Below are positions 1 through 64,000 of a DNA stretch of 64,000 nt, piece after piece (positions within the stretch are counted from its first letter, which is position 1; every line of letters begins with the position of its first letter). The translations under genes and the position numbers were made by a program. The notes beneath the pieces were generated by a model. It had not been told where the DNA came from and made no database searches. It saw nothing but the letters and a program-made list of their open reading frames with translations. The stretch is from contig NZ_KB905692.1 of assembly GCF_000380985.1 (NCBI RefSeq), positions 186,001 to 250,000 on the forward strand. The letters are read 5' to 3'. Source of the DNA: Proteiniphilum acetatigenes DSM 18083 (GTDB taxonomy: Bacteria; Bacteroidota; Bacteroidia; Bacteroidales; Dysgonomonadaceae).

Positions 1-606
1 ATCTTGACAGGTAAGATCAAGAGCTGGAAACAGATAAATCCGGATTCCCCATTAGATTCTCTGACCGTAATGTTCGACACCCCTTATTCGGGTATGGTCC
101 GCTACATACAGGACTCGTTTTGCGACAACCGTCCCTTCGGAAAGAATGTGAAGGCGTTGTCGTCAGACAGTTCGTCAGTCGATATAACCCGGGTACACTC
201 ACATGACAAAGTGATCGAATATGTCGCTTCGCACCCGGACGCGCTGGGATTTGTGGGTGTGAACTGGATCGCCAATCCTGTCGATACCACAAACCTCAGT
301 TTTATCGATAACGTGAACGTCGTATCCGTGAGCGGTTCGGCGCAGGCTACTCCCGGCAACAGCCATAAGCCCTATCCTTACCAGCTGGCGCTGGAATTGG
401 CGCACCGGGAATCCCCGCTTGAATTCCCGTCAGGCGGTTACCCGTTGATCCGCGATATATATATTATCATCACGGATGCTACCGGCGGCTTACCGTCCGG
501 ATTCTTTAACTTTATTGCCGGTGACCGGGGACAACGGATCATATTGAAATCGGGCATCCTGCCCGCAAACCGGCCAATCAGATTAATTCAGGTAACACAA
601 GACTAA
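1..606 (+). CDS. PstS-like solute-binding protein, C-terminal part (5' truncated)
   Basis: The reading frame is already open at the first base, so the start codon lies upstream of the window and only about 201 C-terminal residues are present. The sequence resembles the second lobe of PBP-superfamily phosphate-binding (PstS-like) proteins: a conserved SGMVRYI segment, the block HPDALGFVGVNWI, and a terminal IYIIITDATGGLPSGFFNFI followed by a strand ending LIQVTQD. In Bacteroidales such proteins often sit in exbB-exbD-tonB clusters; that context is known from the family and is not visible here. It would act in the periplasm, binding phosphate or a similar oxyanion. The ligand is uncertain because the N-terminal lobe is missing. 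The downstream kinase gene begins 32 bases after the stop, so co-transcription is possible. Confidence 0.7.
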   Translation: MLTGKIKSWKQINPDSPLDSLTVMFDTPYSGMVRYIQDSFCDNRPFGKNVKALSSDSSSVDITRVHSHDKVIEYVASHPDALGFVGVNWIANPVDTTNLSFIDNVNVVSVSGSAQATPGNSHKPYPYQLALELAHRESPLEFPSGGYPLIRDIYIIITDATGGLPSGFFNFIAGDRGQRIILKSGILPANRPIRLIQVTQD

Positions 607-638
607 AATCCGCGACTAAATAGCGGTAAACATGCGCT

Positions 639-2447
639 ATGGATCTATTTTTCTTTCATTTATCCGGTATATTGCCGGATAACTCTTTATTATTCCAGGT
701 TCCGGCTGCGGCCATTACCCTGCCCACATTAAGCATATTTCCTTTTGAGACTTATTCAGAAAGAACAGGCTTATATATCGGGGCGCTCCTACTGTTGGTC
801 ATCACAATGATATTGCTACGTTTTTTTGAACGGATAAAGAGTAACCGCATGCTGCAACAAACAGAGCAGCGGCACAACGATATTTTCAAGAAGATCACCC
901 ATGAGTTCCGTGCTCCGCTCACCATTATCCTCGGATTAAGCAAACAGCTCCAGGAGCAGAAAGATTTCTCCAACAACAACTCGCTCACCTATCTTAATGC
1001 AATTGAGCGACAAGGGAGGTATCTCTCCGAGATGGTCAACCAGTTGCTCGATGTGGCCAATCTGTATGCGGCCGAAAAGACAGAAGAATGGAAAACCGGC
1101 AATATCGTCGCTTTTGTTGAGATGGTATCGGAAACCTTCCGTCTCTATGCCGGACAGAAGGAGATCGACCTGTACTTCTTCAGCGATGAAAAGGAGATCC
1201 AGACTGATTTTGTACCCGATTATCTCAATAAGATACTGCACAACCTTCTCTCTAACGCCGTCAAGTACAGCGACGAGGGTAGCCGTATCTATCTTACTCT
1301 GGAAAGGAACAAAAAAGACCGGAAAAAGGTAATCATCAAAGTGGTCGATCATGGAAAAGGGATCAGTAAGGAGATGCTGCCCCATATCTTTAAACTGCAT
1401 TACACACGCCCGAACGTGGGCACGGAAACGCCCGCCGGCGAAGGAATAGGACTCGCCATTGCCAAACAGCTGACGGAAATCTCAGGCGGAACCATCCGTG
1501 TGGAGAGTGAAGAAGGGAAAGGGACGACATTTACGGTTGAAATGCCTGTCCGGAGAAACGAAAAGCAGCTATTCCCCCACTGGAAACCCGAAAAGGATAC
1601 TCCTGCGACCATGGCCATTGTGAAGCCCCCGGTAAAGACGGAACACAAGGAACTTATCACACCCGAAGCCAATGAAAATGATCCCCGTCCTACCATCTTA
1701 TTGGTGGAAGACAATAAGGATACTGCACTCTATATCCGATCCATGTTCCATCAGGAGCAATACAACATAATTTATGCCTCAAACGGGGAAAAAGCATGGA
1801 ATATTCTGAATAAACAACTCCCCGATATCGTGATTACCGATGCAGTCATGCCGAAAAAAAGCGGTATTGAATTATGCAAAGAGATGAAGGCGTCGCCGCT
1901 GCTCAACCATATCCCCGTTATCATTATCTCCGCAAAAAACAGGGAATCCGATCTGATCGAAGGGTTAAAAAGCGGCGCCGACAGTTATATCCGAAAGCCT
2001 TTTCATCTGGAAGAGTTACAGGTACGTGTGGAAAATTTATTGGAGAATCGTCAACTGTTAAGGGAGAAATACCGCAGGACCGTGCTGAAAGAGGAGAAAG
2101 CAGCATCGTGCGACAATATCAATTCAGACTTCCTGATCCATGTTACCGATATCATCCACCGGGAAATGAAGAATCCGGACTTCACTTCCGTGAAATTGGC
2201 GCAGGAACTGGCCATCAGTGTTTCCCAACTGAATAGGAAACTGAACGCCGCCACAGGATATTCTTCCTCGGTTTACATCCTGCAGGTGAAGCTGAACCAC
2301 GCCAGGAAACTCCTTTCCACGCAAAACAAGACCATCGGAGAAGTAGCGACGGAATGCGGCATCTACGATGTGAATTATTTCTCCCGGGTATTCAAAAGGC
2401 ATATCGGAGTTACCCCCTCCCAATTCAAACGTTTGCCTCAAAATTAA
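639..2447 (+). CDS. Compact hybrid histidine kinase/response regulator with AraC output
   Basis: The 602-residue protein has one clear membrane segment (about residues 44-61). It is followed by a HisKA domain with H box ITHEFRAPLT (phospho-acceptor His88), an N box HNLLSNAVKYSD near 201 and an ATP-lid G box GEGIGLAIAK near 268. A receiver domain spans about 350-470 with acceptor Asp401 in ITDAVMP and Lys453, and an AraC-type helix-turn-helix occupies about 498-598. The order kinase-receiver-AraC is that of Bacteroidota hybrid two-component systems. The large periplasmic beta-propeller and Y_Y_Y domain that normally precede it are absent: only about 40 residues lie before the membrane segment. 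It must therefore sense through the membrane, a partner or the cytoplasm. The adjacent fimbrial block is a plausible target, by position only. Confidence 0.88.
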   Translation: MDLFFFHLSGILPDNSLLFQVPAAAITLPTLSIFPFETYSERTGLYIGALLLLVITMILLRFFERIKSNRMLQQTEQRHNDIFKKITHEFRAPLTIILGLSKQLQEQKDFSNNNSLTYLNAIERQGRYLSEMVNQLLDVANLYAAEKTEEWKTGNIVAFVEMVSETFRLYAGQKEIDLYFFSDEKEIQTDFVPDYLNKILHNLLSNAVKYSDEGSRIYLTLERNKKDRKKVIIKVVDHGKGISKEMLPHIFKLHYTRPNVGTETPAGEGIGLAIAKQLTEISGGTIRVESEEGKGTTFTVEMPVRRNEKQLFPHWKPEKDTPATMAIVKPPVKTEHKELITPEANENDPRPTILLVEDNKDTALYIRSMFHQEQYNIIYASNGEKAWNILNKQLPDIVITDAVMPKKSGIELCKEMKASPLLNHIPVIIISAKNRESDLIEGLKSGADSYIRKPFHLEELQVRVENLLENRQLLREKYRRTVLKEEKAASCDNINSDFLIHVTDIIHREMKNPDFTSVKLAQELAISVSQLNRKLNAATGYSSSVYILQVKLNHARKLLSTQNKTIGEVATECGIYDVNYFSRVFKRHIGVTPSQFKRLPQN

Positions 2448-3011
2448 TGCATCAATAAACATTCACATTTATTATAAAAAACAGACAAAAAAGATTTTTA
2501 TCGCTTAAAACGTTTTTTTCAAACAAAAGGGAAGATAGCACAAACATACAGTTAAATATCAATATATTATATTAAATAAATGCGCAAATCATGCTATAAA
2601 CATTAAATGTTAAAGCGCATTCCGTCCTATATTTAACAAAATTAATCCTAACAATAAGCTATATAAAAATGTAAGTTTGCCATTGAATTATCAAGGCGCG
2701 GGTCAAGAGTAAATTTTGCCCCCCAACATTCGAAACATACAAAAAAACTGTGGATAGCCGGGGAAAACGGTCTGAGTACAGAAAAAACCGGTTTTAACTT
2801 AACAAAAATGAAACATAAGTTAAAATAGGAGGCCATTATTATGCAATCTATTCGGGATTTGAGCATCTTATTTTTTAATATTTTTAAGACATTTATTAAA
2901 AATAAAAAGACAAATGAAGAGTAATCAAAGAAGCACTTCCAATCTGGATTTTTTTCGTCCGGGTCTGGTAATGATTATATCTGACAACAAATTACATAAA
3001 TAAAGAGATCT
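2448..3011. other. AT-rich intergenic region, no gene seen
   Basis: I see no credible gene here. One TAnnTTTG match (TAAGTTTG at 2672-2679, plus strand) lacks a well-spaced upstream TTTG box. Around 2580-2620 there is a dyad AACATTAAATGTT flanked by ATGCGC and GCGCAT arms, which could be a protein site or weak cruciform. The region presumably carries the promoter of the HU-like gene, but I cannot place it confidently. Confidence 0.4.
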
Positions 3012-3389
3012 ATGAAGTACAAACTAATTCAAAAGCCCAATCCGCTTGAACCGAAAGTACAACGCAAGTGGTACGCCAGCCCTGTAAAAGTGGGTACGGT
3101 AAACAACTACCAGTTGAGCAAGGATATCGCCGCCAGGTCGCCCCTTACGCGAAGCGTGGTAATGAATGTGATAGAGAAGATGGGGGATGAAATTCCTCGT
3201 TATTTAACGAAAGGGTACAGTGTGAATCTGAGCGATCTCGGCACATTACGGCTTTCGCTCTCCAGTGAAGGTGTAGATACTCCTGAAAAATTCTCAAAAG
3301 AAAACATTGAGAACGTACGTATAATATTTACGCCCTCTCCCGAGTTAAAACGTACCCTGTTGAACGTGCAATACGAAAGGACGGAATAA
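3012..3389 (+). CDS. HU/IHF-family histone-like DNA-binding protein
   Basis: This 125-residue basic protein matches the Bacteroidales HU-like group, which carries an N-terminal extension compared with the ~90-residue classical HU. Visible family features are the early segment KWYASPVKVGTVNNYQLSKDI, a helical dimerisation segment (SVVMNVIEKMGDEIPRYLTKG) and the strand VNLSDLGTLRLSLSSEGVD, equivalent to the HU core before the DNA-binding arm. It would bend or compact DNA in the nucleoid. The gene stands alone between a regulator and the fimbrial block, so it may act as a local architectural factor, but nothing in the sequence proves that. The ATG start is preceded by an A-rich leader and fits the family. 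Confidence 0.82.
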   Translation: MKYKLIQKPNPLEPKVQRKWYASPVKVGTVNNYQLSKDIAARSPLTRSVVMNVIEKMGDEIPRYLTKGYSVNLSDLGTLRLSLSSEGVDTPEKFSKENIENVRIIFTPSPELKRTLLNVQYERTE

Positions 3390-3521
3390 GAAAAGCCGAT
3401 TCAAAATGTCATACTAAGGAGATAAGAGGTATTTCATCCGGAACTTCCTACAAATTATGGAGTACTACACACTTTTAATACATAGAGGTTCAATATTTTA
3501 AATTAAATTCATCACTACAAA

Positions 3522-4820
3522 ATGAAAAAAATCTATTTTAGTCTGATAACAATAACCATATTGTTATTTACGGCCTGCAACAACAATGATGTGCCGGGCA
3601 ATGAGGAAACAAAGGAGACAGGAACGTTGAGGGCGACGATCTCCTTCGGAGGGGAAAGCGTCACACCCAATGCGCAAGCGACAACCAGAGCCGCTTCATC
3701 GACCGCGATTCCCACGGTCAGTTGGGCCAATGTGAACCAGATACAGCTGTTCCTGTATAAAGAGGACGGGGCAATCACATTTACCAAAACCCTGATACCG
3801 GGCGATGCTACAAATCCGGAAGCAAATGATGGGCGGGTTTTCGATATCCCCAACATCCCATTAGGAGACTATAAGCTGGCTTTGATTGCCAATGCCAGTA
3901 ACAGCAAAGACAACGTGACAACGTCAATTAACGGGGGACAAACCTGGGGAACCGAATTTAACAGTAGTAATATCAATCAGGCCACAAAAATCGGCGACCT
4001 TCTTGTGGATTTGAAAGAAAAACAGTTGCCCTACCTGCCTGATACCCTTGTGGGTTTTACTGATCGAAAGGGATATGAAAAGCCATCAGAGATATTTACG
4101 GTTATTGACGTGCCAGTAAGTATTAAAGGAGGGCAGACGGCGGACGTGAAGCCCGGGGCACTCAAACGAGAGATATCATTGATGCGCACCCGTTTCGATA
4201 TCACCACCGTACTTGATGGAACACCTGAAGAAGTGGCTTTCTATAAAGCCAACAGGGAAAAGGTTGATTTCGACACCGATAGCAGTTTTATTGTTGTACA
4301 GTGCCTGCCCAAATATTTCAGTTTGGCAAACGGCATGTCGGCCGAGTCGGATACCACAAGGATACTTGTGGCCGCTACCGGGGATAAGACTTATATGGAT
4401 GCCGATCCTCAGGAAGGGTACAAGTCGAATGGCGATGGTACTCCTAAGATAATCGATGGTCTGTTCACCCGTTGGAATGACATCCGTATTTTCCCGAATG
4501 TAGCAGGTAGAGGCGAAAGTACGGACATAACGGACAAAGAATATTTCATCATTATCTCTGCCTGGGTTGACCTTGAGGAAGGCGAGACTTACACATACGC
4601 CGATGGCAAAAGAGCTTCCAAACCGCAACGTGTATTTTGGTGGGCAAAAATAAATGACCCATTTACCAGGAATGTGATCCGTGAAGTCAATTTAACGCTG
4701 AAATCGGCAGGGTATCTCGAATTCCCCGATGGACCGACTGAACAAGGTGGCCTTACTATCGAAATTGGCGCTCCCGAAGAATGGAATCCTATCATCGAAG
4801 ATACCAATATGGATATCTGA
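3522..4820 (+). CDS. Fimbrillin-type surface lipoprotein (fimbrial subunit 1)
   Basis: The 432-residue product starts with a lipoprotein signal ending in LLFTAC (Cys19 lipidated). Bacteroidales fimbrillins are exported as lipoproteins and then cut after an arginine by a gingipain-like protease, exposing a groove for donor-strand polymerisation. A matching site is visible at TTRAAS (Arg56). The rest is beta-rich, with the typical fimbrillin segments VNQIQLFLYKEDGAI and GDYKLALIANAS, and a late region around residues 340-370 rich in aromatic strands. It heads the operon-like block and is followed by a FimB/Mfa2-like gene. It is most likely a fimbrial shaft or tip protein; which of the two is undecided. 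Confidence 0.72.
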   Translation: MKKIYFSLITITILLFTACNNNDVPGNEETKETGTLRATISFGGESVTPNAQATTRAASSTAIPTVSWANVNQIQLFLYKEDGAITFTKTLIPGDATNPEANDGRVFDIPNIPLGDYKLALIANASNSKDNVTTSINGGQTWGTEFNSSNINQATKIGDLLVDLKEKQLPYLPDTLVGFTDRKGYEKPSEIFTVIDVPVSIKGGQTADVKPGALKREISLMRTRFDITTVLDGTPEEVAFYKANREKVDFDTDSSFIVVQCLPKYFSLANGMSAESDTTRILVAATGDKTYMDADPQEGYKSNGDGTPKIIDGLFTRWNDIRIFPNVAGRGESTDITDKEYFIIISAWVDLEEGETYTYADGKRASKPQRVFWWAKINDPFTRNVIREVNLTLKSAGYLEFPDGPTEQGGLTIEIGAPEEWNPIIEDTNMDI

Positions 4821-4865
4821 TCTTTTTATCGGAAGCGATAAAAAGCAGCGACAATTAACAATCAG

Positions 4866-4921
4866 CCTTTTCCTCTGCCCAGCCCGCCACCGCGCAGGTG
4901 GCTACCGTGCGGGGGAAAAGG
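4866..4921 (+). promoter_or_regulatory. Long intercistronic hairpin between fimbrillin and anchor genes
   Basis: Nested inverted repeats pair CCTTTTCC (4866-4873) with GGAAAAGG (4914-4921). Inside these, CCCGC pairs with GCGGG and CCACC with GGTGG. No T-run follows, so it is not a standard terminator. It sits about 45 bases after the fimbrillin stop and about 40 before the next start. Such structures often stabilise the upstream message or lower downstream expression; that role is inferred. Confidence 0.6.
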
Positions 4922-4963
4922 ATTTCACCAAGCCCTGGTCTGTCTCTAAATAAAACATTAGGA

Positions 4964-5929
4964 ATGAATACGATAAAAGGGATCATCCTCATAACCAGCC
5001 TTATTTTCTTCGCATCGTGTACCTTCGACTATTTCGAAGATGAGACCAATTATATGATATATGCCCCCAAGGCATGCGCCGAACTGAGAACCGATGACTA
5101 CAGGATAGAGGATATACATATCTATATTTATAAAGAAATGCTGGAGAAACAAAAGACAGCCTGTTTCCCCTTTCAGGAGAATCCCCGGATGAAAATGGGA
5201 TATTTCAATTTCAGGCTGTACCCGGGATCGTATTTGAGTTATTGTTTTGCCGACACAGAGGGTCTCAGTTTCAATGATGTGGAATCTTACCGGAGCGCTG
5301 TATTCGGCCTGCCGGAATCCGATAACGGCGAGTACCACTATCCCGGTTCCCTTACCGAGTTTTCAGTAAATGTCATCAATTCGGAAATCGAATATCCGGC
5401 GCCAATAAAAACAGATACCGTCCTTTTCAACAAACGTTATAGCGGAAGAATTTGCATAGCATTCGAAAAATTGACGGATATCAATCCCCTATTGACGTAT
5501 AATAATATAAGCAGCATAAAGATCGAAGCGACCGGAGTAGGCACCTACCAGAACCTTGCCTTATTGACCGATTCGATCCATACGCGTTCGGGCAGATATA
5601 CCCCGTCGGATAAAGTGATGATGGAATGCATCCCCTACGAAAATCCGCTGGAAGGATATCTGGAAAGATATGATTTCGGCATAGACGGCTACTTTTTTCC
5701 CTCGCTGAACGATGAAGAGGAAGGCAGTAGCATCACTCTGTGGATGGATTTCATCGACCACGACGGGAATTCTATACATGCGTTCCCCTTAGGCGTTTCG
5801 GAAACACTCCACATGAATCAAACTATATATATAGGAACTGACGGAGTCAGCACCGTGGTACTGGAAATAGACGGTCCCGAACAATGGGATCCTGGAATAG
5901 AGCATGGCGATGGAGGCATGGGGATTTAA
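4964..5929 (+). CDS. FimB/Mfa2-like fimbrial anchor lipoprotein 1
   Basis: I take the internal ATG that yields MNTIKGIILITSLIFFASC, a clean lipoprotein signal with lipidated Cys19; the longer upstream extension has no signal-like character and runs through the preceding hairpin. The 321-residue product has FimB/Mfa2-family features: a short N-terminal strand, the segment DIHIYIYKEM, a RYSGRICIAFEKL strand and the terminal VVLEIDGPEQWDPG. This family caps and anchors fimbriae at the outer membrane and limits their length. Its place directly after a fimbrillin gene agrees with that role. Confidence 0.72.
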   Translation: MNTIKGIILITSLIFFASCTFDYFEDETNYMIYAPKACAELRTDDYRIEDIHIYIYKEMLEKQKTACFPFQENPRMKMGYFNFRLYPGSYLSYCFADTEGLSFNDVESYRSAVFGLPESDNGEYHYPGSLTEFSVNVINSEIEYPAPIKTDTVLFNKRYSGRICIAFEKLTDINPLLTYNNISSIKIEATGVGTYQNLALLTDSIHTRSGRYTPSDKVMMECIPYENPLEGYLERYDFGIDGYFFPSLNDEEEGSSITLWMDFIDHDGNSIHAFPLGVSETLHMNQTIYIGTDGVSTVVLEIDGPEQWDPGIEHGDGGMGI

Positions 5930-5962
5930 ACAACAAATAACTAAATAAACATATACTTGGAG

Positions 5963-6568
5963 ATGAAACATTTTTTACGATACGCTATATTATCGGGGCT
6001 TTTTCTTCTTCCGGTTTTAGCCGGTCAAACTATCCGTGCGCAAGCCATCAAAACCAACATCCCGCTCACCCTGACAGGTAATCCCAATATAGGCTTTGAG
6101 TGGTCGGTAGGACGGCAAATGACCGTCAATGCCGACGTCTTATGGGCTCCTTACATGTTCAAGAAAAACGAAGAAGTTTTCCGGGCATTGATAGGAAGCG
6201 TCGATTTCAGGTATTACATCAATCCCAGGTATTACTATACGAACGACCTGTGGGATGGATTTTATGTCGGTCCTTATGCTATGGCGGGCAATTTCAATAT
6301 TGGGTTGAAAAGAAAGGATGAAAGCAAAACCAACTACCGCCATAAGGGATGGGGCGTATCGAGCGGGATTACCTGCGGATACAAGTTCTACCTGTCCGCC
6401 CGGTTCAGGCTCGATGTGAACATAGGAGCGGGTTACGCGCATCTTCAATATGATAAGTACCAATTGGGTGGTGAATACGCCAATTTTCCCCTTGAAATAA
6501 AAAAGACAAGAGGCTACGTCGGCCCTACCAAGGCCGGAGTACATATTATTTATAATATTTTTAAGTAA
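5963..6568 (+). CDS. DUF3575-type outer membrane protein
   Basis: The product is 201 residues with a signal peptide ending IRAQ. The mature part opens AIKTNIPLTLTGNPNIGFEW and continues through alternating aromatic strands (VGPYAMAGNFNIGLK, RLDVNIGAGYAHLQYDKY), as in DUF3575 proteins, which are predicted small outer membrane barrels frequently encoded in Bacteroidales fimbrial clusters. I choose ATG over the TTG six bases upstream. The next gene begins 9 bases after the stop, so the two are co-translated. Its biochemical role is unknown; assembly or anchoring of the surface structure is a context inference. Confidence 0.75.
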   Translation: MKHFLRYAILSGLFLLPVLAGQTIRAQAIKTNIPLTLTGNPNIGFEWSVGRQMTVNADVLWAPYMFKKNEEVFRALIGSVDFRYYINPRYYYTNDLWDGFYVGPYAMAGNFNIGLKRKDESKTNYRHKGWGVSSGITCGYKFYLSARFRLDVNIGAGYAHLQYDKYQLGGEYANFPLEIKKTRGYVGPTKAGVHIIYNIFK

Positions 6569-6577
6569 AGAAGCCGT

Positions 6578-8473
6578 ATGTCTAACTATTATAGAACAAT
6601 ATCCGTCAGTAACGCTGTCTTAGTGGTCCTCCTTATGGTCATTTTCACCGCCAAGGTTCTGTCGCAGGACGAAAGAATGGCGGCAGAGGGAGACCGGAGA
6701 GCCCGTGGCATTGAAGCCAAAGCCGACCGCGGATTCGCCCGGCAGGATTTCGACAAAGCCATGCAGATCTATGAGACGGCATTCAAAGACAATATACTGA
6801 GCCCGGACTATTCGGCAAAATTGCACCTGAAAACGGCCCGCCTATACCTGACCCTGCTCGAGTATGTATCGGCAATACCTCACTACGATGCCGCCATGGC
6901 ATTAAACGACGATCTGTTCGACACGTCCGATGTATGCAATTATCTGGATGCCTTGCGCTTTTCCGGACAAAAAATGAAAGCGATCGGAGTAGCCAGGAAA
7001 TACGCTTATCGCGACGCGTATCATTCCGACCGGCGTTTCCAGAATATTTTACATGCGTTCGATTACGAAGAAGGATTCCTGCCTATCGGCGCACCCGAAT
7101 TCAATGTGGAAGCGCTGGAAGAAATAAATACGGCCAACTCCGAATTCTGGGTCGGCGAAGTGAATGGCGAATATTTCTATGCGACCAGCAACAGCCGCTT
7201 CCATGATCCCCACAAAAAGTTTTACCATCGCACCCGGTATTTCCCGTTGGGCTCCAAAGCGTCAGGCGGTCCGGAAACAGGGAAAAGAGGTGAAAACTCA
7301 CTGTTGGACAGGATCCCCCAGGCCATGCAAAACGGCGCGCTTTCTCTGTCGAACGACCTGGCGAGCATGATCATCACCGGCGTTCGTTACGAAAAAGGGG
7401 GAAGTATCGCTATCACCGATGAGGGAATTAACACCTTTCAGACAAAACTCTATTCCTCACGCTACAATACCAGGCGCAAGGGATGGTCATCGTTTACGGA
7501 ACTCTTCCCCGGCGGCGAAAAACATTCTTATTCGCACCCGTTCCTGTTCAATAACGACCAATCGTTCCTGTTCGCCTCCGATATGCCGGGAGGATACGGA
7601 GGATACGACATTTACGTTATCCACTGGGATGAAGAAAAAAACGACTGGGGATTGCCGGTAAACCTGGGAGCCCACGTGAATACCGCAGGAGATGAAATTA
7701 CACCCTCATTTTTTGAGAATTCACTCATTTTCGCCTCTAACGGCCACACCGGATTCGGAGGATATGACCTCTACGCCATAGAATATATGGACGGAAAGGT
7801 TACCGTAGGCAGTTTAATGCATTTCAGCTATCCGGTCAATACGGTTTTCAACGATTTCAACATGCTCAGGATCGATGAAAACAGCGGTTATATTATTTCA
7901 GATCGCAATCCTGCGAACAAAGATGACATCTATTATTTTGAGCGGAACATCAATTTCGGGACCTCAACCTCATCGTCCGCAATGTCGGATAGTAAGTTGA
8001 TTTTAAGCAATCTGATCAATCTCCCGACCAACAACCTGCCTTCGGCCGCTCCCCGCGTGGAGGTATTGCCCAGGCATACCATTTCAGAGCTTGCGCTAAG
8101 CCTGTTCTTCGATTTTGACTCTTTTGAACTGAACAACAGGGCGCTGGTACAACTCAACGACTGGATTGCCCATGTGGACACCAGCCGTATAGACTCTCTT
8201 CTAATGGAAGGGTATGCCGATGAGTTCGGGGAAGAGAAATACAATGTGGAATTGTCGGAAAAAAGGGCAAACACAGTCGCCGCTTACCTGAATTCAGCCG
8301 GGATCAATGTCGACCTGAAGACTGTAGGAAAAGGCATGATACCCCTGTTGGACGATTTAAAGAAAGAAGAGGGGGAAACTTTCGATAATATCCCTCTGTC
8401 AATCGCATTGAAAAAACCGGTGTGGCTGACCAAAGAAGCAAGACGTGTAGATATAATAGCAACAATCAAATAA
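6578..8473 (+). CDS. TPR-PD40-OmpA periplasmic anchor protein (PorE-like architecture)
   Basis: The 631-residue exported protein has an N-terminal hydrophobic signal. TPR-like helices follow at about residues 40-165, then a beta-propeller-like middle with two recognisable PD40 units (GGYGGYDIYVIHW and GFGGYDLYAIEY, about 330-415), and a C-terminal OmpA peptidoglycan-binding domain (about 505-631; FFDFDSFELNN, MEGYADEFG, LSEKRANTVAAYL). The order matches PorE-type proteins of the type IX secretion apparatus but without an evident carboxypeptidase-regulatory domain or lipobox. It would tie an outer membrane or surface assembly to the cell wall. The gene lies inside the fimbrial operon, 13 bases before the next gene. 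Confidence 0.78.
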   Translation: MSNYYRTISVSNAVLVVLLMVIFTAKVLSQDERMAAEGDRRARGIEAKADRGFARQDFDKAMQIYETAFKDNILSPDYSAKLHLKTARLYLTLLEYVSAIPHYDAAMALNDDLFDTSDVCNYLDALRFSGQKMKAIGVARKYAYRDAYHSDRRFQNILHAFDYEEGFLPIGAPEFNVEALEEINTANSEFWVGEVNGEYFYATSNSRFHDPHKKFYHRTRYFPLGSKASGGPETGKRGENSLLDRIPQAMQNGALSLSNDLASMIITGVRYEKGGSIAITDEGINTFQTKLYSSRYNTRRKGWSSFTELFPGGEKHSYSHPFLFNNDQSFLFASDMPGGYGGYDIYVIHWDEEKNDWGLPVNLGAHVNTAGDEITPSFFENSLIFASNGHTGFGGYDLYAIEYMDGKVTVGSLMHFSYPVNTVFNDFNMLRIDENSGYIISDRNPANKDDIYYFERNINFGTSTSSSAMSDSKLILSNLINLPTNNLPSAAPRVEVLPRHTISELALSLFFDFDSFELNNRALVQLNDWIAHVDTSRIDSLLMEGYADEFGEEKYNVELSEKRANTVAAYLNSAGINVDLKTVGKGMIPLLDDLKKEEGETFDNIPLSIALKKPVWLTKEARRVDIIATIK

Positions 8474-8486
8474 AAAGAAAAAAGCG

Positions 8487-10946
8487 ATGAACTACAAAAA
8501 GAATGTGATCAGAGTAGCGTTTTCGGCAATCCTGTTTCTGTTTCTCTGCGGAAATGCCCGGGCGCAATACATGCCGATTGTTTACGACAGAACGTACGGC
8601 AATGATATGGAGTATCAACATACCTGTCCTGTTTCGCAGGGGGAAGTAGCGCTTGTCGGGAACAGCGACCGGCAAACGACCGTCACATGGGTGAAGAGAG
8701 ACGGTGAGGTTTTATTTTCCCAGGCGCTTCCCAAAAGGTTTACCATCGTAAACAATGTTTACCATATCGGCGACAATAAATTGCTTATTATCGGACAGTC
8801 GCAGGATTGGACATCCCGCAGGACCGAAAAGAATATCTGCGGAAGAGCGGTCATTGTAGACAATACCGGTACCGTCCTGAATGATGTGTACGCTGGGAGC
8901 AACGGCAGTGAGTTCTTTTGTGGAGGCCAGCTCAAAGACGGGAACCTTATTTTAGGCGGCTATGAACCAAATGCCGCAGGCGTACGTCTGGGGATGCTGA
9001 CCAAGGTCGATACGACAGGCCAGTCAATCTATAAATATGTTTCTGAAGAGAGCGGCCCGTGCATCGGGTTTGAAGTGCTGGGCAGTATGACCGAATATGT
9101 GCATGCCGTATTCACCTCCGCCGAAAGCACGGTCTCTTCGGTTGCAAGCCTCGACAGCAAAGGGAAAGTGGTTTTCGTCACCAAATTCCCCGAAGAAGGG
9201 CTTGCGGTCAACAGGATGATCACAACCCAGGATGATTTCCTCTTTCTTATCGGGAACAGCTATGTGAGCGGTGGGCGTGTCATCAAGATACGGCCGGAAG
9301 GGGATATCGTATTCAACAAGGAGATCGTTCCTTCCTCATCCAATACCACGATCGACCACCTGTTTATGACAAACAACGGCAACTTATTGGTAGGAGGCAA
9401 CGGTGGCGACGGCAAAAGTTACTATTCCCTTTTACGTAACGACGGTACGGAACTGCAGAAATACATCGTTTCCGGTTCTATTTCCGGTATGGGGATCAAT
9501 GCCGTTACGGGAGAATCGGTAATCGCGAGCTTCGACAACGCAACCGGAAGAGGCACCATCACCGGCCTGTCGAAAGACGGACGGCAGACATACCAGAAAT
9601 CCACGGACGGGAACTTCGATGAAGTACATTTCACATCCAACGGCATCTTTCTGGCCGAAAGCCTTTCGGGACGGCTTTGCATGTTATCACCGTCAGGCGA
9701 GTTATTATTCGACCGTCATGCCACGGAAGAAGGTAAGACCACCTTCGAAGAGGTCATATTTGTTTCCAACGGAGATATTCTCTTTAAAGGGGTAAAGAAC
9801 AGGCTCGTCAAATTAAGCCACGGGTTATATGTATCCGATATAAAGATCAATAAACCTGTTGATGGATATATCACCGCGCTGTTCAGCGTGACCCTCACGG
9901 GCTATCCCACTTCAGACCAGGGCGCACCAATGCCGGTACGCGTGGAATATTTCACGAAAGACGGGACGGCAAACCAAAAGGACCATTACAGCCCGGTAAA
10001 GGGAAGCCTCTCCTTTATCCCTGCAAGCGACGGCGCAGGACGCTATATGACCAAACAGGATATTGAAGTGCCCATCAAGACCAACAACCTGTTTGAAGGA
10101 CAAAAGATGTTCGAATTGAACTTGGCCAATGTAGAACATAGCTATTTGGTAAAGCCGGTCGGCGTAGCCACGATAGAAGACCAGGAAGCTGTGATAAAAC
10201 AGATAAACACGCAGAACGGACTGGAAGGACAAAAGGATGTGGTATATGAATTGGGAATATTCAAAACCAACGGCCAAAAACTGATCAATGCAACCGGGTC
10301 GGATATCATCATTGAAGGTAATTACGGGAAAGGTACAGCCGACAAACTAGACTTCGACATGGGCGTCGCCCCGAGGCTTGTCATCGGGAAAGGCGCTTCC
10401 AGCGGCTCGTTCCATGTAAACACGCTTATCGATACCCGGTACGAATTACCCAAATCGGTAGTAGTTGATTTCAACAATATACTCACGATCAATAATGTAA
10501 CAATAGGGTTTGAAGGAACTGTGCTCAGTTGCCGGGGAATGATCATCGACCAGCCGGCCACCATCGGCATTACCTCGTTGGGAGACCACGGACGTATGAA
10601 CAATATCGTTTCGGGATTTTTCAAACTCGCCCTCCTGCGGGCATCCGACGGGCACCCCCTGACCAATACGACAGGAGGAGATATCGGCATTGCATGTTCT
10701 ATCCTGCCCCAAACAACGGCTGGGGAAGGAAAAGACTTCGTCCTTACCAATATGCATAATTTAAGGGTATTGGGTGACGGGAACCGCAGTGCGATCAATC
10801 TGGACGGTATCGTGTTGTTCAATCAGGAGAGTTCGGGTGTGAAGAAAATTGTGATAGGGATCGATTCCATCACCAAACCCGACAATGCGCCTGATATCAT
10901 TGTAGCACCGAAAATGGCATCCGCCGAATTTTCGATTATTGAATAA
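8487..10946 (+). CDS. Large secreted protein with propeller-like N-terminus and Calx-beta-like repeats
   Basis: The 819-residue product has a signal peptide ending NARAQ. Residues 30-450 contain repeated units of the form NGDILFKG and DGNLILGGYE, typical of delta-60/propeller repeats. Two regions at about 460-570 and 580-700 resemble Calx-beta domains (VEYFTKDGTANQKDHY, FELNLANVEHSYLVKPVGVATIED). No type IX tail is visible at the C-terminus, which ends after a strand-rich segment. It is probably a cell-surface or secreted component made with the fimbrial genes; function is not recognised. A strong terminator follows, closing the first transcription unit. Confidence 0.65.
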   Translation: MNYKKNVIRVAFSAILFLFLCGNARAQYMPIVYDRTYGNDMEYQHTCPVSQGEVALVGNSDRQTTVTWVKRDGEVLFSQALPKRFTIVNNVYHIGDNKLLIIGQSQDWTSRRTEKNICGRAVIVDNTGTVLNDVYAGSNGSEFFCGGQLKDGNLILGGYEPNAAGVRLGMLTKVDTTGQSIYKYVSEESGPCIGFEVLGSMTEYVHAVFTSAESTVSSVASLDSKGKVVFVTKFPEEGLAVNRMITTQDDFLFLIGNSYVSGGRVIKIRPEGDIVFNKEIVPSSSNTTIDHLFMTNNGNLLVGGNGGDGKSYYSLLRNDGTELQKYIVSGSISGMGINAVTGESVIASFDNATGRGTITGLSKDGRQTYQKSTDGNFDEVHFTSNGIFLAESLSGRLCMLSPSGELLFDRHATEEGKTTFEEVIFVSNGDILFKGVKNRLVKLSHGLYVSDIKINKPVDGYITALFSVTLTGYPTSDQGAPMPVRVEYFTKDGTANQKDHYSPVKGSLSFIPASDGAGRYMTKQDIEVPIKTNNLFEGQKMFELNLANVEHSYLVKPVGVATIEDQEAVIKQINTQNGLEGQKDVVYELGIFKTNGQKLINATGSDIIIEGNYGKGTADKLDFDMGVAPRLVIGKGASSGSFHVNTLIDTRYELPKSVVVDFNNILTINNVTIGFEGTVLSCRGMIIDQPATIGITSLGDHGRMNNIVSGFFKLALLRASDGHPLTNTTGGDIGIACSILPQTTAGEGKDFVLTNMHNLRVLGDGNRSAINLDGIVLFNQESSGVKKIVIGIDSITKPDNAPDIIVAPKMASAEFSIIE

Positions 10947-10968
10947 ATCAAAGAGGTAGAGCAAAACG

Positions 10969-11008
10969 AGTGGGGCGCCTCCCACAGAGGGAGCCCCCAC
11001 TTATTTTT
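10969..11008 (+). terminator. Rho-independent terminator closing fimbrial unit 1
   Basis: A GC-rich stem pairs GTGGGGCGCCTCCC with GGGAGCCCCCAC around an ACAGA loop and is followed by TTATTTTT. It lies 22 bases after the Calx-beta gene and before the second fimbrillin gene, so the second fimbrillin pair needs its own promoter or readthrough. Confidence 0.85.
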
Positions 11009-11070
11009 ATCGGTACGCTCGTGTTCTATATGACTATTTTATTTTTTTGAAACCAAAACGTATTGCAATA

Positions 11071-12435
11071 ATGAAACAACCCGGTAAATATATCATATAT
11101 CTGCTTTTCGGCCTGTTTACCGCCTCAGCGCTCATGCCCTCCTGCACCGATGGAAACGGACCGGATGACCTCAAGCCGACGGATAGAGTTTCGCTATCCA
11201 TCTCTTTTCATTCTGCGCAAACAAGGGCTGAAAACGGAGTAAGAGGGACTGAAATTGACGTAGAAAGCGAAAGCAAGATCTACAGCCTGGCAGTACTGGT
11301 TTTCAAAAGCGGGAGCGATGAATTGGATGGAAGCAAATTCATCAATCGGGAACTGAAAGACACGCAAGACGCCCAGGATAGGGAAGATTACAAGGAATTA
11401 GAAGAAATAAAGGAAATCGAGCTTACTCCCGGCGTACGGGATATCTATATCATCGCCAATGCCCCGGACGGGCATTTTAGTGGTGTTACCGACCGGACCT
11501 CTTTCAAGGCGAAACTCGAGGATCTGAGTGCCCAGAAAGTATATGGCTTTCAGGAAGGTGAATCATCCGGCGATACCCCAATAGGGGGTGAGGATCCGGT
11601 GGATCGCTATACCAATCTTGTGATGTCCCAATCGTTTATTGGGTTGACTATCGAAGGAGGCGAAAAGCAATATCTGGGTTACACTGAAGAAGAACTGCCT
11701 GAAGGCGCAACACCTCTCAACGAGGGGAAACCCGTTGAACTGGTACGCCTTGTGGCAAGGGTGGCCATCCAGAAAATAGCGTTCGAACTCCCGGCAGAAT
11801 TGACATTTGACGGGATCAAGACAACTGATTACAACCAGTATGTGGATACCGTTTTCATGATAAATGCAAAAACTTCTTCCACCTATTTCCCGGGAGAAAC
11901 CGGGTTCACAGGGCCGGACGGTTCTTTCGTGCACGGGAATATCCCTGGATATAATTTTCTGAAGGGTAAACTCTCCAATATTTCTGGCGAAAGTACCTAT
12001 GCCGACTACCTCAGTAAGCCTGTCAATTTTCCGGAGTACGATATAGAAAATAATCAGGTGCCTCTGTGGTTCTATGCCTTTGAGAACAGCCAAAGCAACA
12101 CATACCCTACCGGTTTTGTGATTGGTGTGAAATACCAGTACAAGAACACGCAGGATAGTGAATTGGAGGTAAAGAAAGCCTATTACGTGGTGACTGTCAA
12201 CCGTGCAGGAGCAGGGTCTGCCAATCATAACTTTATCAAGCGGAACAACCAGTATGGCATCAAAGTAACGATAAAAGGGTTGGGAAGTTACGTGGGCGAT
12301 TATCCGAGATCGGCAGGAATTGGCGCGCTTCGTGCGACGGGTTTTCTTTCGTCGCAAGATACGGATGGAGTAATGGAAATAGAGGAAACAGTCGGGCCAA
12401 ACCTGTTCCCATGGACCGGCGACATATATAAATAA
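11071..12435 (+). CDS. Fimbrillin-type surface lipoprotein (fimbrial subunit 2)
   Basis: From the ATG giving MKQPGKYIIYLLFG the product is 454 residues with a lipoprotein signal ending LMPSC (Cys25); a TTG eight codons upstream is less likely. A gingipain-type cleavage site lies at QTRAEN (Arg52). Family strands include KIYSLAVLVFKSG, VRDIYIIANAPDGH, VELVRLVARVAIQKI and, near the end, RNNQYGIKVTIKGLG with a final VGPNLFPWTGDIYK, typical of major (FimA/Mfa1-like) fimbrillins. It is followed after 8 bases by a FimB/Mfa2-like gene, repeating the arrangement at the start of the block. It is probably the major subunit of a second fimbria or a variant of the first. Confidence 0.8.
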   Translation: MKQPGKYIIYLLFGLFTASALMPSCTDGNGPDDLKPTDRVSLSISFHSAQTRAENGVRGTEIDVESESKIYSLAVLVFKSGSDELDGSKFINRELKDTQDAQDREDYKELEEIKEIELTPGVRDIYIIANAPDGHFSGVTDRTSFKAKLEDLSAQKVYGFQEGESSGDTPIGGEDPVDRYTNLVMSQSFIGLTIEGGEKQYLGYTEEELPEGATPLNEGKPVELVRLVARVAIQKIAFELPAELTFDGIKTTDYNQYVDTVFMINAKTSSTYFPGETGFTGPDGSFVHGNIPGYNFLKGKLSNISGESTYADYLSKPVNFPEYDIENNQVPLWFYAFENSQSNTYPTGFVIGVKYQYKNTQDSELEVKKAYYVVTVNRAGAGSANHNFIKRNNQYGIKVTIKGLGSYVGDYPRSAGIGALRATGFLSSQDTDGVMEIEETVGPNLFPWTGDIYK

Positions 12436-12443
12436 TTCAGGAG

Positions 12444-13469
12444 ATGATGAATACAAGCACATTCAAAACAGGCACACATCATTTGTATGTAGTAACCGCT
12501 TTGTTGTGGGTCGTCCTTACAATTTCCTGCAACGACCGGAACGTAGTCGATCCGCAAGAATCGGCCGAGTCGCGCCTGTCGTTACAAATGAGAGCGGCGA
12601 ATGCGGAAACCTTTGCGGCCAATACCTCCCTTTATATGTTCAACGCCAGCGACAGATTTTGGGAGAAAAAACTGAACGTAACGCAAGAAGGGAACAAGCT
12701 TTCCACGGATGTAGCCATTGGCACTTGGAACATCGTATTGTTGACCTGCGATAAGGAAGAGTATATCCGGCAAAACATCACCTTGCCGTCTCCCCTATCG
12801 CCAATGGGAAGTGCAATCATGTGGCAAACGCCTGTCACAACAGACGGGCTATTTTTGTCCCAGACCCCTTCCGAGTTGAGGTATGGATTGCTGCGGGATG
12901 TTGTGATAAAACAGGATGAAGTCACTGAAAAAAGTACGCTCCTATACCGCAATGTGGCCAAAGTGCAAGTAATCCTGAAACACTACGAGGGTTTCGACCC
13001 GGTCACGGATGATAACAAGGCTATGGCGTATGCGGAACTATTGGATGTTCCCACATCATTGGCATGGACTGGAAAACTATATCCGAACGGGGATTCACCG
13101 GCTGTTTCGGATAAACCGATACGGGAAAATTTCGAGTTTGATGGAGCAGGTAAAGCCGACACGCTGAATTTTATCGTGCCGGCCCATAGGGGCGATGACG
13201 CTTTCATCACGAACGAAGAGGGCATATTGGTGCAAAATCCGGCAGCCGTGGATACCACGGAACACAAATTAAAGTTGCGTGTTTCCATGCCGTCAGGCGG
13301 TAAGGAATATTTCGGGAAAAGCGCCAATGGCATAGAAATCCCTATCGTGCCGAAAATCAACAGCATTATGCAGGTGAATGTGACATTTCATGGTAAAACC
13401 TCGCTGGATATCAAGATCGGTGTAAAACCGTGGGAAGACTGGATCATCCAGGAGGAAGAATTTCAATAA
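12444..13469 (+). CDS. FimB/Mfa2-like fimbrial anchor lipoprotein 2
   Basis: This 341-residue lipoprotein has a hydrophobic signal ending VVLTISC (Cys29). Two consecutive ATG codons follow an AGGAG; the second is slightly better spaced, so the start may be three bases downstream. Family-like elements are NTSLYMFNASDRFWEKKL, GTWNIVLLTCDKEEYI and the C-terminal VNVTFHGKTSLDIKIGVKPW ending in an acidic tail, as in FimB/Mfa2 proteins that terminate and anchor fimbriae. Its position immediately behind fimbrillin 2 supports a dedicated subunit/anchor pair. Confidence 0.75.
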   Translation: MMNTSTFKTGTHHLYVVTALLWVVLTISCNDRNVVDPQESAESRLSLQMRAANAETFAANTSLYMFNASDRFWEKKLNVTQEGNKLSTDVAIGTWNIVLLTCDKEEYIRQNITLPSPLSPMGSAIMWQTPVTTDGLFLSQTPSELRYGLLRDVVIKQDEVTEKSTLLYRNVAKVQVILKHYEGFDPVTDDNKAMAYAELLDVPTSLAWTGKLYPNGDSPAVSDKPIRENFEFDGAGKADTLNFIVPAHRGDDAFITNEEGILVQNPAAVDTTEHKLKLRVSMPSGGKEYFGKSANGIEIPIVPKINSIMQVNVTFHGKTSLDIKIGVKPWEDWIIQEEEFQ

Positions 13470-13532
13470 TCACCGGATTTAGCGGGTATAAGTATTCAGA
13501 ATTTTGATTTGGTAAACAAAGGAGATGTGGTT

Positions 13533-16500
13533 ATGAAAATGAATATATTTCACAGAGCACTTTTTACAGGCCTGCTCACGCTGCTTTCTTTCTCGTTGCA
13601 TGCGCAGGACTCGGATAATATGGAGTTTTGGTTCGTCGCTCCCGACGCGGCAGAAGCACATGAAGACCGACCAACATTTTTAATGATTACCACGGGTGAC
13701 AAACCGGCTACAGTTACTATCAGCATGCCCGCGAATTCTTCTTTCGAACCAATTGATTCTATAATTCCTGCCTATTCGTATTGGAAATACGATTTCACGA
13801 CTGAAGAGCAAATGAATCTTATCGAAAACGCTTATACGTCTTCCGGCACCGTCACTAAGAAAGGTATTCAGATAACATCAACTGCTCCGGTATCCGCTTA
13901 TTACCAGATTGAGGGAACCAAAATATACCAAAGGGAAATATTCACCTTCAAAGGGAAGAAAGCACTGGGAGATGAGTTTTACATGCCCTTTCAGACAGCC
14001 TATCCAATTAATAATAAGGACGATTATAATAACCAACCTTATCGCCAGATACAGATTGTCGCAACAGAGAACGACACTAAGGTTACGATTACTCCTACGG
14101 GAGATCTGGCAATCGGAACAACTGAATCTATATCTGCGGGAACTCAGGTAACCAGAACACTTCAAAAAGGAGAGACCCTTTTGTGGAGGGGGCACAAGCA
14201 GGAAACGATCTTAACGGGTTCACATATTAAAGCGGATAAACCGATTGCAATAACATTATTCGAAGATTGTATCAAAGGAAACACCAGTGCCGATCCCATC
14301 GGAGACCAACTTGTTCCCGTAGATAAATTAGGAAAGAATTACATAGTCGTCAAGGGGTATTCAGAGTATAATAGCACCCATGATCCCGCTGTTCAGGATC
14401 ATGCTCTTATTCTTGCCGTCAAGGATGGGACGGAGGTTACATGGAACGGACAAACAGAAACCCTTAATGCCGGAGAATCTTGGTCTATACCTTTGGGTGA
14501 TAAAGATCATCAACCACAAGCCTATTACATAAGCGCGACAGAACCGGTGTATTGTATGCATCAATCAGCTGCCGGCACAGAAATAGGCGGAGCTTTAATG
14601 CCCAGTTTATACTCCATATCGGGACGGCGAATCACCTTTATTAAGGGAAAAATTGAGGAGGTAAATGCGATGTTCCTGGTTTTTCGTAAATCCGCTAATA
14701 GTGGCTTTACCATGGATGGCGCATCAATTCCATCCTTCAATCCCGTTGATATTGGATTTGATGATTGGCAATACGCGAAAGTAAACCTTGTGACTGACCC
14801 CACAAAAGAGCAAGTTTGTACTATTGAGAACTCAAAAGGCGCTTTTGCTTTGGGTTACTTTAACGGAACAAAGAGTGGATCATCTTTATACGGATATCTG
14901 TCTGCTTTCGGCACTTTTTCTTTCGGCGGCGATACCATCTATCATTGCGGAGACAGCTATCAGTTCGATGCGCCGTACGCACTTGAGTATAAATGGACAG
15001 TTCCCGAAGGAGTCGTTAATCCCGGAAATATTTCAACATTCGAAACGACGAAAAGCGGGCCCTATACGTTGGAGGTGAATCAGGATCCTTATGAGATCAC
15101 CGATGAAACCTATCTTAAATTACAAAACTTCAACCATATTCTTGGCGCACCTGAACAGTTGCTCCAGGAAAAGCCGTACAACTTCTCCATCGAACTGAAT
15201 CCCCAGAACGACAAGGATAATTACTATCCTGCGGCGTATGAATGGAAATTCTTCGATAGCGAGGATACCGGGGGGACACCGGTTGTAACCTCTACCGAAC
15301 GTGTGGTGAATGTAGCCTATTCATCATCCGGAAGGAAGACGATTGAATTGACAGTCTGGAACCAGGATGCCAATTGCGATACGGTGATAACCCGGACTAT
15401 TACGGTGCTTGATAAATCGGAAGGGGTGGTATTGTACTGGAGACCCGACACGAAAGACCACGACTGGAACAATGTGGACAACTGGGCAAAAGACCCGGAG
15501 GGAAATCATCCGATCGCTGTAGTACCGGCAGATTATACAAAGGTATATCTTCCCGGGAAAGCGGCGAACTATCCCTCCCTGACAGAAGAAAATACCGACT
15601 GGTCCCATTACGGACAGCCCGAAGCGGACGAGATCGTTTTCAGGTACGGCAGCGAATTGCACTATCAGCATAAGCTGAAATACAATAAAGCATACATTAA
15701 TTACAACTGGGGGTATTACGGGGATAGTCCGGCAAGCGGACAACAACCTGGTCTGTCCTGGGAAAACGGGGTGATACTAAAGCGTAACATTTGGCACGCT
15801 CTTGCAGCGCCTTTGAAAAGGATGGCTTCAGGTGATTTCTCCTTGGGAGGATATCCGTTTTCATGGCAAAATATGTTTGAAGTAAACGTGGCAGGAGGAA
15901 TCGTGCCGGAAGGTGGATTCCCCCACGGGCTTGCAACAAACGATATACCGCTTGAAGAAAACAATAACGCCATCGCGGTAAAAATGGCAGGTTACGAAAG
16001 TGGAAAAGTCGGTTATAAAGACCAAACCAACCTGGAAGGGCTTAAGGGTGTGATTGAAATTCCCTATTTTGGGAGCGATTCGCTGAAAGCGCATTACACC
16101 GCGCATAGCTATGATGTCCTTGCAAAGAAGAGTTATTTCTACTATTTCGACACCAAGACACTGAAAGTGCTCAACTCCCCGCTGGGATCAATGAACAGGG
16201 CAGGAGAGGCATACCGGTTCGTATATGAGACGGAGCAGAATGAACTTCCCGCAGGCGGAACTTATGAAATGCCGCTGAACACCGGAGATATGGGGGCTAC
16301 CCTTGAAGTAATGGTCGGTAACCCGTTCCTCGCGCCCATCGACGCCCAGTCTTTTGCCGACGCGAATACGAGTGCAATAGTTTTCGATCAGGGTTTCAAA
16401 CTTTTGTCTGAAGACGGATTGACATGGGAACAAAAATCTTTTGAAAGTGACACGATCCCTGCGTGGAAGGCGTTTATTGTTACGTTGAGCGGATCGGGGG

Positions 16501-17282
16501 TTTCCAGCCTGTCGTTCCCGTTGGAAGCCACGGTTTTCAGGGCTGCACAAGTATCCAATCACACTCGTTCATCTAATAATACAAATTTGGCAAATGACGC
16601 CCTCTCCCTGCATATATTGAAAGCAGGGGTTGAATCGGGCAATTGTGCCATACTACAGAATAACCGTAATACGGACAATACCGAAATAAGGAAAATGATC
16701 CTGCCGGAGGGACACCAAGCGCCAGAAATATTTTTTATCTCCTCCGGCGGGGATCTTTCCTATTTGGTCCGAAATCTTGAACAGGACGAAAAAGAGGTTG
16801 CCATAGGGGTGAAAACGTCTGATACGCACTCCCGTCTCACCCTTGAGTTCCGGAATGTCGCAGCGTTTACTGCTGCCACCGGCGCAAAAGCAACCCTGGT
16901 GGACAAACACCTGAATGTAAGGCAGGACCTTGTACATAGCCCGGTCTATCGCTTTACACAACAAGCATCGGGTTTGGACAAACAATATGTCGATAAGAAT
17001 CGCTTCGTGCTGCAATTGGGCGGCGAAACCGGAACAATCGGACAGGAAGATCCGGAAGAGGGGATCAATATAATGTACGGTTCGGGGATATTGAAAGTCA
17101 CATCGGACGAAAACATCGATGCCGTCTCGGTGTATGACATATACGGACGAATAGTATTCTCGACCCGTTCGGTCGGCCTCACCCAATATATCCATCCGGT
17201 GGCGTTACAGGGAAAGCTATTCTTAGTCCGGGTAAAGACAACCTCAGGAAAAGTGAAAGTAAAAAAGATAATGGGTTATTGA
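13533..17282 (+). CDS. Giant adhesin-like protein with IgGFc-binding-type N-domain, PKD and type IX sorting tail (copy 1)
   Basis: The start is the ATG 8 bases after AAAGGAG, giving 1249 residues with a signal ending LHAQ. Residues about 27-460 resemble the IgGFc-binding-protein N-terminal domain (FWFVAPDAAEAHEDRPTFLM, TSTAPVSAYYQIEG, QDHALILAVKDGTEV, PVYCMHQSAAGTEIGG). A PKD-like domain follows at about 540-630 (SGRKTIELTVWNQDANCDT), then a long beta-rich stalk. The last ~70 residues form a type A C-terminal signal for type IX secretion (NIDAVSVYDIYGRIV ... KLFLVRVKTTSGKVKVKKIM). It should be translocated by the type IX system and fixed to the surface. A paralogue follows directly. Confidence 0.8.
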   Translation: MKMNIFHRALFTGLLTLLSFSLHAQDSDNMEFWFVAPDAAEAHEDRPTFLMITTGDKPATVTISMPANSSFEPIDSIIPAYSYWKYDFTTEEQMNLIENAYTSSGTVTKKGIQITSTAPVSAYYQIEGTKIYQREIFTFKGKKALGDEFYMPFQTAYPINNKDDYNNQPYRQIQIVATENDTKVTITPTGDLAIGTTESISAGTQVTRTLQKGETLLWRGHKQETILTGSHIKADKPIAITLFEDCIKGNTSADPIGDQLVPVDKLGKNYIVVKGYSEYNSTHDPAVQDHALILAVKDGTEVTWNGQTETLNAGESWSIPLGDKDHQPQAYYISATEPVYCMHQSAAGTEIGGALMPSLYSISGRRITFIKGKIEEVNAMFLVFRKSANSGFTMDGASIPSFNPVDIGFDDWQYAKVNLVTDPTKEQVCTIENSKGAFALGYFNGTKSGSSLYGYLSAFGTFSFGGDTIYHCGDSYQFDAPYALEYKWTVPEGVVNPGNISTFETTKSGPYTLEVNQDPYEITDETYLKLQNFNHILGAPEQLLQEKPYNFSIELNPQNDKDNYYPAAYEWKFFDSEDTGGTPVVTSTERVVNVAYSSSGRKTIELTVWNQDANCDTVITRTITVLDKSEGVVLYWRPDTKDHDWNNVDNWAKDPEGNHPIAVVPADYTKVYLPGKAANYPSLTEENTDWSHYGQPEADEIVFRYGSELHYQHKLKYNKAYINYNWGYYGDSPASGQQPGLSWENGVILKRNIWHALAAPLKRMASGDFSLGGYPFSWQNMFEVNVAGGIVPEGGFPHGLATNDIPLEENNNAIAVKMAGYESGKVGYKDQTNLEGLKGVIEIPYFGSDSLKAHYTAHSYDVLAKKSYFYYFDTKTLKVLNSPLGSMNRAGEAYRFVYETEQNELPAGGTYEMPLNTGDMGATLEVMVGNPFLAPIDAQSFADANTSAIVFDQGFKLLSEDGLTWEQKSFESDTIPAWKAFIVTLSGSGVSSLSFPLEATVFRAAQVSNHTRSSNNTNLANDALSLHILKAGVESGNCAILQNNRNTDNTEIRKMILPEGHQAPEIFFISSGGDLSYLVRNLEQDEKEVAIGVKTSDTHSRLTLEFRNVAAFTAATGAKATLVDKHLNVRQDLVHSPVYRFTQQASGLDKQYVDKNRFVLQLGGETGTIGQEDPEEGINIMYGSGILKVTSDENIDAVSVYDIYGRIVFSTRSVGLTQYIHPVALQGKLFLVRVKTTSGKVKVKKIMGY

Positions 17283-17352
17283 TCACTCTGACTTTAAAAG
17301 GAGGGTGAGGGTATGAGAGAAATTTGGTATGGTTAATAAAAAAGATGTGGTT

Positions 17353-20300
17353 ATGAAGTTTGAAAATACTAAGAGCATAGGTTACGGAGACAGATGGAAG
17401 CATGTCTTTTCCAGAATGTTTCTTATGGTTTTCCTTGCTGTGTTTTCTTTCTCACTCTATGCGCAGGACTCTGATAATACTGAGTTTTGGTTCGTTGCCC
17501 CCGATGCGTCTAAATCACATGCCGACCGGCCAACATTTTTGATGATTACCACGGGCGACAAACCCGCTACGGTTACAATCAGTATGCCGAAAAATAAGTA
17601 TTTCAAATCCAGAACAGATACGATAATGTCTATGGATGCAAAGTCTCATTGGAAATTTGAATTTAAAGATGTACAGGTAGATAGTGTTGAGAATACCTAT
17701 ACAAGTTCCGGGAAGGTGACAGACAAAGGAATTCTTATCACATCCACAGCGCCGATCTCCGCTTACTATCAGATTGACGGGGGAAATCAAAAGGAAATAT
17801 TCACATTGAAAGGGAAGAAAGCGCTGGGAGAAGACTTTTATATGCCTTTTCAACAAGCTTACGTCAATAGTGGTGCTTCTTACAAAGAGGATGCTTTTCG
17901 TCAAATACAGATTGTCGCATCCGAGGATGAGACTGAAGTAACAGTGGTACCTGCCAATGGCAATCTGATAGATCTCAGCGACAACAGTATCGTGAATAGT
18001 GGGTCCTCGAAAACTAAAAAACTTAATAAAGGGCAGACTTTGTTGTGGCGGGGAGAAAAATTTGATACCCAACTGACAGGGAGCAGGGTTACTTCTACCA
18101 AGCCTATTGCGGTTACGCTTTTTGAAGATTGTAATTCAGTTGTGGGTCAATCGAGCATTGATCCTATCGGCGACCAAATGGTTCCGGTGAACAAGCTCGG
18201 ACAAAATTACATCGTTGTGAAAGGATTCTCTTACGGGGGAAATGTTACCGATCATGTCGGTGTATTGGCTGTAGAAGACAATACCGTTATAAAAGTTGGC
18301 GATTTTGAGGAACAAACTCTTCAAAAAGGAAAATATTATTCTTGGAATTTAGGCGTGGGAGCTACAAATCCACAGGCATACTCCGTGACATCGAATCGTC
18401 CGGTATATTGTATGCACCAGTCAGCTGCCGGATCCGAAGTTGGCGGCTCTTTGCTGCCCAGTTTGTATTCCATATCGGCACGTCGTATCACTTTCTTTAA
18501 GGGAGACATGAATATCAACTCAATGTTTTTGGTATTTCGCGAATCGGCCAAAGATGGATTTGTAATGGATGGTGATTCCCTCAAAGTTACAGTTGGCGAG
18601 GTCGGCTTCGAAGATTGGCGATATGCCAAGGTAGACATCAAGGCAAGCGGAGGCAACAGGGTGTGTACCATAGAAAACGACAAAGGAGCTTTTTCGTTAG
18701 GATATTTTCTCGGAGCAGCCACTACATCTTCATTATATGGTTATTTTTCGGCTTTCGGGACATTCTCTTTCGAGAGTGACGTCATAGCACATTGTGGCGA
18801 TAGTTATACATTTTCTGCGCCCTATGCGAAATCATATAAATGGCTGTATAACGGAGAAGAAATTTCTAATGAAGCTACGTTTGTAGCGACAAAAAGCGGA
18901 GAATACACATTAACTGTTGACCAAGACCAATATAAGATAACAGACAAAACGTATCTGAAACTGCAAAACTTCAGCCATATTCTTAGCGCACCTGAGCAGT
19001 TACTTGAAAACAAAGCATATAACTTCACGATCAAACTGAACCCGGATGACGACCCGGATAATTATTTCAGCACCACTTATCTGTGGAATTTCGGAGAAGG
19101 GGCATCAGTCCCTACCTCAACAGAAGCCGGGGTGGAAGTTTTTTATTCATCATCCGGAACGAAAAATATTTCATTAACAATCTGGAACCATGATGCCAAT
19201 TGCGATACCACCATTACCCGGACAATAGAGGTCCTTGATAAATCGGAAGGAATAGTATTGTATTGGAGGACCGATACAAAAGACCGCGACTGGAATAATG
19301 TAAAGAACTGGGCGAAAGACCCGGAAGGACAGAACCCCATTGAAGTAATACCTGCGGACTATACGAAGGTGTACCTTCCGGGAAAAGCGGCCAACTATCC
19401 TTCGCTGACGCAAGAAAATACAGACTGGACCCATTACGGACAGCCCGAAGCGGACGAGATCGTTTTCAGGTACGGCAGCGAACTGCACTACCAGCATGAA
19501 CTGAAATACAACAAGGCATACATCAATTACAACTGGGGGTATTACGGGGATAGTCCGGCAAGCGGACAACAACCTCCCCTTTCTTTGGAAAACGCAGAAA
19601 TATTGCAGCGCGATGCATGGCATATACTTGCCGCACCTTTGAAAAGCATGGCCTCAGGGGATTTCTCCTTAGCGGGACGTCCCTTCTCCTGGCAAACACA
19701 GTTTACGGTAACGACTCCCGGAAGTGTGGCGGAGGGGGATCTCTCTGAAGCGTTCCCCACGAACGACGTGGCGCTCGCAACCACAAACAACGCCATCGCG
19801 GTAAAAATGGCAGGATACGAAAGTGGAAAAGTCGGTCATAAAGACCAAACCAACCTGGAAGGACTTAAGGGGGTGATCGAAATTCCCTATTTCGAAAACG
19901 AGTCCCTGAAAGCGCATTATACCGCGCACAACTATGATGCCCTCGCAAAGAAGAGTTATTTCTACTATTTCGACACCAGGACGTTGAAACTTCTCAATTC
20001 CCCGCTGGGATCGATGAGCCGCAGCGACGAGGCGTACCGATTCGTATATGAGACAGAGCTGAACGAACCGCCCTCCAACGCAGTGTATGAAATGCCGCTG
20101 AATACGGAAGGCATGGGGGACAGCAACGAAGTGATGGTCGGCAACCCATTCCTTGCTCCTATCGACGCAAAGGCATTCGCCGAAGAGAATACGGAAAACA
20201 TAGATGATTCGCAGGGATATAAACTCTTGTCGGAAGATGAAAAGATATGGGAACAGCACTATTTTACAGAGGGCAGTATAATCCCGGCCTGGAAAGCCTT

Positions 20301-21117
20301 TATCGTGACTGTAAAACCGAATGTCACCACGCTTTCATTCCCGTTTACGGTAACCCTCCCGTCGCAAACGGAGAATGAGGAAAATGGTTTGGATGCGTCT
20401 GTAACCGGACTCCGCTCCGGATCGGCAGACGGCGCCCTTTCCGTGCATATACAGAAAGCGGGGATTGAATCGGGTGACTGTGCCATACTACAAAATAATC
20501 GCAATACGAACAATACCGAAATTAGGAAAATGATCCTGCCGGAGGGCCACGAAGCGCCAGAAATATTTTTTATGTCCTCCGGTGGGGATCTTTCCTATTT
20601 GGTCAGAAATCTCGGACAAGGCGAAAATGAGGTACCCATAGGGGTAAAAACTTCCGATGTACACTCCTGCCTGGCCCTTGAATTCCGGAATATAGCGGCG
20701 TTTACCGCTTCCACCGGCGCAAAAGCGATCCTGGTGGACAAACACCTGAATGTAAGGCAGGACCTTGTACACAGCCCGGTCTATCGCTTTACTCAACAAG
20801 CATCGGGTTTGGACAAACAATATGTCGATAAGAACCGCTTCGTGCTGCAATTGGGCGGCGAAACCGGAACAATCGGACAGGAAGATCCGGAAGACGGGAT
20901 CAATATAATGTACCGTTCTGGAATATTGAAGGTCACATCAGACGAAAACATAGATGCCGTATCGGTGTATGACCTGTACGGACGACTGGTATTTTCAGTT
21001 CATTCAGTCAATCTTTCCCAATACACCCATCCTATAGCGTTACAGGGAAAGCTATTCCTGGTCCGGGTAAAAACGGCCTCTGGAAAAGAGAAGGTAAAAA
21101 AGATAATGGGGAATTGA
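17353..21117 (+). CDS. Giant adhesin-like protein with type IX sorting tail (copy 2, tandem paralogue)
   Basis: This is a 1254-residue paralogue of the preceding gene with the same domain order: signal ending LYAQ, IgGFc-binding-type N-domain (FWFVAPDASKSHADRPTFLM), PKD-like domain (SGTKNISLTIWNHDANCDT) and type A sorting tail (NIDAVSVYDLYGRLV). Identity is uneven. The N-terminal domain differs at many positions, while the stretch QPEADEIVFRYGSELHYQH and the ~60 residues before the sorting tail are almost identical at DNA level, suggesting conversion between copies. I choose the ATG at the place equivalent to copy 1; an in-frame ATG 24 bases upstream is possible. The spacer after copy 1 is only 70 bases. 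Confidence 0.8.
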   Translation: MKFENTKSIGYGDRWKHVFSRMFLMVFLAVFSFSLYAQDSDNTEFWFVAPDASKSHADRPTFLMITTGDKPATVTISMPKNKYFKSRTDTIMSMDAKSHWKFEFKDVQVDSVENTYTSSGKVTDKGILITSTAPISAYYQIDGGNQKEIFTLKGKKALGEDFYMPFQQAYVNSGASYKEDAFRQIQIVASEDETEVTVVPANGNLIDLSDNSIVNSGSSKTKKLNKGQTLLWRGEKFDTQLTGSRVTSTKPIAVTLFEDCNSVVGQSSIDPIGDQMVPVNKLGQNYIVVKGFSYGGNVTDHVGVLAVEDNTVIKVGDFEEQTLQKGKYYSWNLGVGATNPQAYSVTSNRPVYCMHQSAAGSEVGGSLLPSLYSISARRITFFKGDMNINSMFLVFRESAKDGFVMDGDSLKVTVGEVGFEDWRYAKVDIKASGGNRVCTIENDKGAFSLGYFLGAATTSSLYGYFSAFGTFSFESDVIAHCGDSYTFSAPYAKSYKWLYNGEEISNEATFVATKSGEYTLTVDQDQYKITDKTYLKLQNFSHILSAPEQLLENKAYNFTIKLNPDDDPDNYFSTTYLWNFGEGASVPTSTEAGVEVFYSSSGTKNISLTIWNHDANCDTTITRTIEVLDKSEGIVLYWRTDTKDRDWNNVKNWAKDPEGQNPIEVIPADYTKVYLPGKAANYPSLTQENTDWTHYGQPEADEIVFRYGSELHYQHELKYNKAYINYNWGYYGDSPASGQQPPLSLENAEILQRDAWHILAAPLKSMASGDFSLAGRPFSWQTQFTVTTPGSVAEGDLSEAFPTNDVALATTNNAIAVKMAGYESGKVGHKDQTNLEGLKGVIEIPYFENESLKAHYTAHNYDALAKKSYFYYFDTRTLKLLNSPLGSMSRSDEAYRFVYETELNEPPSNAVYEMPLNTEGMGDSNEVMVGNPFLAPIDAKAFAEENTENIDDSQGYKLLSEDEKIWEQHYFTEGSIIPAWKAFIVTVKPNVTTLSFPFTVTLPSQTENEENGLDASVTGLRSGSADGALSVHIQKAGIESGDCAILQNNRNTNNTEIRKMILPEGHEAPEIFFMSSGGDLSYLVRNLGQGENEVPIGVKTSDVHSCLALEFRNIAAFTASTGAKAILVDKHLNVRQDLVHSPVYRFTQQASGLDKQYVDKNRFVLQLGGETGTIGQEDPEDGINIMYRSGILKVTSDENIDAVSVYDLYGRLVFSVHSVNLSQYTHPIALQGKLFLVRVKTASGKEKVKKIMGN

Positions 21118-21146
21118 CGATGTGGAATTTGGAACATGGGATATAG

Positions 21147-21174
21147 TAATTGGTAATTGGTAATTGGTAATTTA
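21147..21174. repeat. Heptamer array, unit TAATTGG
   Basis: Three perfect TAATTGG units and a degenerate fourth (TAATTTA) lie between the second giant adhesin gene and the next small gene. The period is exactly 7 bases. Similar arrays occupy several later spacers. Confidence 0.85.
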
Positions 21175-21203
21175 TCTGATTTGATGATTTAATAATATAA
21201 AAT

Positions 21204-21956
21204 ATGAGAACTAAACTGATTTTACTGACAGTAAGCGTTTTATTTACCAGTCTCTGTTATCCGGGGAATATACCGGACAGGCAAAAGAAAGAAAGAGGAA
21301 GTCCAAAACAGAAAATCCAGGTGGAAGAGTTTCACGACCGGAATACAGGTTGTAAGATACGCTACGAATATTACAAGGGTGCCGACGGGAGAAAAATCAA
21401 ACACGGCAAATTTACCAGGAAATGGTCGATGGAGAAAACCGACCGGAGTATATGGTCGGGTTCGGAAAATATTACCGCCACATTTGTCAATGATAAAATC
21501 AATGGAACCGTAGTGATCAATTGCGAAAAATTCAAGTGGAAAAGAAAAAGCGAATTTATTAAAGGAAAAGGAAGGAAAATCACATGGACTCCCGTGGAAG
21601 CGTATGTAGCCCGCAATTTACGGTTAGAGGTCAAGAACGACACATTGGCCGGCTCGTTTAATTTTGCATTGGGAAACTACAAGTACGAAGCCATGGGATC
21701 GGTCAACGAAATGGGTGAAATGAAAGGCAAATATACGCTCTACCAGTTGAAAGAATCCGACGACCTCTTAAGGGATCTAAAGAAGGGGGAACAGGATTGG
21801 ACTATTCTGGAGCAATTTCTGTGCGATCCGGATTATACGTACCAGGATGCAACCCCGACGGTCACGGAGGTGCAATTAGGATATCCCGGGACTTCAAGGG
21901 GAGAGCATCTACACATAAAGATACCCCGTTTGCGACTGAGCATGAATCCATTATAA
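21204..21956 (+). CDS. Exported protein of unknown function
   Basis: The 250-residue product has an N-terminal signal-like segment (MRTKLILLTVSVLFTSLCYPG) followed by a lysine-rich mature region. Repeated short motifs of the kind GRKIKHGKFTRKW and GEMKGKYTLYQ recall MORN-like or antitoxin-like beta-hairpin repeats found in exported Bacteroidota proteins, but I do not recognise a family with confidence. Being in the same strand and spacing pattern as its neighbours, it may belong to the surface block. No catalytic motif is visible. Confidence 0.6.
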   Translation: MRTKLILLTVSVLFTSLCYPGNIPDRQKKERGSPKQKIQVEEFHDRNTGCKIRYEYYKGADGRKIKHGKFTRKWSMEKTDRSIWSGSENITATFVNDKINGTVVINCEKFKWKRKSEFIKGKGRKITWTPVEAYVARNLRLEVKNDTLAGSFNFALGNYKYEAMGSVNEMGEMKGKYTLYQLKESDDLLRDLKKGEQDWTILEQFLCDPDYTYQDATPTVTEVQLGYPGTSRGEHLHIKIPRLRLSMNPL

Positions 21957-21960
21957 AAAG

Positions 21961-21988
21961 ATACAAGATACAAGAATCAAGAACCAAG
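21961..21988. repeat. Heptamer array, unit ATACAAG
   Basis: Four consecutive 7-base units (ATACAAG, ATACAAG, AATCAAG, AACCAAG) start a few bases after the stop of the preceding gene, upstream of the TPR/OmpA-like lipoprotein gene. Confidence 0.8.
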
Positions 21989-22083
21989 ATGTTCTAAAAG
22001 TTCAATAGAATAATCGTATGAAACGGGTGCACACCAATTGTTCCGGACTCATACACCTTAACGAAAAAAGATAGCATAATCGT

Positions 22084-24357
22084 ATGAAGAAATATACTCC
22101 GTTTAATTTTAGTCTGTTATTTTTTATAATCGCGTTTACTTTTATGATCACGATCTCCCCATCGTGTTCGATAAAAAAGAATTACCGGAAGTTAGATATA
22201 GAACGGCTGTTCATGCAAACGACGAAACCCGAAATCACCTTTGCCGACCAGGGAGGCATAGAAGGACTGGATGGTTCCCGGTCGGTATCGGAAGAGGTTT
22301 CATTCTCGGAATACTCCGGTGACCTTTCCCAAAACGAGGTACTCGTCAATGAGATGGATAAACTGGATACGACCAAGACATACAGATTATCCGGTGTAGT
22401 GGTAAAAGCAAAATCGAATTTTGCCACGGAAAGGGACGGCAGGGTGCATGTGGATTTTGACATTATCGCCCCCGTAGACATACTCGACCCATACTGGCGG
22501 CTGACACTGGCCCCTTTCCTGATAGACGGGGACAGCATCACGCCGCTGGACACCATATTAGTAACAGGCGAAGGGTTCAGGGACAAGCAGTTGGGCGATT
22601 ACGAGGCATACCAGGATTTTCTGAGCACTATCGTGGATCCGTCGGCTTATGACTCTTTGTTCGTTGACTGGAAAGGGATGAACAAGGATATCTACAAAAT
22701 GCAAAGGCGCAACTACAATGATTACAGGCGCAATTATGACCTGATGATGGACTATGCCAACTGGAAGAAAATGAACGAAATGGAATTTCTCCGGATGGAG
22801 GCCATTGCAAGACGGCATAAAAAGCACATGCAGTCACGCTATTGGCGCAAGTCGGATAAGAAAGCCTTCAGGCAGTTGGATAAAAATAAAGGGATCGATA
22901 CGCTGGGTATCTATGGGCAATATATGGACAAATACAAGAAAGACTACACAAGCTACCTTAAAAGGCAATTCTCTTTCGACTGGGTCGATTCGATCCACCC
23001 CGACATCAATATCCATGCCCACAAGGACAGCATAATGCGACGGAGCCATATCCCGCGAAAATACAGGGATATCCACCAAAAGGGATTAACCCTGCGGGAC
23101 CTGAAGGCGAAACCGTTCACGAAAGAAGATTCGGCAAGAATAGCAAAGAGGCATTATCTGATCGATGAGATAGTGCTCAATGATATGAATATCGACCGCA
23201 AGGACGAGATATTCAGGGAGGTGGTAGAATTCCCCCTTCCCGGAGAAGAAGCGGTGTTAAGGGTAGATACCGTGATCAGCGCCGAGGTCGATTTCATCTA
23301 TCCCTACAAGCAGCCGTGGAAGATCGATAAAGGTACTAAAAAGCTGGAAGTGGTCTTGGCCTCGATGGTGGAGGGGGCGGACAAATCGACATTCGTCTTT
23401 CCCCTTTCGGATACGCTGACTTACTTCATCGCCTCGTTATCCCAATTGGCGGACGAATCAATGGTCACCGAACGGAAAATGCTCCATAAGAATATGGTGG
23501 ACAACCAAAGCATTTACCCCAATTACCGGACGGGAAAATCGTACCGCATCAAAGATCTTAAAAACCCGGAGATATTTGACAAAATAGTCGAGGCTTATCA
23601 AATTTATAACAATGAAGCAGACCTGGTGGTTGACAGCGTGTCGGTCCGCGCATATACCGATCTCACGGGATCGTGGCATGAGAACTACGAACTGTCGCAA
23701 AACAGGGCGCAAGAGGCCGCCGATTATCTAAAACAAAAAGGGGTGAGGACGGCTGTGCCCAAGGCGGCGGGAGAAGACTGGCCTACATTGGCAAAGGAAG
23801 TGCAGGCACATAGAAGCCTGCTGTACCGGCAGGCAATACTGGATTACCTTACCAACGCGATATACCCCGACATGACCGAAGAGAACATAAAAACGGATTT
23901 TCCCGATGATTATAAGACCATCAAAGAGGAGATATATCCTAAACTGCTGCGTTTTGACGTGACGCTACACATCAACCGGCCCGGCATAGAAGAAAATACG
24001 TTGCAGGAAACTTATCGTGAGGATTATGCCGAAGGAATAAAACTGTTGAGGGAAAAAGAGTATATGGACGCTTTAGACAAATTGGCCAAATATGCCGACT
24101 ATAACACAGCGCTGGCATTGGTCTGCCTGGGTTATAACGATAAAGCCCAGGAAGTGCTGGAGGCTTTGCCCGAAACCGGCAGGAACGAATATTTACTGGC
24201 CATTGTCAAGGCAAGGAAAGAGAATAAGAATGAAGCCGCGAAGCATCTTCAAAGGGCATGTGAGCTCAATCCCGAATTATATGCCCGTACCAAGTTGGAC
24301 TCGGAAGTAAGGGAATTGGCCGATGAACTCAATTTATGGGATACGCTGAATAATTAG
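22084..24357 (+). CDS. Lipoprotein with OmpA-like and TPR-like C-terminus
   Basis: The 757-residue product has a lipoprotein signal ending ITISPSC (Cys28). The N-terminal third is beta-rich (LSGVVVKAKSNF, VHVDFDIIAPVDILDPYW). A central basic, aromatic helical region (about 200-300; KMQRRNYNDYRRNYDLMMDY) follows. Residues about 505-560 carry the OmpA-like signature VRAYTDLTGSWHENYELSQN with RAQEAADYL, and the last ~110 residues form TPR-like helices. It probably sits in the outer membrane facing the periplasm and contacts the cell wall or partner proteins. It is the second cell-wall-linking candidate in the block, besides the TPR-PD40-OmpA protein. The exact family is not recognised. Confidence 0.65.
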   Translation: MKKYTPFNFSLLFFIIAFTFMITISPSCSIKKNYRKLDIERLFMQTTKPEITFADQGGIEGLDGSRSVSEEVSFSEYSGDLSQNEVLVNEMDKLDTTKTYRLSGVVVKAKSNFATERDGRVHVDFDIIAPVDILDPYWRLTLAPFLIDGDSITPLDTILVTGEGFRDKQLGDYEAYQDFLSTIVDPSAYDSLFVDWKGMNKDIYKMQRRNYNDYRRNYDLMMDYANWKKMNEMEFLRMEAIARRHKKHMQSRYWRKSDKKAFRQLDKNKGIDTLGIYGQYMDKYKKDYTSYLKRQFSFDWVDSIHPDINIHAHKDSIMRRSHIPRKYRDIHQKGLTLRDLKAKPFTKEDSARIAKRHYLIDEIVLNDMNIDRKDEIFREVVEFPLPGEEAVLRVDTVISAEVDFIYPYKQPWKIDKGTKKLEVVLASMVEGADKSTFVFPLSDTLTYFIASLSQLADESMVTERKMLHKNMVDNQSIYPNYRTGKSYRIKDLKNPEIFDKIVEAYQIYNNEADLVVDSVSVRAYTDLTGSWHENYELSQNRAQEAADYLKQKGVRTAVPKAAGEDWPTLAKEVQAHRSLLYRQAILDYLTNAIYPDMTEENIKTDFPDDYKTIKEEIYPKLLRFDVTLHINRPGIEENTLQETYREDYAEGIKLLREKEYMDALDKLAKYADYNTALALVCLGYNDKAQEVLEALPETGRNEYLLAIVKARKENKNEAAKHLQRACELNPELYARTKLDSEVRELADELNLWDTLNN

Positions 24358-24362
24358 GACTG

Positions 24363-24433
24363 ACTAAGAACTAAGAACTAAGAGTTACGGGCTTAGGGCT
24401 TAGAATTGGAAGTTGGAGATTAGAGATTAGAGC
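24363..24433. repeat. Heptamer array (ACTAAGA, GGGCTTA, TTGGAGA/TTAGAGA units)
   Basis: Almost the whole spacer is made of 7-base units: three ACTAAGA, two GGGCTTA, then TTGGAAG, TTGGAGA, TTAGAGA, TTAGAGC. The first family is the reverse complement of the array on the other side of the next gene. Confidence 0.8.
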
Positions 24434-24473
24434 ATAAAATTTAGAAATTGATATACATTATAAAACAACAATT

Positions 24474-25172
24474 ATGGGAACAATCAGGTATTTATTGTTA
24501 ACGACATGCATATTCATGTCATTCAACGGCTTCGCGCAATATACGCCCGAGGCGGTGACGTCCGAATGGGAAGTAGTTTCCCAGGGAAAATTACAGAAAA
24601 AGCCTCGATTCAGGGACCCGATGATTACGGTGAGATTCATATATGAGAATGGAGCCCAGTTCATGAACCTCTCCTTGAAGTACATGTTCACCGATGCCGT
24701 GTTTGAGGAAGCCGTCCCCGTGGAATATTTCAAAGATGAGAAACTCGGGGTTGAGACGGAAAGCGGTAAGTATGAATTAAAAGCCGCCCGGTATGCAAAA
24801 GCCCGCAGGATGAATACCGTGGCGCAGAAAATTGCGGATATGAGGGTCGTATTCGGAGGAAACCTTTCATTCCTGGCCGATAAACCGGTGAAGAAGTTTG
24901 TCGTGCACTATGCGCAGGGTTACCAAAATATCGACCTCAATCCCCAGGAAGCGGCTTTGTTGAGAAAATCATATACCGATTTCTTGTCGCTTCTTCCGGC
25001 GCCAGCGCCCACTCCTGCGGCAAAAAAACCGGTATCGGCGCCGCCGCACCGCCAGGTCCGGCAAAGTGATGAAAAGGGCCGTATTGACGAGGCTGATACG
25101 CAACAGGCCGTTCCACAGAAAAAAGAGTCTATCGATGAATTACGGTCACGCGCCAAAAAATGGAATAAATAA
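24474..25172 (+). CDS. Small exported protein, unknown function
   Basis: The 232-residue product has a clear signal peptide ending NGFAQ. The mature part has a compact mixed alpha/beta region (about 25-165) and a proline- and charge-rich C-terminal tail (LPAPAPTPAAKKP onward, ending ELRSRAKKWNK) that looks disordered or linker-like. I recognise no family. It lies between two heptamer arrays in inverted orientation. Same-strand context suggests an accessory periplasmic or surface role in the block, which is inference only. Confidence 0.6.
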   Translation: MGTIRYLLLTTCIFMSFNGFAQYTPEAVTSEWEVVSQGKLQKKPRFRDPMITVRFIYENGAQFMNLSLKYMFTDAVFEEAVPVEYFKDEKLGVETESGKYELKAARYAKARRMNTVAQKIADMRVVFGGNLSFLADKPVKKFVVHYAQGYQNIDLNPQEAALLRKSYTDFLSLLPAPAPTPAAKKPVSAPPHRQVRQSDEKGRIDEADTQQAVPQKKESIDELRSRAKKWNK

Positions 25173-25195
25173 CTTTTAGTTATGAATTATGAGGC

Positions 25196-25237
25196 AGTTC
25201 TCAGTTCTTAGTTCTTAATTCTTAGTTCTTAATTTTA
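25196..25237. repeat. Heptamer array, unit AGTTCTT (six units)
   Basis: Six contiguous 7-base units read AGTTCTC, AGTTCTT, AGTTCTT, AATTCTT, AGTTCTT, AATTTTA and end 6 bases before the next start codon. The unit is the reverse complement of the AAGAACT-type array upstream of the previous gene. Confidence 0.88.
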
Positions 25238-25243
25238 TACCAC

Positions 25244-25915
25244 ATGTCACATCGCAGATTACCAAATACAGACAACGCCCGTATCAGGGCCTTGAAATCG
25301 GCAATTCAAAAAGCGGCCGACACCGATTTTCCGGAACTGTCGTTCTCAACAAGCATCCTTGATGAGGCCAAAAGCGTGTTGACAGAATTCGAACGCTTAA
25401 CTACCCGTTACCAGCAGTTCTACGACATACAGGTAAATGCGGGGCATTCTTTCGCCAAGACAACCCACAATGCCCGTATCTATGTTTCCCATTTCATACA
25501 GGTACTGTATATGTGTGTGATGCGCTCCGAAATAAAAGAAGAACAACTGGATCTATACGGATTGGAAGATGCCCGTTTGGTTGTCCCCGATATAACCTCT
25601 CATGAACAGTTGCTGGAATGGGGGGAAAAAATTATCCGGGGAGAGTACCGACGTATCTCACACAGCGGTGTGCCGATCTATAATCCATCCATCGCCAAGG
25701 TGAATGTGATGTTCACCCTTTTCAAAGAAGGGTACCAGACGCAGAAACTGCACCAGAAGGCCACCACGTGCGCCTTGCAGGAGGTAGCTGCCTACCGGGA
25801 AAAAGTGGATAAGGTCATTCTGGTGATATGGGAAGAGGTGGAAAAGCACAACACCGGCTTGCCACCCGAAAAACAGCTTGCCCGGAATCGCGAATACGGT
25901 ATCATTTACTATTAA
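25244..25915 (+). CDS. Cytoplasmic helical protein, unknown function
   Basis: The 223-residue product has no signal peptide or membrane segment and is largely helical, with segments such as ARIRALKSAIQKAADTDFPE and LDEAKSVLTEFERLTTRYQQF. The middle holds THNARIYVSHFIQVLYMCVM and the end IILVIWEEV-like helices. No enzyme motif is visible and I do not recognise the family. It is the last gene of the same-strand block and is followed by a strong terminator, so it may be co-transcribed with the envelope genes, although its location differs from theirs. Confidence 0.6.
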   Translation: MSHRRLPNTDNARIRALKSAIQKAADTDFPELSFSTSILDEAKSVLTEFERLTTRYQQFYDIQVNAGHSFAKTTHNARIYVSHFIQVLYMCVMRSEIKEEQLDLYGLEDARLVVPDITSHEQLLEWGEKIIRGEYRRISHSGVPIYNPSIAKVNVMFTLFKEGYQTQKLHQKATTCALQEVAAYREKVDKVILVIWEEVEKHNTGLPPEKQLARNREYGIIYY

Positions 25916-26016
25916 GGAGAAGTAACGGAAAAGAATCAGACTATTTTTTACAATAACTCATTCATCGTTTAAAAATATGGACAAAAAGTAACAAATTCAT
26001 ATTCTTTTCCGGAAGC

Positions 26017-26050
26017 AAGGGCGCCCCTCACAAGGCGCTCTTCTTTTTTT
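26017..26050 (+). terminator. Rho-independent terminator after the envelope-gene block
   Basis: Stem AAGGGCGCC pairs with GGCGCTCTT around CCTCACAA and is followed by CTTTTTTT. It separates the helical-protein gene from pnp. Confidence 0.85.
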
Positions 26051-26152
26051 GACAGGAGTCCAGACCTTGATATTTTTTCATCACCAACCAACTTTCACCT
26101 CACACCTCCATATTTTATAGTCCCGAATGCATCAAGAAACCAAAACTTTATG

Positions 26153-26160
26153 TACCTTTG
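26153..26160 (+). promoter_or_regulatory. -7 promoter element of pnp
   Basis: TACCTTTG matches the Bacteroidota TAnnTTTG element and lies 37 bases before the chosen pnp start. No clean TTTG box is seen at the expected distance upstream. Confidence 0.55.
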
Positions 26161-26197
26161 GGGGATTTTATGCAAAGAAAATAATAACTTATCATTT

Positions 26198-28363
26198 ATG
26201 ACGAATCCAATTGTAAAGCAGATCGAGCTGTCAGACGGACGCACGATTACGCTGGAGACGGGGAAACTGGCAAAACAGGCCGATGGTTCCGTCACCCTTC
26301 GTATGGGTGACACCATGCTGCTGGCCACCGTTTGTGCCGCCAAAGATGCAACCCCCGGAACCGATTTTATGCCGTTACAGGTTGAATACAGAGAAAAATT
26401 TGCCTCATCCGGACGTTTTCCGGGTGGTTTTATGAAACGAGAAGGAAAACCTTCCGATTCTGAGGTGCTGACCAGCCGGTTGATCGACCGCGCACTGCGT
26501 CCCCTCTTTCCCGATGACTACCATGCCGATGTTTTTGTAAACGTCATCCTCTACTCCTCCAACGGTGAAGATATGCCCGACGCATTGGCCGGACTGGCCG
26601 CTTCTGCCGCACTGGCCGTTTCGGACATACCTTTCAACGGACCAATATCTGAAGTACGTGTGGCACGTATTGACGGACAGTTCATTATCAACCCCACATT
26701 TAAGCAGTTACAACAAGCCGACATCGATATCATGGTGGGTGCTACCATCGACAATATCATGATGGTGGAAGGTGAGATGAATGAAGTGTCTGAAGCGGAA
26801 ATGCTCGATGCCATCAAATTTGCTCACGAAGAGATCAAAAAGCATTGCCGCGCACAGATGGAACTAACCGAAATGGCAGGAAAAACGGTAAAACGCACCT
26901 ACTGCCACGAAGAGAACGACGAAGAACTCCGCAAACAAGTATGGGACAAATGCTACCAAAAAGCTTATGCAGTAGCGTCTTCTCAGAATCCTAACAAACA
27001 TGAGCGGATAGAAGCTTTCGAATCAATCCTGGAAGAATTCCTGGAATCGATCCCCGAAGAAGAAAGAGACGAGAAAAAACCATTGGTAGCCCGCTACTAT
27101 CACGCTGTAGAGAAAGAGGCAATGCGCCGCTGCATCCTCGATGAAGGAAAACGTCTCGACGGTCGTAACTCTACCGAAATTCGTCCGATCTGGAGCGAAG
27201 TAGATTTTGTTCCCGGACCTCATGGTTCAGCGCTCTTCACCCGCGGTGAAACACAGTCGTTGACAACCGTCACACTGGGCACCAAACTAGATGAAAAGAT
27301 TGTAGACGATGTACTGGTGCACGGCACCGACCGCTTCCTGTTGCACTATAATTTCCCGCCTTTTTCTACCGGAGAAGCCCGTCCGCAACGTGCTACCGGC
27401 CGTCGCGAGATAGGACACGGCAACTTGGCGCACCGTGCCCTCAAACGGATGATCCCACAAGGCTATCCTTATGTGGTGCGTGTGGTGTCGGATATCCTGG
27501 AGTCGAACGGCTCATCATCTATGGCTACCGTCTGTGCAGGTACATTGGCACTGATGGATGCCGGAGTGAACCTCAAAAAACCGGTGAGCGGCATCGCCAT
27601 GGGATTGATCTCGGAAAACAAAGGACAGAATTTTGCCGTCCTTTCCGACATCTTAGGCGACGAAGATCACTTAGGAGATATGGACTTTAAAGTGTGCGGC
27701 ACCAAAGACGGTATCACCGCCACACAAATGGACATCAAAGTGGACGGACTCTCCTATGAGATCCTCGAAAAAGCTCTGGCACAGGCCAAAGCCGGTCGTG
27801 AACACATCATGGGAAAAATGATGGAGACCCTCTCGGAACCCCGTGCCGACCTGAAACCGCATGCTCCGCGGATCGAAGTGATCGAGATACCGAAAGACTT
27901 TATCGGCGCTGTCATCGGCCCGGGTGGAAAAATCATCCAGGGAATGCAGGAAGAAACGGGTACCGTCATCACTATCGAAGAGATCGACAACAAAGGACGC
28001 GTGGAAATATCTGCCAACAACAAGGCTTCCATCGATGCCGCCATGGCGAAGATCAAAGGTATTGTAGCTATCCCCGAAATCGGAGAGGTATATGAAGCCA
28101 CTGTTCGTTCCGTAATGCCTTATGGTCTTTTCTGCGAGTTCCTTCCGGGAAAAGACGGACTCCTGCATATCTCCGAAATCGAATGGAGACGGTTGGAGAG
28201 AACGGAAGACGCAGGTATCAAGGAAGGTGATAAGATACAGGTGAAACTGATGGATATCGACCCGAGAACCGGTAAATTCAAACTGTCACGTAAAGTATTG
28301 CTTCCACGCCCCGAAAGGCCTGAACGCCCTGAAAGAAGCGGCAGCCAGGGTATAGAGTATTAA
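26198..28363 (+). CDS. pnp: Polyribonucleotide nucleotidyltransferase (PNPase)
   Basis: This is a 721-residue protein that degrades RNA 3' to 5' by phosphorolysis in the cytoplasm. Two RNase PH domains are visible (first from [19 protein letters not shown], second around [19 protein letters not shown] with the active-site region [20 protein letters not shown]). They are followed by a KH domain ([20 protein letters not shown], about 575-625) and an S1 domain ([18 protein letters not shown], about 645-710). I choose the ATG giving [14 protein letters not shown]; a longer frame would begin inside the promoter element. It is a single gene bounded by terminators. Confidence 0.97.
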
Positions 28364-28385
28364 ACAGACAACATATTTATAGTAA

Positions 28386-28416
28386 AAGCGAGCCTTTTCC
28401 GGGTTCGCTTTTTTTT
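28386..28416 (+). terminator. Rho-independent terminator of pnp
   Basis: AAGCGAGCC pairs with GGGTTCGCTT around TTTTCC and is followed by eight T residues, 22 bases after the pnp stop. Confidence 0.88.
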
Positions 28417-28448
28417 GTGTTTTTCTCAAACATAAATCCTGTTTATTG

Positions 28449-28480
28449 TTTGTTTATCTTAACTTTATCTTTTATTTTTG
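28449..28480 (+). promoter_or_regulatory. Bacteroidota-type promoter of small gene
   Basis: TTTG (28449-28452) and TATTTTTG (28473-28480, TAnnTTTG) are separated by exactly 20 bases. Transcription should start about 7 bases further on, just before the ATG of the small gene. Confidence 0.7.
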
Positions 28481-28504
28481 TACAAAATAGATAATTTAAA
28501 AACA

Positions 28505-28738
28505 ATGAAAAAGAAGATCTACATCTCCGGGAAAAGAAGAAACACAGTCAGGGATCCTGAAGCTGATTATAAGGTTTCTTCCGAAACTAAATTCAGTACA
28601 AAGAAAAGAAAAGACAAACAACAAAAACTTTTCGATAAAACATTGACGCCGGAAAACTTCCCAAACAATTGTGTCACACTGGATACTTTTTTTAGTGACT
28701 TAGAAGATTATATCCACCGGAGTTTTACCTTATTCTGA
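28505..28738 (+). CDS. Small basic protein, possibly frameshifted
   Basis: From the ATG downstream of a good promoter the frame encodes 77 residues (MKKKIYISGKRRN ... DYIHRSFTLF), lysine-rich with no recognised domain. I reject the TTG start upstream because it lies inside the -7 element. An open frame in the +1 phase overlaps its 3' end, continues to 28874 and reads like protein (PYSEWKTVKQINPKGKRLL, GNYVIVDRILASSM). The intact gene may therefore have been about 120 residues and suffered a one-base frameshift. Function unknown; a toxin-antitoxin-like protein is one possibility. Confidence 0.5.
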   Translation: MKKKIYISGKRRNTVRDPEADYKVSSETKFSTKKRKDKQQKLFDKTLTPENFPNNCVTLDTFFSDLEDYIHRSFTLF

Positions 28739-28874
28739 GTGGAAAACAGTAAAACAAATCAATCCGAAAGGCAAACGACTATTATCGAAAAATAAACACT
28801 GGAATATTGTATTCCATATCTCAGGAAATTATGTAATAGTAGATAGGATTTTAGCATCCTCTATGATAAAATGA
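28704..28874 (+). pseudogene. Possible shifted 3' part of the small gene
   Basis: An open stretch of 56 codons without an ATG follows an in-frame TAG and ends at a TGA. The predicted peptide is protein-like (EWKTVKQINPKGKRLLSKN, NIVFHISGNYVIVDRI) and continues naturally from the preceding small gene if one base is gained or skipped near its end. Sequencing error, a real frameshift or a programmed shift cannot be told apart here. The remaining bases up to the next promoter show no feature. Confidence 0.4.
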
Positions 28875-28988
28875 ATTCGGAAACATCCTAACGCAGAACC
28901 CCAATATAAAGATTGTTTCGGTCAAAATGAGGTATATTTAGAATCATTCTAATTTTGAAAATTTAAAACTTTATGGGCTTATTTTTTG

Positions 28989-28996
28989 TACATTTG
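28989..28996 (+). promoter_or_regulatory. -7 promoter element of the ior operon
   Basis: TACATTTG is an exact TAnnTTTG match about 90 bases before iorA. No TTTG box lies at the optimal spacing, so the promoter may need an activator. Confidence 0.5.
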
Positions 28997-29039
28997 CAAC
29001 TTGAATCTTTGATTTTTGAATAAAAACACACTATTAGGA

Positions 29040-29073
29040 GGTTTTTTGTATAATTCACAATCTGCAAAAACCT
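29040..29073 (+). promoter_or_regulatory. Leader hairpin before iorA
   Basis: GGTTTTTTG pairs with CAAAAACC in the transcribed leader, ending about 10 bases before the iorA start. It has no T-run and is preceded by an unused AGGAG. A role in translation control is possible but unproved. Confidence 0.35.
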
Positions 29074-29083
29074 ACTGAAAAAT

Positions 29084-30673
29084 ATGTACAAACAACTATT
29101 ACTGGGAGCCGAAGCCATTGCGCAGGCAGCGCTGGATGCCGGAATATCCGGGGTATATGCTTATCCGGGCACTCCTTCTACGGAAATTACGGAGTTTATA
29201 CAACAGTCGGTACAGACCAACGGGATACAGGTACGGTCGGCATGGGCGACGAACGAGAAAACAGCTTTCGAAGCCGCACTGGGAATGTCATACGCAGGAA
29301 AACGAAGTCTGACCTGCATGAAGCATGTAGGGTTGAATGTGGCTGCCGACGCATTCATGAATGCGGCCGTTACCGGTATACACGGGGGACTGGTAGTAGC
29401 AGTAGCGGATGACCCTTCGATGCACTCGTCGCAAAACGAACAGGATAGCCGTGTATACGGTAAATTCGCCATGATCCCTATACTGGAACCTGCCAACCAG
29501 CAGGAAGCCTATGATATGGTACGCTACGGATTCGACCTGTCGGAAAAAACGGAATTACCCGTGATGCTGCGTATCCCTACGCGACTCTCCCACTCACGTG
29601 CAGCAATCATGCGCGGAGAAGCGCGGAAACAAAACGGGCTACATCCTTCCGGAGATAAGGGGAAATGGATACTCCTGCCTGCAAACGCCCGGAAAAACTA
29701 CCAACGCCTGCTCGAAAAACAACAGGAACTGGCAGTTTCCTCGGAATTATCGGATTTTAACCGGATAACGGAAGGGGAAGGTTCCATAGCCGTCATCGCT
29801 TTCGGCATTGCTTATAATTACGCGATGGAAGTGATCAAATCGTATAACCTCCATATTCCGGTACTTAAAATATCGCAATACCCTCTACCTGAAAAGAAAA
29901 TAAAAAAATTTTCAGAGAGATATTCCTCCGTGCTTATTGCCGAAGAAGGGTACCCCATTTACGAAGAATTATTGAAAGGATATTTCGGAAACGGAAAATT
30001 CCGTGGACGGCTGGATGGTGCGCTGCCCCGTACGGGAGAACTCTCTCCCAACCTGTTGGCTCAAGCGCTGAAAGTGGATACGGGAGAAATAAGAACTGTG
30101 CCCGGAATTGTAACGGGACGGCCGCCCATGCTATGCAAAGGTTGTAGCCACAGAGACCTGTTCGACGCCATCAACCGTGTAATGGAAAATTATCCGGAGC
30201 ATCATGTCTTCGGGGATATCGGGTGTTACACGCTGGGGGCCTTACCACCCTACAGTGCCATCAGCACCTGCGTGGATATGGGTGCGGCCATTACCATGGC
30301 AAAAGGCGCTGCCGACGCAGGAATACGACCGGCCTTGTGTGTAATCGGGGATTCTACCTTTACCCATTCGGGAATGACAGGGTTGCTCGATGCGGTGAAC
30401 GACCGGTCGCCCATGACCGTCATCATATCGGACAACGGCACTACGGCAATGACAGGAGGGCAGGACTCGGCGGGAACAGGCCGTTTCTATGATATATGTA
30501 GAGGAATCGGTGTGGAGGAGGAACACATCCGGTTGGTAGTACCGTTGAAAAAAAACCTCGAAAACAACGTAACAATACTAAAAGAAGAACTCGACTATGA
30601 AGGTGTTTCCGTGATCATCGCCCAACGGGAATGTGTACAGACAGCGAAAAAAGGTGGAAAAGTGGGAAAGTGA
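29084..30673 (+). CDS. iorA: Indolepyruvate:ferredoxin oxidoreductase, alpha subunit (no ferredoxin domain)
   Basis: The 529-residue TPP enzyme oxidatively decarboxylates arylpyruvates from Trp, Phe and Tyr to arylacetyl-CoA with ferredoxin as acceptor. The pyrimidine-binding part opens YAYPGTPSTEITEFI and contains ATNEKTAFEAALGMSYAGKR. The TPP pyrophosphate part has CKGCSHRDLFDAI, GDIGCYTLGALPPYS and the metal-binding GDSTFTHSGMTG followed by VIISDN. Many archaeal IorA proteins are about 100 residues longer, with a C-terminal 2x[4Fe-4S] ferredoxin module; this protein ends after the TPP domain with no cysteine clusters, so electrons must leave by CKGC-linked or external iron-sulphur proteins. 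iorB lies downstream. Confidence 0.92.
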   Translation: MYKQLLLGAEAIAQAALDAGISGVYAYPGTPSTEITEFIQQSVQTNGIQVRSAWATNEKTAFEAALGMSYAGKRSLTCMKHVGLNVAADAFMNAAVTGIHGGLVVAVADDPSMHSSQNEQDSRVYGKFAMIPILEPANQQEAYDMVRYGFDLSEKTELPVMLRIPTRLSHSRAAIMRGEARKQNGLHPSGDKGKWILLPANARKNYQRLLEKQQELAVSSELSDFNRITEGEGSIAVIAFGIAYNYAMEVIKSYNLHIPVLKISQYPLPEKKIKKFSERYSSVLIAEEGYPIYEELLKGYFGNGKFRGRLDGALPRTGELSPNLLAQALKVDTGEIRTVPGIVTGRPPMLCKGCSHRDLFDAINRVMENYPEHHVFGDIGCYTLGALPPYSAISTCVDMGAAITMAKGAADAGIRPALCVIGDSTFTHSGMTGLLDAVNDRSPMTVIISDNGTTAMTGGQDSAGTGRFYDICRGIGVEEEHIRLVVPLKKNLENNVTILKEELDYEGVSVIIAQRECVQTAKKGGKVGK

Positions 30674-30760
30674 TAAAATGGGAAGGTAGGATAACTTGTC
30701 CCGATTCTTCGGGAAGTAGTGAATAATTAAAAAAGAAGTGGAGAAGTCAAGAAGTTTGAA

Positions 30761-30788
30761 AATCTTGAATCTTGAATTTTGAATTTCC
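30761..30788. repeat. Heptamer array, unit AATCTTG
   Basis: Units AATCTTG, AATCTTG, AATTTTG and a decayed fourth lie between iorA and iorB. They are the reverse complement of the ATTCAAG family seen before the aminotransferase gene. The spacer also has purine-rich GAAG repeats. Confidence 0.7.
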
Positions 30789-30825
30789 ATAGTCTTGGTT
30801 TTTGAATCTTGTATCTAAAAAATAT

Positions 30826-31401
30826 ATGCATAAGAATATCATTATTGCAGGTGTCGGAGGCCAGGGGATACTTACCATTGCGTCGATCATCGACCTGGCG
30901 GCCATGAACCTGGGACTGAACGTAAAACAAGCTGAGGTACACGGTATGAGCCAGCGCGGCGGTGCGGTGGAATCGCACCTGCGTATCTCATCGGAAGAGA
31001 TCTTTTCGGATCTGATACCGCTCGGCAAAGCAGACCTGATCCTGTCGATCGAACCCATGGAGGCGCTCCGTTATCTCCCTTTCCTGTCGCCCGCGGGTGT
31101 TATCGTCACTGCAACCGAACCTTATAAGAATATTCCGGGCTATCCGGATGAGGAGACATTGCTAGAGACTATCAGGAAATCGGCCGCACACCTGCCGGTA
31201 GAAGCAGAGTCACTGGCCAGAAAGGCAGGAAGCCCGAAGACTTTCAATGTGGTTATGCTGGGAGCCGCTTCGCCTTATCTGGGGATAGGAGAAAAAGAAC
31301 TGGAAAAAGCAATCGGATTGTTTTTTGAGAGAAAAGGAGAAGAAATAATCGATATGAATATAAAAGCATTCAGGCTTGGAAAAGAATATGCGTCGGAATA
31401 A
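30826..31401 (+). CDS. iorB: Indolepyruvate:ferredoxin oxidoreductase, beta subunit
   Basis: The 191-residue protein is the gamma/beta-type subunit of the 2-oxoacid:acceptor oxidoreductase family that completes the enzyme with IorA. The diagnostic N-terminus [18 protein letters not shown] and the motif [20 protein letters not shown] are both present. I choose the ATG giving [12 protein letters not shown]; the eight extra upstream residues fall in the repeat-bearing spacer. The next gene's likely start lies one base after this stop, so translation is coupled. Confidence 0.93.
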
Positions 31402-31402
31402 G

Positions 31403-32698
31403 ATGATTTGGAACCCCGAAAGGGAATGTGCGGAAAGAGAACAGATGCACGCGCTGCAAAGCAGGCAACTCTCTGCCATGATACAACGGATGTACGACCA
31501 CGTGCCGTTTTACAGAGAACAACTGAAAGAGAGAGGAATTGAACCGGGCGATATACGGAGCGTGGATCAGCTGAAATTGCTTCCGTTCACTACCAAAACC
31601 GATCTGAGGGAGAACTATCCGTTCGGACTCTTCACCGTGCACCAGAATGAGGTGGTACGGATACATGCTTCAAGCGGCACAACAGGAAAACCAACAGTGG
31701 TAGGTTACACCCAGCAGGATATCGATATCTGGGCGGAAGTGGTGGCGCGCAGCCTGACCATGGCGGACATCCACTGCGGCGATACCATTCAGATAGCCTA
31801 CGGCTACGGCCCCTTCACCGGAGGATTGGGGCTGCACTACGGCGCCGAGAAAGTGGGAGCAACGGTCATTCCTATATCGAGCGGTAATACCAGAAAACAG
31901 TTGCAGTTCATGACCGATTTCAATGCCACCATCCTGGCATGTACACCGTCGTACGCAGCACATCTGGGCGAAAGCATCCTGAAAGAGGGTATCTCCCCGG
32001 AAGATGTCAAACTGCGGGCAGGCGTCTTCGGCGCGGAGCCGTGGTCGAACGAGATGCGCAGGGAGATAGAAAAATTACTACATATCAAAGCATACGACAT
32101 TTACGGCCTGAGTGAAGTGATCGGGCCGGGCGTCTCCATGGAGTGCGAGTGCCAATGTGGGAACCATATCTTCGAAGATCATTTCATCCCGGAGATCATC
32201 CATCCCGAAACACTGGAGGTACTGCCGGACGGGGAAATGGGTGAACTGGTATTCACTACGGTAAGTAAAGAGGCAATGCCCCTGCTGCGCTACCGGACAC
32301 GCGACCTTACACGGTTGCACCGGGAGAAATGCGACTGTGGGCGGACGCTGGTACGTATGGAGAAATGCCTGGGACGTACCGACGACATGCTGATCATCCG
32401 CGGCGTGAACGTTTTTCCCTCGCAAGTGGAATCGGTGCTGATGGAGATGTCTGAGACCTCACCCCATTACCAACTTATCGTCCGCAGGGAAAACAATCTC
32501 GATACGCTGGAAGTTCTGGTGGAGATCGATGAGAAGAACTGGTCGGACAGCATCCGCGAACTGGAAGGGATCCGGCGGCGCATCGACCATAACATCAAAA
32601 GCCTGCTGGGGATCAGTGCGATCATCAGATTAGTGGAACCTAACAGCATAGAGCGTTCCGAAGGAAAAGCAAAACGGATCATCGACCACAGGAAATAA
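31403..32698 (+). CDS. paaK: Phenylacetate-CoA ligase family protein
   Basis: The 431-residue adenylate-forming enzyme has the P-loop-like motif [16 protein letters not shown] (about 89-104), the family signature [15 protein letters not shown], the core [14 protein letters not shown] and the C-terminal hinge [19 protein letters not shown]. PaaK joins phenylacetate to CoA using ATP. Next to iorAB the reaction may run in reverse, releasing arylacetate and conserving energy, or may handle re-uptake; direction cannot be read from sequence. The start MIWNPERE matches the usual family N-terminus and abuts the iorB stop. Confidence 0.93.
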
Positions 32699-32738
32699 AA
32701 AATTAATTCATTACCAAATCACCAAAATAATCAACAGG

Positions 32739-33164
32739 ATGCATATTCAACAATTATCTGTTTTTCTGGAAGACCGGTCGGGAAGGCTTACGGGGTTAAC
32801 CCGTATTCTGGCCGAACATGATATAAACATTACTGCGCTCAACCTGGCCGAGACAACGGATTACGGCATTGTGCGCATGGTGGTGGGAAGGCCTGCACTG
32901 GCAAAGGAAGTACTGGAAAAAGCAGGATTTTCGATCGGACTGACCGACGTGGCCTGCGTGAACATACCCGACGAGCCGGGTTCGCTTTATCAGATATTAA
33001 AGATACTCACTGAAGAGAATATCAATGTGGACTATATGTATGCTTTTTCAAACCGTGATGTGGCACTGGCAGTCATCCGCACAGCAGATATATCCGCCGT
33101 AACCGAGGTACTGGAAAATAGAGGTGTGAAACTACTGTCCCAATGTGATATTTATCAGCTTTGA
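32739..33164 (+). CDS. Tandem ACT-domain protein
   Basis: This 141-residue protein consists of two ACT domains: the first (IQQLSVFLEDRSGRLTGLTR, about 1-65) and the second (VACVNIPDEPGSLYQILKIL, about 70-140). ACT domains bind amino acids as allosteric effectors. Such stand-alone proteins commonly follow paaK in amino-acid-fermenting anaerobes. It probably senses aromatic or branched-chain amino acids and modulates PaaK or the ior enzyme, a context inference. No catalytic domain is attached. Confidence 0.88.
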   Translation: MHIQQLSVFLEDRSGRLTGLTRILAEHDINITALNLAETTDYGIVRMVVGRPALAKEVLEKAGFSIGLTDVACVNIPDEPGSLYQILKILTEENINVDYMYAFSNRDVALAVIRTADISAVTEVLENRGVKLLSQCDIYQL

Positions 33165-33175
33165 GCAGATTTCAT

Positions 33176-33274
33176 ATTCAAGATTCAAGATTCAAAATTC
33201 AAGATTTAAGATTAAGCCTCAACAAATTTGTGATTATCAATTGTCAATTATCAATTATCAACTGTCAATTATCA
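33176..33274. repeat. Two heptamer arrays (ATTCAAG, then ATTATCA)
   Basis: Units of ATTCAAG and variants (five units and a six-base remnant) run from 33176, and after a short break six units of ATTATCA/ATTGTCA run to 33274, three bases before the aminotransferase ATG. Because no unit contains a stop on this strand, the array is readable as protein in frame with the gene, but I treat it as untranslated spacer. Confidence 0.85.
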
Positions 33275-33277
33275 ACT

Positions 33278-34477
33278 ATGACCCGATTCGCAAGCAGTGT
33301 CACAAATCTCCGCTCTTCGGAGATACGTGACCTGATGAGCCTCGCTACGGCTCCCGATATAATCTCTTTTGCCGGCGGCATGCCGGGAAATGAGCTGTTC
33401 CCACTCGAAACCCTTGACCGGATCTATCAATCCCTCACGGAAAAGGAAAAACAGACGGCGTTACAGTATGGGCCTACCACAGGGCTGCCTTCGTTGCTGG
33501 AGTCGTTGTCGGACTACCTCGAAAAAAAGGGATTGCCGGTAAAGAGCAACCGGTTGATGATCACCACCGGCTCACTACAGGCCATACACATCCTCGCAAA
33601 GGCATTTATCGACCCTGGGGATCCGGTTTTGGTAGAAAACCCTGGCTTTATCGGAGCACTCTCCGCTTTCCGTGCTTATCAGGCAAACCTGGTCTCCATA
33701 CCGCTGAAAGAGGACGGAATGGATATCGATCAGCTCAAAAAGAGGCTCGAAACCACCCTACCCGCTCCAAAATTCCTTTACTATACGCCTAATTTCCATA
33801 ATCCTGCCGGAATCATCTACTCACGGAAGGTGAAACAGGAAATGATGGCTCTGTTAAAAGAAAGGGAAATCCCCGTGATCGAAGATGACGCCTACAGCGA
33901 GCTCTATTTTTACGACGAGGATCTGCCGGAGATGCGGCTGATGAAGGCCACGGATCCGGAGGGGATCGATGTCTGCTACACCGGGTCGTTCTCCAAAATA
34001 TTGGGACCGGGATTACGCCTGGGATGGATGCTGGTGCCGGAAGAGATCTACCGGAAATGCGAACTGATCAAACAATCGATCGATGCCTGCTCACCCAGCA
34101 TATCGCAAGTGATTGCCGACAAGTTTATCAGGCAGGGGGATGTCTACCGTTATACAGCAAGTGTACGGCAGGAATATAAGAAGCGCGGATTGGCCATGAT
34201 CGAAGCACTGAAGGCATCCCTACCGGATTATGTATCCTTCGAACAACCACGTGGAGGATTCTATACCTGGTTACAGTTACCGGAAGGTTGCGACGCGACC
34301 GCCATTTTGAAAAAATCAATTGAGAAAGGGGTAGTCTTCGTGACGGGAAAAACTTTCGATCCCGACGGGATTCAAAATAATTTTATGCGGGTATCATTTT
34401 GCAATACCGATGTGGAAACCATCCGGCGGGGTGTACCACTGATTGCCGAGGCTATTAAAGAAGTGTGCGGCCCGTGA
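33278..34477 (+). CDS. PLP-dependent aminotransferase, class I/II (MocR/LysN-like group)
   Basis: The 399-residue enzyme shows fold-type I motifs: the N-terminal ISFAGGMPGNELFP, the nucleotide-like turn QYGPTTGLPSLLESL, the substrate-side YYTPNFHNPAGIIYS, the conserved VIEDDAYSELYF and the PLP lysine in GSFSKILGPGLRLGW (Lys240). This subgroup includes 2-aminoadipate and aromatic/branched-chain aminotransferases. With iorAB and paaK it supplies the first step, turning an amino acid into its 2-oxoacid. I choose MTRFASSVTNLRSSEI as start because the upstream in-frame extension is a translated heptamer repeat. Confidence 0.9.
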   Translation: MTRFASSVTNLRSSEIRDLMSLATAPDIISFAGGMPGNELFPLETLDRIYQSLTEKEKQTALQYGPTTGLPSLLESLSDYLEKKGLPVKSNRLMITTGSLQAIHILAKAFIDPGDPVLVENPGFIGALSAFRAYQANLVSIPLKEDGMDIDQLKKRLETTLPAPKFLYYTPNFHNPAGIIYSRKVKQEMMALLKEREIPVIEDDAYSELYFYDEDLPEMRLMKATDPEGIDVCYTGSFSKILGPGLRLGWMLVPEEIYRKCELIKQSIDACSPSISQVIADKFIRQGDVYRYTASVRQEYKKRGLAMIEALKASLPDYVSFEQPRGGFYTWLQLPEGCDATAILKKSIEKGVVFVTGKTFDPDGIQNNFMRVSFCNTDVETIRRGVPLIAEAIKEVCGP

Positions 34478-34486
34478 GCCGCACAC
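34463..34486. terminator. Convergent hairpin between aminotransferase and oadB
   Basis: GTGTGCGGC pairs with GCCGCACAC with the aminotransferase TGA at the loop edge. It lies between two convergent genes and lacks a long T-run on either strand, so it is a weak bidirectional terminator at best. Confidence 0.55.
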
Positions 34487-34518
34487 CATATAATTAATTA
34501 CAATTTTAGCCGTTTTTA

Positions 34519-35727
34519 TCAACCTAAAAACGAGATCAATACACCTGCCGCCACAGCCGAGCCGATCACGCCGGATACGTTGCTGGCCATACAGTACTGC
34601 AGGATATGATTCGACTTATCGTATTTCAAGGCCATTTCATTGGCTACACGAGAGGCCATGGGTACGGCACTCAGTCCCGTAGCGCCCACAAGGGGGTTGA
34701 TCTTTTTCTTCGAGAACATATTGGTGACCTTCACAGCCAAGATTCCACCGGCTACCGAAACGGCAAAAGCAAGGAATCCCCCTACAATAATACCCAGTGT
34801 CTGGCCTGAGAGGAATACTTCCGATGTCATGGTAGCTCCTACAGTCAACCCCAAAAAGATGGTAGCCGTGTTCATGATGGGGCCGGAAGCTGCCTCGGCA
34901 AGTCGGCCTGTATTGGCGCCGATTTCCTTCACCAGGTTACCGAACAGCAACATCCCCAATAACGGTGCTGAAGAAGGTACGAAAACCGCCACAACCACTC
35001 CCAGCACGATCGGGAAAATGATCTTTACAATCTTCAGATGCTTGATATCATGCTTGGGCGGATATTGTTTATCCATCTTCTTCATATGAATTTTAAACTC
35101 CTTCTCGGTCATCAGCAATTTAGCCACCGCCGGGATGATCACAGGCACTAAAGCCATATAGGAATAGGCAGCAATAGCGATAGGGCCTAACAAATGGGGA
35201 GCCAGCTTAATGGTGGTATAGATGGCTGTTGGCCCGTCGGCACCACCGATAATTCCGAGGGAAGCGGCTTCAGGCAGTGTAAAACCCATGATAACGGCGG
35301 CAAGCAATACCGAGAAGATACCGATCTGTGCCGCACCACCGAACAATGCGAGCTTGAGGTTACGCAGCATTGGCCCGAAATCGGTAAGCGCACCCACTCC
35401 CATAAAGATGACAGGCGGCAGGATACCGGTCTTGATCAGCGCGTAATAAAGGAAATTCATAATACCGTGCTGGTCAGCGATCTCAAGCAGATTCATATAA
35501 CTACCGTCGGTATGATGCACCAGGGCACTATCCACTATACCGAGCCCTGCGCCGGGCAGGTTGGCCAGTAACACACCAAAACCGATAGGGACAAGCAGAA
35601 GCGGTTCATACTCTTTAAAGATACCGAGATACAATAGGACAAATGCGATCACCCACATCAGAATGGTCTCCCACCCTATCATCCCGAATCCGGTCATTTC
35701 TGTCAGACTGGCAAAGATTTCACTCAT
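34519..35727 (-). CDS. oadB: Na+-translocating oxaloacetate decarboxylase, beta subunit
   Basis: The 402-residue polytopic membrane protein decarboxylates carboxybiotin and pumps Na+ outward. Family landmarks are PIGFGVLLANLPGAG, the re-entrant segment GIIGGADGPTAIYT with the conserved Asp, PVIIPAVAKLLMTEKE, and the C-terminal GATGLSAVPMASRVANEMA and NVSGVIGSAVAAGVL. The start lies 3 bases after the oadA stop, so the genes are translationally coupled. The encoded pump gains energy from decarboxylation in fermentation. Confidence 0.96.
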   Translation of the reverse strand: MSEIFASLTEMTGFGMIGWETILMWVIAFVLLYLGIFKEYEPLLLVPIGFGVLLANLPGAGLGIVDSALVHHTDGSYMNLLEIADQHGIMNFLYYALIKTGILPPVIFMGVGALTDFGPMLRNLKLALFGGAAQIGIFSVLLAAVIMGFTLPEAASLGIIGGADGPTAIYTTIKLAPHLLGPIAIAAYSYMALVPVIIPAVAKLLMTEKEFKIHMKKMDKQYPPKHDIKHLKIVKIIFPIVLGVVVAVFVPSSAPLLGMLLFGNLVKEIGANTGRLAEAASGPIMNTATIFLGLTVGATMTSEVFLSGQTLGIIVGGFLAFAVSVAGGILAVKVTNMFSKKKINPLVGATGLSAVPMASRVANEMALKYDKSNHILQYCMASNVSGVIGSAVAAGVLISFLG

Positions 35728-35730
35728 TTC

Positions 35731-37650
35731 TTATACCATTTTAATGAGTACGTCATCTTCGTCTACTGCAGCACCGTTGGCGAAGCAAATCTCCGTCACT
35801 TTACCGCTCTCTTCAGCAGCCACGGCATTATAAGTCTTCATCGACTCGATATAACCGATAATATCGCCTGCCTGCACAGTATCCCCTACCTTCACCGCAG
35901 TTTCCGAAGAATCTTTGGTAAGGAAGAATTTCCCTTCCAGCGGCGAAACCACCTCTTTTACCTGTCCATTAGAAGAGAGTGGTGTCGCATTTACTGCGGT
36001 TGGTTGCTTTACAGGAGCGGTTGACTGAACGGCGGGTTGCGGCAGAGACGTTCCATCCCCGTTTCCGGGATAGGATATATTCACTACATACTCTTCATTA
36101 TCAATATTGACGACCAGTGTTCTGGGTTGGAAACTATGGACATTGGTTGCCTCCGCTTTTGGAGGTACCGGAACTACCGATGCTTCTTTTTCTACTTTTT
36201 TATCAGCCAATTCGGCTTCGAAAGACTTCTTGGCATCACCCGACTTATAGGCTCTGTATTGTTCCGGATGCATGGCTAATTCGAACAACTCTTCGTCGTC
36301 CTGTCCAAAATCCCAATTATTTCCCTTCATCTCTGCACGGAACTCATCCAACTGATCAGGATAGAGTGCCTGCGGATCGCCGGTATAGAACTCACGCCCC
36401 TGCTGTTTCGCCATCTCCACTATTTCCGGAGCCAGCTCGCCGGGGAGTTTACCCGACTTCCCCAGGATCATGTCCCAGATATTATCAGCGATCATCGTCC
36501 AGCGGTCTTTGCCTTTTTCAAGCTGTAATACGTTCATCAGCGCCAGGTTCTTGACATACTGGCTGAACGGTGTGACAAGCGGTGGGTACCCTATCTTGGG
36601 CCATACATAAGTCACTTCATCAAACAGTTTGATTAACAAATCGTCCTGCGTGAGTTTCGGCTGTCCGTGCTTCTTCTTCCACTTGTTGAGGGAAGAAAGG
36701 TTATTCTCCAGATCGGCCATCAGGCTGCCCATCATACCGCCGGGTAATCCTGGCGCGATCAGCAGTGAATTATTCAACCGGTTTTTTGGGTTGATGTAAT
36801 AACCGAGAAAATCGTCAATATACTTCTGCGTGAGAGAACGCACTTTCATATAAGCTTTCATATTGATCTCCGGCACCTTGAAACCGGCGTCCTTAAGCAT
36901 AGCCTGTACTGCCAGCACGTCAGCATGTCCTGTCCCCCAGGCCAGCGGCTCCATACCCACATCAATATATTCCGCACCGGCATAGGCAGCTTCGAGGATG
37001 GAAGCCATCTGAAAACCGGGACCGGCATGGCCGTGGTACTGGATAGGAATATCAGGATGTCTCTCTTTGATTTTTTTGATGATCTTACCGATGCTTGCGG
37101 GACGCCCCACGCCAGCCATATCCTTGACACAGATCTCGTCGGCACCCATTCCTATCAGGGTATCAGCCAACTCAGTGTAATATTCTACCGTATGAATGGG
37201 CGATACCGTCAGGCTGAGCGCAGCCTGGGCAATCATCCCTGCCTCTTTGGCGAATTTAATGGAATTCTCTAAATTACGGGGATCATTCAGTCCGTCGAAT
37301 GAACGGGCAATATCGGTTCCCTGTTTCTTCTTCACCCGGAACATCAGCCTGCGCACATCAGCCGGTACCGGGCTCATACGTATTCCATTCAATCCCCGTT
37401 CCAGCATATGCGTTTGTATACCCGCATCATTAAAGGGCTGCGTCCATTCACGTACGGCTTTGTTAGGGTTCTCCCCGAACAGCAGGTTGATCTGCTCAAA
37501 GCCACCGCCGTTTGTCTCCACCCTGGCAAAACAACCCATATCAATAATTGCAGGAGCTACCTCCGTGAGCTGATCTACAGTGGGAACATATTTACCGGAC
37601 GATTGCCACATGTCCCTGTACATAAGACTGAATTTTATCTCTCTTCCCAT
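35731..37650 (-). CDS. oadA: Oxaloacetate decarboxylase alpha subunit fused to biotin carrier domain
   Basis: The 639-residue protein has an N-terminal carboxyltransferase TIM barrel (FSLMYRDMWQSSGKYVP; metal-binding region YHGHAGPGFQMAS), a conserved PYC_OADA domain (LPGGMMGSLMADL, GYPPLVTPFSQ), an Ala/Pro linker (about 490-560) and a biotinyl domain whose lysine lies in IESMKTYNAV (Lys605). Biotin consensus is usually EAMKM; here SMKT replaces it with the lysine kept. It transfers CO2 from oxaloacetate to biotin, then to the beta subunit. The operon order is oadG-oadA-oadB. Confidence 0.96.
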   Translation of the reverse strand: MGREIKFSLMYRDMWQSSGKYVPTVDQLTEVAPAIIDMGCFARVETNGGGFEQINLLFGENPNKAVREWTQPFNDAGIQTHMLERGLNGIRMSPVPADVRRLMFRVKKKQGTDIARSFDGLNDPRNLENSIKFAKEAGMIAQAALSLTVSPIHTVEYYTELADTLIGMGADEICVKDMAGVGRPASIGKIIKKIKERHPDIPIQYHGHAGPGFQMASILEAAYAGAEYIDVGMEPLAWGTGHADVLAVQAMLKDAGFKVPEINMKAYMKVRSLTQKYIDDFLGYYINPKNRLNNSLLIAPGLPGGMMGSLMADLENNLSSLNKWKKKHGQPKLTQDDLLIKLFDEVTYVWPKIGYPPLVTPFSQYVKNLALMNVLQLEKGKDRWTMIADNIWDMILGKSGKLPGELAPEIVEMAKQQGREFYTGDPQALYPDQLDEFRAEMKGNNWDFGQDDEELFELAMHPEQYRAYKSGDAKKSFEAELADKKVEKEASVVPVPPKAEATNVHSFQPRTLVVNIDNEEYVVNISYPGNGDGTSLPQPAVQSTAPVKQPTAVNATPLSSNGQVKEVVSPLEGKFFLTKDSSETAVKVGDTVQAGDIIGYIESMKTYNAVAAEESGKVTEICFANGAAVDEDDVLIKMV

Positions 37651-37671
37651 ATTAAAAATGTATTTTTTGAT

Positions 37672-37938
37672 TTATTTCTTCTCTATGGATTCCACATTGG
37701 CTTTTCCCTGTGTCACCACATCTACGGCTGCCACAATGGCTGCAAGTTTCTTAGAATGAACCCTCTTTCCTGCAATACCTCCGTTCCCGGCTTTACCTGC
37801 CGTCGGATCTGCCACCGGAATAAAACGATTGGTGAGACGAATCACTAAATTACCAATCACTACAACCAGCCAAAGAATAATAAAGACAGTAACCATTCCT
37901 ACCACCAATAGGCCTAATGCCGTATTCAGATTTTCCAT
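37672..37938 (-). CDS. oadG: Oxaloacetate decarboxylase gamma-chain-like protein
   Basis: The 88-residue protein has one N-terminal membrane helix (ALGLLVVGMVTVFIILWLVVVIGN) and a charged cytoplasmic tail, like OadG proteins that hold the alpha and beta subunits together. The tail (KLAAIVAAVDVVTQGKANVE) lacks the histidine-rich Zn site of enterobacterial OadG, as is common in Bacteroidota. It is first in the oad operon, 21 bases before oadA. Confidence 0.88.
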   Translation of the reverse strand: MENLNTALGLLVVGMVTVFIILWLVVVIGNLVIRLTNRFIPVADPTAGKAGNGGIAGKRVHSKKLAAIVAAVDVVTQGKANVESIEKK

Positions 37939-38032
37939 ATATACCTTTTTTTAACCCAAAAGATGACAACCTAACAAAATTAAATTGAAAGGATTAGGGC
38001 AGATTTAACACAAGAATGTAAATTTCGAATTC

Positions 38033-38040
38033 CAAAAATA
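38033..38040 (-). promoter_or_regulatory. Possible -7 element of oadGAB
   Basis: On the minus strand TATTTTTG fits TAnnTTTG about 95 bases before oadG. A TTTG box lies 23 bases upstream, a little further than usual. Confidence 0.4.
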
Positions 38041-38163
38041 CGAAAAATATCTGATTTATTGCACAAAAAACTACACTTTGCGCAATTTAAGGATTGTTTA
38101 ACGTGATTTTAATATCCTCAAGGAGCATACAACCCGGGGTATATGTATGCTACCAAACCGGAG

Positions 38164-38192
38164 ACATTGGCACATTGGTACATTGGCACATT
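38164..38192. repeat. Octamer array, unit ACATTGGC
   Basis: Three 8-base units (ACATTGGC, ACATTGGT, ACATTGGC) and a partial fourth lie in the spacer between the P-type ATPase stop and the oad promoter. Confidence 0.8.
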
Positions 38193-38196
38193 AATT

Positions 38197-40872
38197 TCAA
38201 TATTCGTCTTTACTGTGATTGAACTTCATCAGTTTCACCAGTTCTACCACAACAATAGGCACCAGAGAAAGAAGGCCTACATAAAGCCAGTGAGTGCCAT
38301 CCATCGCCGTTACACCAAAAATTTCCATTACGCCAGGTATCACCAGTACAGCAAATAGGAGTAGAGCCGACAAGAAGATTGCTCCTAGCAATGACTTGTT
38401 ACTGAATATACTTGTTTGGAAAGAAGAACGTCTGTTGGAATGCAGATTGCGTACATGTAACAATTGCGAAAAACCCAGTACGGCAAAAGCCATAGTCTGT
38501 CCTAAAGGTTGACCTCCATCCTTAAAGCCAATAATATAAGCAGCCAATGAGATCAGGCCGATAGTAGCTCCCTGGTAGCCTATTCTACGGATCATCCCTC
38601 TGGTAAAAAATCCCTGTTTGGGATCCCGCGGTTTACGGGTCATCACATCCTTATCGGCAGGATCCATACTCAATGCCAGCGCAGGGAGGCTGTCTGTAAC
38701 CAGATTAATCCATAATATAAGGATAGGAGTTAACGGATTGCCGATATTGGCAATAGAAGCGATAAAGATCAGTAATACCTCTCCCACATTGGCCGACAGC
38801 AAAAACTGTATAGCCTTTAGTATATTGTCATAAATACGGCGTCCCTCTTCCACAGCGCTTACGATGGTCGCAAAATTATCGTCCGTCAGGATCACATCGG
38901 ATGCTTCCTTGGCTACTTCTGTACCCACCACTCCCATCGATACACCGATATCGGCCTGTTTGAGTGCCGGCGCATCATTCACCCCGTCGCCAGTCATCGC
39001 CACGATATCATCATGAGATTGCCAGGCTTTCACTATCCTCACCTTGTGTTCAGGAGCTACACGTGCATATACCGAATAGGCCTTTACGTCTCGATAAAGC
39101 GTATCATCGTCCATCTCTTCCACATCGGTACCGGTAACAGCTTTATCCCCTTCATTGTAAATCCCTGTCTCACCGGCAATAGCGACTGCTGTCACCTTAT
39201 GGTCACCGGTGATCATCACGGGACGAATCCCGGCTGTCTTGCATTTTTTCACTGCTTCCACTACTTCGGGGCGGGCCGGATCAATCATACCGAGCAGCCC
39301 CACAAAGATGAGATCCTTCTCAATCGTTTCCGCATTCACCTCATCAGAGAGGGTTTCCATATCTTTGTATGCAACGGCCAGTACACGTAATGCCGACTGC
39401 GCCATCCGTTGATTTTCTTCTTTGATGGTCTCACTATCTTCTTCGGTAATGGGACGCACTTTTCCGTGGATAAGTATCTGCGAGGAAACCGCAAGTACCT
39501 CATCCAGTCCCCCTTTCAGGTTTACACGGAATTTCCCGTCCTCCATACGGTTGATGGTCGACATTCTTTTCCTTTCGGAGTCGAACGGCACTTCTTCCAC
39601 ACGGGGGAAGCGGCTGTCCAATTCATTTTTATCCATTTTCAATCCGAGAGCAGCAGCCACAATAGCAGTTTCCGTAGGATCTCCGGCAATCTCATGTTCT
39701 CCACCTGACAACATTTTAAGATGTGCATCGGTACAGAGCAAAGATGATTGCAGCAACATCTGCTCATCGCTATCAAGTTCTTCGGGAAGCGGTGGATTGC
39801 GGAAATCGATGCGGTTACCACCTGTCCATCCTTCCACGACGGTCATTTTATTCTGTGTAAGCGTACCTGTTTTATCGGAGCAGATCACCGTGACACTCCC
39901 CAATGTCTCTACTGAAGGCAATGTACGCACGATGGCGTTCAACTTCACCAGGCGCTGTACGCCAATAGCCAATACAATAGTGGAGACTATCTGCAATCCT
40001 TCAGGGATAGCCGCTACTGCCAGGCTGACAGCCATCATCAGCATCTCTAACCAGTGATTGCCGTACAAGACGCCTATAATAAATATAAAGACACAGATCC
40101 CCAGCGCTACATAACCCAACACTTTACCGAGTTGTCCGAGACGTTTACTCATCGGCGTTTCCGTATCCTGCGTATTTTGGAGCATATGGGCTATCTTGCC
40201 CACTTCGGTTTCCATTCCGGTACCGACCACCACTCCTTTACCACGTCCGTACGTTACAGTACTGGTAGAAAAAGCCATGTTATCCCGGTCACCCAAAGGA
40301 AGTTCTTTCGCCTCCAACACTTCCTCACTCTTCTCTACAGGTACCGACTCACCAGTGAGAGCCGATTCCTGTACTTTCATATTCACCGCCTCTATCAGAC
40401 GCAAATCGGCAGGGATAATATCGCCTGTATCCAACACCACTATATCGCCGGGCACAATTTCGGTGGATGTGATCTCTGTCACCTGTCCTTCCCGTAACAC
40501 TTTCGAATGAGGTGAACTCATCTTGTTCAACGCATCCAACGATGATTGTGCCTTTTTCTCCTGTACCGTACCGATCACCGCGTTAATCACCAATATCGCC
40601 AATATCACAAAAGCTTCTACCAATCCTTCGCCCTCCATGACGCCGATCACTCCCGACACGACGGCAGCGATAAGTAAAATAACTACCATGATGCTCTTGA
40701 ATTGTTCAAAGAACATCATCAGGAGTGTTTTCTGTTTTTGGGATTGGAGTTGATTGGGGCCATACCGGGTAAGCCGTTCTTTCACTTCATCTTCCGAAAG
40801 TCCTCTATCTGATGAAACTTTTAATTGTTGCAATATCTCTTCAACCGGTTGACTGTAATAGCGATCTTTCAT
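38197..40872 (-). CDS. Calcium-translocating P-type ATPase (P2 family)
   Basis: The 891-residue pump has an N-terminal cation-ATPase domain (PVEEILQQLKVSSDRGLSE), the actuator loop ALTGESVPVEK, the phosphorylation motif CSDKTGTLTQNKMT (Asp333), the nucleotide-binding region with KGGLDEVL, the hinge GDGVNDAPALKQADIG and six C-terminal membrane segments ending after LVPIVVVELVKLMKF. Membrane helix 4 carries AAIPEGL, the Ca2+-type PEGL motif. It expels Ca2+ (or Mn2+) from the cytoplasm. It is a single gene, start ATG at the top of the frame, with no obvious partner. Confidence 0.93.
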   Translation of the reverse strand: MKDRYYSQPVEEILQQLKVSSDRGLSEDEVKERLTRYGPNQLQSQKQKTLLMMFFEQFKSIMVVILLIAAVVSGVIGVMEGEGLVEAFVILAILVINAVIGTVQEKKAQSSLDALNKMSSPHSKVLREGQVTEITSTEIVPGDIVVLDTGDIIPADLRLIEAVNMKVQESALTGESVPVEKSEEVLEAKELPLGDRDNMAFSTSTVTYGRGKGVVVGTGMETEVGKIAHMLQNTQDTETPMSKRLGQLGKVLGYVALGICVFIFIIGVLYGNHWLEMLMMAVSLAVAAIPEGLQIVSTIVLAIGVQRLVKLNAIVRTLPSVETLGSVTVICSDKTGTLTQNKMTVVEGWTGGNRIDFRNPPLPEELDSDEQMLLQSSLLCTDAHLKMLSGGEHEIAGDPTETAIVAAALGLKMDKNELDSRFPRVEEVPFDSERKRMSTINRMEDGKFRVNLKGGLDEVLAVSSQILIHGKVRPITEEDSETIKEENQRMAQSALRVLAVAYKDMETLSDEVNAETIEKDLIFVGLLGMIDPARPEVVEAVKKCKTAGIRPVMITGDHKVTAVAIAGETGIYNEGDKAVTGTDVEEMDDDTLYRDVKAYSVYARVAPEHKVRIVKAWQSHDDIVAMTGDGVNDAPALKQADIGVSMGVVGTEVAKEASDVILTDDNFATIVSAVEEGRRIYDNILKAIQFLLSANVGEVLLIFIASIANIGNPLTPILILWINLVTDSLPALALSMDPADKDVMTRKPRDPKQGFFTRGMIRRIGYQGATIGLISLAAYIIGFKDGGQPLGQTMAFAVLGFSQLLHVRNLHSNRRSSFQTSIFSNKSLLGAIFLSALLLFAVLVIPGVMEIFGVTAMDGTHWLYVGLLSLVPIVVVELVKLMKFNHSKDEY

Positions 40873-41083
40873 TCTTTAATCTTTTAAATATAAACGTGCG
40901 TCTTCATGGCTGGAGTAAACCCTCCTGAAACATATGCAGAATAAACAAACGGTAGAAAAAAATGTTTATCCCTTCCCTACTCCTCTTTAGACAATTCACT
41001 CCACTATATGTTATATAACATAATTATGGAATCACTGTTTGTCATACGTTTTTTATATATTGCGGCGCTGTTTTGGATAGCAT

Positions 41084-41121
41084 GACTTTGCCGGTCTTTA
41101 TACCACGGCAAAGTCTTTTTT
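41084..41121 (+). terminator. Orphan rho-independent terminator upstream of fusA2-like gene
   Basis: GACTTTGCCG pairs perfectly with CGGCAAAGTC around a 12-base loop and is followed by TTTTTT. No plus-strand gene precedes it, since the upstream ATPase is on the minus strand. It may end a small RNA or act as an attenuator in a long leader of the downstream gene. Confidence 0.75.
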
Positions 41122-41140
41122 CATACAATTAAAAATTAGG

Positions 41141-41190
41141 ATCAAGAACTAAGACTATAGAAATTCAAGATTAAGATTCAATATTCAAGA
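41141..41190. repeat. Degenerate heptamer tract (AAGAACT and ATTCAAG families)
   Basis: The stretch contains AAGAACTAAGACT and then ATTCAAG, ATTAAG, ATTCAAT, ATTCAAG units. Both unit families are found in other spacers of the window. Confidence 0.6.
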
Positions 41191-41323
41191 TTTTCAAACT
41201 TCTTGACTTCTTTATTAATTAGTCTTATGGGCATATTAATAACATTATAATATTTTCTAATCATGAAACGAGCAAGAGAACTATTCTCACACGGACACAT
41301 GATTATTGCGAGTTCAAACAAAT

Positions 41324-41398
41324 TTAGATATTCACTCGCCATGGTATAGCTCAAGTAAACTTGGCTCTGCCCATTTGGCTTAACGCGAATATTCCATA
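41324..41398 (-). repeat. Dispersed dyad element, copy 1
   Basis: On the minus strand the core reads CAGAGCCAAGTTTACTTG, followed by AGCTATACCATGGCGAG and a TATCT end. The centre CAAGT-TT-ACTTG is an inverted repeat. The copy ends about 28 bases before the EF-G paralogue start. Two related copies lie at 47813-47868 and 59705-59781. Confidence 0.75.
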
Positions 41399-41426
41399 CA
41401 CATCAACAAAAAAAATAAAAAAGCGT

Positions 41427-43583
41427 ATGAAAGTTTACAAAACAAACGAAATCAGGAACATTGCCCTCATTGGCAATGCAGGCTCAGGTAAGACCACTCT
41501 CGCAGAAGCCATGCTTTTCGAGTGTGGTCTTATAAAACGACGCGGTACGGTAAACGGAAAAAATACCGTGAGTGACTACTTCCCTGTAGAAAAGGAATAT
41601 GGATATTCCGTCTTCTCCACTGTTTTTTCATACGAGTGGAAAGAGAAACTGATGAATTTTATCGATTGTCCAGGCTCGGATGATTTTGTGGGAGGAGTTG
41701 TTTCAGCCCTCAATGTTACGGATATGGCACTGATGCTGATCGATGCTGCCAACGGGATAGAAGTTGGCACCGTCAATCAGCTCCGCTATGTGGACGACCT
41801 GAATAAACCGCTCCTTTTCCTGATGAATCAGATGGACCATGAGAAAGCAGATTACGACAACACCCTTGCAAGCCTGAAAGAACAATATGGTAACAAAGTC
41901 GTACCGGTACAATATCCTATTGGCAGCGGCAGTTCTTTCGACGGGATCGTGGATGTATTGAAGCAAAAGCTGTATAAATGGAAACCGGGTGCTACAGCCC
42001 CCGACGTATTGGAAATCCCCGATAGTGAGAAGGAAAAAGCGGGAGAATATTATCAGACTTTGTTGGAAGCAGCAGCCGAAAATGATGAAGGTCTGATGGA
42101 AAAATATTTCGATCAGGGTTCCCTTACCGAAGAAGAGATGCGAGACGGTATCCACAAGGGAATGATCAGCCGCAGCCTCTTCCCGCTCTTCTGTGCGTCA
42201 GCAGAAAAAAATATGGCTGTGCACCGTATCATGAACTTCCTGAGTATGGTGGCGCCCTCTCCGCTTGATGTCCCTACCCCTCTTAACAGCGAAGGGGAAG
42301 AAGTGAAACCCGATGCATCAGCCCCCACAAGTTTGTTTTTCTTTAAAACAACGGTCGAGCCCCATATCGGGGAAGTTTCCTATTTTAAGGTAATGTCAGG
42401 CTCGGTGAAAGAAGGCGACGATCTCGTCAATGCTAACCGCGGTTCAAAAGAACGCCTCGTACAGCTTTATACCGTGGCCGGACAGATCCGCAACAAAGCG
42501 GAAGAGTTACAGGCTGGCAGTATCGGCGCAGCGGTAAAACTGAAAGACGTGCGTACAGGAAATACACTCAACTCAAAAGATACCGAGAACAAGTTTGACT
42601 TCATCCGTTATCCGGAACCCCGTTACCGCCGGGCGATCAAGGCTGTCAACGAGTCGAACTCCGAAAAGCTGAGCGAAGCCCTCACCCGCATGAAAGAGGA
42701 AGATCCCACTTGGTTGGTGGAAAACTCCAAGGAGCTGAAACAGACTATTGTCTCCGGACAAGGCGAATTCCACCTGAGAACATTGAAATGGCGGTTGGAA
42801 AACAACGATAAGATCGAGATTGAATTCCTGGAGCCCAAGATCCCTTACCGCGAAACCATTACGAAGTCGGCGCGTGCCGATTACCGCCACAAAAAACAGT
42901 CGGGAGGTGCCGGCCAGTTCGGTGAGGTGCATCTTATTGTAGAGCCTTATACCGAAGGGATGGCTGTGCCGGAAGTTTATCGTTTTAACGGGCAGGAATA
43001 CAAAGTACAGAACCGCGATACACAGGAGATCAACCTGGATTGGGGCGGCAAACTGGTATTTGTGAACAGTATCGTGGGTGGAGCCATTGACGCCCGCTTC
43101 CTGCCTGCTATCCTGAAAGGGATCATGGCCCGTATGGAGCAGGGGCCCCTTACCGGATCGTATGCCCGCGACGTACGCGTGATTGTGTACGACGGCAAGA
43201 TGCACCCTGTGGATTCCAATGAAATCTCTTTTATGCTCGCAGGACGCAATGCGTTCAGTACCGCCTTCAAAAATGCAGGGCCCAAGATCCTCGAACCTGT
43301 CTATGATGTAACGGTATCCGTACCGGGTGAATATATGGGCGATGTGATGAGTGACCTGCAGGGACGCCGTGCCATGATCATGGGTATGGAAAGTGAAAAA
43401 GGATTCGAAAAACTGAAGGCGAAAGTGCCCCTGAAAGAAATGAGTTCCTACTCCACATCGCTGAGTTCCATCTCCGGTGGAAGGGCTTCTTTTTCCATGA
43501 AATTCTCGAGCTATGAACTGGTTCCTTCCGATGTACAGGAAAAACTGTTGAAAGCGTATGAGGCACAGGAAAAGGAAGAGTAA
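41427..43583 (+). CDS. Elongation factor G paralogue with altered GTPase centre (EF-G2-like)
   Basis: The 718-residue protein has the EF-G domain order: G domain (P-loop GNAGSGKTT, residues 16-24), domain II (ALDGS-like VSYFKVMSGSVKEGDDL), domain IV (GAGQFGEVHLIVEP) and domain V (YMGDVMSDLQGRRAMIMGME). The G3 motif is DCPGSDDF (80-87) where EF-G has DTPGHVDF, so the catalytic His is replaced by Ser. G4 is NQMD instead of NKMD. A Bacteroides EF-G paralogue lacking GTPase activity and needed under carbon starvation has been described; this gene fits that group. I choose MKVYKTNEIRN as start. A terminator follows. Confidence 0.9.
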   Translation: MKVYKTNEIRNIALIGNAGSGKTTLAEAMLFECGLIKRRGTVNGKNTVSDYFPVEKEYGYSVFSTVFSYEWKEKLMNFIDCPGSDDFVGGVVSALNVTDMALMLIDAANGIEVGTVNQLRYVDDLNKPLLFLMNQMDHEKADYDNTLASLKEQYGNKVVPVQYPIGSGSSFDGIVDVLKQKLYKWKPGATAPDVLEIPDSEKEKAGEYYQTLLEAAAENDEGLMEKYFDQGSLTEEEMRDGIHKGMISRSLFPLFCASAEKNMAVHRIMNFLSMVAPSPLDVPTPLNSEGEEVKPDASAPTSLFFFKTTVEPHIGEVSYFKVMSGSVKEGDDLVNANRGSKERLVQLYTVAGQIRNKAEELQAGSIGAAVKLKDVRTGNTLNSKDTENKFDFIRYPEPRYRRAIKAVNESNSEKLSEALTRMKEEDPTWLVENSKELKQTIVSGQGEFHLRTLKWRLENNDKIEIEFLEPKIPYRETITKSARADYRHKKQSGGAGQFGEVHLIVEPYTEGMAVPEVYRFNGQEYKVQNRDTQEINLDWGGKLVFVNSIVGGAIDARFLPAILKGIMARMEQGPLTGSYARDVRVIVYDGKMHPVDSNEISFMLAGRNAFSTAFKNAGPKILEPVYDVTVSVPGEYMGDVMSDLQGRRAMIMGMESEKGFEKLKAKVPLKEMSSYSTSLSSISGGRASFSMKFSSYELVPSDVQEKLLKAYEAQEKEE

Positions 43584-43608
43584 CAATAACCACACACTAC
43601 TTCAACAT

Positions 43609-43634
43609 CAGGGGCGACCGTTTGGCCGCCCCTG
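43609..43634. terminator. Bidirectional terminator between EF-G paralogue and HTCS1
   Basis: CAGGGGCG pairs with CGCCCCTG around ACCGTTTGGC and is followed by TTTGATT on the plus strand. It separates two convergent genes. Confidence 0.8.
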
Positions 43635-43639
43635 TTTGA

Positions 43640-46600
43640 TTATTCTCCCAATGTACCCGAAAATCGTTCTATATATTCACTCGGACGCATATTGAATTCC
43701 TTCTTGAAGCAGGAACTGAAATACTTAGGATCGTTGAACCCCACAGCATAAGCCAGATCCGATATCCGGATATTCCGGTTTTGATCCATGATCCGGCAGG
43801 CCGCTTTTAACCTGATATTCGTGATAAATGCCGAAGTATTCAATCCTGTAAGGGTTTTCAGCTTATTATACAGCGTGGACTTGCTTACGTTCATCTCTTC
43901 CGAGAACTGTTGCTGGTCAAATTCCGTATTATCTAAATGCCGGTTTACGCAATCGATCGCTTTTCGTATGAATTCTTCGTCGAGATTGGTGAATTCCAGG
44001 TCTTTCAATTCAAATACCAGCTGGTTTTTAAAATCCCGTGCTATGCGTTCCCGGCTTTTTAAGAGATTTTTGATACGCGCATGCAGTACGTTCAGGTTAA
44101 AAGGCTTACTGATAAATGCATCGGCTCCCGACTCATAGGCATCGGCTCGGTCTTTCTCATCGGTTTTGGCCGTCAGTAAGATAATAGGAATATGACTATA
44201 TTCAATATTGTTCTTCAGCGATCTGCACAGTTCCACGCCATCCATTTCCGGCATCATAATATCCGAAACAATAATATCTATTTTTTCATGTTCGAGAATA
44301 AGCATCGCCTCTTTTCCGTTTGTAGCAGTCAATACATGATAATCCCTGTTTAACAACCGATGAATAAGCTGCAATATCTCCGCATTGTCTTCCACAACCA
44401 ATATGGATGATGTTTTTTGTTTTTTCGTCGTAGGTGCGTTTTCTTCTGCTATCGCGGGGGCTTCCACGATTGTCGGCTCCCGGACGGTTTCAAATTTATT
44501 CGTATCGATTTCTGAATCCTCGAAACAGGAGACATCGATGGGAAGAATGACCGTGAATTCAGTCCCTTTACCGATCTCGCTTTCCACCTGTATCGTCCCG
44601 TGATAGAGGTTGACAAGGTCTTTTACCAGTGATAATCCGATGCCGGTACCAGTAGTTTTGTGCCGACGGTAATTTCCCTCGTAGAACCGTTTGAATAATG
44701 TTTGCTGGTCTTCTTTCGAGATTCCCGCTCCATCATCTTTTACCGATACCAGGATATGGTCTTTTTCTTCATCCCGGTATGATAGCGTTACCCGTATGGA
44801 GCCCCCTTCCGAAACATATTTGGCAGCATTTGAGACCAGATTGTAGAGAATCTTGTCCAATTTGTCAATATCAAACAATCCCTGGATATTTTCCGGATCA
44901 CTCACGTAGGAAAAATGAAGTTTCTTTTTCCTGATCAGCGGATAAAACGACTCGATAGCGTTCCTTATAAATTCGGAGATATTACCGTATGCAACGCGCA
45001 ATCGCAAATTCCCTGACTCGGCTTTCCTGAATTCCAGGATTTGTTGCAACAACCGGGACAACCGGTTGATATTCTGCCCCATAGTCGCATACAGGTCGTC
45101 ATTCCGGGGTGATATTTGTTGCAATTCGTCCACTGTAGCCGAAATAATGGTGAGCGGTGTCAGGAATTCATGCGTGATATTCGTGAAAAACTGTAGTTTG
45201 GCATGGTTGAGTTCTTCTGCTTTTTCCTGTTCTATCTCTTTATACCGTAATTGATTACGAAGATGTATGCGATTCAGGATATTCCGGTAGATCGCATAAC
45301 CGATCAGCACGAAAGTACAAAAATAGATGACAAAAGCCCACCATGAAAGCCAGAACGGGGGCAGCACATTGATTCGCATCTCTTTAATCTCATCGTTCCA
45401 CACGCCATTCTGCGTAGTCGCCCTCAATTGAAAAACATACTGTCCCGGCGAAAGATTATTGTAATAAGCCACATTTTGTTTCGAATCGGCATATGTCCAG
45501 TCCGGATCAAACCCGGCCAGTTTATAGGCATATCTGTTCAGTTCGGGATTTTTGTAATTGAGGGTCGCAAAATGGATACTGAAATTGTTATACTTATGCG
45601 GAATCGTGATCCGATCAGAGAAAGAAGGGACTTTTTCAGATATTTTGCCGGTTATTTCCTTATCCAGGTTATAGAAAGAGGTGTTCAATACCCTTATATC
45701 GGTTATATAAAACGGTGTCGGATTGATCTCTACCTCTATATTATCGGGATTGAACCTTACCAATCCTTTATACCCCCCAAAAAACAACTCTCCGTTATGA
45801 TTACAGGATGATTTCGATATGAAAAAGTTATCGCATAACCCATCGGCTGTAGTATAAACCCGATAGCTTGTCAGTTCGGCTGTTTCATTGAACGAGAGCC
45901 TGGCAAGTCCGTTGCTTGTACCGATCCACAGATTTCCCTGCCGGTCTTCCCTGATGGAACTAATCAGGGTTCCCAGAATAGAGAATTGGGGCGATTTGTC
46001 GATAAACGAGTCCGACACTTTGTCGTACAGGTACAACCTTCCGTTTTCGGCTCCCGCCCATAAACGTCCGAAGGTATCATAATGCAGCACATTGATGGTG
46101 TGAGCGGATATCTTTCCATTTTCAGCAGTATAGTTCCTGAAAGTGAGTCCTTCTTTACGCCAGGGATCACCTTCCACCGATATTATACCATTACCGATCG
46201 TTGCAACCCATATTCTGCCGGTATCGTCTTCCGCGATATCGATCATACTTGACGGCTCCAGGCGCTTACCATCGATAATGATCTCATCGAAAGTAACTCC
46301 TGTATTATCGCTGAGCCAGACACCCAGCCCATATTGCGTTCCAAGCCAGCAATTCTGCTGTCGGTCGATGTAAATGCTCCGTATACGATTATCACTGATG
46401 AAACTGCAATTCTCTTCAGTATACGTTTTGACAGGTTTTCCTTTTTCATATACCCATAACCCGCCTCCATACGTACCGAAAAGTATTTCGCCGGTATTAC
46501 GCTGCTTGATATCATACGTTGTAATTTGACCCATTCCGTTGAATTCAGGCAAGGCCAGTTGCGAGATAGTCTTTCCCGATTTTTTATCATGCAGGACAAC

Positions 46601-47782
46601 TCCGTATGTACCTACACCCATCCACATATTATCATCATTATCTAAAAAAACCGACCGTATCGCTCCGGTAGGTATCTCCGGAAGATCTACACCAAAAAAA
46701 TTGAACTTCGACTTTTCCGTATTTATAAACAAGACACCTCCGCCGATAGTACCGATCCAGATATTTTCCTTGTTATCCCGGATAATGGAATTGACCTCGT
46801 TGGAGGGAAGCTTATTGGTCTTATGAGTTGTACTCCAATTGATAAATCCGGAAGGGTTATCATATTCCAGCATACTAAGGCCGCTACGGGTACCTATCCA
46901 TAAGGTATTCGTGTGGATATCTTCGCAGATATCATAGACAAGGTTATCCGACAAACTCTCCGGGTCGTTGGTATCGTGCCGGTATGTCTTCAACCGGAGG
47001 TTCCCCATATCACGGGGATTTTCAAGCAGATGAAGACCTTCACCCCATGTTCCTATCCAGATATTTTTCCTACCGTCTTCATAAATCGCATGCGCCGAGT
47101 TGCGCTGATTCAGTTGCGGATAAGCGTAAAAGATATTTTTAGAGGGAGAATACCGGTATAATCCGCTATTCCACGTGCCGATCCATATTTCACCGGAGGT
47201 ATCTTCAATAATAGATTTAACCGAACCGGTTATGGTAATATCGCCGATTCTTTGCAGGCTATGGTGGGTAAAGGCATTCTCCCGGGGATCATATCGGAAT
47301 AGTCCGTCATCCAACCCGATCCAGACCTCATTATTTTGGGTTACGAGAATACAGGAGACCACCTTGTTGCTTGTATTCCGGATCTCAACCGGCTCAAACG
47401 TCCCCGACCTCTTATCGAACCGGTTCATCCCGTTATACGTACCAACCCAAAGATTTCCGTGGTCATCATCTGCAAGACAATAAATATTATTGCTCGTCAG
47501 TACAGGCGATTTAAGGTGGTTGGAGCTATAGACCGTTATCTGGTATCCGTCGTACCTGCACAGTCCGTTTCTCGTGGCAAACCACATAAATCCCTCCCGG
47601 TCCTGGTATACTTTCTGTATTTCATTGGTGGGAAAACCATCCGTCGTACTCAGGATATTAAAATCCAACCCAACGCTGCTCTGTTGAGAATACATAAAAT
47701 CTGTACAGCCGAACAGTAAAATGAAAACGGCGTAAAGTAATGTTAAATGACTGGGTAGAATATCTGGTGACAACTTCTTCAT
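43640..47782 (-). CDS. Hybrid two-component system regulator (HTCS1) of the SusCD locus
   Basis: From the ATG giving MKKLSPDILPSHLT the protein has 1380 residues. It starts with a signal/anchor and a two-bladed-propeller periplasmic sensor of repeated units such as DREGFMWFATRNGLCRYDG and GNLWVGTYNGMNRFD (about 40-700), then a Y_Y_Y domain (VFQLRATTQNGVWND), a membrane helix (FWLSWWAFVIYFCTFVLIGY), HisKA with ITHEFLTPLT (His871), HATPase, a receiver with SDIMMPEMDG (Asp1174) and an AraC-type helix-turn-helix. It would sense an oligosaccharide in the periplasm and activate the divergent susC operon. The longer upstream frame is rejected because a promoter lies inside it. Confidence 0.93.
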   Translation of the reverse strand: MKKLSPDILPSHLTLLYAVFILLFGCTDFMYSQQSSVGLDFNILSTTDGFPTNEIQKVYQDREGFMWFATRNGLCRYDGYQITVYSSNHLKSPVLTSNNIYCLADDDHGNLWVGTYNGMNRFDKRSGTFEPVEIRNTSNKVVSCILVTQNNEVWIGLDDGLFRYDPRENAFTHHSLQRIGDITITGSVKSIIEDTSGEIWIGTWNSGLYRYSPSKNIFYAYPQLNQRNSAHAIYEDGRKNIWIGTWGEGLHLLENPRDMGNLRLKTYRHDTNDPESLSDNLVYDICEDIHTNTLWIGTRSGLSMLEYDNPSGFINWSTTHKTNKLPSNEVNSIIRDNKENIWIGTIGGGVLFINTEKSKFNFFGVDLPEIPTGAIRSVFLDNDDNMWMGVGTYGVVLHDKKSGKTISQLALPEFNGMGQITTYDIKQRNTGEILFGTYGGGLWVYEKGKPVKTYTEENCSFISDNRIRSIYIDRQQNCWLGTQYGLGVWLSDNTGVTFDEIIIDGKRLEPSSMIDIAEDDTGRIWVATIGNGIISVEGDPWRKEGLTFRNYTAENGKISAHTINVLHYDTFGRLWAGAENGRLYLYDKVSDSFIDKSPQFSILGTLISSIREDRQGNLWIGTSNGLARLSFNETAELTSYRVYTTADGLCDNFFISKSSCNHNGELFFGGYKGLVRFNPDNIEVEINPTPFYITDIRVLNTSFYNLDKEITGKISEKVPSFSDRITIPHKYNNFSIHFATLNYKNPELNRYAYKLAGFDPDWTYADSKQNVAYYNNLSPGQYVFQLRATTQNGVWNDEIKEMRINVLPPFWLSWWAFVIYFCTFVLIGYAIYRNILNRIHLRNQLRYKEIEQEKAEELNHAKLQFFTNITHEFLTPLTIISATVDELQQISPRNDDLYATMGQNINRLSRLLQQILEFRKAESGNLRLRVAYGNISEFIRNAIESFYPLIRKKKLHFSYVSDPENIQGLFDIDKLDKILYNLVSNAAKYVSEGGSIRVTLSYRDEEKDHILVSVKDDGAGISKEDQQTLFKRFYEGNYRRHKTTGTGIGLSLVKDLVNLYHGTIQVESEIGKGTEFTVILPIDVSCFEDSEIDTNKFETVREPTIVEAPAIAEENAPTTKKQKTSSILVVEDNAEILQLIHRLLNRDYHVLTATNGKEAMLILEHEKIDIIVSDIMMPEMDGVELCRSLKNNIEYSHIPIILLTAKTDEKDRADAYESGADAFISKPFNLNVLHARIKNLLKSRERIARDFKNQLVFELKDLEFTNLDEEFIRKAIDCVNRHLDNTEFDQQQFSEEMNVSKSTLYNKLKTLTGLNTSAFITNIRLKAACRIMDQNRNIRISDLAYAVGFNDPKYFSSCFKKEFNMRPSEYIERFSGTLGE

Positions 47783-47799
47783 CAAAATCAGATTTTTCA

Positions 47800-47830
47800 C
47801 AAAAATAGCGAAAGTCGAATGCAGAGCCAA
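47800..47830 (-). promoter_or_regulatory. Promoter of HTCS1
   Basis: On the minus strand CTTGG (TTG at 47830-47828) and TATTTTTG (47807-47800) are separated by 20 bases, fitting the Bacteroidota pattern. The predicted start of transcription is about 10 bases before the ATG. The -33 part falls within dyad element copy 3. Confidence 0.6.
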
Positions 47831-47868
47831 GTTTACTTGAGCTATGCTGAGGCGCATCTTATATTCTA
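47813..47868 (+). repeat. Dispersed dyad element, copy 3
   Basis: The plus strand reads GCAGAGCCAAGTTTACTTG then AGCTATGCTGAGGCGC and TATTCT. Its first ~27 bases are identical to copy 1. It overlaps the HTCS1 promoter, so a protein binding the dyad would affect HTCS1 transcription. Confidence 0.75.
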
Positions 47869-48040
47869 CAAAAATAAGAAAACTCAACTTGGTTCAGAAA
47901 GAATTTATGTGAAAAGATAACTTATCAGGAAAAGGAGCCTACCAATAAACTTAGCTAATTATTAAAAGATTAGCGGTAAAACGCTATGTTAAAATAGAGT
48001 TGTCTTCATATTTTTCCACCTTTTTGAGTGATAATTAGAG

Positions 48041-48069
48041 TTGATTTATACCCCGCCGGTCTACCTTTG
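48041..48069 (+). promoter_or_regulatory. Promoter of the susCD operon
   Basis: TTG (48041-48043) and TACCTTTG (48062-48069) are 18 bases apart and fit the Bacteroidota promoter. Transcription from here leaves a ~250-base untranslated leader before susC in which I see no ORF or clear terminator; regulatory RNA structure there is possible. Confidence 0.6.
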
Positions 48070-48325
48070 CCCACTGTGAGTCTTAAATAATATTTTAATA
48101 TAATTAAATGAAATTTGCCTATGAATAAAAAGCCTGAGATCTTTAAAAAAATTTGATTTTATAGAGAGATATTGATTTTATTGTAAAGATCAACCTTGAA
48201 AGCTTAAAAAGTTCAAAAACCTACTAGACATTATATTGATTTAAGAGTAAAATGCCGATGATCAGGCATCTAAAAACCTTATTCATATAAACTCCAATGT
48301 AATATCATTACTAAATTATTAATCT

Positions 48326-51300
48326 ATGTACAAACTAAAAACATTTATTACATGTATCGCCTTATGCTTATGCAGCATGACGGTGTTTGCACAAACCAGC
48401 GTAACCGGTAATGTTTCCGACCTGAATGGCGAAGCAGTTATTGGTGCGAGTATACTGGAGAAAGGCACTACCAATGGTACCATAACTGATATCGATGGTA
48501 ATTTTACCCTGAACGTATCTCCGGGAGCCACCCTTCAGATCAGCTATATCGGTTATATAACACAGGAAGTACCTGTAACCGGCCGGTCATTGGCCATTAT
48601 CCTTGAAGAAGACACCCAAACCCTCGATGAAGTGGTAGTTGTAGGTTACGGTACGCAGAAGCGTTCGGACATTACCGGTTCGGTTACCTCAGTGCCAAAA
48701 GAACGCTTGAGCAACTTGCCCGTGCAAAACATTGCGCAGTCCATCCAGGGTGTGGCTGCCGGTGTGAACATCACCCAGACTTCATCCGTGCCGGGTGATG
48801 CCGCAAGTATCGTTACCCGCGGTAGAAGTTCGGTAAACTTGAGCAATTCCCCGCTGATTGTGGTGGATGGTGTAGCCATGTCGGTGGATGCCTCGCTTAA
48901 CGATGTCAATCCCAACGATATTGAATCTATCGAGATTCTGAAGGATGCTTCCTCTGTTGCTATCTATGGTGTGCAGGGTGCCAACGGTGTAATCCTTATC
49001 ACTACCAAGCGTGGGGCTTCTGCCAAACCGACTGTCCGCTACGGCGGTTGGGTCGGGTTCTCCGAAATTGCCCACGTGCTTGAACCGGGTTCGACCGACC
49101 AGTTGCTTGAACGTTATGCCGAATATGCGCGTATCCAGAATAAACCGTTAAACCCCGATTACGGTGGTGTGCAGTATGCTTACGAGGTGGATAATTTCAG
49201 GGCAGGTAAGACCATTGACTGGATCGACGAAGTAACCCAGCAGGGTATCATCCAGAACCATAACCTGAGTATAAGCGGAGGCGACGAAGCTGCCAGATAT
49301 TATGTAGCCGGTGACTTTATGGATCAGCAAGGCGTTGTGAAAGGTTATAACTACAAGCGTTATGCCGTTCGCAGCAACATCGACGTGAAGCCCACGAAAT
49401 ACGCCACCATCGGCTCAAGTCTTTCCATTACGGCTCACAACCGCGACGGCGGCCGTGCCAATTTGCTGAATGCTGCCGCCATGTCTCCCTATGCTAAAAT
49501 GTATGAAGATGACGGCGTGACCTACACGCATTATCCCATGTACGCAGAAACATTGTGGGCAAACCCCTTGCTGAATACTACATTGAACCCCAAACGCCGC
49601 TCGTTCAACATCTCCGTCAACGGTTATGGCGAAATAGACTTTGGTAATTTACTGGAACCGCTTGCCGGCTTGAAGTATCGTTTGAACGGTGGTTATACCT
49701 ATATACCTACCCGCAACAATTATTATGAGGGTGAATCCGTCTACAACGAAAACGGCTATGGATACATCTACAACTCCGAATCGCAGTATTACCTGATTGA
49801 GAACATCCTTTCTTATGCGAAGGACATTCAGCGGCATCACTTCGACTTTACCGGACTGTTTTCGGCCTCGAGCAAGTATTGGCAGGAAGCTTATGCCTAC
49901 TCCCGCATGTTCCCGAATGACAACCTCGGCTGGGGCAACCTGGAGACCGGTTCCACGCAATCTGTCTCATCCGAGGCCGACCTGCGTCGTCTTCAATCCC
50001 TTATGGGTCGTCTGAATTACAACTATGATAGCCGCTACCTGTTTACCGCGACAGTCCGTCGCGACGCTTCTTCTGTATTTGGAGACGATACCAAGTGGGG
50101 AACTTTCCCCTCTTTCGCCATCGGCTGGAATGTAACCCGTGAAGAGTTTGCCCAACCCATCACCAATGTACTCAACAGTTTGAAGCTCCGTACTTCCTAT
50201 GGATATTCCGGTAATGCTTCGCTGCCTGTATACAGCTCATTCTTCAAGTTGACATCGAACACTTTGGCTATGGATGGCAGTACTACCACTACCATGAAGG
50301 TAGGTACACGTATGGGTAACTCCAGTATCCAGTGGGAGCGCACCAAGTCGCTCAACATCGCTGCCGACTTCGGTCTCTGGAGCAATCGTCTCAATGGTAC
50401 TATCGAATGGTACGACCGTACGACCGACGGTGTATTACTGCTTCAAAGCCTGAACACCATTTCCGGTTTTGCCGATGTATGGGACAATATTGGTGTGCTG
50501 AACAATAAAGGTATAGAACTTACCCTGAACTCCACCAATATTGATACGAAAGACTTCCGGTGGAACACCACACTAGTGTTCTCAAAGAATACCAGCAAGT
50601 GGGTGGATGTATATGGAGACGGCAAGAGTGATCTCAGTAACCGTTGGTTTATCGGAAAGCCTTTCGGTGTGATTTATGACTATACGAAGGTCGGTATATG
50701 GCAAGAAGATGAGATTGGCAAACCTGTCGCCGAAGGCGGCAACATCGGTTGGGATGATTCAGCTGTCGCCGGCGACCTGAAACTCGCTGATATCGGCAGT
50801 CCCGATGCAGACGGCGACGGTCTTCCCGAAGACGGGCCCGACGGCAAGATCGATGATAACGACAGGCGGGTTCTTGGCACAACCCAACCCAAATGGACAG
50901 GAGGTCTGACAAACACATTTACCTACAAGAACTTTTCATTGAGCGTCTTCATCCAGACTGTCCAGGGTGTCATGAGCAACAATGGTGTGCTTGCCACGGC
51001 TTCCGATGAGCTTGGCCGTCGCAACGGCCCGGCTGAGGTCGGTTTCTGGACACCGGAGAACAAAAGCAATGAATGGCGTTCGCTGGGGAACCACTCCAAC
51101 TCACACGGTTACGGATTCCCGAGCGATGCCAGCTACACCCGTATCAAGGATGTCACGTTGAGTTACCGTTTGCCGAAGTCCCTGTTGAATAAGGCCGGTT
51201 TAGGCGATGTGCAGTTCTATGTAAGCGGGCGCAATCTCTATACGTTTACCAACTGGATCGGTTGGGATCCGGAAGCCAGATATATCACGCGTGGATCGAC

Positions 51301-51364
51301 GAATTGGGACGTGAATTACCCTGTTACGCGCGACATCGTATTTGGCCTTAATGTCACTTTCTAA
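48326..51364 (+). CDS. SusC/RagA-type TonB-dependent outer membrane transporter
   Basis: The 1012-residue protein has a signal peptide ending TVFAQ, a carboxypeptidase-regulatory-like N-domain (VTGNVSDLNGEAVIGASIL, about 24-105), the TonB-box/SusC signature LDEVVVVGYGTQKRSDITG, a plug (RGRSSVNLSNSPLIVVDGV, IEILKDASSVAIYGVQGANG) and a beta-barrel ending in FGLNVTF with the terminal Phe. A putative Ca2+ site lies in PDADGDGLPEDGPDGKIDD. It imports oligosaccharides together with the SusD lipoprotein encoded 28 bases downstream. HTCS1 is divergent from it. Confidence 0.97.
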   Translation: MYKLKTFITCIALCLCSMTVFAQTSVTGNVSDLNGEAVIGASILEKGTTNGTITDIDGNFTLNVSPGATLQISYIGYITQEVPVTGRSLAIILEEDTQTLDEVVVVGYGTQKRSDITGSVTSVPKERLSNLPVQNIAQSIQGVAAGVNITQTSSVPGDAASIVTRGRSSVNLSNSPLIVVDGVAMSVDASLNDVNPNDIESIEILKDASSVAIYGVQGANGVILITTKRGASAKPTVRYGGWVGFSEIAHVLEPGSTDQLLERYAEYARIQNKPLNPDYGGVQYAYEVDNFRAGKTIDWIDEVTQQGIIQNHNLSISGGDEAARYYVAGDFMDQQGVVKGYNYKRYAVRSNIDVKPTKYATIGSSLSITAHNRDGGRANLLNAAAMSPYAKMYEDDGVTYTHYPMYAETLWANPLLNTTLNPKRRSFNISVNGYGEIDFGNLLEPLAGLKYRLNGGYTYIPTRNNYYEGESVYNENGYGYIYNSESQYYLIENILSYAKDIQRHHFDFTGLFSASSKYWQEAYAYSRMFPNDNLGWGNLETGSTQSVSSEADLRRLQSLMGRLNYNYDSRYLFTATVRRDASSVFGDDTKWGTFPSFAIGWNVTREEFAQPITNVLNSLKLRTSYGYSGNASLPVYSSFFKLTSNTLAMDGSTTTTMKVGTRMGNSSIQWERTKSLNIAADFGLWSNRLNGTIEWYDRTTDGVLLLQSLNTISGFADVWDNIGVLNNKGIELTLNSTNIDTKDFRWNTTLVFSKNTSKWVDVYGDGKSDLSNRWFIGKPFGVIYDYTKVGIWQEDEIGKPVAEGGNIGWDDSAVAGDLKLADIGSPDADGDGLPEDGPDGKIDDNDRRVLGTTQPKWTGGLTNTFTYKNFSLSVFIQTVQGVMSNNGVLATASDELGRRNGPAEVGFWTPENKSNEWRSLGNHSNSHGYGFPSDASYTRIKDVTLSYRLPKSLLNKAGLGDVQFYVSGRNLYTFTNWIGWDPEARYITRGSTNWDVNYPVTRDIVFGLNVTF

Positions 51365-51392
51365 AGTATTAACCTGATAAAAATGATGTAAA

Positions 51393-53075
51393 ATGAGAAA
51401 TAAATTATTCATCTTTTCATTGGTTGCCCTGGGCATGACCCTCTTTTCATGTGGCAGCGACTATTTGAAAGAAGATCCGTATAGTTTTGATGCCACCGGT
51501 GCGACAGACAATGCCACCGTGGATGCACAGTTGGCGGGCTTGCACCGCATCGTTGCCGAAATCGGCGGTTATTCAAGCAATCAGGGTTATTGGGGCATCT
51601 GGCAGATAGGTACTGACGTTTGTTCCGCCGGCGCAACGCAAGGCGTAGAGAATCCATTCTACCAGTATGCCGACCTGAATTCCGAAAATGCGGGTGTTTC
51701 CTATCTTTGGGGCAAGCTGTATGAGTTCATTAACAATGCCAACCTGATTATTGAGGCTGTTGATGAAGTGAATCCGGCTGCAAGTGCTGAAGCACGCTTC
51801 TTCCGTGCGTATGCCTACGACCAGCTGGTCACCCTTTGGGGTGATGTGCCCCTGTTGAGCGCTCCGGTATCTGTGCCGACATTCAACTTCACCCGCCAGC
51901 CGATTGCCGAAGTGGATGCCCTCATCGACGAAGACATCACCTATGCGGTTGCCAATTTGCCTGAAGTGGGCGCCGCGGCCAAGCCAAGCCGTTGCAACAA
52001 AGACATGGCGCGTCATTTGGGCGCCCAGGCATATCTGCGCATGGGCATGCGCGACAACAGCTACTATGCCAAGGCGGAACAGATGGCTACCCAGATTATT
52101 GACGGCGGCAAGTACAAGCTGATTGAAGCCCGGTACGGCAAGTACCTTGGGGAAGGCGGCGATTATTACCGCGACATGTTCCGTTTCGGGAACCAGCGCC
52201 GTTCGGAGGGTAATACCGAAGCCATCTGGACATTTGAGATGGAATATAATGTCAATGTTACGGGCGGGACTATCGACAATCCGCAACAGCGCCGCGTGTG
52301 GCAACCCGCACTGCATAAGATTGATATCGGTTATGCCAACTGCGATTCCCTCGGAGGCCGCGGCAACGGCCGCCTGCGCCTGAGCAACTTCATGAAGTAT
52401 TATGCGTGGAGCGGGTTGCAGGGCGACATCCGCAATTCCAACTTCAACATCCGCCGGACAGTTTATTATAACAAACCGGGCTTTACCGGCGCAGATATTG
52501 ATGTGGATGCCAATGGTTGGCGGGTAGCTTCAGGAACCGGTGTAAGGAAAGTACATGTTGAGTTGGGTGATCCCATCATCTTATACGCTACTGACAGTAT
52601 AGAAACGATGTACACCTATTGTACCAAGTGGGGCGGTTATGACCCGACGGATGACTTCGGTTATGCTGTCGTAAAAGACTGGCCGATGATGCGTCTGGGC
52701 GAAACCTACCTGCTGCGTGCGGAAGCCCGCTTCCGTCAGGGCAACACTGCCGGTGCTGCCGACGATATCAACGTATTGCGCGACCGCGCATTCAAGGAGT
52801 ACCGTCAGCTTGTACCCGATGCAGGTAAAGTATCAGCTTCGGATATCAATATGGACTTTATATTGGATGAACGCGCCCGCGAACTGATCGGTGAGGAGAA
52901 TCGCCGTATGACATTGCACCGTACAGGCATGTTGGCTTCACGTATTCCTTTGAACGATGACCTTTATAAACCCATCACCGGTTTTGATGCAAACAAACAT
53001 ACACTGCTGCCGATTCCTCTCTCGGAAATCCAGCGTAACAAGGAGGCTGAACTGAAACAGAATCCGGGTTACTAA
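51393..53075 (+). CDS. SusD/RagB-type surface glycan-binding lipoprotein
   Basis: The 560-residue lipoprotein (signal ending MTLFSC, Cys20) has SusD family segments: DYLKEDPYSF at the mature N-terminus, the TPR helices around SAEARFFRAYAYDQLVTLWGDVPL, and the C-terminal DFILDERARELIGEENRRMT followed by LLPIPLSEIQRNKEAELKQNPGY. It closes the lid of the SusC pore and captures the glycan. A hairpin terminator follows it. Confidence 0.96.
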   Translation: MRNKLFIFSLVALGMTLFSCGSDYLKEDPYSFDATGATDNATVDAQLAGLHRIVAEIGGYSSNQGYWGIWQIGTDVCSAGATQGVENPFYQYADLNSENAGVSYLWGKLYEFINNANLIIEAVDEVNPAASAEARFFRAYAYDQLVTLWGDVPLLSAPVSVPTFNFTRQPIAEVDALIDEDITYAVANLPEVGAAAKPSRCNKDMARHLGAQAYLRMGMRDNSYYAKAEQMATQIIDGGKYKLIEARYGKYLGEGGDYYRDMFRFGNQRRSEGNTEAIWTFEMEYNVNVTGGTIDNPQQRRVWQPALHKIDIGYANCDSLGGRGNGRLRLSNFMKYYAWSGLQGDIRNSNFNIRRTVYYNKPGFTGADIDVDANGWRVASGTGVRKVHVELGDPIILYATDSIETMYTYCTKWGGYDPTDDFGYAVVKDWPMMRLGETYLLRAEARFRQGNTAGAADDINVLRDRAFKEYRQLVPDAGKVSASDINMDFILDERARELIGEENRRMTLHRTGMLASRIPLNDDLYKPITGFDANKHTLLPIPLSEIQRNKEAELKQNPGY

Positions 53076-53123
53076 GAAGACAAAGTTCTACATAAACGTT
53101 TTTGACGGGTTTCAAGGATAGCG

Positions 53124-53168
53124 GAAGCGGGGCTTGCTTCGGGTTTGGGGCATTGCCCCGCTTCTTTT
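53124..53168 (+). terminator. Terminator-like hairpin after susD
   Basis: GAAGCGGGGC pairs with GCCCCGCTTC (21-base loop, itself GC-rich) and is followed by TTTTATT. It lies between susD and the DUF2264 gene and would lower expression of the enzymes relative to SusCD. Confidence 0.75.
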
Positions 53169-53264
53169 ATTCTTTGCCTTTAACCCTACCCACAAGACAA
53201 AGAGCGGAAAAAAGGGTTTCTGGCCGCATCTGAAATGGTGAAATATGTAAACTAAAAAAACAAT

Positions 53265-54530
53265 ATGAAACAAATAATATCATTTATGGTATCTTCTTTC
53301 CTGGCAGTCATGTCTGTCTATTCGATGGAGACTGTGGAAGGTTCCCCCGCAGTACCGGTAGATGGTGACCGCGGATACTGGGCCGGATTAGCATACAGGA
53401 TCGCTGCACCTGTACTGGAAAATATGAGTAAAGGTGAACTGAAAAAGAATATGCAGGTGGAAGTCAGCCCCACATGGGATGGACGGGATAAAGATGTTAC
53501 CTACATGGAATGTTTCGGAAGGCTTATGTCGGGGATAGCTCCCTGGCTCAGCCTGCCGGACGACGATACGGCGGAAGGCAGGCAAAGGAAACAACTCCGC
53601 GAATGGGCATTGAAGAGTTACGCGCATGCGGTTAACCCCGAAAGTCCCGACTACCTGTTGTGGAGAAATGAAGGGCAACCGTTGGTGGATGCCGCTTATA
53701 TCGCAAGCAGTTTCCTCCGTGCACCCAAACAGTTATGGGAGCCGCTCGATGAATTAACCAAAGAGAGATATATCAAGGAATTCCAGCAACTACGCCGTAT
53801 AGATCCTCCTTACACCAACTGGCTTTTATTCTCGGCAATGGTAGAAACTTTCCTGATAGAGGCAGGGGCGCAGTATGATATGTACCGCATACACAGCGCT
53901 ATCAGGAAGGTCGATGAATGGTACGTTGGCGATGGATGGTATTCTGACGGGGAGCATTTCGCCTTTGACTACTATAACAGCTATGTGATACAACCGATGT
54001 ATATACAGGTCCTTCAGGTGCTTGTGGACAGAAAAGTACCATTGCGGGACAAAAGCCTGGAATCGATACGCAAGGATTTGGATATCGCGAAAAAACGGAT
54101 GCAACGCTTTGGGATCATATTGGAACGCTTTATTTCTCCCGAAGGAACCTTCCCGTTGTTCGGACGTTCCATGACCTACCGCTTAGGCGTATTCCAACCC
54201 CTGTCCATGCTTTCGTGGAAGGAATTCCTACCGGAAGAATTGTCCGAAGGACAGGTCAGGAGTGCGCTCACTGCTGCCATGAAACGAATGTTCATAAACG
54301 AAGGCAATTTCAATGAAGGAGGATTCCTTCAATTAGGATTTGCCGGCCATCAGCCCGACCTGTCCGACTGGTATACCAACAACGGCAGCATGTACCTCAC
54401 ATCCGAGGTGTTTCTCCCGTTGGGACTGCCGGTGGATCATTCGTTCTGGATCTCTCCCGCGGAAGACTGGACAACTAAAAAAGCATGGCAGGGAAATTCT
54501 TTCCCCAAAGACCATGCTATAAGATACTGA
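53265..54530 (+). CDS. DUF2264 / GH154-like exported glycosidase
   Basis: The 421-residue protein has a signal-like N-terminus (IISFMVSSFLAVMSVYS). It shows the DUF2264 pattern of an (alpha/alpha) barrel: WAGLAYRIAAPVLENMSKG, TYMECFGRLMSGIAPWL, YTNWLLFSAMVETFLIEAG, DGWYSDGEHFAFDYYNSYVI and GTFPLFGRSMTYRLGVF. Members have been placed in family GH154 with beta-glucuronidase activity in an arabinogalactan locus, as I recall. Next to GH105 this points to uronic-acid-capped side chains. No catalytic residues are assigned here. Confidence 0.8.
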   Translation: MKQIISFMVSSFLAVMSVYSMETVEGSPAVPVDGDRGYWAGLAYRIAAPVLENMSKGELKKNMQVEVSPTWDGRDKDVTYMECFGRLMSGIAPWLSLPDDDTAEGRQRKQLREWALKSYAHAVNPESPDYLLWRNEGQPLVDAAYIASSFLRAPKQLWEPLDELTKERYIKEFQQLRRIDPPYTNWLLFSAMVETFLIEAGAQYDMYRIHSAIRKVDEWYVGDGWYSDGEHFAFDYYNSYVIQPMYIQVLQVLVDRKVPLRDKSLESIRKDLDIAKKRMQRFGIILERFISPEGTFPLFGRSMTYRLGVFQPLSMLSWKEFLPEELSEGQVRSALTAAMKRMFINEGNFNEGGFLQLGFAGHQPDLSDWYTNNGSMYLTSEVFLPLGLPVDHSFWISPAEDWTTKKAWQGNSFPKDHAIRY

Positions 54531-54588
54531 TAACACCCGGATAAATGAGATATTTGCACTTTATTTTAACAAACAAACTCTCTGAATT

Positions 54589-55749
54589 ATGAACTACAAG
54601 TTTTACGATTTGTCTGTAATGGTATTTTTCACGGTAATAATCGCCTGTTTCATGGGGTGCGGTCCGGGTCAGGATAATAATAAACCACCTGAAAGAACAG
54701 ATGTAAAAGAAGTGATTGATATTATCCACAAAATAAACAGTTACTGGCAGGCCAATCATCCGGAACACGGCAATGCATTCTGGCACAGAGCTGCCTATCA
54801 TACCGGTAATATGGCTGCGTATGAAGTGACCGGAAACGAGGCATACAAGGCATATTCCGAAGCCTGGGCAGAACACAATGGGTGGAAAGGTGCCAAATCA
54901 GACAATAAGGAGAACTGGAGGTATTCATATGGGGAGTCTGACGATTTTGTGCTTTTCGGAGATTGGCAGATCTGTTTCCAGGTATATGTCGACCTGTATA
55001 ATCTGGATGAGACAAAAGACGAAAGAAAGATTGCACGAGCAAAAGAGGTGATGGAATACCAGATGAGCACACCGCAGAATGATTACTGGTGGTGGGCTGA
55101 TGGCCTTTATATGGTGATGCCGGTGATGACAAAACTATACAATATAACTGGAAACGAACTGTATCTGAGTAAACTTCATGAATATTTCTCCTTTGCAAAA
55201 GAGCTGATGTACGATGAGGAGAACACTCTGTTTTATCGGGATGCCAAATATATATATCCTGCTCACAAGACGAACAATGGGAAGAAAGACTTCTGGGCGC
55301 GTGGTAACGGATGGGTATTCGCCGGACTGGCCAAAGTATTACAGGATCTGCCCGAAGACAATCCCCATAGAGATGAATATATAAGTGTATACCGGGATAT
55401 GGCGAAAGCGCTTGCCGGTTGCCAGCAGGAAGAGGGATTCTGGACTAGAAGCCTGCTCGATGCCGACCATGCTGCCGGATACGAGACCAGCGGCACGGCA
55501 TTCTTCGTTTACGGCTATCTATGGGGGATAAACAACGGTTTCTTTGATAAAAACGACTACAGGACAGTGGTGGATGAAGGTTGGAGTTACCTGACGAATA
55601 TCGCTTTACAGGATGACGGTAAGGTCGGCTATGTACAGCCTATCGGTGAACGGGCCGATCAACATAACGTAAGTGCGGGAACGACCGCCGATTTTGGTGT
55701 GGGCGCTTTCTTATTGGCTGCCTCTGAGATGGTGAAATACCTGGAATAA
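54589..55749 (+). CDS. GH105/GH88-type unsaturated glycuronyl hydrolase, lipoprotein
   Basis: The 386-residue protein has a lipoprotein-like signal ending CFMGC (Cys24). The (alpha/alpha)6 barrel carries the GH105 signature WWWADGLYMVMP with candidate catalytic Asp171, an aromatic cluster NAFWHRAAYHTGNMAAYEV and the conserved FWARGNGWVFAGLAKVLQ and ETSGTAFFVYGYLWGIN. GH105 enzymes hydrate the double bond of unsaturated glucuronyl or galacturonyl ends produced by polysaccharide lyases. No lyase gene is in the window, so the substrate must be made by another locus or organism. Its start is 58 bases after the DUF2264 stop. Confidence 0.88.
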   Translation: MNYKFYDLSVMVFFTVIIACFMGCGPGQDNNKPPERTDVKEVIDIIHKINSYWQANHPEHGNAFWHRAAYHTGNMAAYEVTGNEAYKAYSEAWAEHNGWKGAKSDNKENWRYSYGESDDFVLFGDWQICFQVYVDLYNLDETKDERKIARAKEVMEYQMSTPQNDYWWWADGLYMVMPVMTKLYNITGNELYLSKLHEYFSFAKELMYDEENTLFYRDAKYIYPAHKTNNGKKDFWARGNGWVFAGLAKVLQDLPEDNPHRDEYISVYRDMAKALAGCQQEEGFWTRSLLDADHAAGYETSGTAFFVYGYLWGINNGFFDKNDYRTVVDEGWSYLTNIALQDDGKVGYVQPIGERADQHNVSAGTTADFGVGAFLLAASEMVKYLE

Positions 55750-55809
55750 GAGCTATATTTATCGTATCTAAAGAAGATTCAAGTCGGCTTTGATGCTAAG
55801 ACAGGTTTG

Positions 55810-56127
55810 TCAAAACATCGAAGCCATTTTGCGGATTTCGTCAAGCCGTTTGTTCAGTTTGTTATCTTTTTGTGCTACTTGCAGGTTATAATCTGTTTGC
55901 ATACCAACCAGAATATAAGCCGGTACTCCCAATGCCGCTTCCATGAACAAAGCAAAATCAGTTGTTACCGGACGTTTGCCATTCAATATCTCGTTAAAGG
56001 CGGTGTAAGGTAGTCCCAATTGCTTCGCAAAAACTTTCTGAGATAAGTGCCGGTATTTCAACTCATCTTTCAATAACTCTCCGGGATGTACCGGTCGAAA
56101 AGGAAATTTTAAATCACTCATAGTCAT
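55810..56127 (-). CDS. higA: HigA-family antitoxin (XRE-type), orphan
   Basis: The 105-residue protein matches HigA antitoxins: VHPGELLKDELKYRHLSQKVF followed by the helix-turn-helix (AKQLGLPYTAFNEILNGKRPVT) and the C-terminal FALFMEAALGVPAYILVGMQ. It would bind its own promoter as a dimer and neutralise HigB. The toxin gene in front of it is reduced to a remnant, so it is probably an orphan. Alternative start two codons later. Confidence 0.88.
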   Translation of the reverse strand: MTMSDLKFPFRPVHPGELLKDELKYRHLSQKVFAKQLGLPYTAFNEILNGKRPVTTDFALFMEAALGVPAYILVGMQTDYNLQVAQKDNKLNKRLDEIRKMASMF

Positions 56128-56128
56128 T

Positions 56129-56235
56129 TTATTTATAATGGTTTGTAATATCTGTCAATGAACAAATTTCAATTTCGGTCATATCTCTAGGATTCTGTAT
56201 TTCACGGAATTATTCTTTTCAAATTCAACTTTCAT
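56129..56235 (-). pseudogene. Deleted and frameshifted HigB toxin remnant
   Basis: Directly upstream of higA, an 18-codon frame begins MKVEFEKNNSVKYRI and ends at a TGA. A frame in the other phase continues NPRDMTEIEICSLTDITNHYK and stops just before higA. The first piece resembles the N-terminus and the second the C-terminus (ending LTNHYK-like) of Bacteroidales RelE/HigB toxins of about 100 residues. Nearly two thirds of the middle is missing and the pieces are out of frame, so no toxin can be made. Confidence 0.65.
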
Positions 56236-56254
56236 ACCTGAAATTTGTCCGGGA

Positions 56255-56286
56255 CAAAGGTAATAATATTTTATCAAATTCACAAA
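56255..56286 (-). promoter_or_regulatory. Intact promoter of the higBA remnant
   Basis: On the minus strand TTTG (56286-56283) and TACCTTTG (56262-56255) are separated by exactly 20 bases. The start of the toxin remnant lies about 20 bases downstream. Confidence 0.75.
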
Positions 56287-56360
56287 TAAAGTGAATATTT
56301 TATCAGTACGGAAAAGTATTCTCTGGTTGTATCCAATCGTGGCAATTCCATTACCTGTTG

Positions 56361-56410
56361 ACAAAAAACCAGAGAACGCAAAAAATCATACTTTAGCCGT
56401 TCTCTGGTTT
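56361..56410 (-). terminator. Terminator of the GH2 gene
   Basis: AACCAGAGAACG pairs perfectly with CGTTCTCTGGTT across a 19-base loop, and the minus strand continues with a T-run. It lies downstream of the GH2 stop and upstream of the higBA remnant. Confidence 0.85.
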
Positions 56411-56459
56411 TAGTTTTTATACCTTGAGCAAGGTATTTATTCAACAATATTACCTCAAT

Positions 56460-59400
56460 TTACTTTACGCTAATAGTGTAACTGTAAGAATATTCTTTAT
56501 CCATAAACCGGTATTGGTCTAACGGTTTTGCTCCCCATGACTGCAATCCTCCCACACCTCGCTGGAACAGGTCTACACACAGGACTACTTCGTGACGGGG
56601 CAACACATCCGACCAGTGCTGCTGTTTCTTGGTCATGCCCGGATCCAGATCTTCGGGACAATTGTTTGTCGCACTTACCGATAATGGTTGTACTCCATCA
56701 ATCCTGATACCTTTACCATTTTTGTTTTTCAATGTGAGCCAACGCACATCGGTTTTATTTCCTGTTTCCTGAGGACGGTAATAGGCGAAAGCCTGCTCTT
56801 CTACCTTTCCGTTCCAGATACCCATGAACGTATCATGTTTACGGTCTACATAGTTTTCATAAGGCCCACGGCCGTACCACATAAAATCGTTATAATCTCT
56901 GGGCAAGGTCATTAACATACCGAATCGCAGCATTTCAGGCAGATCATCCGATAACGCCTTGTAATGTGCCGAGGTGGTAAGGCTTCCGTCTTTATTTACC
57001 GTGTAGGTGATTTCCACTTTGGCCTCTATTCCTCTCAGTTTGACCTCATACTCTGCTTTGAATCCTTCAGTGGTTTCTCCAGAGCTTTTATATTTGTATA
57101 TAGTATTGTGACCGGCCGATTCCCAGATACGGGCGCTGTACTGCATCCATTCCCCGAATTCGTTGTCGGTAAGCGCTCTCCAGAAATTAAGACGAGGCAG
57201 TTCCCTGAACACATTTTGTCCCTTATTTTTCATGCTTAACAGACCACGGCCGTCTTTTGATGAAAATTCATAAGATAGATTACCTGCTTTGACTATGATT
57301 TTATCGTCCTGTTTCTCAACGGCAATTTGTCCGTTTACATTCTTAGCCACAAAATAAGAATTCCGGTTAAGGGTAAATTCTTCTTTAGCCACTTCAAATC
57401 CGGAAGGAATTAATTCAGTTGCCTGATTGCTGTATGCATACACCTGAAGAAAATACTCTACGCCTGCCTCTTCAGCCAAAGCAGGTAAATCCAACTTCAC
57501 CTCTTTCCGGTTATCGGCTGCAATAGATACATTAAAAGTACCTTCCTGAAATTTTTCCCCGTTTTTAAGAAGTATCCATTTGAAAGAATAATTTTCGGGT
57601 GTCAGGGCAGTAAATTTGAAATCATTGATTACACTAATGATTCCCTTGTCCAGCTCTTTTGCTTCAAACAGGATATTCTGATATACTTTTTTAACGATAT
57701 AGGTATGTGGAATATAGTCCTGGTCGGGACTGACAACACCGTCCATACAGAAGTTGCCATCATTCATTTTGTTATAGCCATTCAGGTCGCCGCCGTATGC
57801 CCAGTAGAAACGGCCCTGTTCATCATGAGTAGGATATCCGTGATTATACCATTCCCAGATAAAGCCGCCCTGCATGTTCTTACTGGAACGCATCAGGTCC
57901 CAGTACTCCTGGAAATTCCCCATGCTGTTGCCCATGGCATGCGCATATTCGCACATGATATAGGGTCTTCCGAGATCTTTTGCCGCATCGCGTTGCATAT
58001 TTTCCCATGATGGGTACATGTGGCAGATAATATCTGTATTCCTGTCTCTCTGGTAGGCCTGCTCATATTGTACGGGACGGCTGTTGTCACGGGCTTTGGC
58101 CCAGTCGTACATATCGAAAAAGGCTTTCCCGTTGCTCGCTTCATTGCCCAGGGACCAGAAGATGACCGACGCATGGTTTTTGTCACGTTCCACAAGGCGG
58201 ATAACGCGATCCATGTGTTGGGCATGCCATTCGGGGAAGTTGGAAACATTGTCGGGTCCGTAACCGAGACCGTGCGATTCCAGATTGGCTTCATCAACGA
58301 GGTATATTCCATACTCATCACACAATTTGTACCATAAGGGTTGTTGCGGATAATGGGATGTACGGACGGCATTTATATTGAGTTCTTTCATCAGTTGCAG
58401 GTTGCGCATCATTTCCTTCCGTGTTACCACTTGCCCGGCATGGGTATTGAACTCGTGGAGATTCACCCCTTTGAAGAAGACTTTCTTTCCGTTTACAAAC
58501 AATTGTCCGTCTGTTATTTCAATTTTACGGAACCCTATTTTGTGCGATGTGGATTCGACAATCCTGCCGTTACCGTCTTTCAATGTAATGAGCATTGTAT
58601 AGAGGTTCGGGGTTTCAGCCGTCCATTTCAGCGGATTGGAGACATTCCCTGAAACAGTAATATCAGTTATCCCATTTGCCGGAATACCCGATTTCTGATT
58701 GCGCGAAAACACTTTTTTGCCTGATTTGTCCAACAACGAAACCTCTACCGTATTATTTTGAAGATTATTGGTATAGTTCTTCAATGTGATATCCACACTG
58801 AAAATTCCATTTCTGTAATTTTTGTCCAGATCGGGGTGGGCAAAGAAATCAAAAATACGGGTTTGCGCCGTGCTGTAAAGATAAACATTACGGTTTATTC
58901 CCCCAAGACGCCACATATCCTGATCTTCGAGGTATGAACCGTCGCTGAACTTATGTACCTGGCAAGCCAATATATTTTCACCTTTTCTTATATAATCCGT
59001 GATATCGAATTCTGCAGGACTTTTCGAGTTTTGTGTATATCCCACCTTTTGTCCGTTCACCCACACATACATGGAATTTGTGCCGCCTTCGAAATGTATG
59101 AAAATACGTCTGCCGTCCCAACTGTCGGGAATATTAAATTCATGAAGATAAGCTCCTGTAGGAGAATCCTCCCTGTCGATATGGGGTGGTTTTGCCCTGA
59201 ATCCAAAACCATTGTTCACGTACATAGGGACGCCGTATCCGTTAAATTCCCAGTTTCCGGGTACAGGCATCTCATCCCAACCGCTTACATCGTAATTCTC
59301 TTCATAAAAACCCGCTGGAACGTCGGATACTTTTGGAACCCAATGGAATTTCCATTTGCCGTTCAGGGATTGATAGTAAGGAGAAGAATTATAATCATCT

Positions 59401-59561
59401 TTTACCGCCAATTCTTCGGAGGGATAAGGTAACGAGGTAGTCCGGGTGTCTTCTTTATTGACTGCGAAAACTTCCGGATTTTCCCAATCGGGAGTGTTTT
59501 GCGCGAATAAATTCATGCAAACCAAAATTGAAAAGAATAAAAAGGAAAATGTCTTTCTCAT
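56460..59561 (-). CDS. Glycoside hydrolase family 2 beta-galactosidase-like enzyme
   Basis: The 1033-residue exported enzyme has a signal ending MNLFAQ, the jelly-roll sugar-binding domain (SLNGKWKFHWVPK, EMPVPGNWEFNGYGVPMYVN), the immunoglobulin-like domain, and a TIM barrel with acid/base Glu474 in FWSLGNEASNG and nucleophile Glu538 in IMCEYAHAMGNS. A C-terminal Bgal_small_N-type domain (about 745-1020; WRALTDNEFGEWMQ, MWYGRGPYENYVDRKH) follows. This is the LacZ-like five-domain layout. It likely removes terminal beta-galactose from the locus glycan in the periplasm. It has its own promoter and operator. Confidence 0.93.
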   Translation of the reverse strand: MRKTFSFLFFSILVCMNLFAQNTPDWENPEVFAVNKEDTRTTSLPYPSEELAVKDDYNSSPYYQSLNGKWKFHWVPKVSDVPAGFYEENYDVSGWDEMPVPGNWEFNGYGVPMYVNNGFGFRAKPPHIDREDSPTGAYLHEFNIPDSWDGRRIFIHFEGGTNSMYVWVNGQKVGYTQNSKSPAEFDITDYIRKGENILACQVHKFSDGSYLEDQDMWRLGGINRNVYLYSTAQTRIFDFFAHPDLDKNYRNGIFSVDITLKNYTNNLQNNTVEVSLLDKSGKKVFSRNQKSGIPANGITDITVSGNVSNPLKWTAETPNLYTMLITLKDGNGRIVESTSHKIGFRKIEITDGQLFVNGKKVFFKGVNLHEFNTHAGQVVTRKEMMRNLQLMKELNINAVRTSHYPQQPLWYKLCDEYGIYLVDEANLESHGLGYGPDNVSNFPEWHAQHMDRVIRLVERDKNHASVIFWSLGNEASNGKAFFDMYDWAKARDNSRPVQYEQAYQRDRNTDIICHMYPSWENMQRDAAKDLGRPYIMCEYAHAMGNSMGNFQEYWDLMRSSKNMQGGFIWEWYNHGYPTHDEQGRFYWAYGGDLNGYNKMNDGNFCMDGVVSPDQDYIPHTYIVKKVYQNILFEAKELDKGIISVINDFKFTALTPENYSFKWILLKNGEKFQEGTFNVSIAADNRKEVKLDLPALAEEAGVEYFLQVYAYSNQATELIPSGFEVAKEEFTLNRNSYFVAKNVNGQIAVEKQDDKIIVKAGNLSYEFSSKDGRGLLSMKNKGQNVFRELPRLNFWRALTDNEFGEWMQYSARIWESAGHNTIYKYKSSGETTEGFKAEYEVKLRGIEAKVEITYTVNKDGSLTTSAHYKALSDDLPEMLRFGMLMTLPRDYNDFMWYGRGPYENYVDRKHDTFMGIWNGKVEEQAFAYYRPQETGNKTDVRWLTLKNKNGKGIRIDGVQPLSVSATNNCPEDLDPGMTKKQQHWSDVLPRHEVVLCVDLFQRGVGGLQSWGAKPLDQYRFMDKEYSYSYTISVK

Positions 59562-59592
59562 ACGATTATTTTTATGTGCTTTATAATTTTAA

Positions 59593-59600
59593 CAAAATTA
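59593..59600 (-). promoter_or_regulatory. -7 element of the GH2 gene
   Basis: On the minus strand TAATTTTG matches TAnnTTTG about 30 bases before the GH2 ATG. At the -33 position there is only a run of T, a poor box, consistent with an activator-dependent promoter. Confidence 0.65.
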
Positions 59601-59625
59601 GGCATATTAGTTATTAGAATAAAAA

Positions 59626-59663
59626 GATAAATTAATCAAAAAAGAGTGATAAATTAATCAAAA
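59626..59663 (-). promoter_or_regulatory. Direct-repeat operator, probably for an AraC-type HTCS
   Basis: Two identical 16-base repeats (minus strand TTTTGATTAATTTATC) lie at 59626-59641 and 59648-59663, 22 bases apart, so on the same face of the helix. The proximal copy abuts the -33 region of the GH2 promoter. AraC-type proteins, including HTCS outputs, bind such direct repeats. The neighbouring HTCS2 is the natural candidate. Confidence 0.65.
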
Positions 59664-59704
59664 CAAATTTATTTCATATGACTAAAACTTTTATTTTCAC
59701 TAAA

Positions 59705-59781
59705 GTTAGATATTTGCTCGCCACTGCATAATACAAGCAAGCTTGTCTTCTGCTCGTCTGGCTTGACGCAAATAGTTCAAT
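59705..59781 (-). repeat. Dispersed dyad element, copy 2
   Basis: The minus strand reads AGCAGAAGACAAGCTTGCTTG, then TATTATGCAGTGGCGAG and a TATCT end. The centre is ACAAGC-TT-GCTTGT, where copies 1 and 3 have CAAGT-TT-ACTTG, so a base pair changed on both arms. It lies about 40 bases upstream of the GH2 operator. Confidence 0.7.
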
Positions 59782-59915
59782 GGTGTCATATGGAACTCGC
59801 TTTTAATCATGTTCACTGAAGTTAGTCGTTTTGAGTCGCCTTCGCTCCTCGATTTTCAATTCTACGCTCAACATAGTAAAAACAAGTTTTTCCTCTGTAT
59901 TCGCTTATCGAAAAC

Positions 59916-59931
59916 GTTCTTGTGTGAGAAC
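59916..59931 (-). terminator. Weak hairpin after HTCS2
   Basis: On the minus strand GTTCT pairs with AGAAC around CACACA, three bases after the HTCS2 stop, followed by GTTTTCG. It is short with a poor T-run. Confidence 0.4.
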
Positions 59932-59933
59932 AA

Positions 59934-62900
59934 TTATAATGCTCGTTTCATTGATTTTATGTACTCTGAGGGAGCCATGCCGTATTCGTCCTTAAAACAT
60001 TTCCGAAAATAGACCACGTCGTTGAATCCGGACATATATGCCACTTCCGATACCTGATATGAGCCGGACAGCAGGAGCCGGAGACTATTTTTGAGCCGGA
60101 TCTTCCGGATAAACTCATTGGGAGATATTCCAGTGAGTCCTTTGACTTTTCTATAGAAGGTGGAATAGCTCATGTGCATCTTTTCTTTGATAAAGGCAAT
60201 ATCGAGGTCTTCCATTTCAATATTATTCTCTACAATCTCGGTGAGTTTATTTAGAAACTCTTTATCCAATTTACTGATCTTTAGAGGTTCTTCCGCTAAG
60301 TTATTTTCATGCCTTACTGTTCCCTTGGCGAATGTACTGATCTGATCTGCCAGTTTACGGCGCGACTCCAATAAGTTGTCTATCCGACTTCTCAATAGTC
60401 TGGCGCTAAAAGGTTTTGTCAGATATGAGTCGGCACCACTGTCATATCCTTTTTCCTGATCATAGAGGGAATCTCTGGCAGTAAGTAAAATAACCGAAAT
60501 ATGACTGGTACGCACGTCTTCTTTTATTCTACGACAGAGTTCCATACCGTCCATTTCGGGCATCATAATATCGCTGACAATGATATTGGGTATATGTTTT
60601 CGCGCCAGTTCCAACCCATCTTTTCCATTTGTCGCGGATAGCACATAATAATCGTTTTCCAAAGAGGAGGCAATATATGCACGGATATCATCGTCATCCT
60701 CTACTACCAGTATTACCGGGCGGTTGTCAACACTTTCTTCCTTCTGGATGTCCTGTTCTTCTTCGATAATATTAGTATCCGTTTTTTCTTCGGTATGTAT
60801 AGCCGAAGGATAAGTGTTTTCGGTTAATAAACGTAACCTGAACAGGGTTCCTTTACCGACAGTACTTTCCACATGCAAAGTCCCTTCGTGAAGATCGGCC
60901 AATGATTTAACAAGGGCAAGCCCTATTCCCGTGCCGGACGATTGATGTTTACCTTTTACCTGGTAATAACGCTCGAATATATGTGATAAAGCGTCGGCCT
61001 CTATTCCATAACCAGTGTCGGAGACCGCTATTTCGGTGTAGTGATTGTCTTTCTCTTTGATCGAACGCAGAGAGAGGCGAATTTCACCTTCTGCTGTATA
61101 TTTCATTGCGTTCGACAAAAAGTTATTTAATATGGTCGTGATAACGTCCGCATCAAAATAAAGGATACTATTTTTGTCTTGGATATCAATATGGGTTACT
61201 ACCTTCTCATTCCGGGATAATTCCTTATAACGCAATCCTGTTTCTGCAACCAGATTTGCCAGGTTCCCCTTCGACACGGAGAGTTTCCTGTTCTGTGTCT
61301 CGGTTTTCCTGAATTCCAGAATCTGATTGATCAGATTTAACAGGCGGATGGCGCTGGCGTGAATAATACTGATCTTTTTGCTATAGCCTGCCGGTAATCC
61401 GGCATCTTGCACCAGATCTTCCAATGGCCCGAGAATAAGCGTCAACGGGGTACGGAGTTCATGGGTAATATTCGTATAAAAACGCAGTCGTTCATCATTC
61501 AGTTCCTGTTTATTCTGGCTGTTTTTCCTTTCCAGCTCAAGTGATGTTTTCAGGTCAATCCTTCTTTTATAGGAACGTAGTGAGAAGAAGATTACGAAGC
61601 AGGCTATTATTATATATAAAAGTTTGGCATACCATGTAAGCCATAACGGAGGATGAATAATAAAGGCAAGTGATGCAATATTCACTTCGTCCCATTCCTG
61701 ATTTTTCAGACGACTTTTTACTTTAAATGTATATTCTCCCGGCGATATATTGCGGAATGCCACCTGATTTTCATCCTGAGTATTATACCAGATGTCGTCC
61801 AGACCCTCCATCATGTAAGCATACTCGACTTGCTGATTTTGTGAATAATCGGGACTGGAAAATGAGATCCTGAAAGAATTTTTATTATAGGCCAACTCTA
61901 TTTTATTCTGTGGCGTAGGAACCAGAATTTCCCTACTGTAATTTTCTATCTGTTTACTCAATGCCAGACATTCTATAATTTGCACAGGAACCACTTTCCG
62001 TTTTTCTTTCGTTAATTCTTCAGGATTAAAATAGCAGACACCATTGAGTGAACCAAAGAAAAGGATGCCGTCTTCCCTGAGACTTGCAGCACCATTGGTA
62101 AAATCTCCGATAGGAGTACCGTCCTGATGGTTGTAATTATTAAACTTTTCTCCGTTCCATAGTGAAATACCGGCATTGGTACTGATCCAGATATTTCCCA
62201 TATCATCTTGCTGAATGGCACGAACAAAAGAGTTTTCAAGCCCTTGTTTTTCATCGTATGTTTCATATTGGCCTGTATCTTCCGTGTTTTTAAAATAAGC
62301 CATTCCATTGCGTGTAGCAACCCATACCCCACCCCCGGAATCCATATAAAGATGATTGATGGCATTTGAGATGAAACCTTTATCCTTGACTATATTATCT
62401 ACTAAATTATCATTGCCATCGAAAATAAATATTCCTTTTCCAAATGTTCCGATCCATAATTTCCCCTGTCTGTCATGGAGAACACTGTATATTGTTTTAT
62501 CCTCTAACTGATCATTAATGTGGTTTTCCTTTTTTATCGTTCCACTCTGGTAGGAATATAATCCGGTTTCTGTGCCAATCCATATTTTCCCATCGATGTC
62601 TTCATAGAATTCATGGACATACTCACCCCTTCCTTCAAAAGGAATATTTTTTATCTGATAATTATCCGGGTTCTGTTGAAGTATCTCGCCAGTAGATGTC
62701 CCGAACCAGAGAATTCCGTTCCTATCGCTTCTTATCTTGTTGACATATACATTTGAACTTATTCCTGACAAATAAGGTTGAATATTGATTGCTCTCTTAA
62801 CCTCATTATCCTGAAGAAGAATGACTTCATTTTCAGTTCCAACCCATAATCGCTGATTTTTATCCATGCATATATCCCATATCTGCCTTTCGTTTGTATC

Positions 62901-63986
62901 TCTGTATTTATCAGTAGAATGTAAAAGTGTCTGAAAAACGGGAGGTTTATTACCGATAAAATCTATTCCCCGATTATAATGTCCAATCCATATATTATCG
63001 TAAGAATCCTGAAACAAAGATCTGACATTAGACGATGATAATCCGTAATGATCTTTTGTGACAGATATATTTTTGAATGTAACCATCCTGGGATCAAGTA
63101 ACGTAATATTGCTGAGATCAAGAACACTGATCCCCGCCATATCGGTACTGATCCACAAAGTACCGTCCTTCATTTCCCTGATATCGTAAATATAGTTTGC
63201 ACCCAAGGAATTAGGGTCGGACGGATTGTGCCTGAAAGTAATAAATTCTTCTGTCTGGGAATTAAACAGAGCCAATCCGTCATTGGTCCCAATCCAGATA
63301 TTTTTTTGATGGTCCATGTAAATGGTACGGACAGTATTACCCGGCAAACTTTTAGGATTTCCTGGTTGGTGGCGGATATTGCGTGCTGTTTTATTCTTTA
63401 TATCAATAATACTCAATCCGTCGAAGGCGTGGCCAATGTATAGACTACCCTTGCCATCATCGAAAGAACACCAGTTCTGGCTTTTCATCCCTTCTATATC
63501 CCGATCCAAAAAATGAGTTAATTGCCTGGTATTCTTATCATAATATTCAACTCCTACATGATAGTGAGTTATCCATATCCCCCCGTCCTCTGCATGTGAA
63601 AGGTGCGTAACATCATTAGTTGCCAGTCCTTCTTCTGTTCTATAATCTCTAAACGATTGCGAGGTACAATCGAAAATGCTGATCCCTTCGCGTTGTGAAC
63701 CTATCCATATCCGGTTTTCTTCATGGTCGTACAGCAATGCATTTAATTCATTACTTACGATATCTGAATTATTTTTTGTATATACCGTAAAATTCTTTCC
63801 GTCGAAACGGCTTAATCCCGATTCTGTTGCTATCCATATAAATCCCTGGCCATCTTGTGTAATGTCGGTAATATAACTGTTGGATAATCCGTCTTCTACG
63901 CCAAAATGTTTTAAAGCCTGCGATTGCCCCGATGCATTAAAAATAATTAATAACAGAGTATATAAAATAACTGCTTTTTTTAACAT
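59934..63986 (-). CDS. Hybrid two-component system regulator (HTCS2)
   Basis: The 1350-residue protein has a signal peptide (MLKKAVILYTLLLIIFNASG), a periplasmic propeller sensor built of units such as DGQGFIWIATESGLSRFDG and HQKNIWIGTNDGLALFNS, a Y_Y_Y domain (YTFKVKSRLKNQEWDEV), a membrane helix (LWLTWYAKLLYIIIACFVIFF in part), HisKA with ITHELRTPLT (His842), HATPase, a receiver with SDIMMPEMDG (Asp1139) and an AraC-type helix-turn-helix (EFIRKIRLKNSLRLLLSG; MSGFNDVVYFRKCF). It is upstream of GH2 on the same strand and may control it through the direct-repeat operator. Its own promoter lies at or beyond the window end. Confidence 0.93.
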   Translation of the reverse strand: MLKKAVILYTLLLIIFNASGQSQALKHFGVEDGLSNSYITDITQDGQGFIWIATESGLSRFDGKNFTVYTKNNSDIVSNELNALLYDHEENRIWIGSQREGISIFDCTSQSFRDYRTEEGLATNDVTHLSHAEDGGIWITHYHVGVEYYDKNTRQLTHFLDRDIEGMKSQNWCSFDDGKGSLYIGHAFDGLSIIDIKNKTARNIRHQPGNPKSLPGNTVRTIYMDHQKNIWIGTNDGLALFNSQTEEFITFRHNPSDPNSLGANYIYDIREMKDGTLWISTDMAGISVLDLSNITLLDPRMVTFKNISVTKDHYGLSSSNVRSLFQDSYDNIWIGHYNRGIDFIGNKPPVFQTLLHSTDKYRDTNERQIWDICMDKNQRLWVGTENEVILLQDNEVKRAINIQPYLSGISSNVYVNKIRSDRNGILWFGTSTGEILQQNPDNYQIKNIPFEGRGEYVHEFYEDIDGKIWIGTETGLYSYQSGTIKKENHINDQLEDKTIYSVLHDRQGKLWIGTFGKGIFIFDGNDNLVDNIVKDKGFISNAINHLYMDSGGGVWVATRNGMAYFKNTEDTGQYETYDEKQGLENSFVRAIQQDDMGNIWISTNAGISLWNGEKFNNYNHQDGTPIGDFTNGAASLREDGILFFGSLNGVCYFNPEELTKEKRKVVPVQIIECLALSKQIENYSREILVPTPQNKIELAYNKNSFRISFSSPDYSQNQQVEYAYMMEGLDDIWYNTQDENQVAFRNISPGEYTFKVKSRLKNQEWDEVNIASLAFIIHPPLWLTWYAKLLYIIIACFVIFFSLRSYKRRIDLKTSLELERKNSQNKQELNDERLRFYTNITHELRTPLTLILGPLEDLVQDAGLPAGYSKKISIIHASAIRLLNLINQILEFRKTETQNRKLSVSKGNLANLVAETGLRYKELSRNEKVVTHIDIQDKNSILYFDADVITTILNNFLSNAMKYTAEGEIRLSLRSIKEKDNHYTEIAVSDTGYGIEADALSHIFERYYQVKGKHQSSGTGIGLALVKSLADLHEGTLHVESTVGKGTLFRLRLLTENTYPSAIHTEEKTDTNIIEEEQDIQKEESVDNRPVILVVEDDDDIRAYIASSLENDYYVLSATNGKDGLELARKHIPNIIVSDIMMPEMDGMELCRRIKEDVRTSHISVILLTARDSLYDQEKGYDSGADSYLTKPFSARLLRSRIDNLLESRRKLADQISTFAKGTVRHENNLAEEPLKISKLDKEFLNKLTEIVENNIEMEDLDIAFIKEKMHMSYSTFYRKVKGLTGISPNEFIRKIRLKNSLRLLLSGSYQVSEVAYMSGFNDVVYFRKCFKDEYGMAPSEYIKSMKRAL

Positions 63987-64000
63987 AATTAGAAGGAAGG

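Follow-up and report, generated by a model that had tools for sequence, protein, structure and literature searches.

A probable type V fimbrial cassette with a fixed five-gene base and an exchangeable slot for giant type IX cargo in Dysgonomonadaceae

Results

Gene content of the locus

The window, the whole 64,000-nucleotide stretch of Proteiniphilum (Dysgonomonadaceae) DNA that was analysed, carries a run of genes, g1-g13, which an earlier note made from the sequence had read as one surface set spanning 3522-25915. All thirteen genes are present on the + strand where that note had placed them (Table 1), and domains were called by Pfam and NCBIfam profile searches with family cut-offs. No tRNA or Rfam RNA was found. 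Because g13 lacks an evident export signal and was found in Proteiniphilum alone, the unit ends at g10-g12 and g13 is probably outside the system.

Table 1 Features of the cassette in the Proteiniphilum window
Feature	Position	Strand	Evidence or occurrence
g1, fimbrillin-like lipoprotein (432 aa)	3522..4820	+	Lipobox at C19; near-cut-off Mfa2 match
g2, lipoprotein	4898..5929, start probably 4964 (ATG)	+	Lipobox
g3, DUF3575 outer-membrane barrel	5957..6568, start probably 5963 (ATG)	+	PF12099 E 9e-42
g4, TPR-PD40(propeller)-OmpA protein, PorE relative	6578..8473	+	OmpA 6e-11
g5, signal peptide, beta-propeller and Calx-beta-type domains	8487..10946	+	Calx-beta E 4e-8
Terminator-like hairpin plus T-rich tract in the g5-g6 gap	10969..11012	+	RNA fold
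g6, FimA-family pilin lipoprotein	11047..12435, start probably 11071 (ATG)	+	PF06321 E 9e-13
g7, Mfa2-family fimbrial anchor lipoprotein	12444..13469	+	PF08842 E 4e-8
g8, giant type IX cargo	13509..17282, start probably 13533 (ATG)	+	IgGFc and PKD head, shared stalk, type C tail
g9, tandem second cargo, design as g8	17329..21117	+	IgGFc_binding, PKD, type C tail
g10, exported 250-aa protein without known family	21204..21956	+	In 9/15 loci, partial in a tenth
g11, OmpA-TPR lipoprotein	22084..24357	+	OmpA E 4e-7, TPR
g12, exported 232-aa protein without known family	24474..25172	+	In 8/15 loci
g13, without evident export signal	25244..25915	+	Found in Proteiniphilum only

Proteins encoded by g1-g5

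Lipoboxes are present in g1, g2, g6, and g7. The Mfa2 score of g1 lies just below the cut-off (20.9 versus 21.2 bits), its profile aligns with that of g7 (hhalign 92%, E 6e-7), and its score of 34.3 bits against the Mfa1 major subunit family NF038041 does not reach the cut-off of 130. For g2, Pfam and NCBIfam gave no family match; the motif SCT.DYFEDE.NY is invariant in 14 sequences, and the best PDB folds are Mfa4, at an E-value of 7e-3 that comes from a poor model (pLDDT 51). Its assignment as an Mfa2-type anchor was dropped because the profile comparison with g7 gave no support. Of the two fimbrillin/anchor pairs proposed earlier, g6/g7 has FimA and Mfa2 scores above the cut-offs, and g1/g2 is weaker than had been claimed.

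The DUF3575 barrel was recovered in g3 (142.7 bits versus a cut-off of 21.1), which is also matched by the Autotransporter barrel profile (5e-7). PorE family members are lipoproteins with TPR, propeller, CRD, and OmpA domains. The TPR/PD40 part of g4 reaches 143.5 bits with the CHU_0125 model (cut-off 620), and g4 scores 135 bits against PorE NF052230, far under the cut-off of 600; it has no lipobox, and between residues 457 and 510 there is no room for a CRD domain. Because, in addition, the true PorE of this genome is encoded elsewhere (G000:C3, 863 bits), g4 is not a PorE in the strict sense. In 15/15 sequences, g4 keeps D and R in its OmpA wall-binding motif.

As had been proposed, g5 is an exported protein with a Calx-beta-type domain. 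It is 819-824 aa long in every intact copy, with a mean column identity of 77%, and its structural model has a pLDDT of about 90 over residues 80-350, with 8-bladed propellers among the best fold matches. NCBIfam profiles detected no sorting tail in g5, which was rejected as type IX cargo.

The slot behind the base carries pilins and giant type IX cargo

Type V fimbriae polymerise by strand exchange that follows proteolytic cleavage. On the 3' side of g1-g5, most loci carry a FimA/Mfa2-type pair and one or two giant type IX cargo proteins. In this genome, g6 reaches 49.2 bits with FimA (cut-off 21.4) and g7 33.7 bits with Mfa2 (cut-off 21.2), both with lipoprotein signals as expected for type V (FimA/Mfa1) pilin and anchor proteins; g6 also matches PDB 4jg5 (E 3e-6), and its score of 62.1 bits against the Mfa1 family NF038041 is below the cut-off of 130.

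The two giant proteins behind this pair proved to be type IX cargo, as had been suggested: g8 and g9 contain IgGFc_binding (1e-39 and 2e-34, respectively) and PKD domains and end in the type C sorting signal NF033708 (51.3 and 49.2 bits, cut-off 40), and the genome has a type IX system with SprA/Sov (SprA at 2665.7 bits). A VWF head domain was absent from both in Pfam searches. Their last 625 aa are 76% identical, and among cargo proteins of the different loci this C-terminal region aligns in 78/78 pairs and the N-terminal parts in only 13, the heads being of IgGFc, FG-GAP, PKD_5, Ig/SprB-like, or beta-helix-like type. In a few loci, a FimD-like tip protein and a FimA-like pilin occupy the slot instead of cargo, between the same flanks; the FimD-like protein scores 131 bits, under the family cut-off of 170.

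The C-half occurs beyond the cassette and was discarded as a cassette-specific feature. In a locus from another family (L137), a 1567-aa cargo protein with the same C-half (E 3e-82) follows Mfa1 (390 bits) and Mfa2, and other families have cargo with this C-half where no fimbrial neighbours are evident (L133-L135, L138-L140), so that the stalk is not specific to fimbriae. Carriage of the cargo on plasmids was rejected, as only distant partial matches were found there.

We considered that g3-g4-g5 might serve type C tails as a dedicated attachment platform, in the way that PorP-PorE serves type B tails, and that the fimbrial genes would be secondary to it. In this genome, type C tails were detected in g8 and g9 alone, the cassette holds 12 of the family's 15 type C tails that exceed the cut-off, and g4 resembles PorE, for which a complex with PorP and cargo is a precedent (PMC9143113). 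However, G012, G022, and L021 keep g3-g5 without such cargo in the slot, type C tails also occur in genomes without g5 (G063, G007), and across Bacteroidales, loci that lack this cargo also link DUF3575 with fimbrillins, which makes the platform explanation unlikely.

g11 and the neighbourhoods of DUF3575

The description of g11 as a TPR/OmpA-like lipoprotein was confirmed. Its C-half matches DUF3868-OmpA-TPR proteins (hhalign 99.2%, E 1e-19) and its N-terminus has no DUF3868 match; judged by this homology, g11 is a relative of the DUF3868-OmpA-TPR protein that partners DUF3575. The D of its OmpA motif is lost in G012 and G025. DUF3575 adjoins an OmpA-type gene in 16/19 Bacteroidales regions, Pfam-confirmed fimbrillins lie next to DUF3575 in three loci (L087, L094, L093), and BT4227-4236 exemplifies a DUF3868-DUF3575-fimbrillin locus (PMC10434189). 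The pairing is thus common in Bacteroidales, and the idea that wall-linking OmpA/TPR proteins and DUF3575 are foreign to fimbrial loci was not supported.

The five base genes are inherited together

The earlier note had made its case depend on co-occurrence outside this strain, and within the family this was borne out. The order and strand of g1-g5 are the same in all 14 other loci found, which come from Proteiniphilum, Dysgonomonas, and termite-gut MAGs; the block is found in three genera, with differing flanking genes. At 31-84% identity, a range that leaves out the near-identical G036 (g1 31-45%, g3 67-82%, g5 61-84%), this gene order is beyond chance. Moreover, the 12/66 family genomes that have g4 are exactly those that have g5, with the two genes adjacent at 13/13 places and never apart, supporting that the genes belong together. 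Mean identity is highest in the base (g3 72%, g5 67%, g4 56%) and lower in g1 (37%), g2 (43%), and the pilin g6 (43%). Several loci lack g10-g12.

These data bear on the possibility that the locus is an ordinary fimbrial island, a P. gingivalis-type mfa cluster with accessory genes that have no joint function. Precedents exist for its FimA/Mfa2/Mfa5-like parts and for the DUF3575-OmpA pair (PMC8313007). By contrast, the only carriers of g5 among 392 sampled Bacteroidales genomes were two family members (it was not found in the 390 others), g5 is kept at near-fixed length and at the identity given above wherever the block exists, and the published description of the P. gingivalis cluster names mfa1-mfa5 and no further genes (PMC7835359). 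We regard an ordinary island as distinctly unlikely.

Transcription signals

The 100-base gap between g5 and g6 folds at -32.3 kcal/mol (a single fold of the native sequence); UBA5384 has a hairpin of other sequence at the same place (-31.3 kcal/mol, single fold), and X52 has no evident hairpin there (single fold), so that the hairpin is found in two of three Proteiniphilum lineages. Such a strong hairpin argues against one simple operon and, as a prediction from sequence, suggests that base and tip genes may be transcribed separately or attenuated. The Bacteroidetes promoter pattern did not match anywhere in the cassette, and across the window it was no more frequent than expected by chance; a sigma-70-type scan likewise gave no excess. 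An invertible promoter upstream of g1 was rejected, the inverted repeats being short and unconvincing.

The hairpin would also fit two or three separate systems that lie side by side, i.e. one fimbria made from g1-g5, another from g6/g7, and type IX adhesins (g8, g9) that act on their own, kept together by selection for a surface island and not physically joined; so would the exchangeability of the slot and the cargo that stands alone elsewhere with the same C-half. Yet the gene order is constant in three genera, a lost cargo slot is replaced by a FimD-like fimbrial tip set between the same flanks, and the cassette holds most of the family's IgGFc domains (8/10) and type C tails. We find separate systems rather doubtful.

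Discussion

The cassette is most likely a type V fimbria. It resembles the Mfa1 fimbria of P. gingivalis, also type V, in that pilin/anchor lipoproteins are followed directly by type IX cargo of more than 1200 aa with a constant C-half, a variable head, and tandem genes, Mfa5 being likened here by its published description; the C-half shared with the cargo that ends the genuine Mfa1/Mfa2 cluster of L137 agrees with this. Mfa5 is a 1228-aa, type IX-dependent protein of the fimbrial tip with a constant C-half and variable heads, and some strains encode it in tandem (PMC7835359, PMC8313007), contrary to the earlier premise that giant type IX adhesins are absent from known fim/mfa loci. Genotypes D and E of Mfa5 have no VWF head (PMC8313007). 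The heads differ, being VWF or unrelated domains in Mfa5 and IgGFc, FG-GAP, PKD, and others here, and mfa1-mfa5 include no DUF3575, TPR-propeller-OmpA, propeller/Calx-beta, or OmpA-TPR gene.

Three other systems share parts with the cassette. DUF3868-DUF3575-fimbrillin loci such as BT4227-4236 also have a DUF3575 barrel and an OmpA-TPR protein, to which g11 is related, beside fimbrillins; here, however, the PorE-like g4 lies by the barrel, g11 is at the far end, and g5 and type IX cargo are added. The known complex of PorE, PorP, and type B cargo likewise combines a barrel, a TPR-propeller-OmpA wall linker, and type IX cargo (PMC9143113, PMC7192894), whereas the cassette has a DUF3575 barrel, a g4 without lipobox and CRD, type C tails, and its true PorE elsewhere. 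The alternative slot content recalls FimA/FimD fimbriae but is set behind g1-g5, with a FimD-like protein below the family cut-off. The novelty lies in the PorE-like g4 and the invariant g5 as parts of a fixed base, and the cassette appears to be a form of the Porphyromonas-type fimbria that has not been described before and that has a membrane and cell-wall mount of its own.

With moderate confidence, we favour a fimbrial system of type V (FimA/Mfa1 superfamily) whose base is fixed and whose tip can be exchanged. Gene content and order, co-distribution, the pattern of conservation, the swapping of heads, and the sorting tails are observed in the sequences; physical assembly, tip position, wall anchoring, and ligand binding we infer as follows. 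The g1/g2 and g6/g7 genes would supply pilin and anchor lipoproteins, exported by Sec and the lipoprotein route, and g8/g9 would be exported by the genome's own type IX system to act, like Mfa5, as tip or surface adhesins; the C-half of the cargo would provide stalk and sorting tail, and the head may determine the ligand. The g3 barrel, g4, and g11 could form an outer-membrane and cell-wall mount in a role like that of PorP-PorE for type B cargo, and the secreted g5, given its near-fixed length, would be an assembly or docking part of this mount and not a variable adhesin. More tentatively, and with less confidence than in the fimbrial system as such, the locus might encode a hybrid organelle: one dedicated outer-membrane and cell-wall mount (g3, g4, g5, g11) would serve both a type V fimbria and type IX cargo, and a plug-in slot for tips would let entire adhesin sets be exchanged from species to species.

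The cassette bears on the mounting of type V fimbriae in the outer membrane and on the joining of a type IX tip adhesin to a shaft exported by the lipoprotein route. A strictly co-inherited five-gene base with an exchangeable tip slot gives named candidates for the mount, g3, g4, g5, and g11, and the cassette offers a natural series of tip swaps in culturable anaerobes. For the family, it means that some Dysgonomonadaceae carry a fixed five-gene surface set followed by swappable pilus and giant adhesin genes.

Five base genes keep their order in front of an exchangeable slot

The window (G000:C1:186001-250000 of the source genome) belongs to Proteiniphilum, family Dysgonomonadaceae, judged by its closest named relatives. 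All genes listed in the earlier note are present as stated (g1–g13), and the first five of them, encoding a fimbrillin-like lipoprotein (g1), a lipoprotein (g2), a DUF3575 barrel (g3), a TPR-PD40-OmpA protein (g4) and a propeller/Calx-beta protein (g5), are contiguous with constant order and strand in all 14 loci with sufficient flank, so that their proposed co-occurrence holds within the family. This count includes a Proteiniphilum genome, G036, whose almost identical DNA makes it no independent case, and locus L026, in which a frameshift splits g5. Among 66 Dysgonomonadaceae genomes, 12 from three genera encode g5, which also occurs in Proteiniphilum sp. X52, UBA5384, several Dysgonomonas, one Tannerellaceae fragment and two MAGs filed as Prevotella; we take these two to be misfiled family members. 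A search of 392 sampled Bacteroidales genomes detected g5 in none but two family members. g4 (E ≤ 1e-40) is present in exactly the g5-bearing genomes, at the same 13 places. Because the flanking histidine kinase, HU-HIG and PNPase genes adjoin the block in Proteiniphilum only, the block stays joined while its flanks vary.

Coordinates of flanking genes, regulators and comparison loci
Feature	Sequence	Coordinates	Position
Hybrid histidine kinase with AraC output	window	639-2447	upstream of g1
HU-HIG gene	window	3012-3389	upstream of g1
PNPase, core gene	window	26150	downstream of g13
Hybrid two-component regulator	window	43640-47887	
AraC regulator	L026	3619-4623	upstream
Small slot-linked genes	L021	18181-19652	
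Second DUF3575 locus (L093)	source genome, G000:C2	291000-308000	

Mean identity to the window protein, calculated without G036, is 72% for g3, 67% for g5 and 56% for g4, but 37–44% for g1, g2, g6 (FimA-family pilin) and g7 (Mfa2-family anchor). Because g5 is near-fixed in length (819–824 residues in all intact copies) and high in identity (mean column identity 77%), its conservation follows the pattern of a structural part rather than a diversifying adhesin. In 11 of the 14 loci, g5 is followed by a g6/g7-type pair and a giant cargo gene, with small extra genes added in Dysgonomonas. The slot of L021 instead encodes an Mfa2-like protein, an 885-aa FimD-like protein and a FimA/BACON protein; G022 and G012 share this layout, judged by gene size and a g7-like match, and G025 has a cargo slot followed by this second layout. 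Roughly half of the loci also have the tail genes g10–g12. We conclude that the base and its slot are a real conserved cassette; no published description was found in the open-licence literature searched, which is weak evidence.

In Dysgonomonas-type slots (L021, similarly L026, G003, G008a and G022), g10 is preceded by genes for an outer-membrane barrel (~201 aa), a bactofilin (~150 aa) and a protein without assigned family (~130 aa), and a 166-aa protein without assigned family directly follows g5 (families as scanned in L021 and L026 only). In at least one other locus, L026, an AraC regulator replaces the hybrid kinase/AraC and HU-HIG genes of Proteiniphilum. The sensor region of the window's distal two-component regulator scores 125 of 260 bits against T9SS_PorZ, probably through shared propeller repeats alone. 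Compared over window positions 1–35000, G036 (L028/L029) is 99.9–100% identical up to 23000, falls abruptly to 78–85% over ~23000–26000 (end of g11, g12, g13), returns to 98–100% over PNPase and diverges again after 31000; these steps are a recombination mosaic in which g11–g13 were swapped.

Intergenic gaps in the cassette are mostly short. Between g5 and g6 the window has a strong hairpin followed by a tract rich in T; at the equivalent place UBA5384 has another hairpin, different in sequence, and X52 has none evident. Further hairpins lie 3' of g1 and of g13. Expression of the base genes may be separate from that of the tip genes; scanning the window for promoters gave nothing informative.

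A putative mount in membrane and wall

g4 reaches 135 of 600 bits on the PorE model and, unlike PorE, has neither a lipobox nor room for the third domain; a bona fide PorE is encoded elsewhere in the source genome (863 bits). The OmpA domain of g4 retains both D and R of its wall-binding motif in 15/15 sequences. In the structure model of g5, a confidently predicted propeller precedes Calx-beta-type domains of poor model quality. By analogy with PorE, a peptidoglycan-binding protein (PMC7192894) that occurs in one complex with the barrel PorP and a type B cargo (PMC9143113), we infer that g3 and g4 would tether a surface structure to the wall.

Of 79 sampled Bacteroidales genomes, 15 have DUF3575 genes, and an OmpA-type gene is the neighbour by HMM in 16 of 19 regions (several from the same genomes). 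Three typical neighbours scanned with Pfam combine DUF3868, OmpA and TPR, some matches falling below curated cut-offs. Fimbrillins lie nearby in L087, L094 and L093 (Pfam), whereas the next gene in L086 encodes a BatD-like protein rather than a fimbrillin; genes of these types are also listed for B. thetaiotaomicron BT4227-4236 (PMC10434189). The OmpA-TPR lipoprotein g11 is related to the DUF3868-OmpA-TPR protein (hhalign 99.2%), and its relatives immediately adjoin DUF3575 in L097 and L104. In contrast to these loci, the place beside the barrel is held here by the PorE relative g4. Besides an OmpA-type protein, the second DUF3575 locus of the source genome encodes a lipoprotein of 1067 aa with several Mfa_like_1 domains.

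Type IX cargo proteins share a C-half and vary in their heads

Among 13 cassette cargo proteins, all 78 pairs align across 70% or more of the last 625 residues, while only 13 pairs align across half of the N-terminal part. Heads are of the IgGFc (window, G036, X52, UBA5384, G013), FG-GAP (G013, second cargo of UBA5384), PKD_5 (G017, G024) or Ig/SprB-like (G025) type, or consist of weak beta-helix repeats (G003, G008a, L026). The source genome carries the translocon gene sprA/sov, and type C tails were detected there in g8 and g9 only; family-wide, 12 of the 15 type C tails scoring above cut-off belong to the cassette, as do 8 of the 10 IgGFc domains.

A C-half profile recovers full-length relatives in other Bacteroidales families. 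In L137, such a relative terminates a cluster that also encodes two subunits of the Mfa1 family (390 and 383 bits), of which one matches P. gingivalis Mfa1 structures (E 5e-58), together with an Mfa2 protein and another lipoprotein. Around the giants with a ~620-aa C-half in L133, L134, L135, L138, L139 and L140 there are no evident fimbrial neighbours, so the module is not confined to fimbriae; one of the six has an FG-GAP head. A Pfam scan of their C-half found nothing besides PKD and the sorting tail. The C-half appears to be a stalk module that type IX proteins can reuse.

The earlier note had held that fim/mfa loci lack giant type IX adhesins; P. gingivalis Mfa5 contradicts this (PMC7835359, PMC8313007). 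This protein of 1228 aa requires type IX secretion and was observed at the tip of the fimbria (PMC7835359). Mfa5 genotypes have a C-half with sorting tail in common and vary in the N-half, and some strains carry two mfa5 genes in tandem (PMC8313007). By this published description, g8 and g9 repeat the same design. The claimed first fimbrillin/anchor pair is weaker than proposed: g1 is borderline by Pfam, with support from its profile match to g7 (hhalign 92%), and g2 has a lipobox but matches no family. The cassette most likely works like a type V fimbria: a pilus bearing a type IX tip of the Mfa5 kind would sit on a fixed membrane and wall base, as one putative assembly.

Follow-up and report, generated by a model that had tools for sequence, protein, structure and literature searches.

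The window analysed here, a stretch of 64,000 nucleotides from Proteiniphilum acetatigenes DSM 18083, contains two neighbouring genes on the minus strand. One (56460..59561) encodes a beta-galactosidase-like protein with Glyco_hydro_2 domains and a Bgal_small_N domain, referred to here as GH2 and presumed to be the target of regulation. The other (59934..63986) encodes its presumed regulator, HTCS2, which combines Reg_prop, Y_Y_Y, HisKA, HATPase_c, Response_reg and HTH_18 domains, so that sensor, kinase, receiver and AraC-type HTH are found in one chain. The initial annotation placed an HTCS gene next to the site discussed below, and by its domains HTCS2 is indeed a complete hybrid two-component system whose HTH is of the AraC type. 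Just beyond the window edge, 420 bp from the start codon of HTCS2, begins a susC gene that is divergent from it; this susC is followed by genes for a SusD-like protein, a second SusC/SusD pair, an F5/8-type protein and a GH43/GH16-type enzyme. Our guess is that the divergent susC and the genes behind it form one operon, and it is likewise a guess that their substrate is galactan-like.

Between HTCS2 and GH2, the word TTTTGATTAATTTATC occurs twice on the minus strand, at 59663-59648 (distal half-site) and at 59641-59626 (proximal half-site), with 0 mismatches and a start-to-start distance of 22 bp. The proximal copy abuts the -33 region and ends 25 bp ahead of the -7 box TAATTTTG (59593..59600, minus strand), which was assigned to GH2 by consensus match. 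The TAnnTTTG -7 box, the type found here, has been described together with TTTG at about -33 (PMC7366714). The 25-bp gap between repeat and box (59601..59625, minus strand) spans the expected -33 place and, read directly as TTTTTATTCTAATAACTAATATGCC, has no TTTG there. Both parts of the original description, two perfect 16-bp repeats with a 22-bp period and a good -7 box lacking its -33 partner, are thus borne out. Judged by consensus boxes, the layout is that of AraC class II activation, in which the proximal half-site lies beside or over the upstream element at a fixed distance from the core promoter. The pair was recovered by pattern search; a general repeat listing of 59300-60000 omitted it.

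The region is AT-rich, and look-alikes of the half-site with up to 3 mismatches number five in the window, a count of at least five being reached in 3 of 100 shuffles, which could point to a chance repeat without function. The longest perfect direct repeat with a period of 16-60 in the real 372-bp intergenic region is 16 bp; none of 2000 dinucleotide shuffles of this region, and none of 2000 shuffles of its 123-bp AT-rich part, reached that length (maximum 14 in both). A chance origin is rejected on this count and, given also the conservation of the pair and its co-occurrence with HTCS2 described below, we regard it as extremely improbable. Between 59500 and 60000, a scan for sigma-70 promoters, which are not the type expected at GH2, gave one promoter-like site compared with 1.8 in shuffles; no terminator, no RNA family at E up to 1 and no plasmid relatives were found in the same interval.

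Several other features of the window can be described separately. An interspersed repeat of about 268 bp (59678..59945, minus strand) separates the last HTCS2 codons from the operator, lies outside the latter and is absent from this place in the related genome G003, and the C-terminus of HTCS2 reads SMKRAL in the window and SMK in G003. This repeat has 60 full or partial matches in its own genome, and 31 of 39 genus genomes contain matches. Among 20 copies inspected, nine, including the window copy, reach the left end, where eight start after ATGAAA and one after CTGAAA; at the right end, the copies L122, L124 and L128 read ATGAAA and L133 and L138 do not. Its query positions 167-250 occur as three head-to-tail units, 79 bp apart, at G002:C1:1840510-1840750 and G030:C76:15437-15677. 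Seven short tandem arrays of 7-bp units are found elsewhere in the window (21146-21172, 24363-24383, 25196-25231, 30761-30784, 33176-33213, 33233-33279 and 41163-41192), of which, with both strands and rotations considered, three share ATTCAAG and two share ACTAAGA. Finally, the 421-aa (DUF2264) and 386-aa (GH88) genes behind susCD are in inverted order in the window (53265-55749) relative to G003 (L116:8329-10762), where the gene order was inferred from ORF length.

Sites of this kind have been known since 2013, and the HTCS2 site is a further example. Bacteroides HTCS operators have been predicted to be direct repeats with an average distance of 21 bp, located before glycan-use genes near the HTCS gene, and the spacing of two helix turns was interpreted as placing a dimer on a single face of the DNA; for 20 of 36 Bacteroides thetaiotaomicron HTCSs, motif prediction failed (Ravcheev et al. 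2013, PMC3878776). The pair described here shares these properties: it is a direct repeat of two half-sites 22 bp, or about two helix turns, apart, and it lies before a glycan-use gene beside an HTCS gene. The HTCS_Man motif consists of two 16-bp sites with a 5-bp spacer (PMC3878776), whereas the HTCS2 motif, which belongs to a different HTCS and genome, has a 6-bp spacer. The main text of that study does not contain the term 'transcription start', the passages considered give no distance to a -7 box, and in a limited search we found no published statement of a fixed distance between HTCS operator and -7 box.

A second likeness is to the AraC system of Escherichia coli and to HTCS proteins for which binding has been demonstrated. 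The araI1 and araI2 half-sites are direct repeats of 17 bp at a distance of about 21 bp, and I2 is located at the -35 region. As at GH2, the repeats are about two turns apart, the proximal one lies beside the upstream promoter element and an AraC-type HTH pair is involved; in contrast, the promoter is of the -10/-35 rather than the -7/-33 type, and AraC is a soluble arabinose-binding protein rather than a membrane hybrid kinase. I1 and I2 are adjacent operators (PMC4486848). In B. thetaiotaomicron, the receiver-DBDs of BT4124 and BT4663 bind the bt4114 and bt4662 promoters at predicted sites, and this binding is held down without phosphorylation (PMC11253607). These, too, are HTCS sites before susCD genes, where binding was shown by experiment, whereas binding by HTCS2 is predicted. 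For BT1754, ChIP-seq located binding in the 3' part of the gene that encodes it (PMC3404733), much like the position of the putative HTCS2 operator. The best solved match to the receiver-DBD stretch of HTCS2 is PDB 12aw, a 'hybrid two-component system protein' (E 1.2e-59), a likeness by sequence match.

Across four genomes, the operator is found at seven promoters, with both distances (22 and 25 bp) unchanged and an HTCS2 orthologue next to every one of them. It is conserved before the presumed targets of orthologous regulators. In the own genome, the second copy is found before the divergent susC. In G003, whose HTCS2 is 86% identical, the operator lies directly behind the HTCS2 stop codon and ahead of a 92% identical GH2, and an aligned site before the divergent susC was missed by the pattern search because it departs from the pattern at 5 positions, as counted by eye. 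Prevotella sp. 10(H) (genome G039, locus L002), with a 67% identical HTCS2, has degenerate copies on both sides of HTCS2, downstream of it before a GH2-family gene and upstream of it before a GH35 gene. In G032, the operator lies between susC and an HTCS2 that is 70% identical over residues 1-142, after which it is cut by the contig end (base 3294). When the seven promoters, which are related to one another and hence not independent, are aligned, the half-sites are 22 bp apart and the box lies 25 bp behind the proximal 12-bp core in every case; the gap is constant in length and variable in sequence, and the proximal TGATTRATT is invariant, with the distal half more variable. The earlier proposal that the pair offers a concrete motif for HTCS2 gains support from this recurrence.

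The genome-wide motif search proposed at the outset gave a similar picture. With up to 3 mismatches, the 16+16 pattern yields the window copy only in the own genome, and a degenerate pattern was used for this reason. This full pattern, comprising both half-sites, the 25-bp gap and the box and searched at up to 3 mismatches in 39 genus genomes, gave four matches, each beside HTCS2 (two in the own 4.78-Mb genome, one in G003 and one in G032), and its reversed control gave 0 matches in the same genomes. A search of the own genome for the box with the proximal half-site alone, allowing up to 1 mismatch, likewise gave two matches, and these flank HTCS2. When the -7 box was omitted (3 mismatches), look-alikes made up 4 of 6 matches in the own genome, 4 of 5 in G003 and 3 of 5 in G039, and the reversed control of the box-less pattern gave two matches in G039.

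The presence of repeats before orthologous GH2 genes had been set in advance as a check. Apart from the window's and G003's own genes, 12 of the 20 GH2 loci found are 69-86% identical (L231-L241, L246), and nine of these were judged, L239 (upstream region running into N), L240 (contig end, 50 bp) and L241 (partial gene) being dropped. None of these nine orthologues, which are 70-83% identical and have a readable upstream region, has the repeat pair upstream, and all nine have a TAnnTTTG box inside the stretch read; their -33 boxes are mixed by eye. Their genomes have HTCS-like proteins at most 37% identical to HTCS2, except for a 44% identical HTCS3-type protein in G006 and G009, and the full-pattern search found no operator in them. 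The absence of HTCS2 from these genomes is likely, not certain, because it rests on 16 scored candidates per genome at E 1e-100 and the G032 fragment was missed by this procedure. As far as seen, the operator is thus present where HTCS2 lies beside GH2 (2/2) and absent where it does not (9/9). For three further GH2 copies of 68-73% identity (G000:C6, G003:C1:1533407 and G008:C55), the full-pattern search gave no operator match at these places or anywhere in G008. A different weak repeat with period 22 (10/13) is found at L233, and weak repeats with periods 23 and 20 at L235 and L236.

On the basis of its same-spaced recurrence beside HTCS2 and its absence where HTCS2 was not found, the repeat pair is very probably the HTCS2 operator. 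It could alternatively be the operator of another regulator that controls GH2, such as HTCS1, HTCS3 or an unlinked AraC-type protein, since the genome encodes several HTCS-like proteins (seven matches at E 1e-100, HTCS2 included). HTCS3, a protein 45% identical to HTCS2, has pairs of the TTTGCATGATTT type; these are spaced 22 bp and place the TTTG 40 bp before a box, in the same frame as for HTCS2. A fixed-frame HTCS3 pattern has five matches in 4 of 39 genomes, three of them at the HTCS3 divergent promoter in G000, G003 and G013, where the HTCS3 proteins are 95-100% identical, and the other two in G004 and at G013:C55:147741; a scan without fixed frame recovered the same HTCS3 pairs. Among HTCS3 relatives that are farther removed, no HTCS3-type pair in frame is present within the 600 bp read in L148, L149, L150 or L120, and L151-L153 have a single loosely similar word. 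L087 and L120 denote one place in G037, that of an HTCS3 relative. In L087, a pair resembling TGCATGATT (period 22) has a pair-to-box distance of 39, compared with 29 for HTCS3, and so stands off from the -7 box by about 10 bp, or one helix turn, more. Similar in frame as they are, the two half-sites differ in sequence, with TTTGCATG in the HTCS3 promoter at the place of TTTGATTA in that of HTCS2. The HTCS1 candidate, TTTTGAGTGATA, differs as well, and all four full-pattern matches in the 39 genomes lie beside HTCS2. DNA-binding domain identity to HTCS2 is 97% and 79% in the orthologues that share the motif, compared with 54% in HTCS3 and 42% in HTCS1, the candidate sites of which both differ. 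Control of GH2 through this site by a regulator other than HTCS2 is therefore improbable in our judgement.

The candidate HTCS1 half-site TTTTGAGTGATA lies at 48022..48033 on the plus strand before the susC gene inside the window (48326), with its TTTG beginning 39 bp before the TACCTTTG box of the susC promoter (48062-48069, plus strand), which follows it. This half-site is weak by itself, with 1.2 chance matches expected at up to 1 mismatch. In G003, a TTTTGAGTGATA-type pair with period 21 and without box precedes a 386-aa gene, by its length presumably the GH88 gene. The initial annotation had seen no such repeat before susC and had taken this to suggest that HTCS1 and HTCS2 control different genes. 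The observation holds for the in-window susC and fails for the divergent one outside the window, which has the operator; the argument drawn from it consequently used the wrong susC. Separate HTCS1 and HTCS2 regulons nevertheless look likely from the different half-site at the in-window susC.

With the HTCS2 operator as the preferred reading, a mechanism can be proposed. The periplasmic sensor of HTCS2 would bind a glycan signal, upon which the kinase would phosphorylate the receiver domain. The two AraC-type DNA-binding domains of the dimer would then sit head-to-tail on the half-sites, on one DNA face and two turns apart, so that the proximal domain would adjoin the expected -33 position, 25 bp from the -7 box, where it may touch RNA polymerase and replace the -33 element. 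GH2 would thereby be switched on, and the matching operator across HTCS2 would switch on the susCD operon.

Activator and repressor are indistinguishable from sequence alone, and HTCS2 bound at the site might instead repress transcription, or block read-through from the HTCS2 gene. The G003 site does lie directly behind the HTCS2 stop codon, and the HTCS BT0366 has been reported to bind induced as well as repressed loci (PMC3404733). An activator, however, would be laid out in this way, ahead of a -7 box that has no -33 box and at a fixed register to it; nothing obliges a blocker to preserve 25 bp across seven promoters, and the susC-side sites are not behind the HTCS2 gene. We hence consider repression or blocking quite unlikely, slightly more so than control by another regulator. 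The GH2 and divergent susCD genes are probably driven by HTCS2, and we are confident overall in the reading of the repeat pair as a putative HTCS2 operator that activates both.

A broader question is whether HTCS paralogues with different half-sites share one frame, namely a pair 21-22 bp apart, with the proximal half-site starting about 39-40 bp before the box and the regulator replacing the -33 element. We compared 618 upstream regions, taken from the window and from loci with an HTCS, with exact duplicates removed and L001, L112, L060-L082 and L122-L147 left out. Direct repeats of period 21-22 with 12 of 14 positions matching number 45, compared with about 2.4 in shuffles; such counts are not independent, because the set still includes near-identical orthologues and covers divergent regions from both sides. 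Periods 14, 16, 18, 23 and 24 are also above the shuffle maximum (14, 7, 6, 7 and 8 repeats versus means of 1.1-1.5). At 11 of 14 matching, 29 TAnnTTTG boxes were counted in the span from 20 bp ahead of a period-21/22 repeat to 70 bp past it, and 23 of these follow the repeat at 20-39 bp, counts that are inflated by relatedness; the 20-39 bp bins for periods 14-18 and 25-35 hold two and four boxes. Eight boxes at 0-9 bp from period 25-35 repeats are scattered AT-rich cases in seven loci. HTCS2, HTCS3 or HTCS3-relative loci (L087, L148 and L150 counted) account for 15 of the 29 boxes, and nine of the remaining 14 lie at 20-39 bp. Perfect 14-bp repeats of period 21-22, which are candidate operators, were seen in upstream regions at other HTCS loci, namely L012 (upstream of 5989), L053 (833-1182) and L056 (upstream of 8476).

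Support for a shared frame comes from HTCS2 (7/7 promoters), from three HTCS3 orthologues, which are in effect one case because they are 95-100% identical, and from one half-site at the HTCS1 susC; the L087 pair, about one turn farther out, counts against strict rigidity. We put forward the shared frame tentatively, at slightly less than an even chance. The HTCS2 case pairs a motif with its probable regulator and with two presumed targets, one on either side of the regulator gene, and the GH2 genes with and without HTCS2 serve as a natural control. The searches suggest that requiring a -7 box at a fixed distance makes such sites nearly unique per genome (two in 4.78 Mb). If the shared frame is true, the operators and start sites of many HTCSs could become callable from sequence alone.
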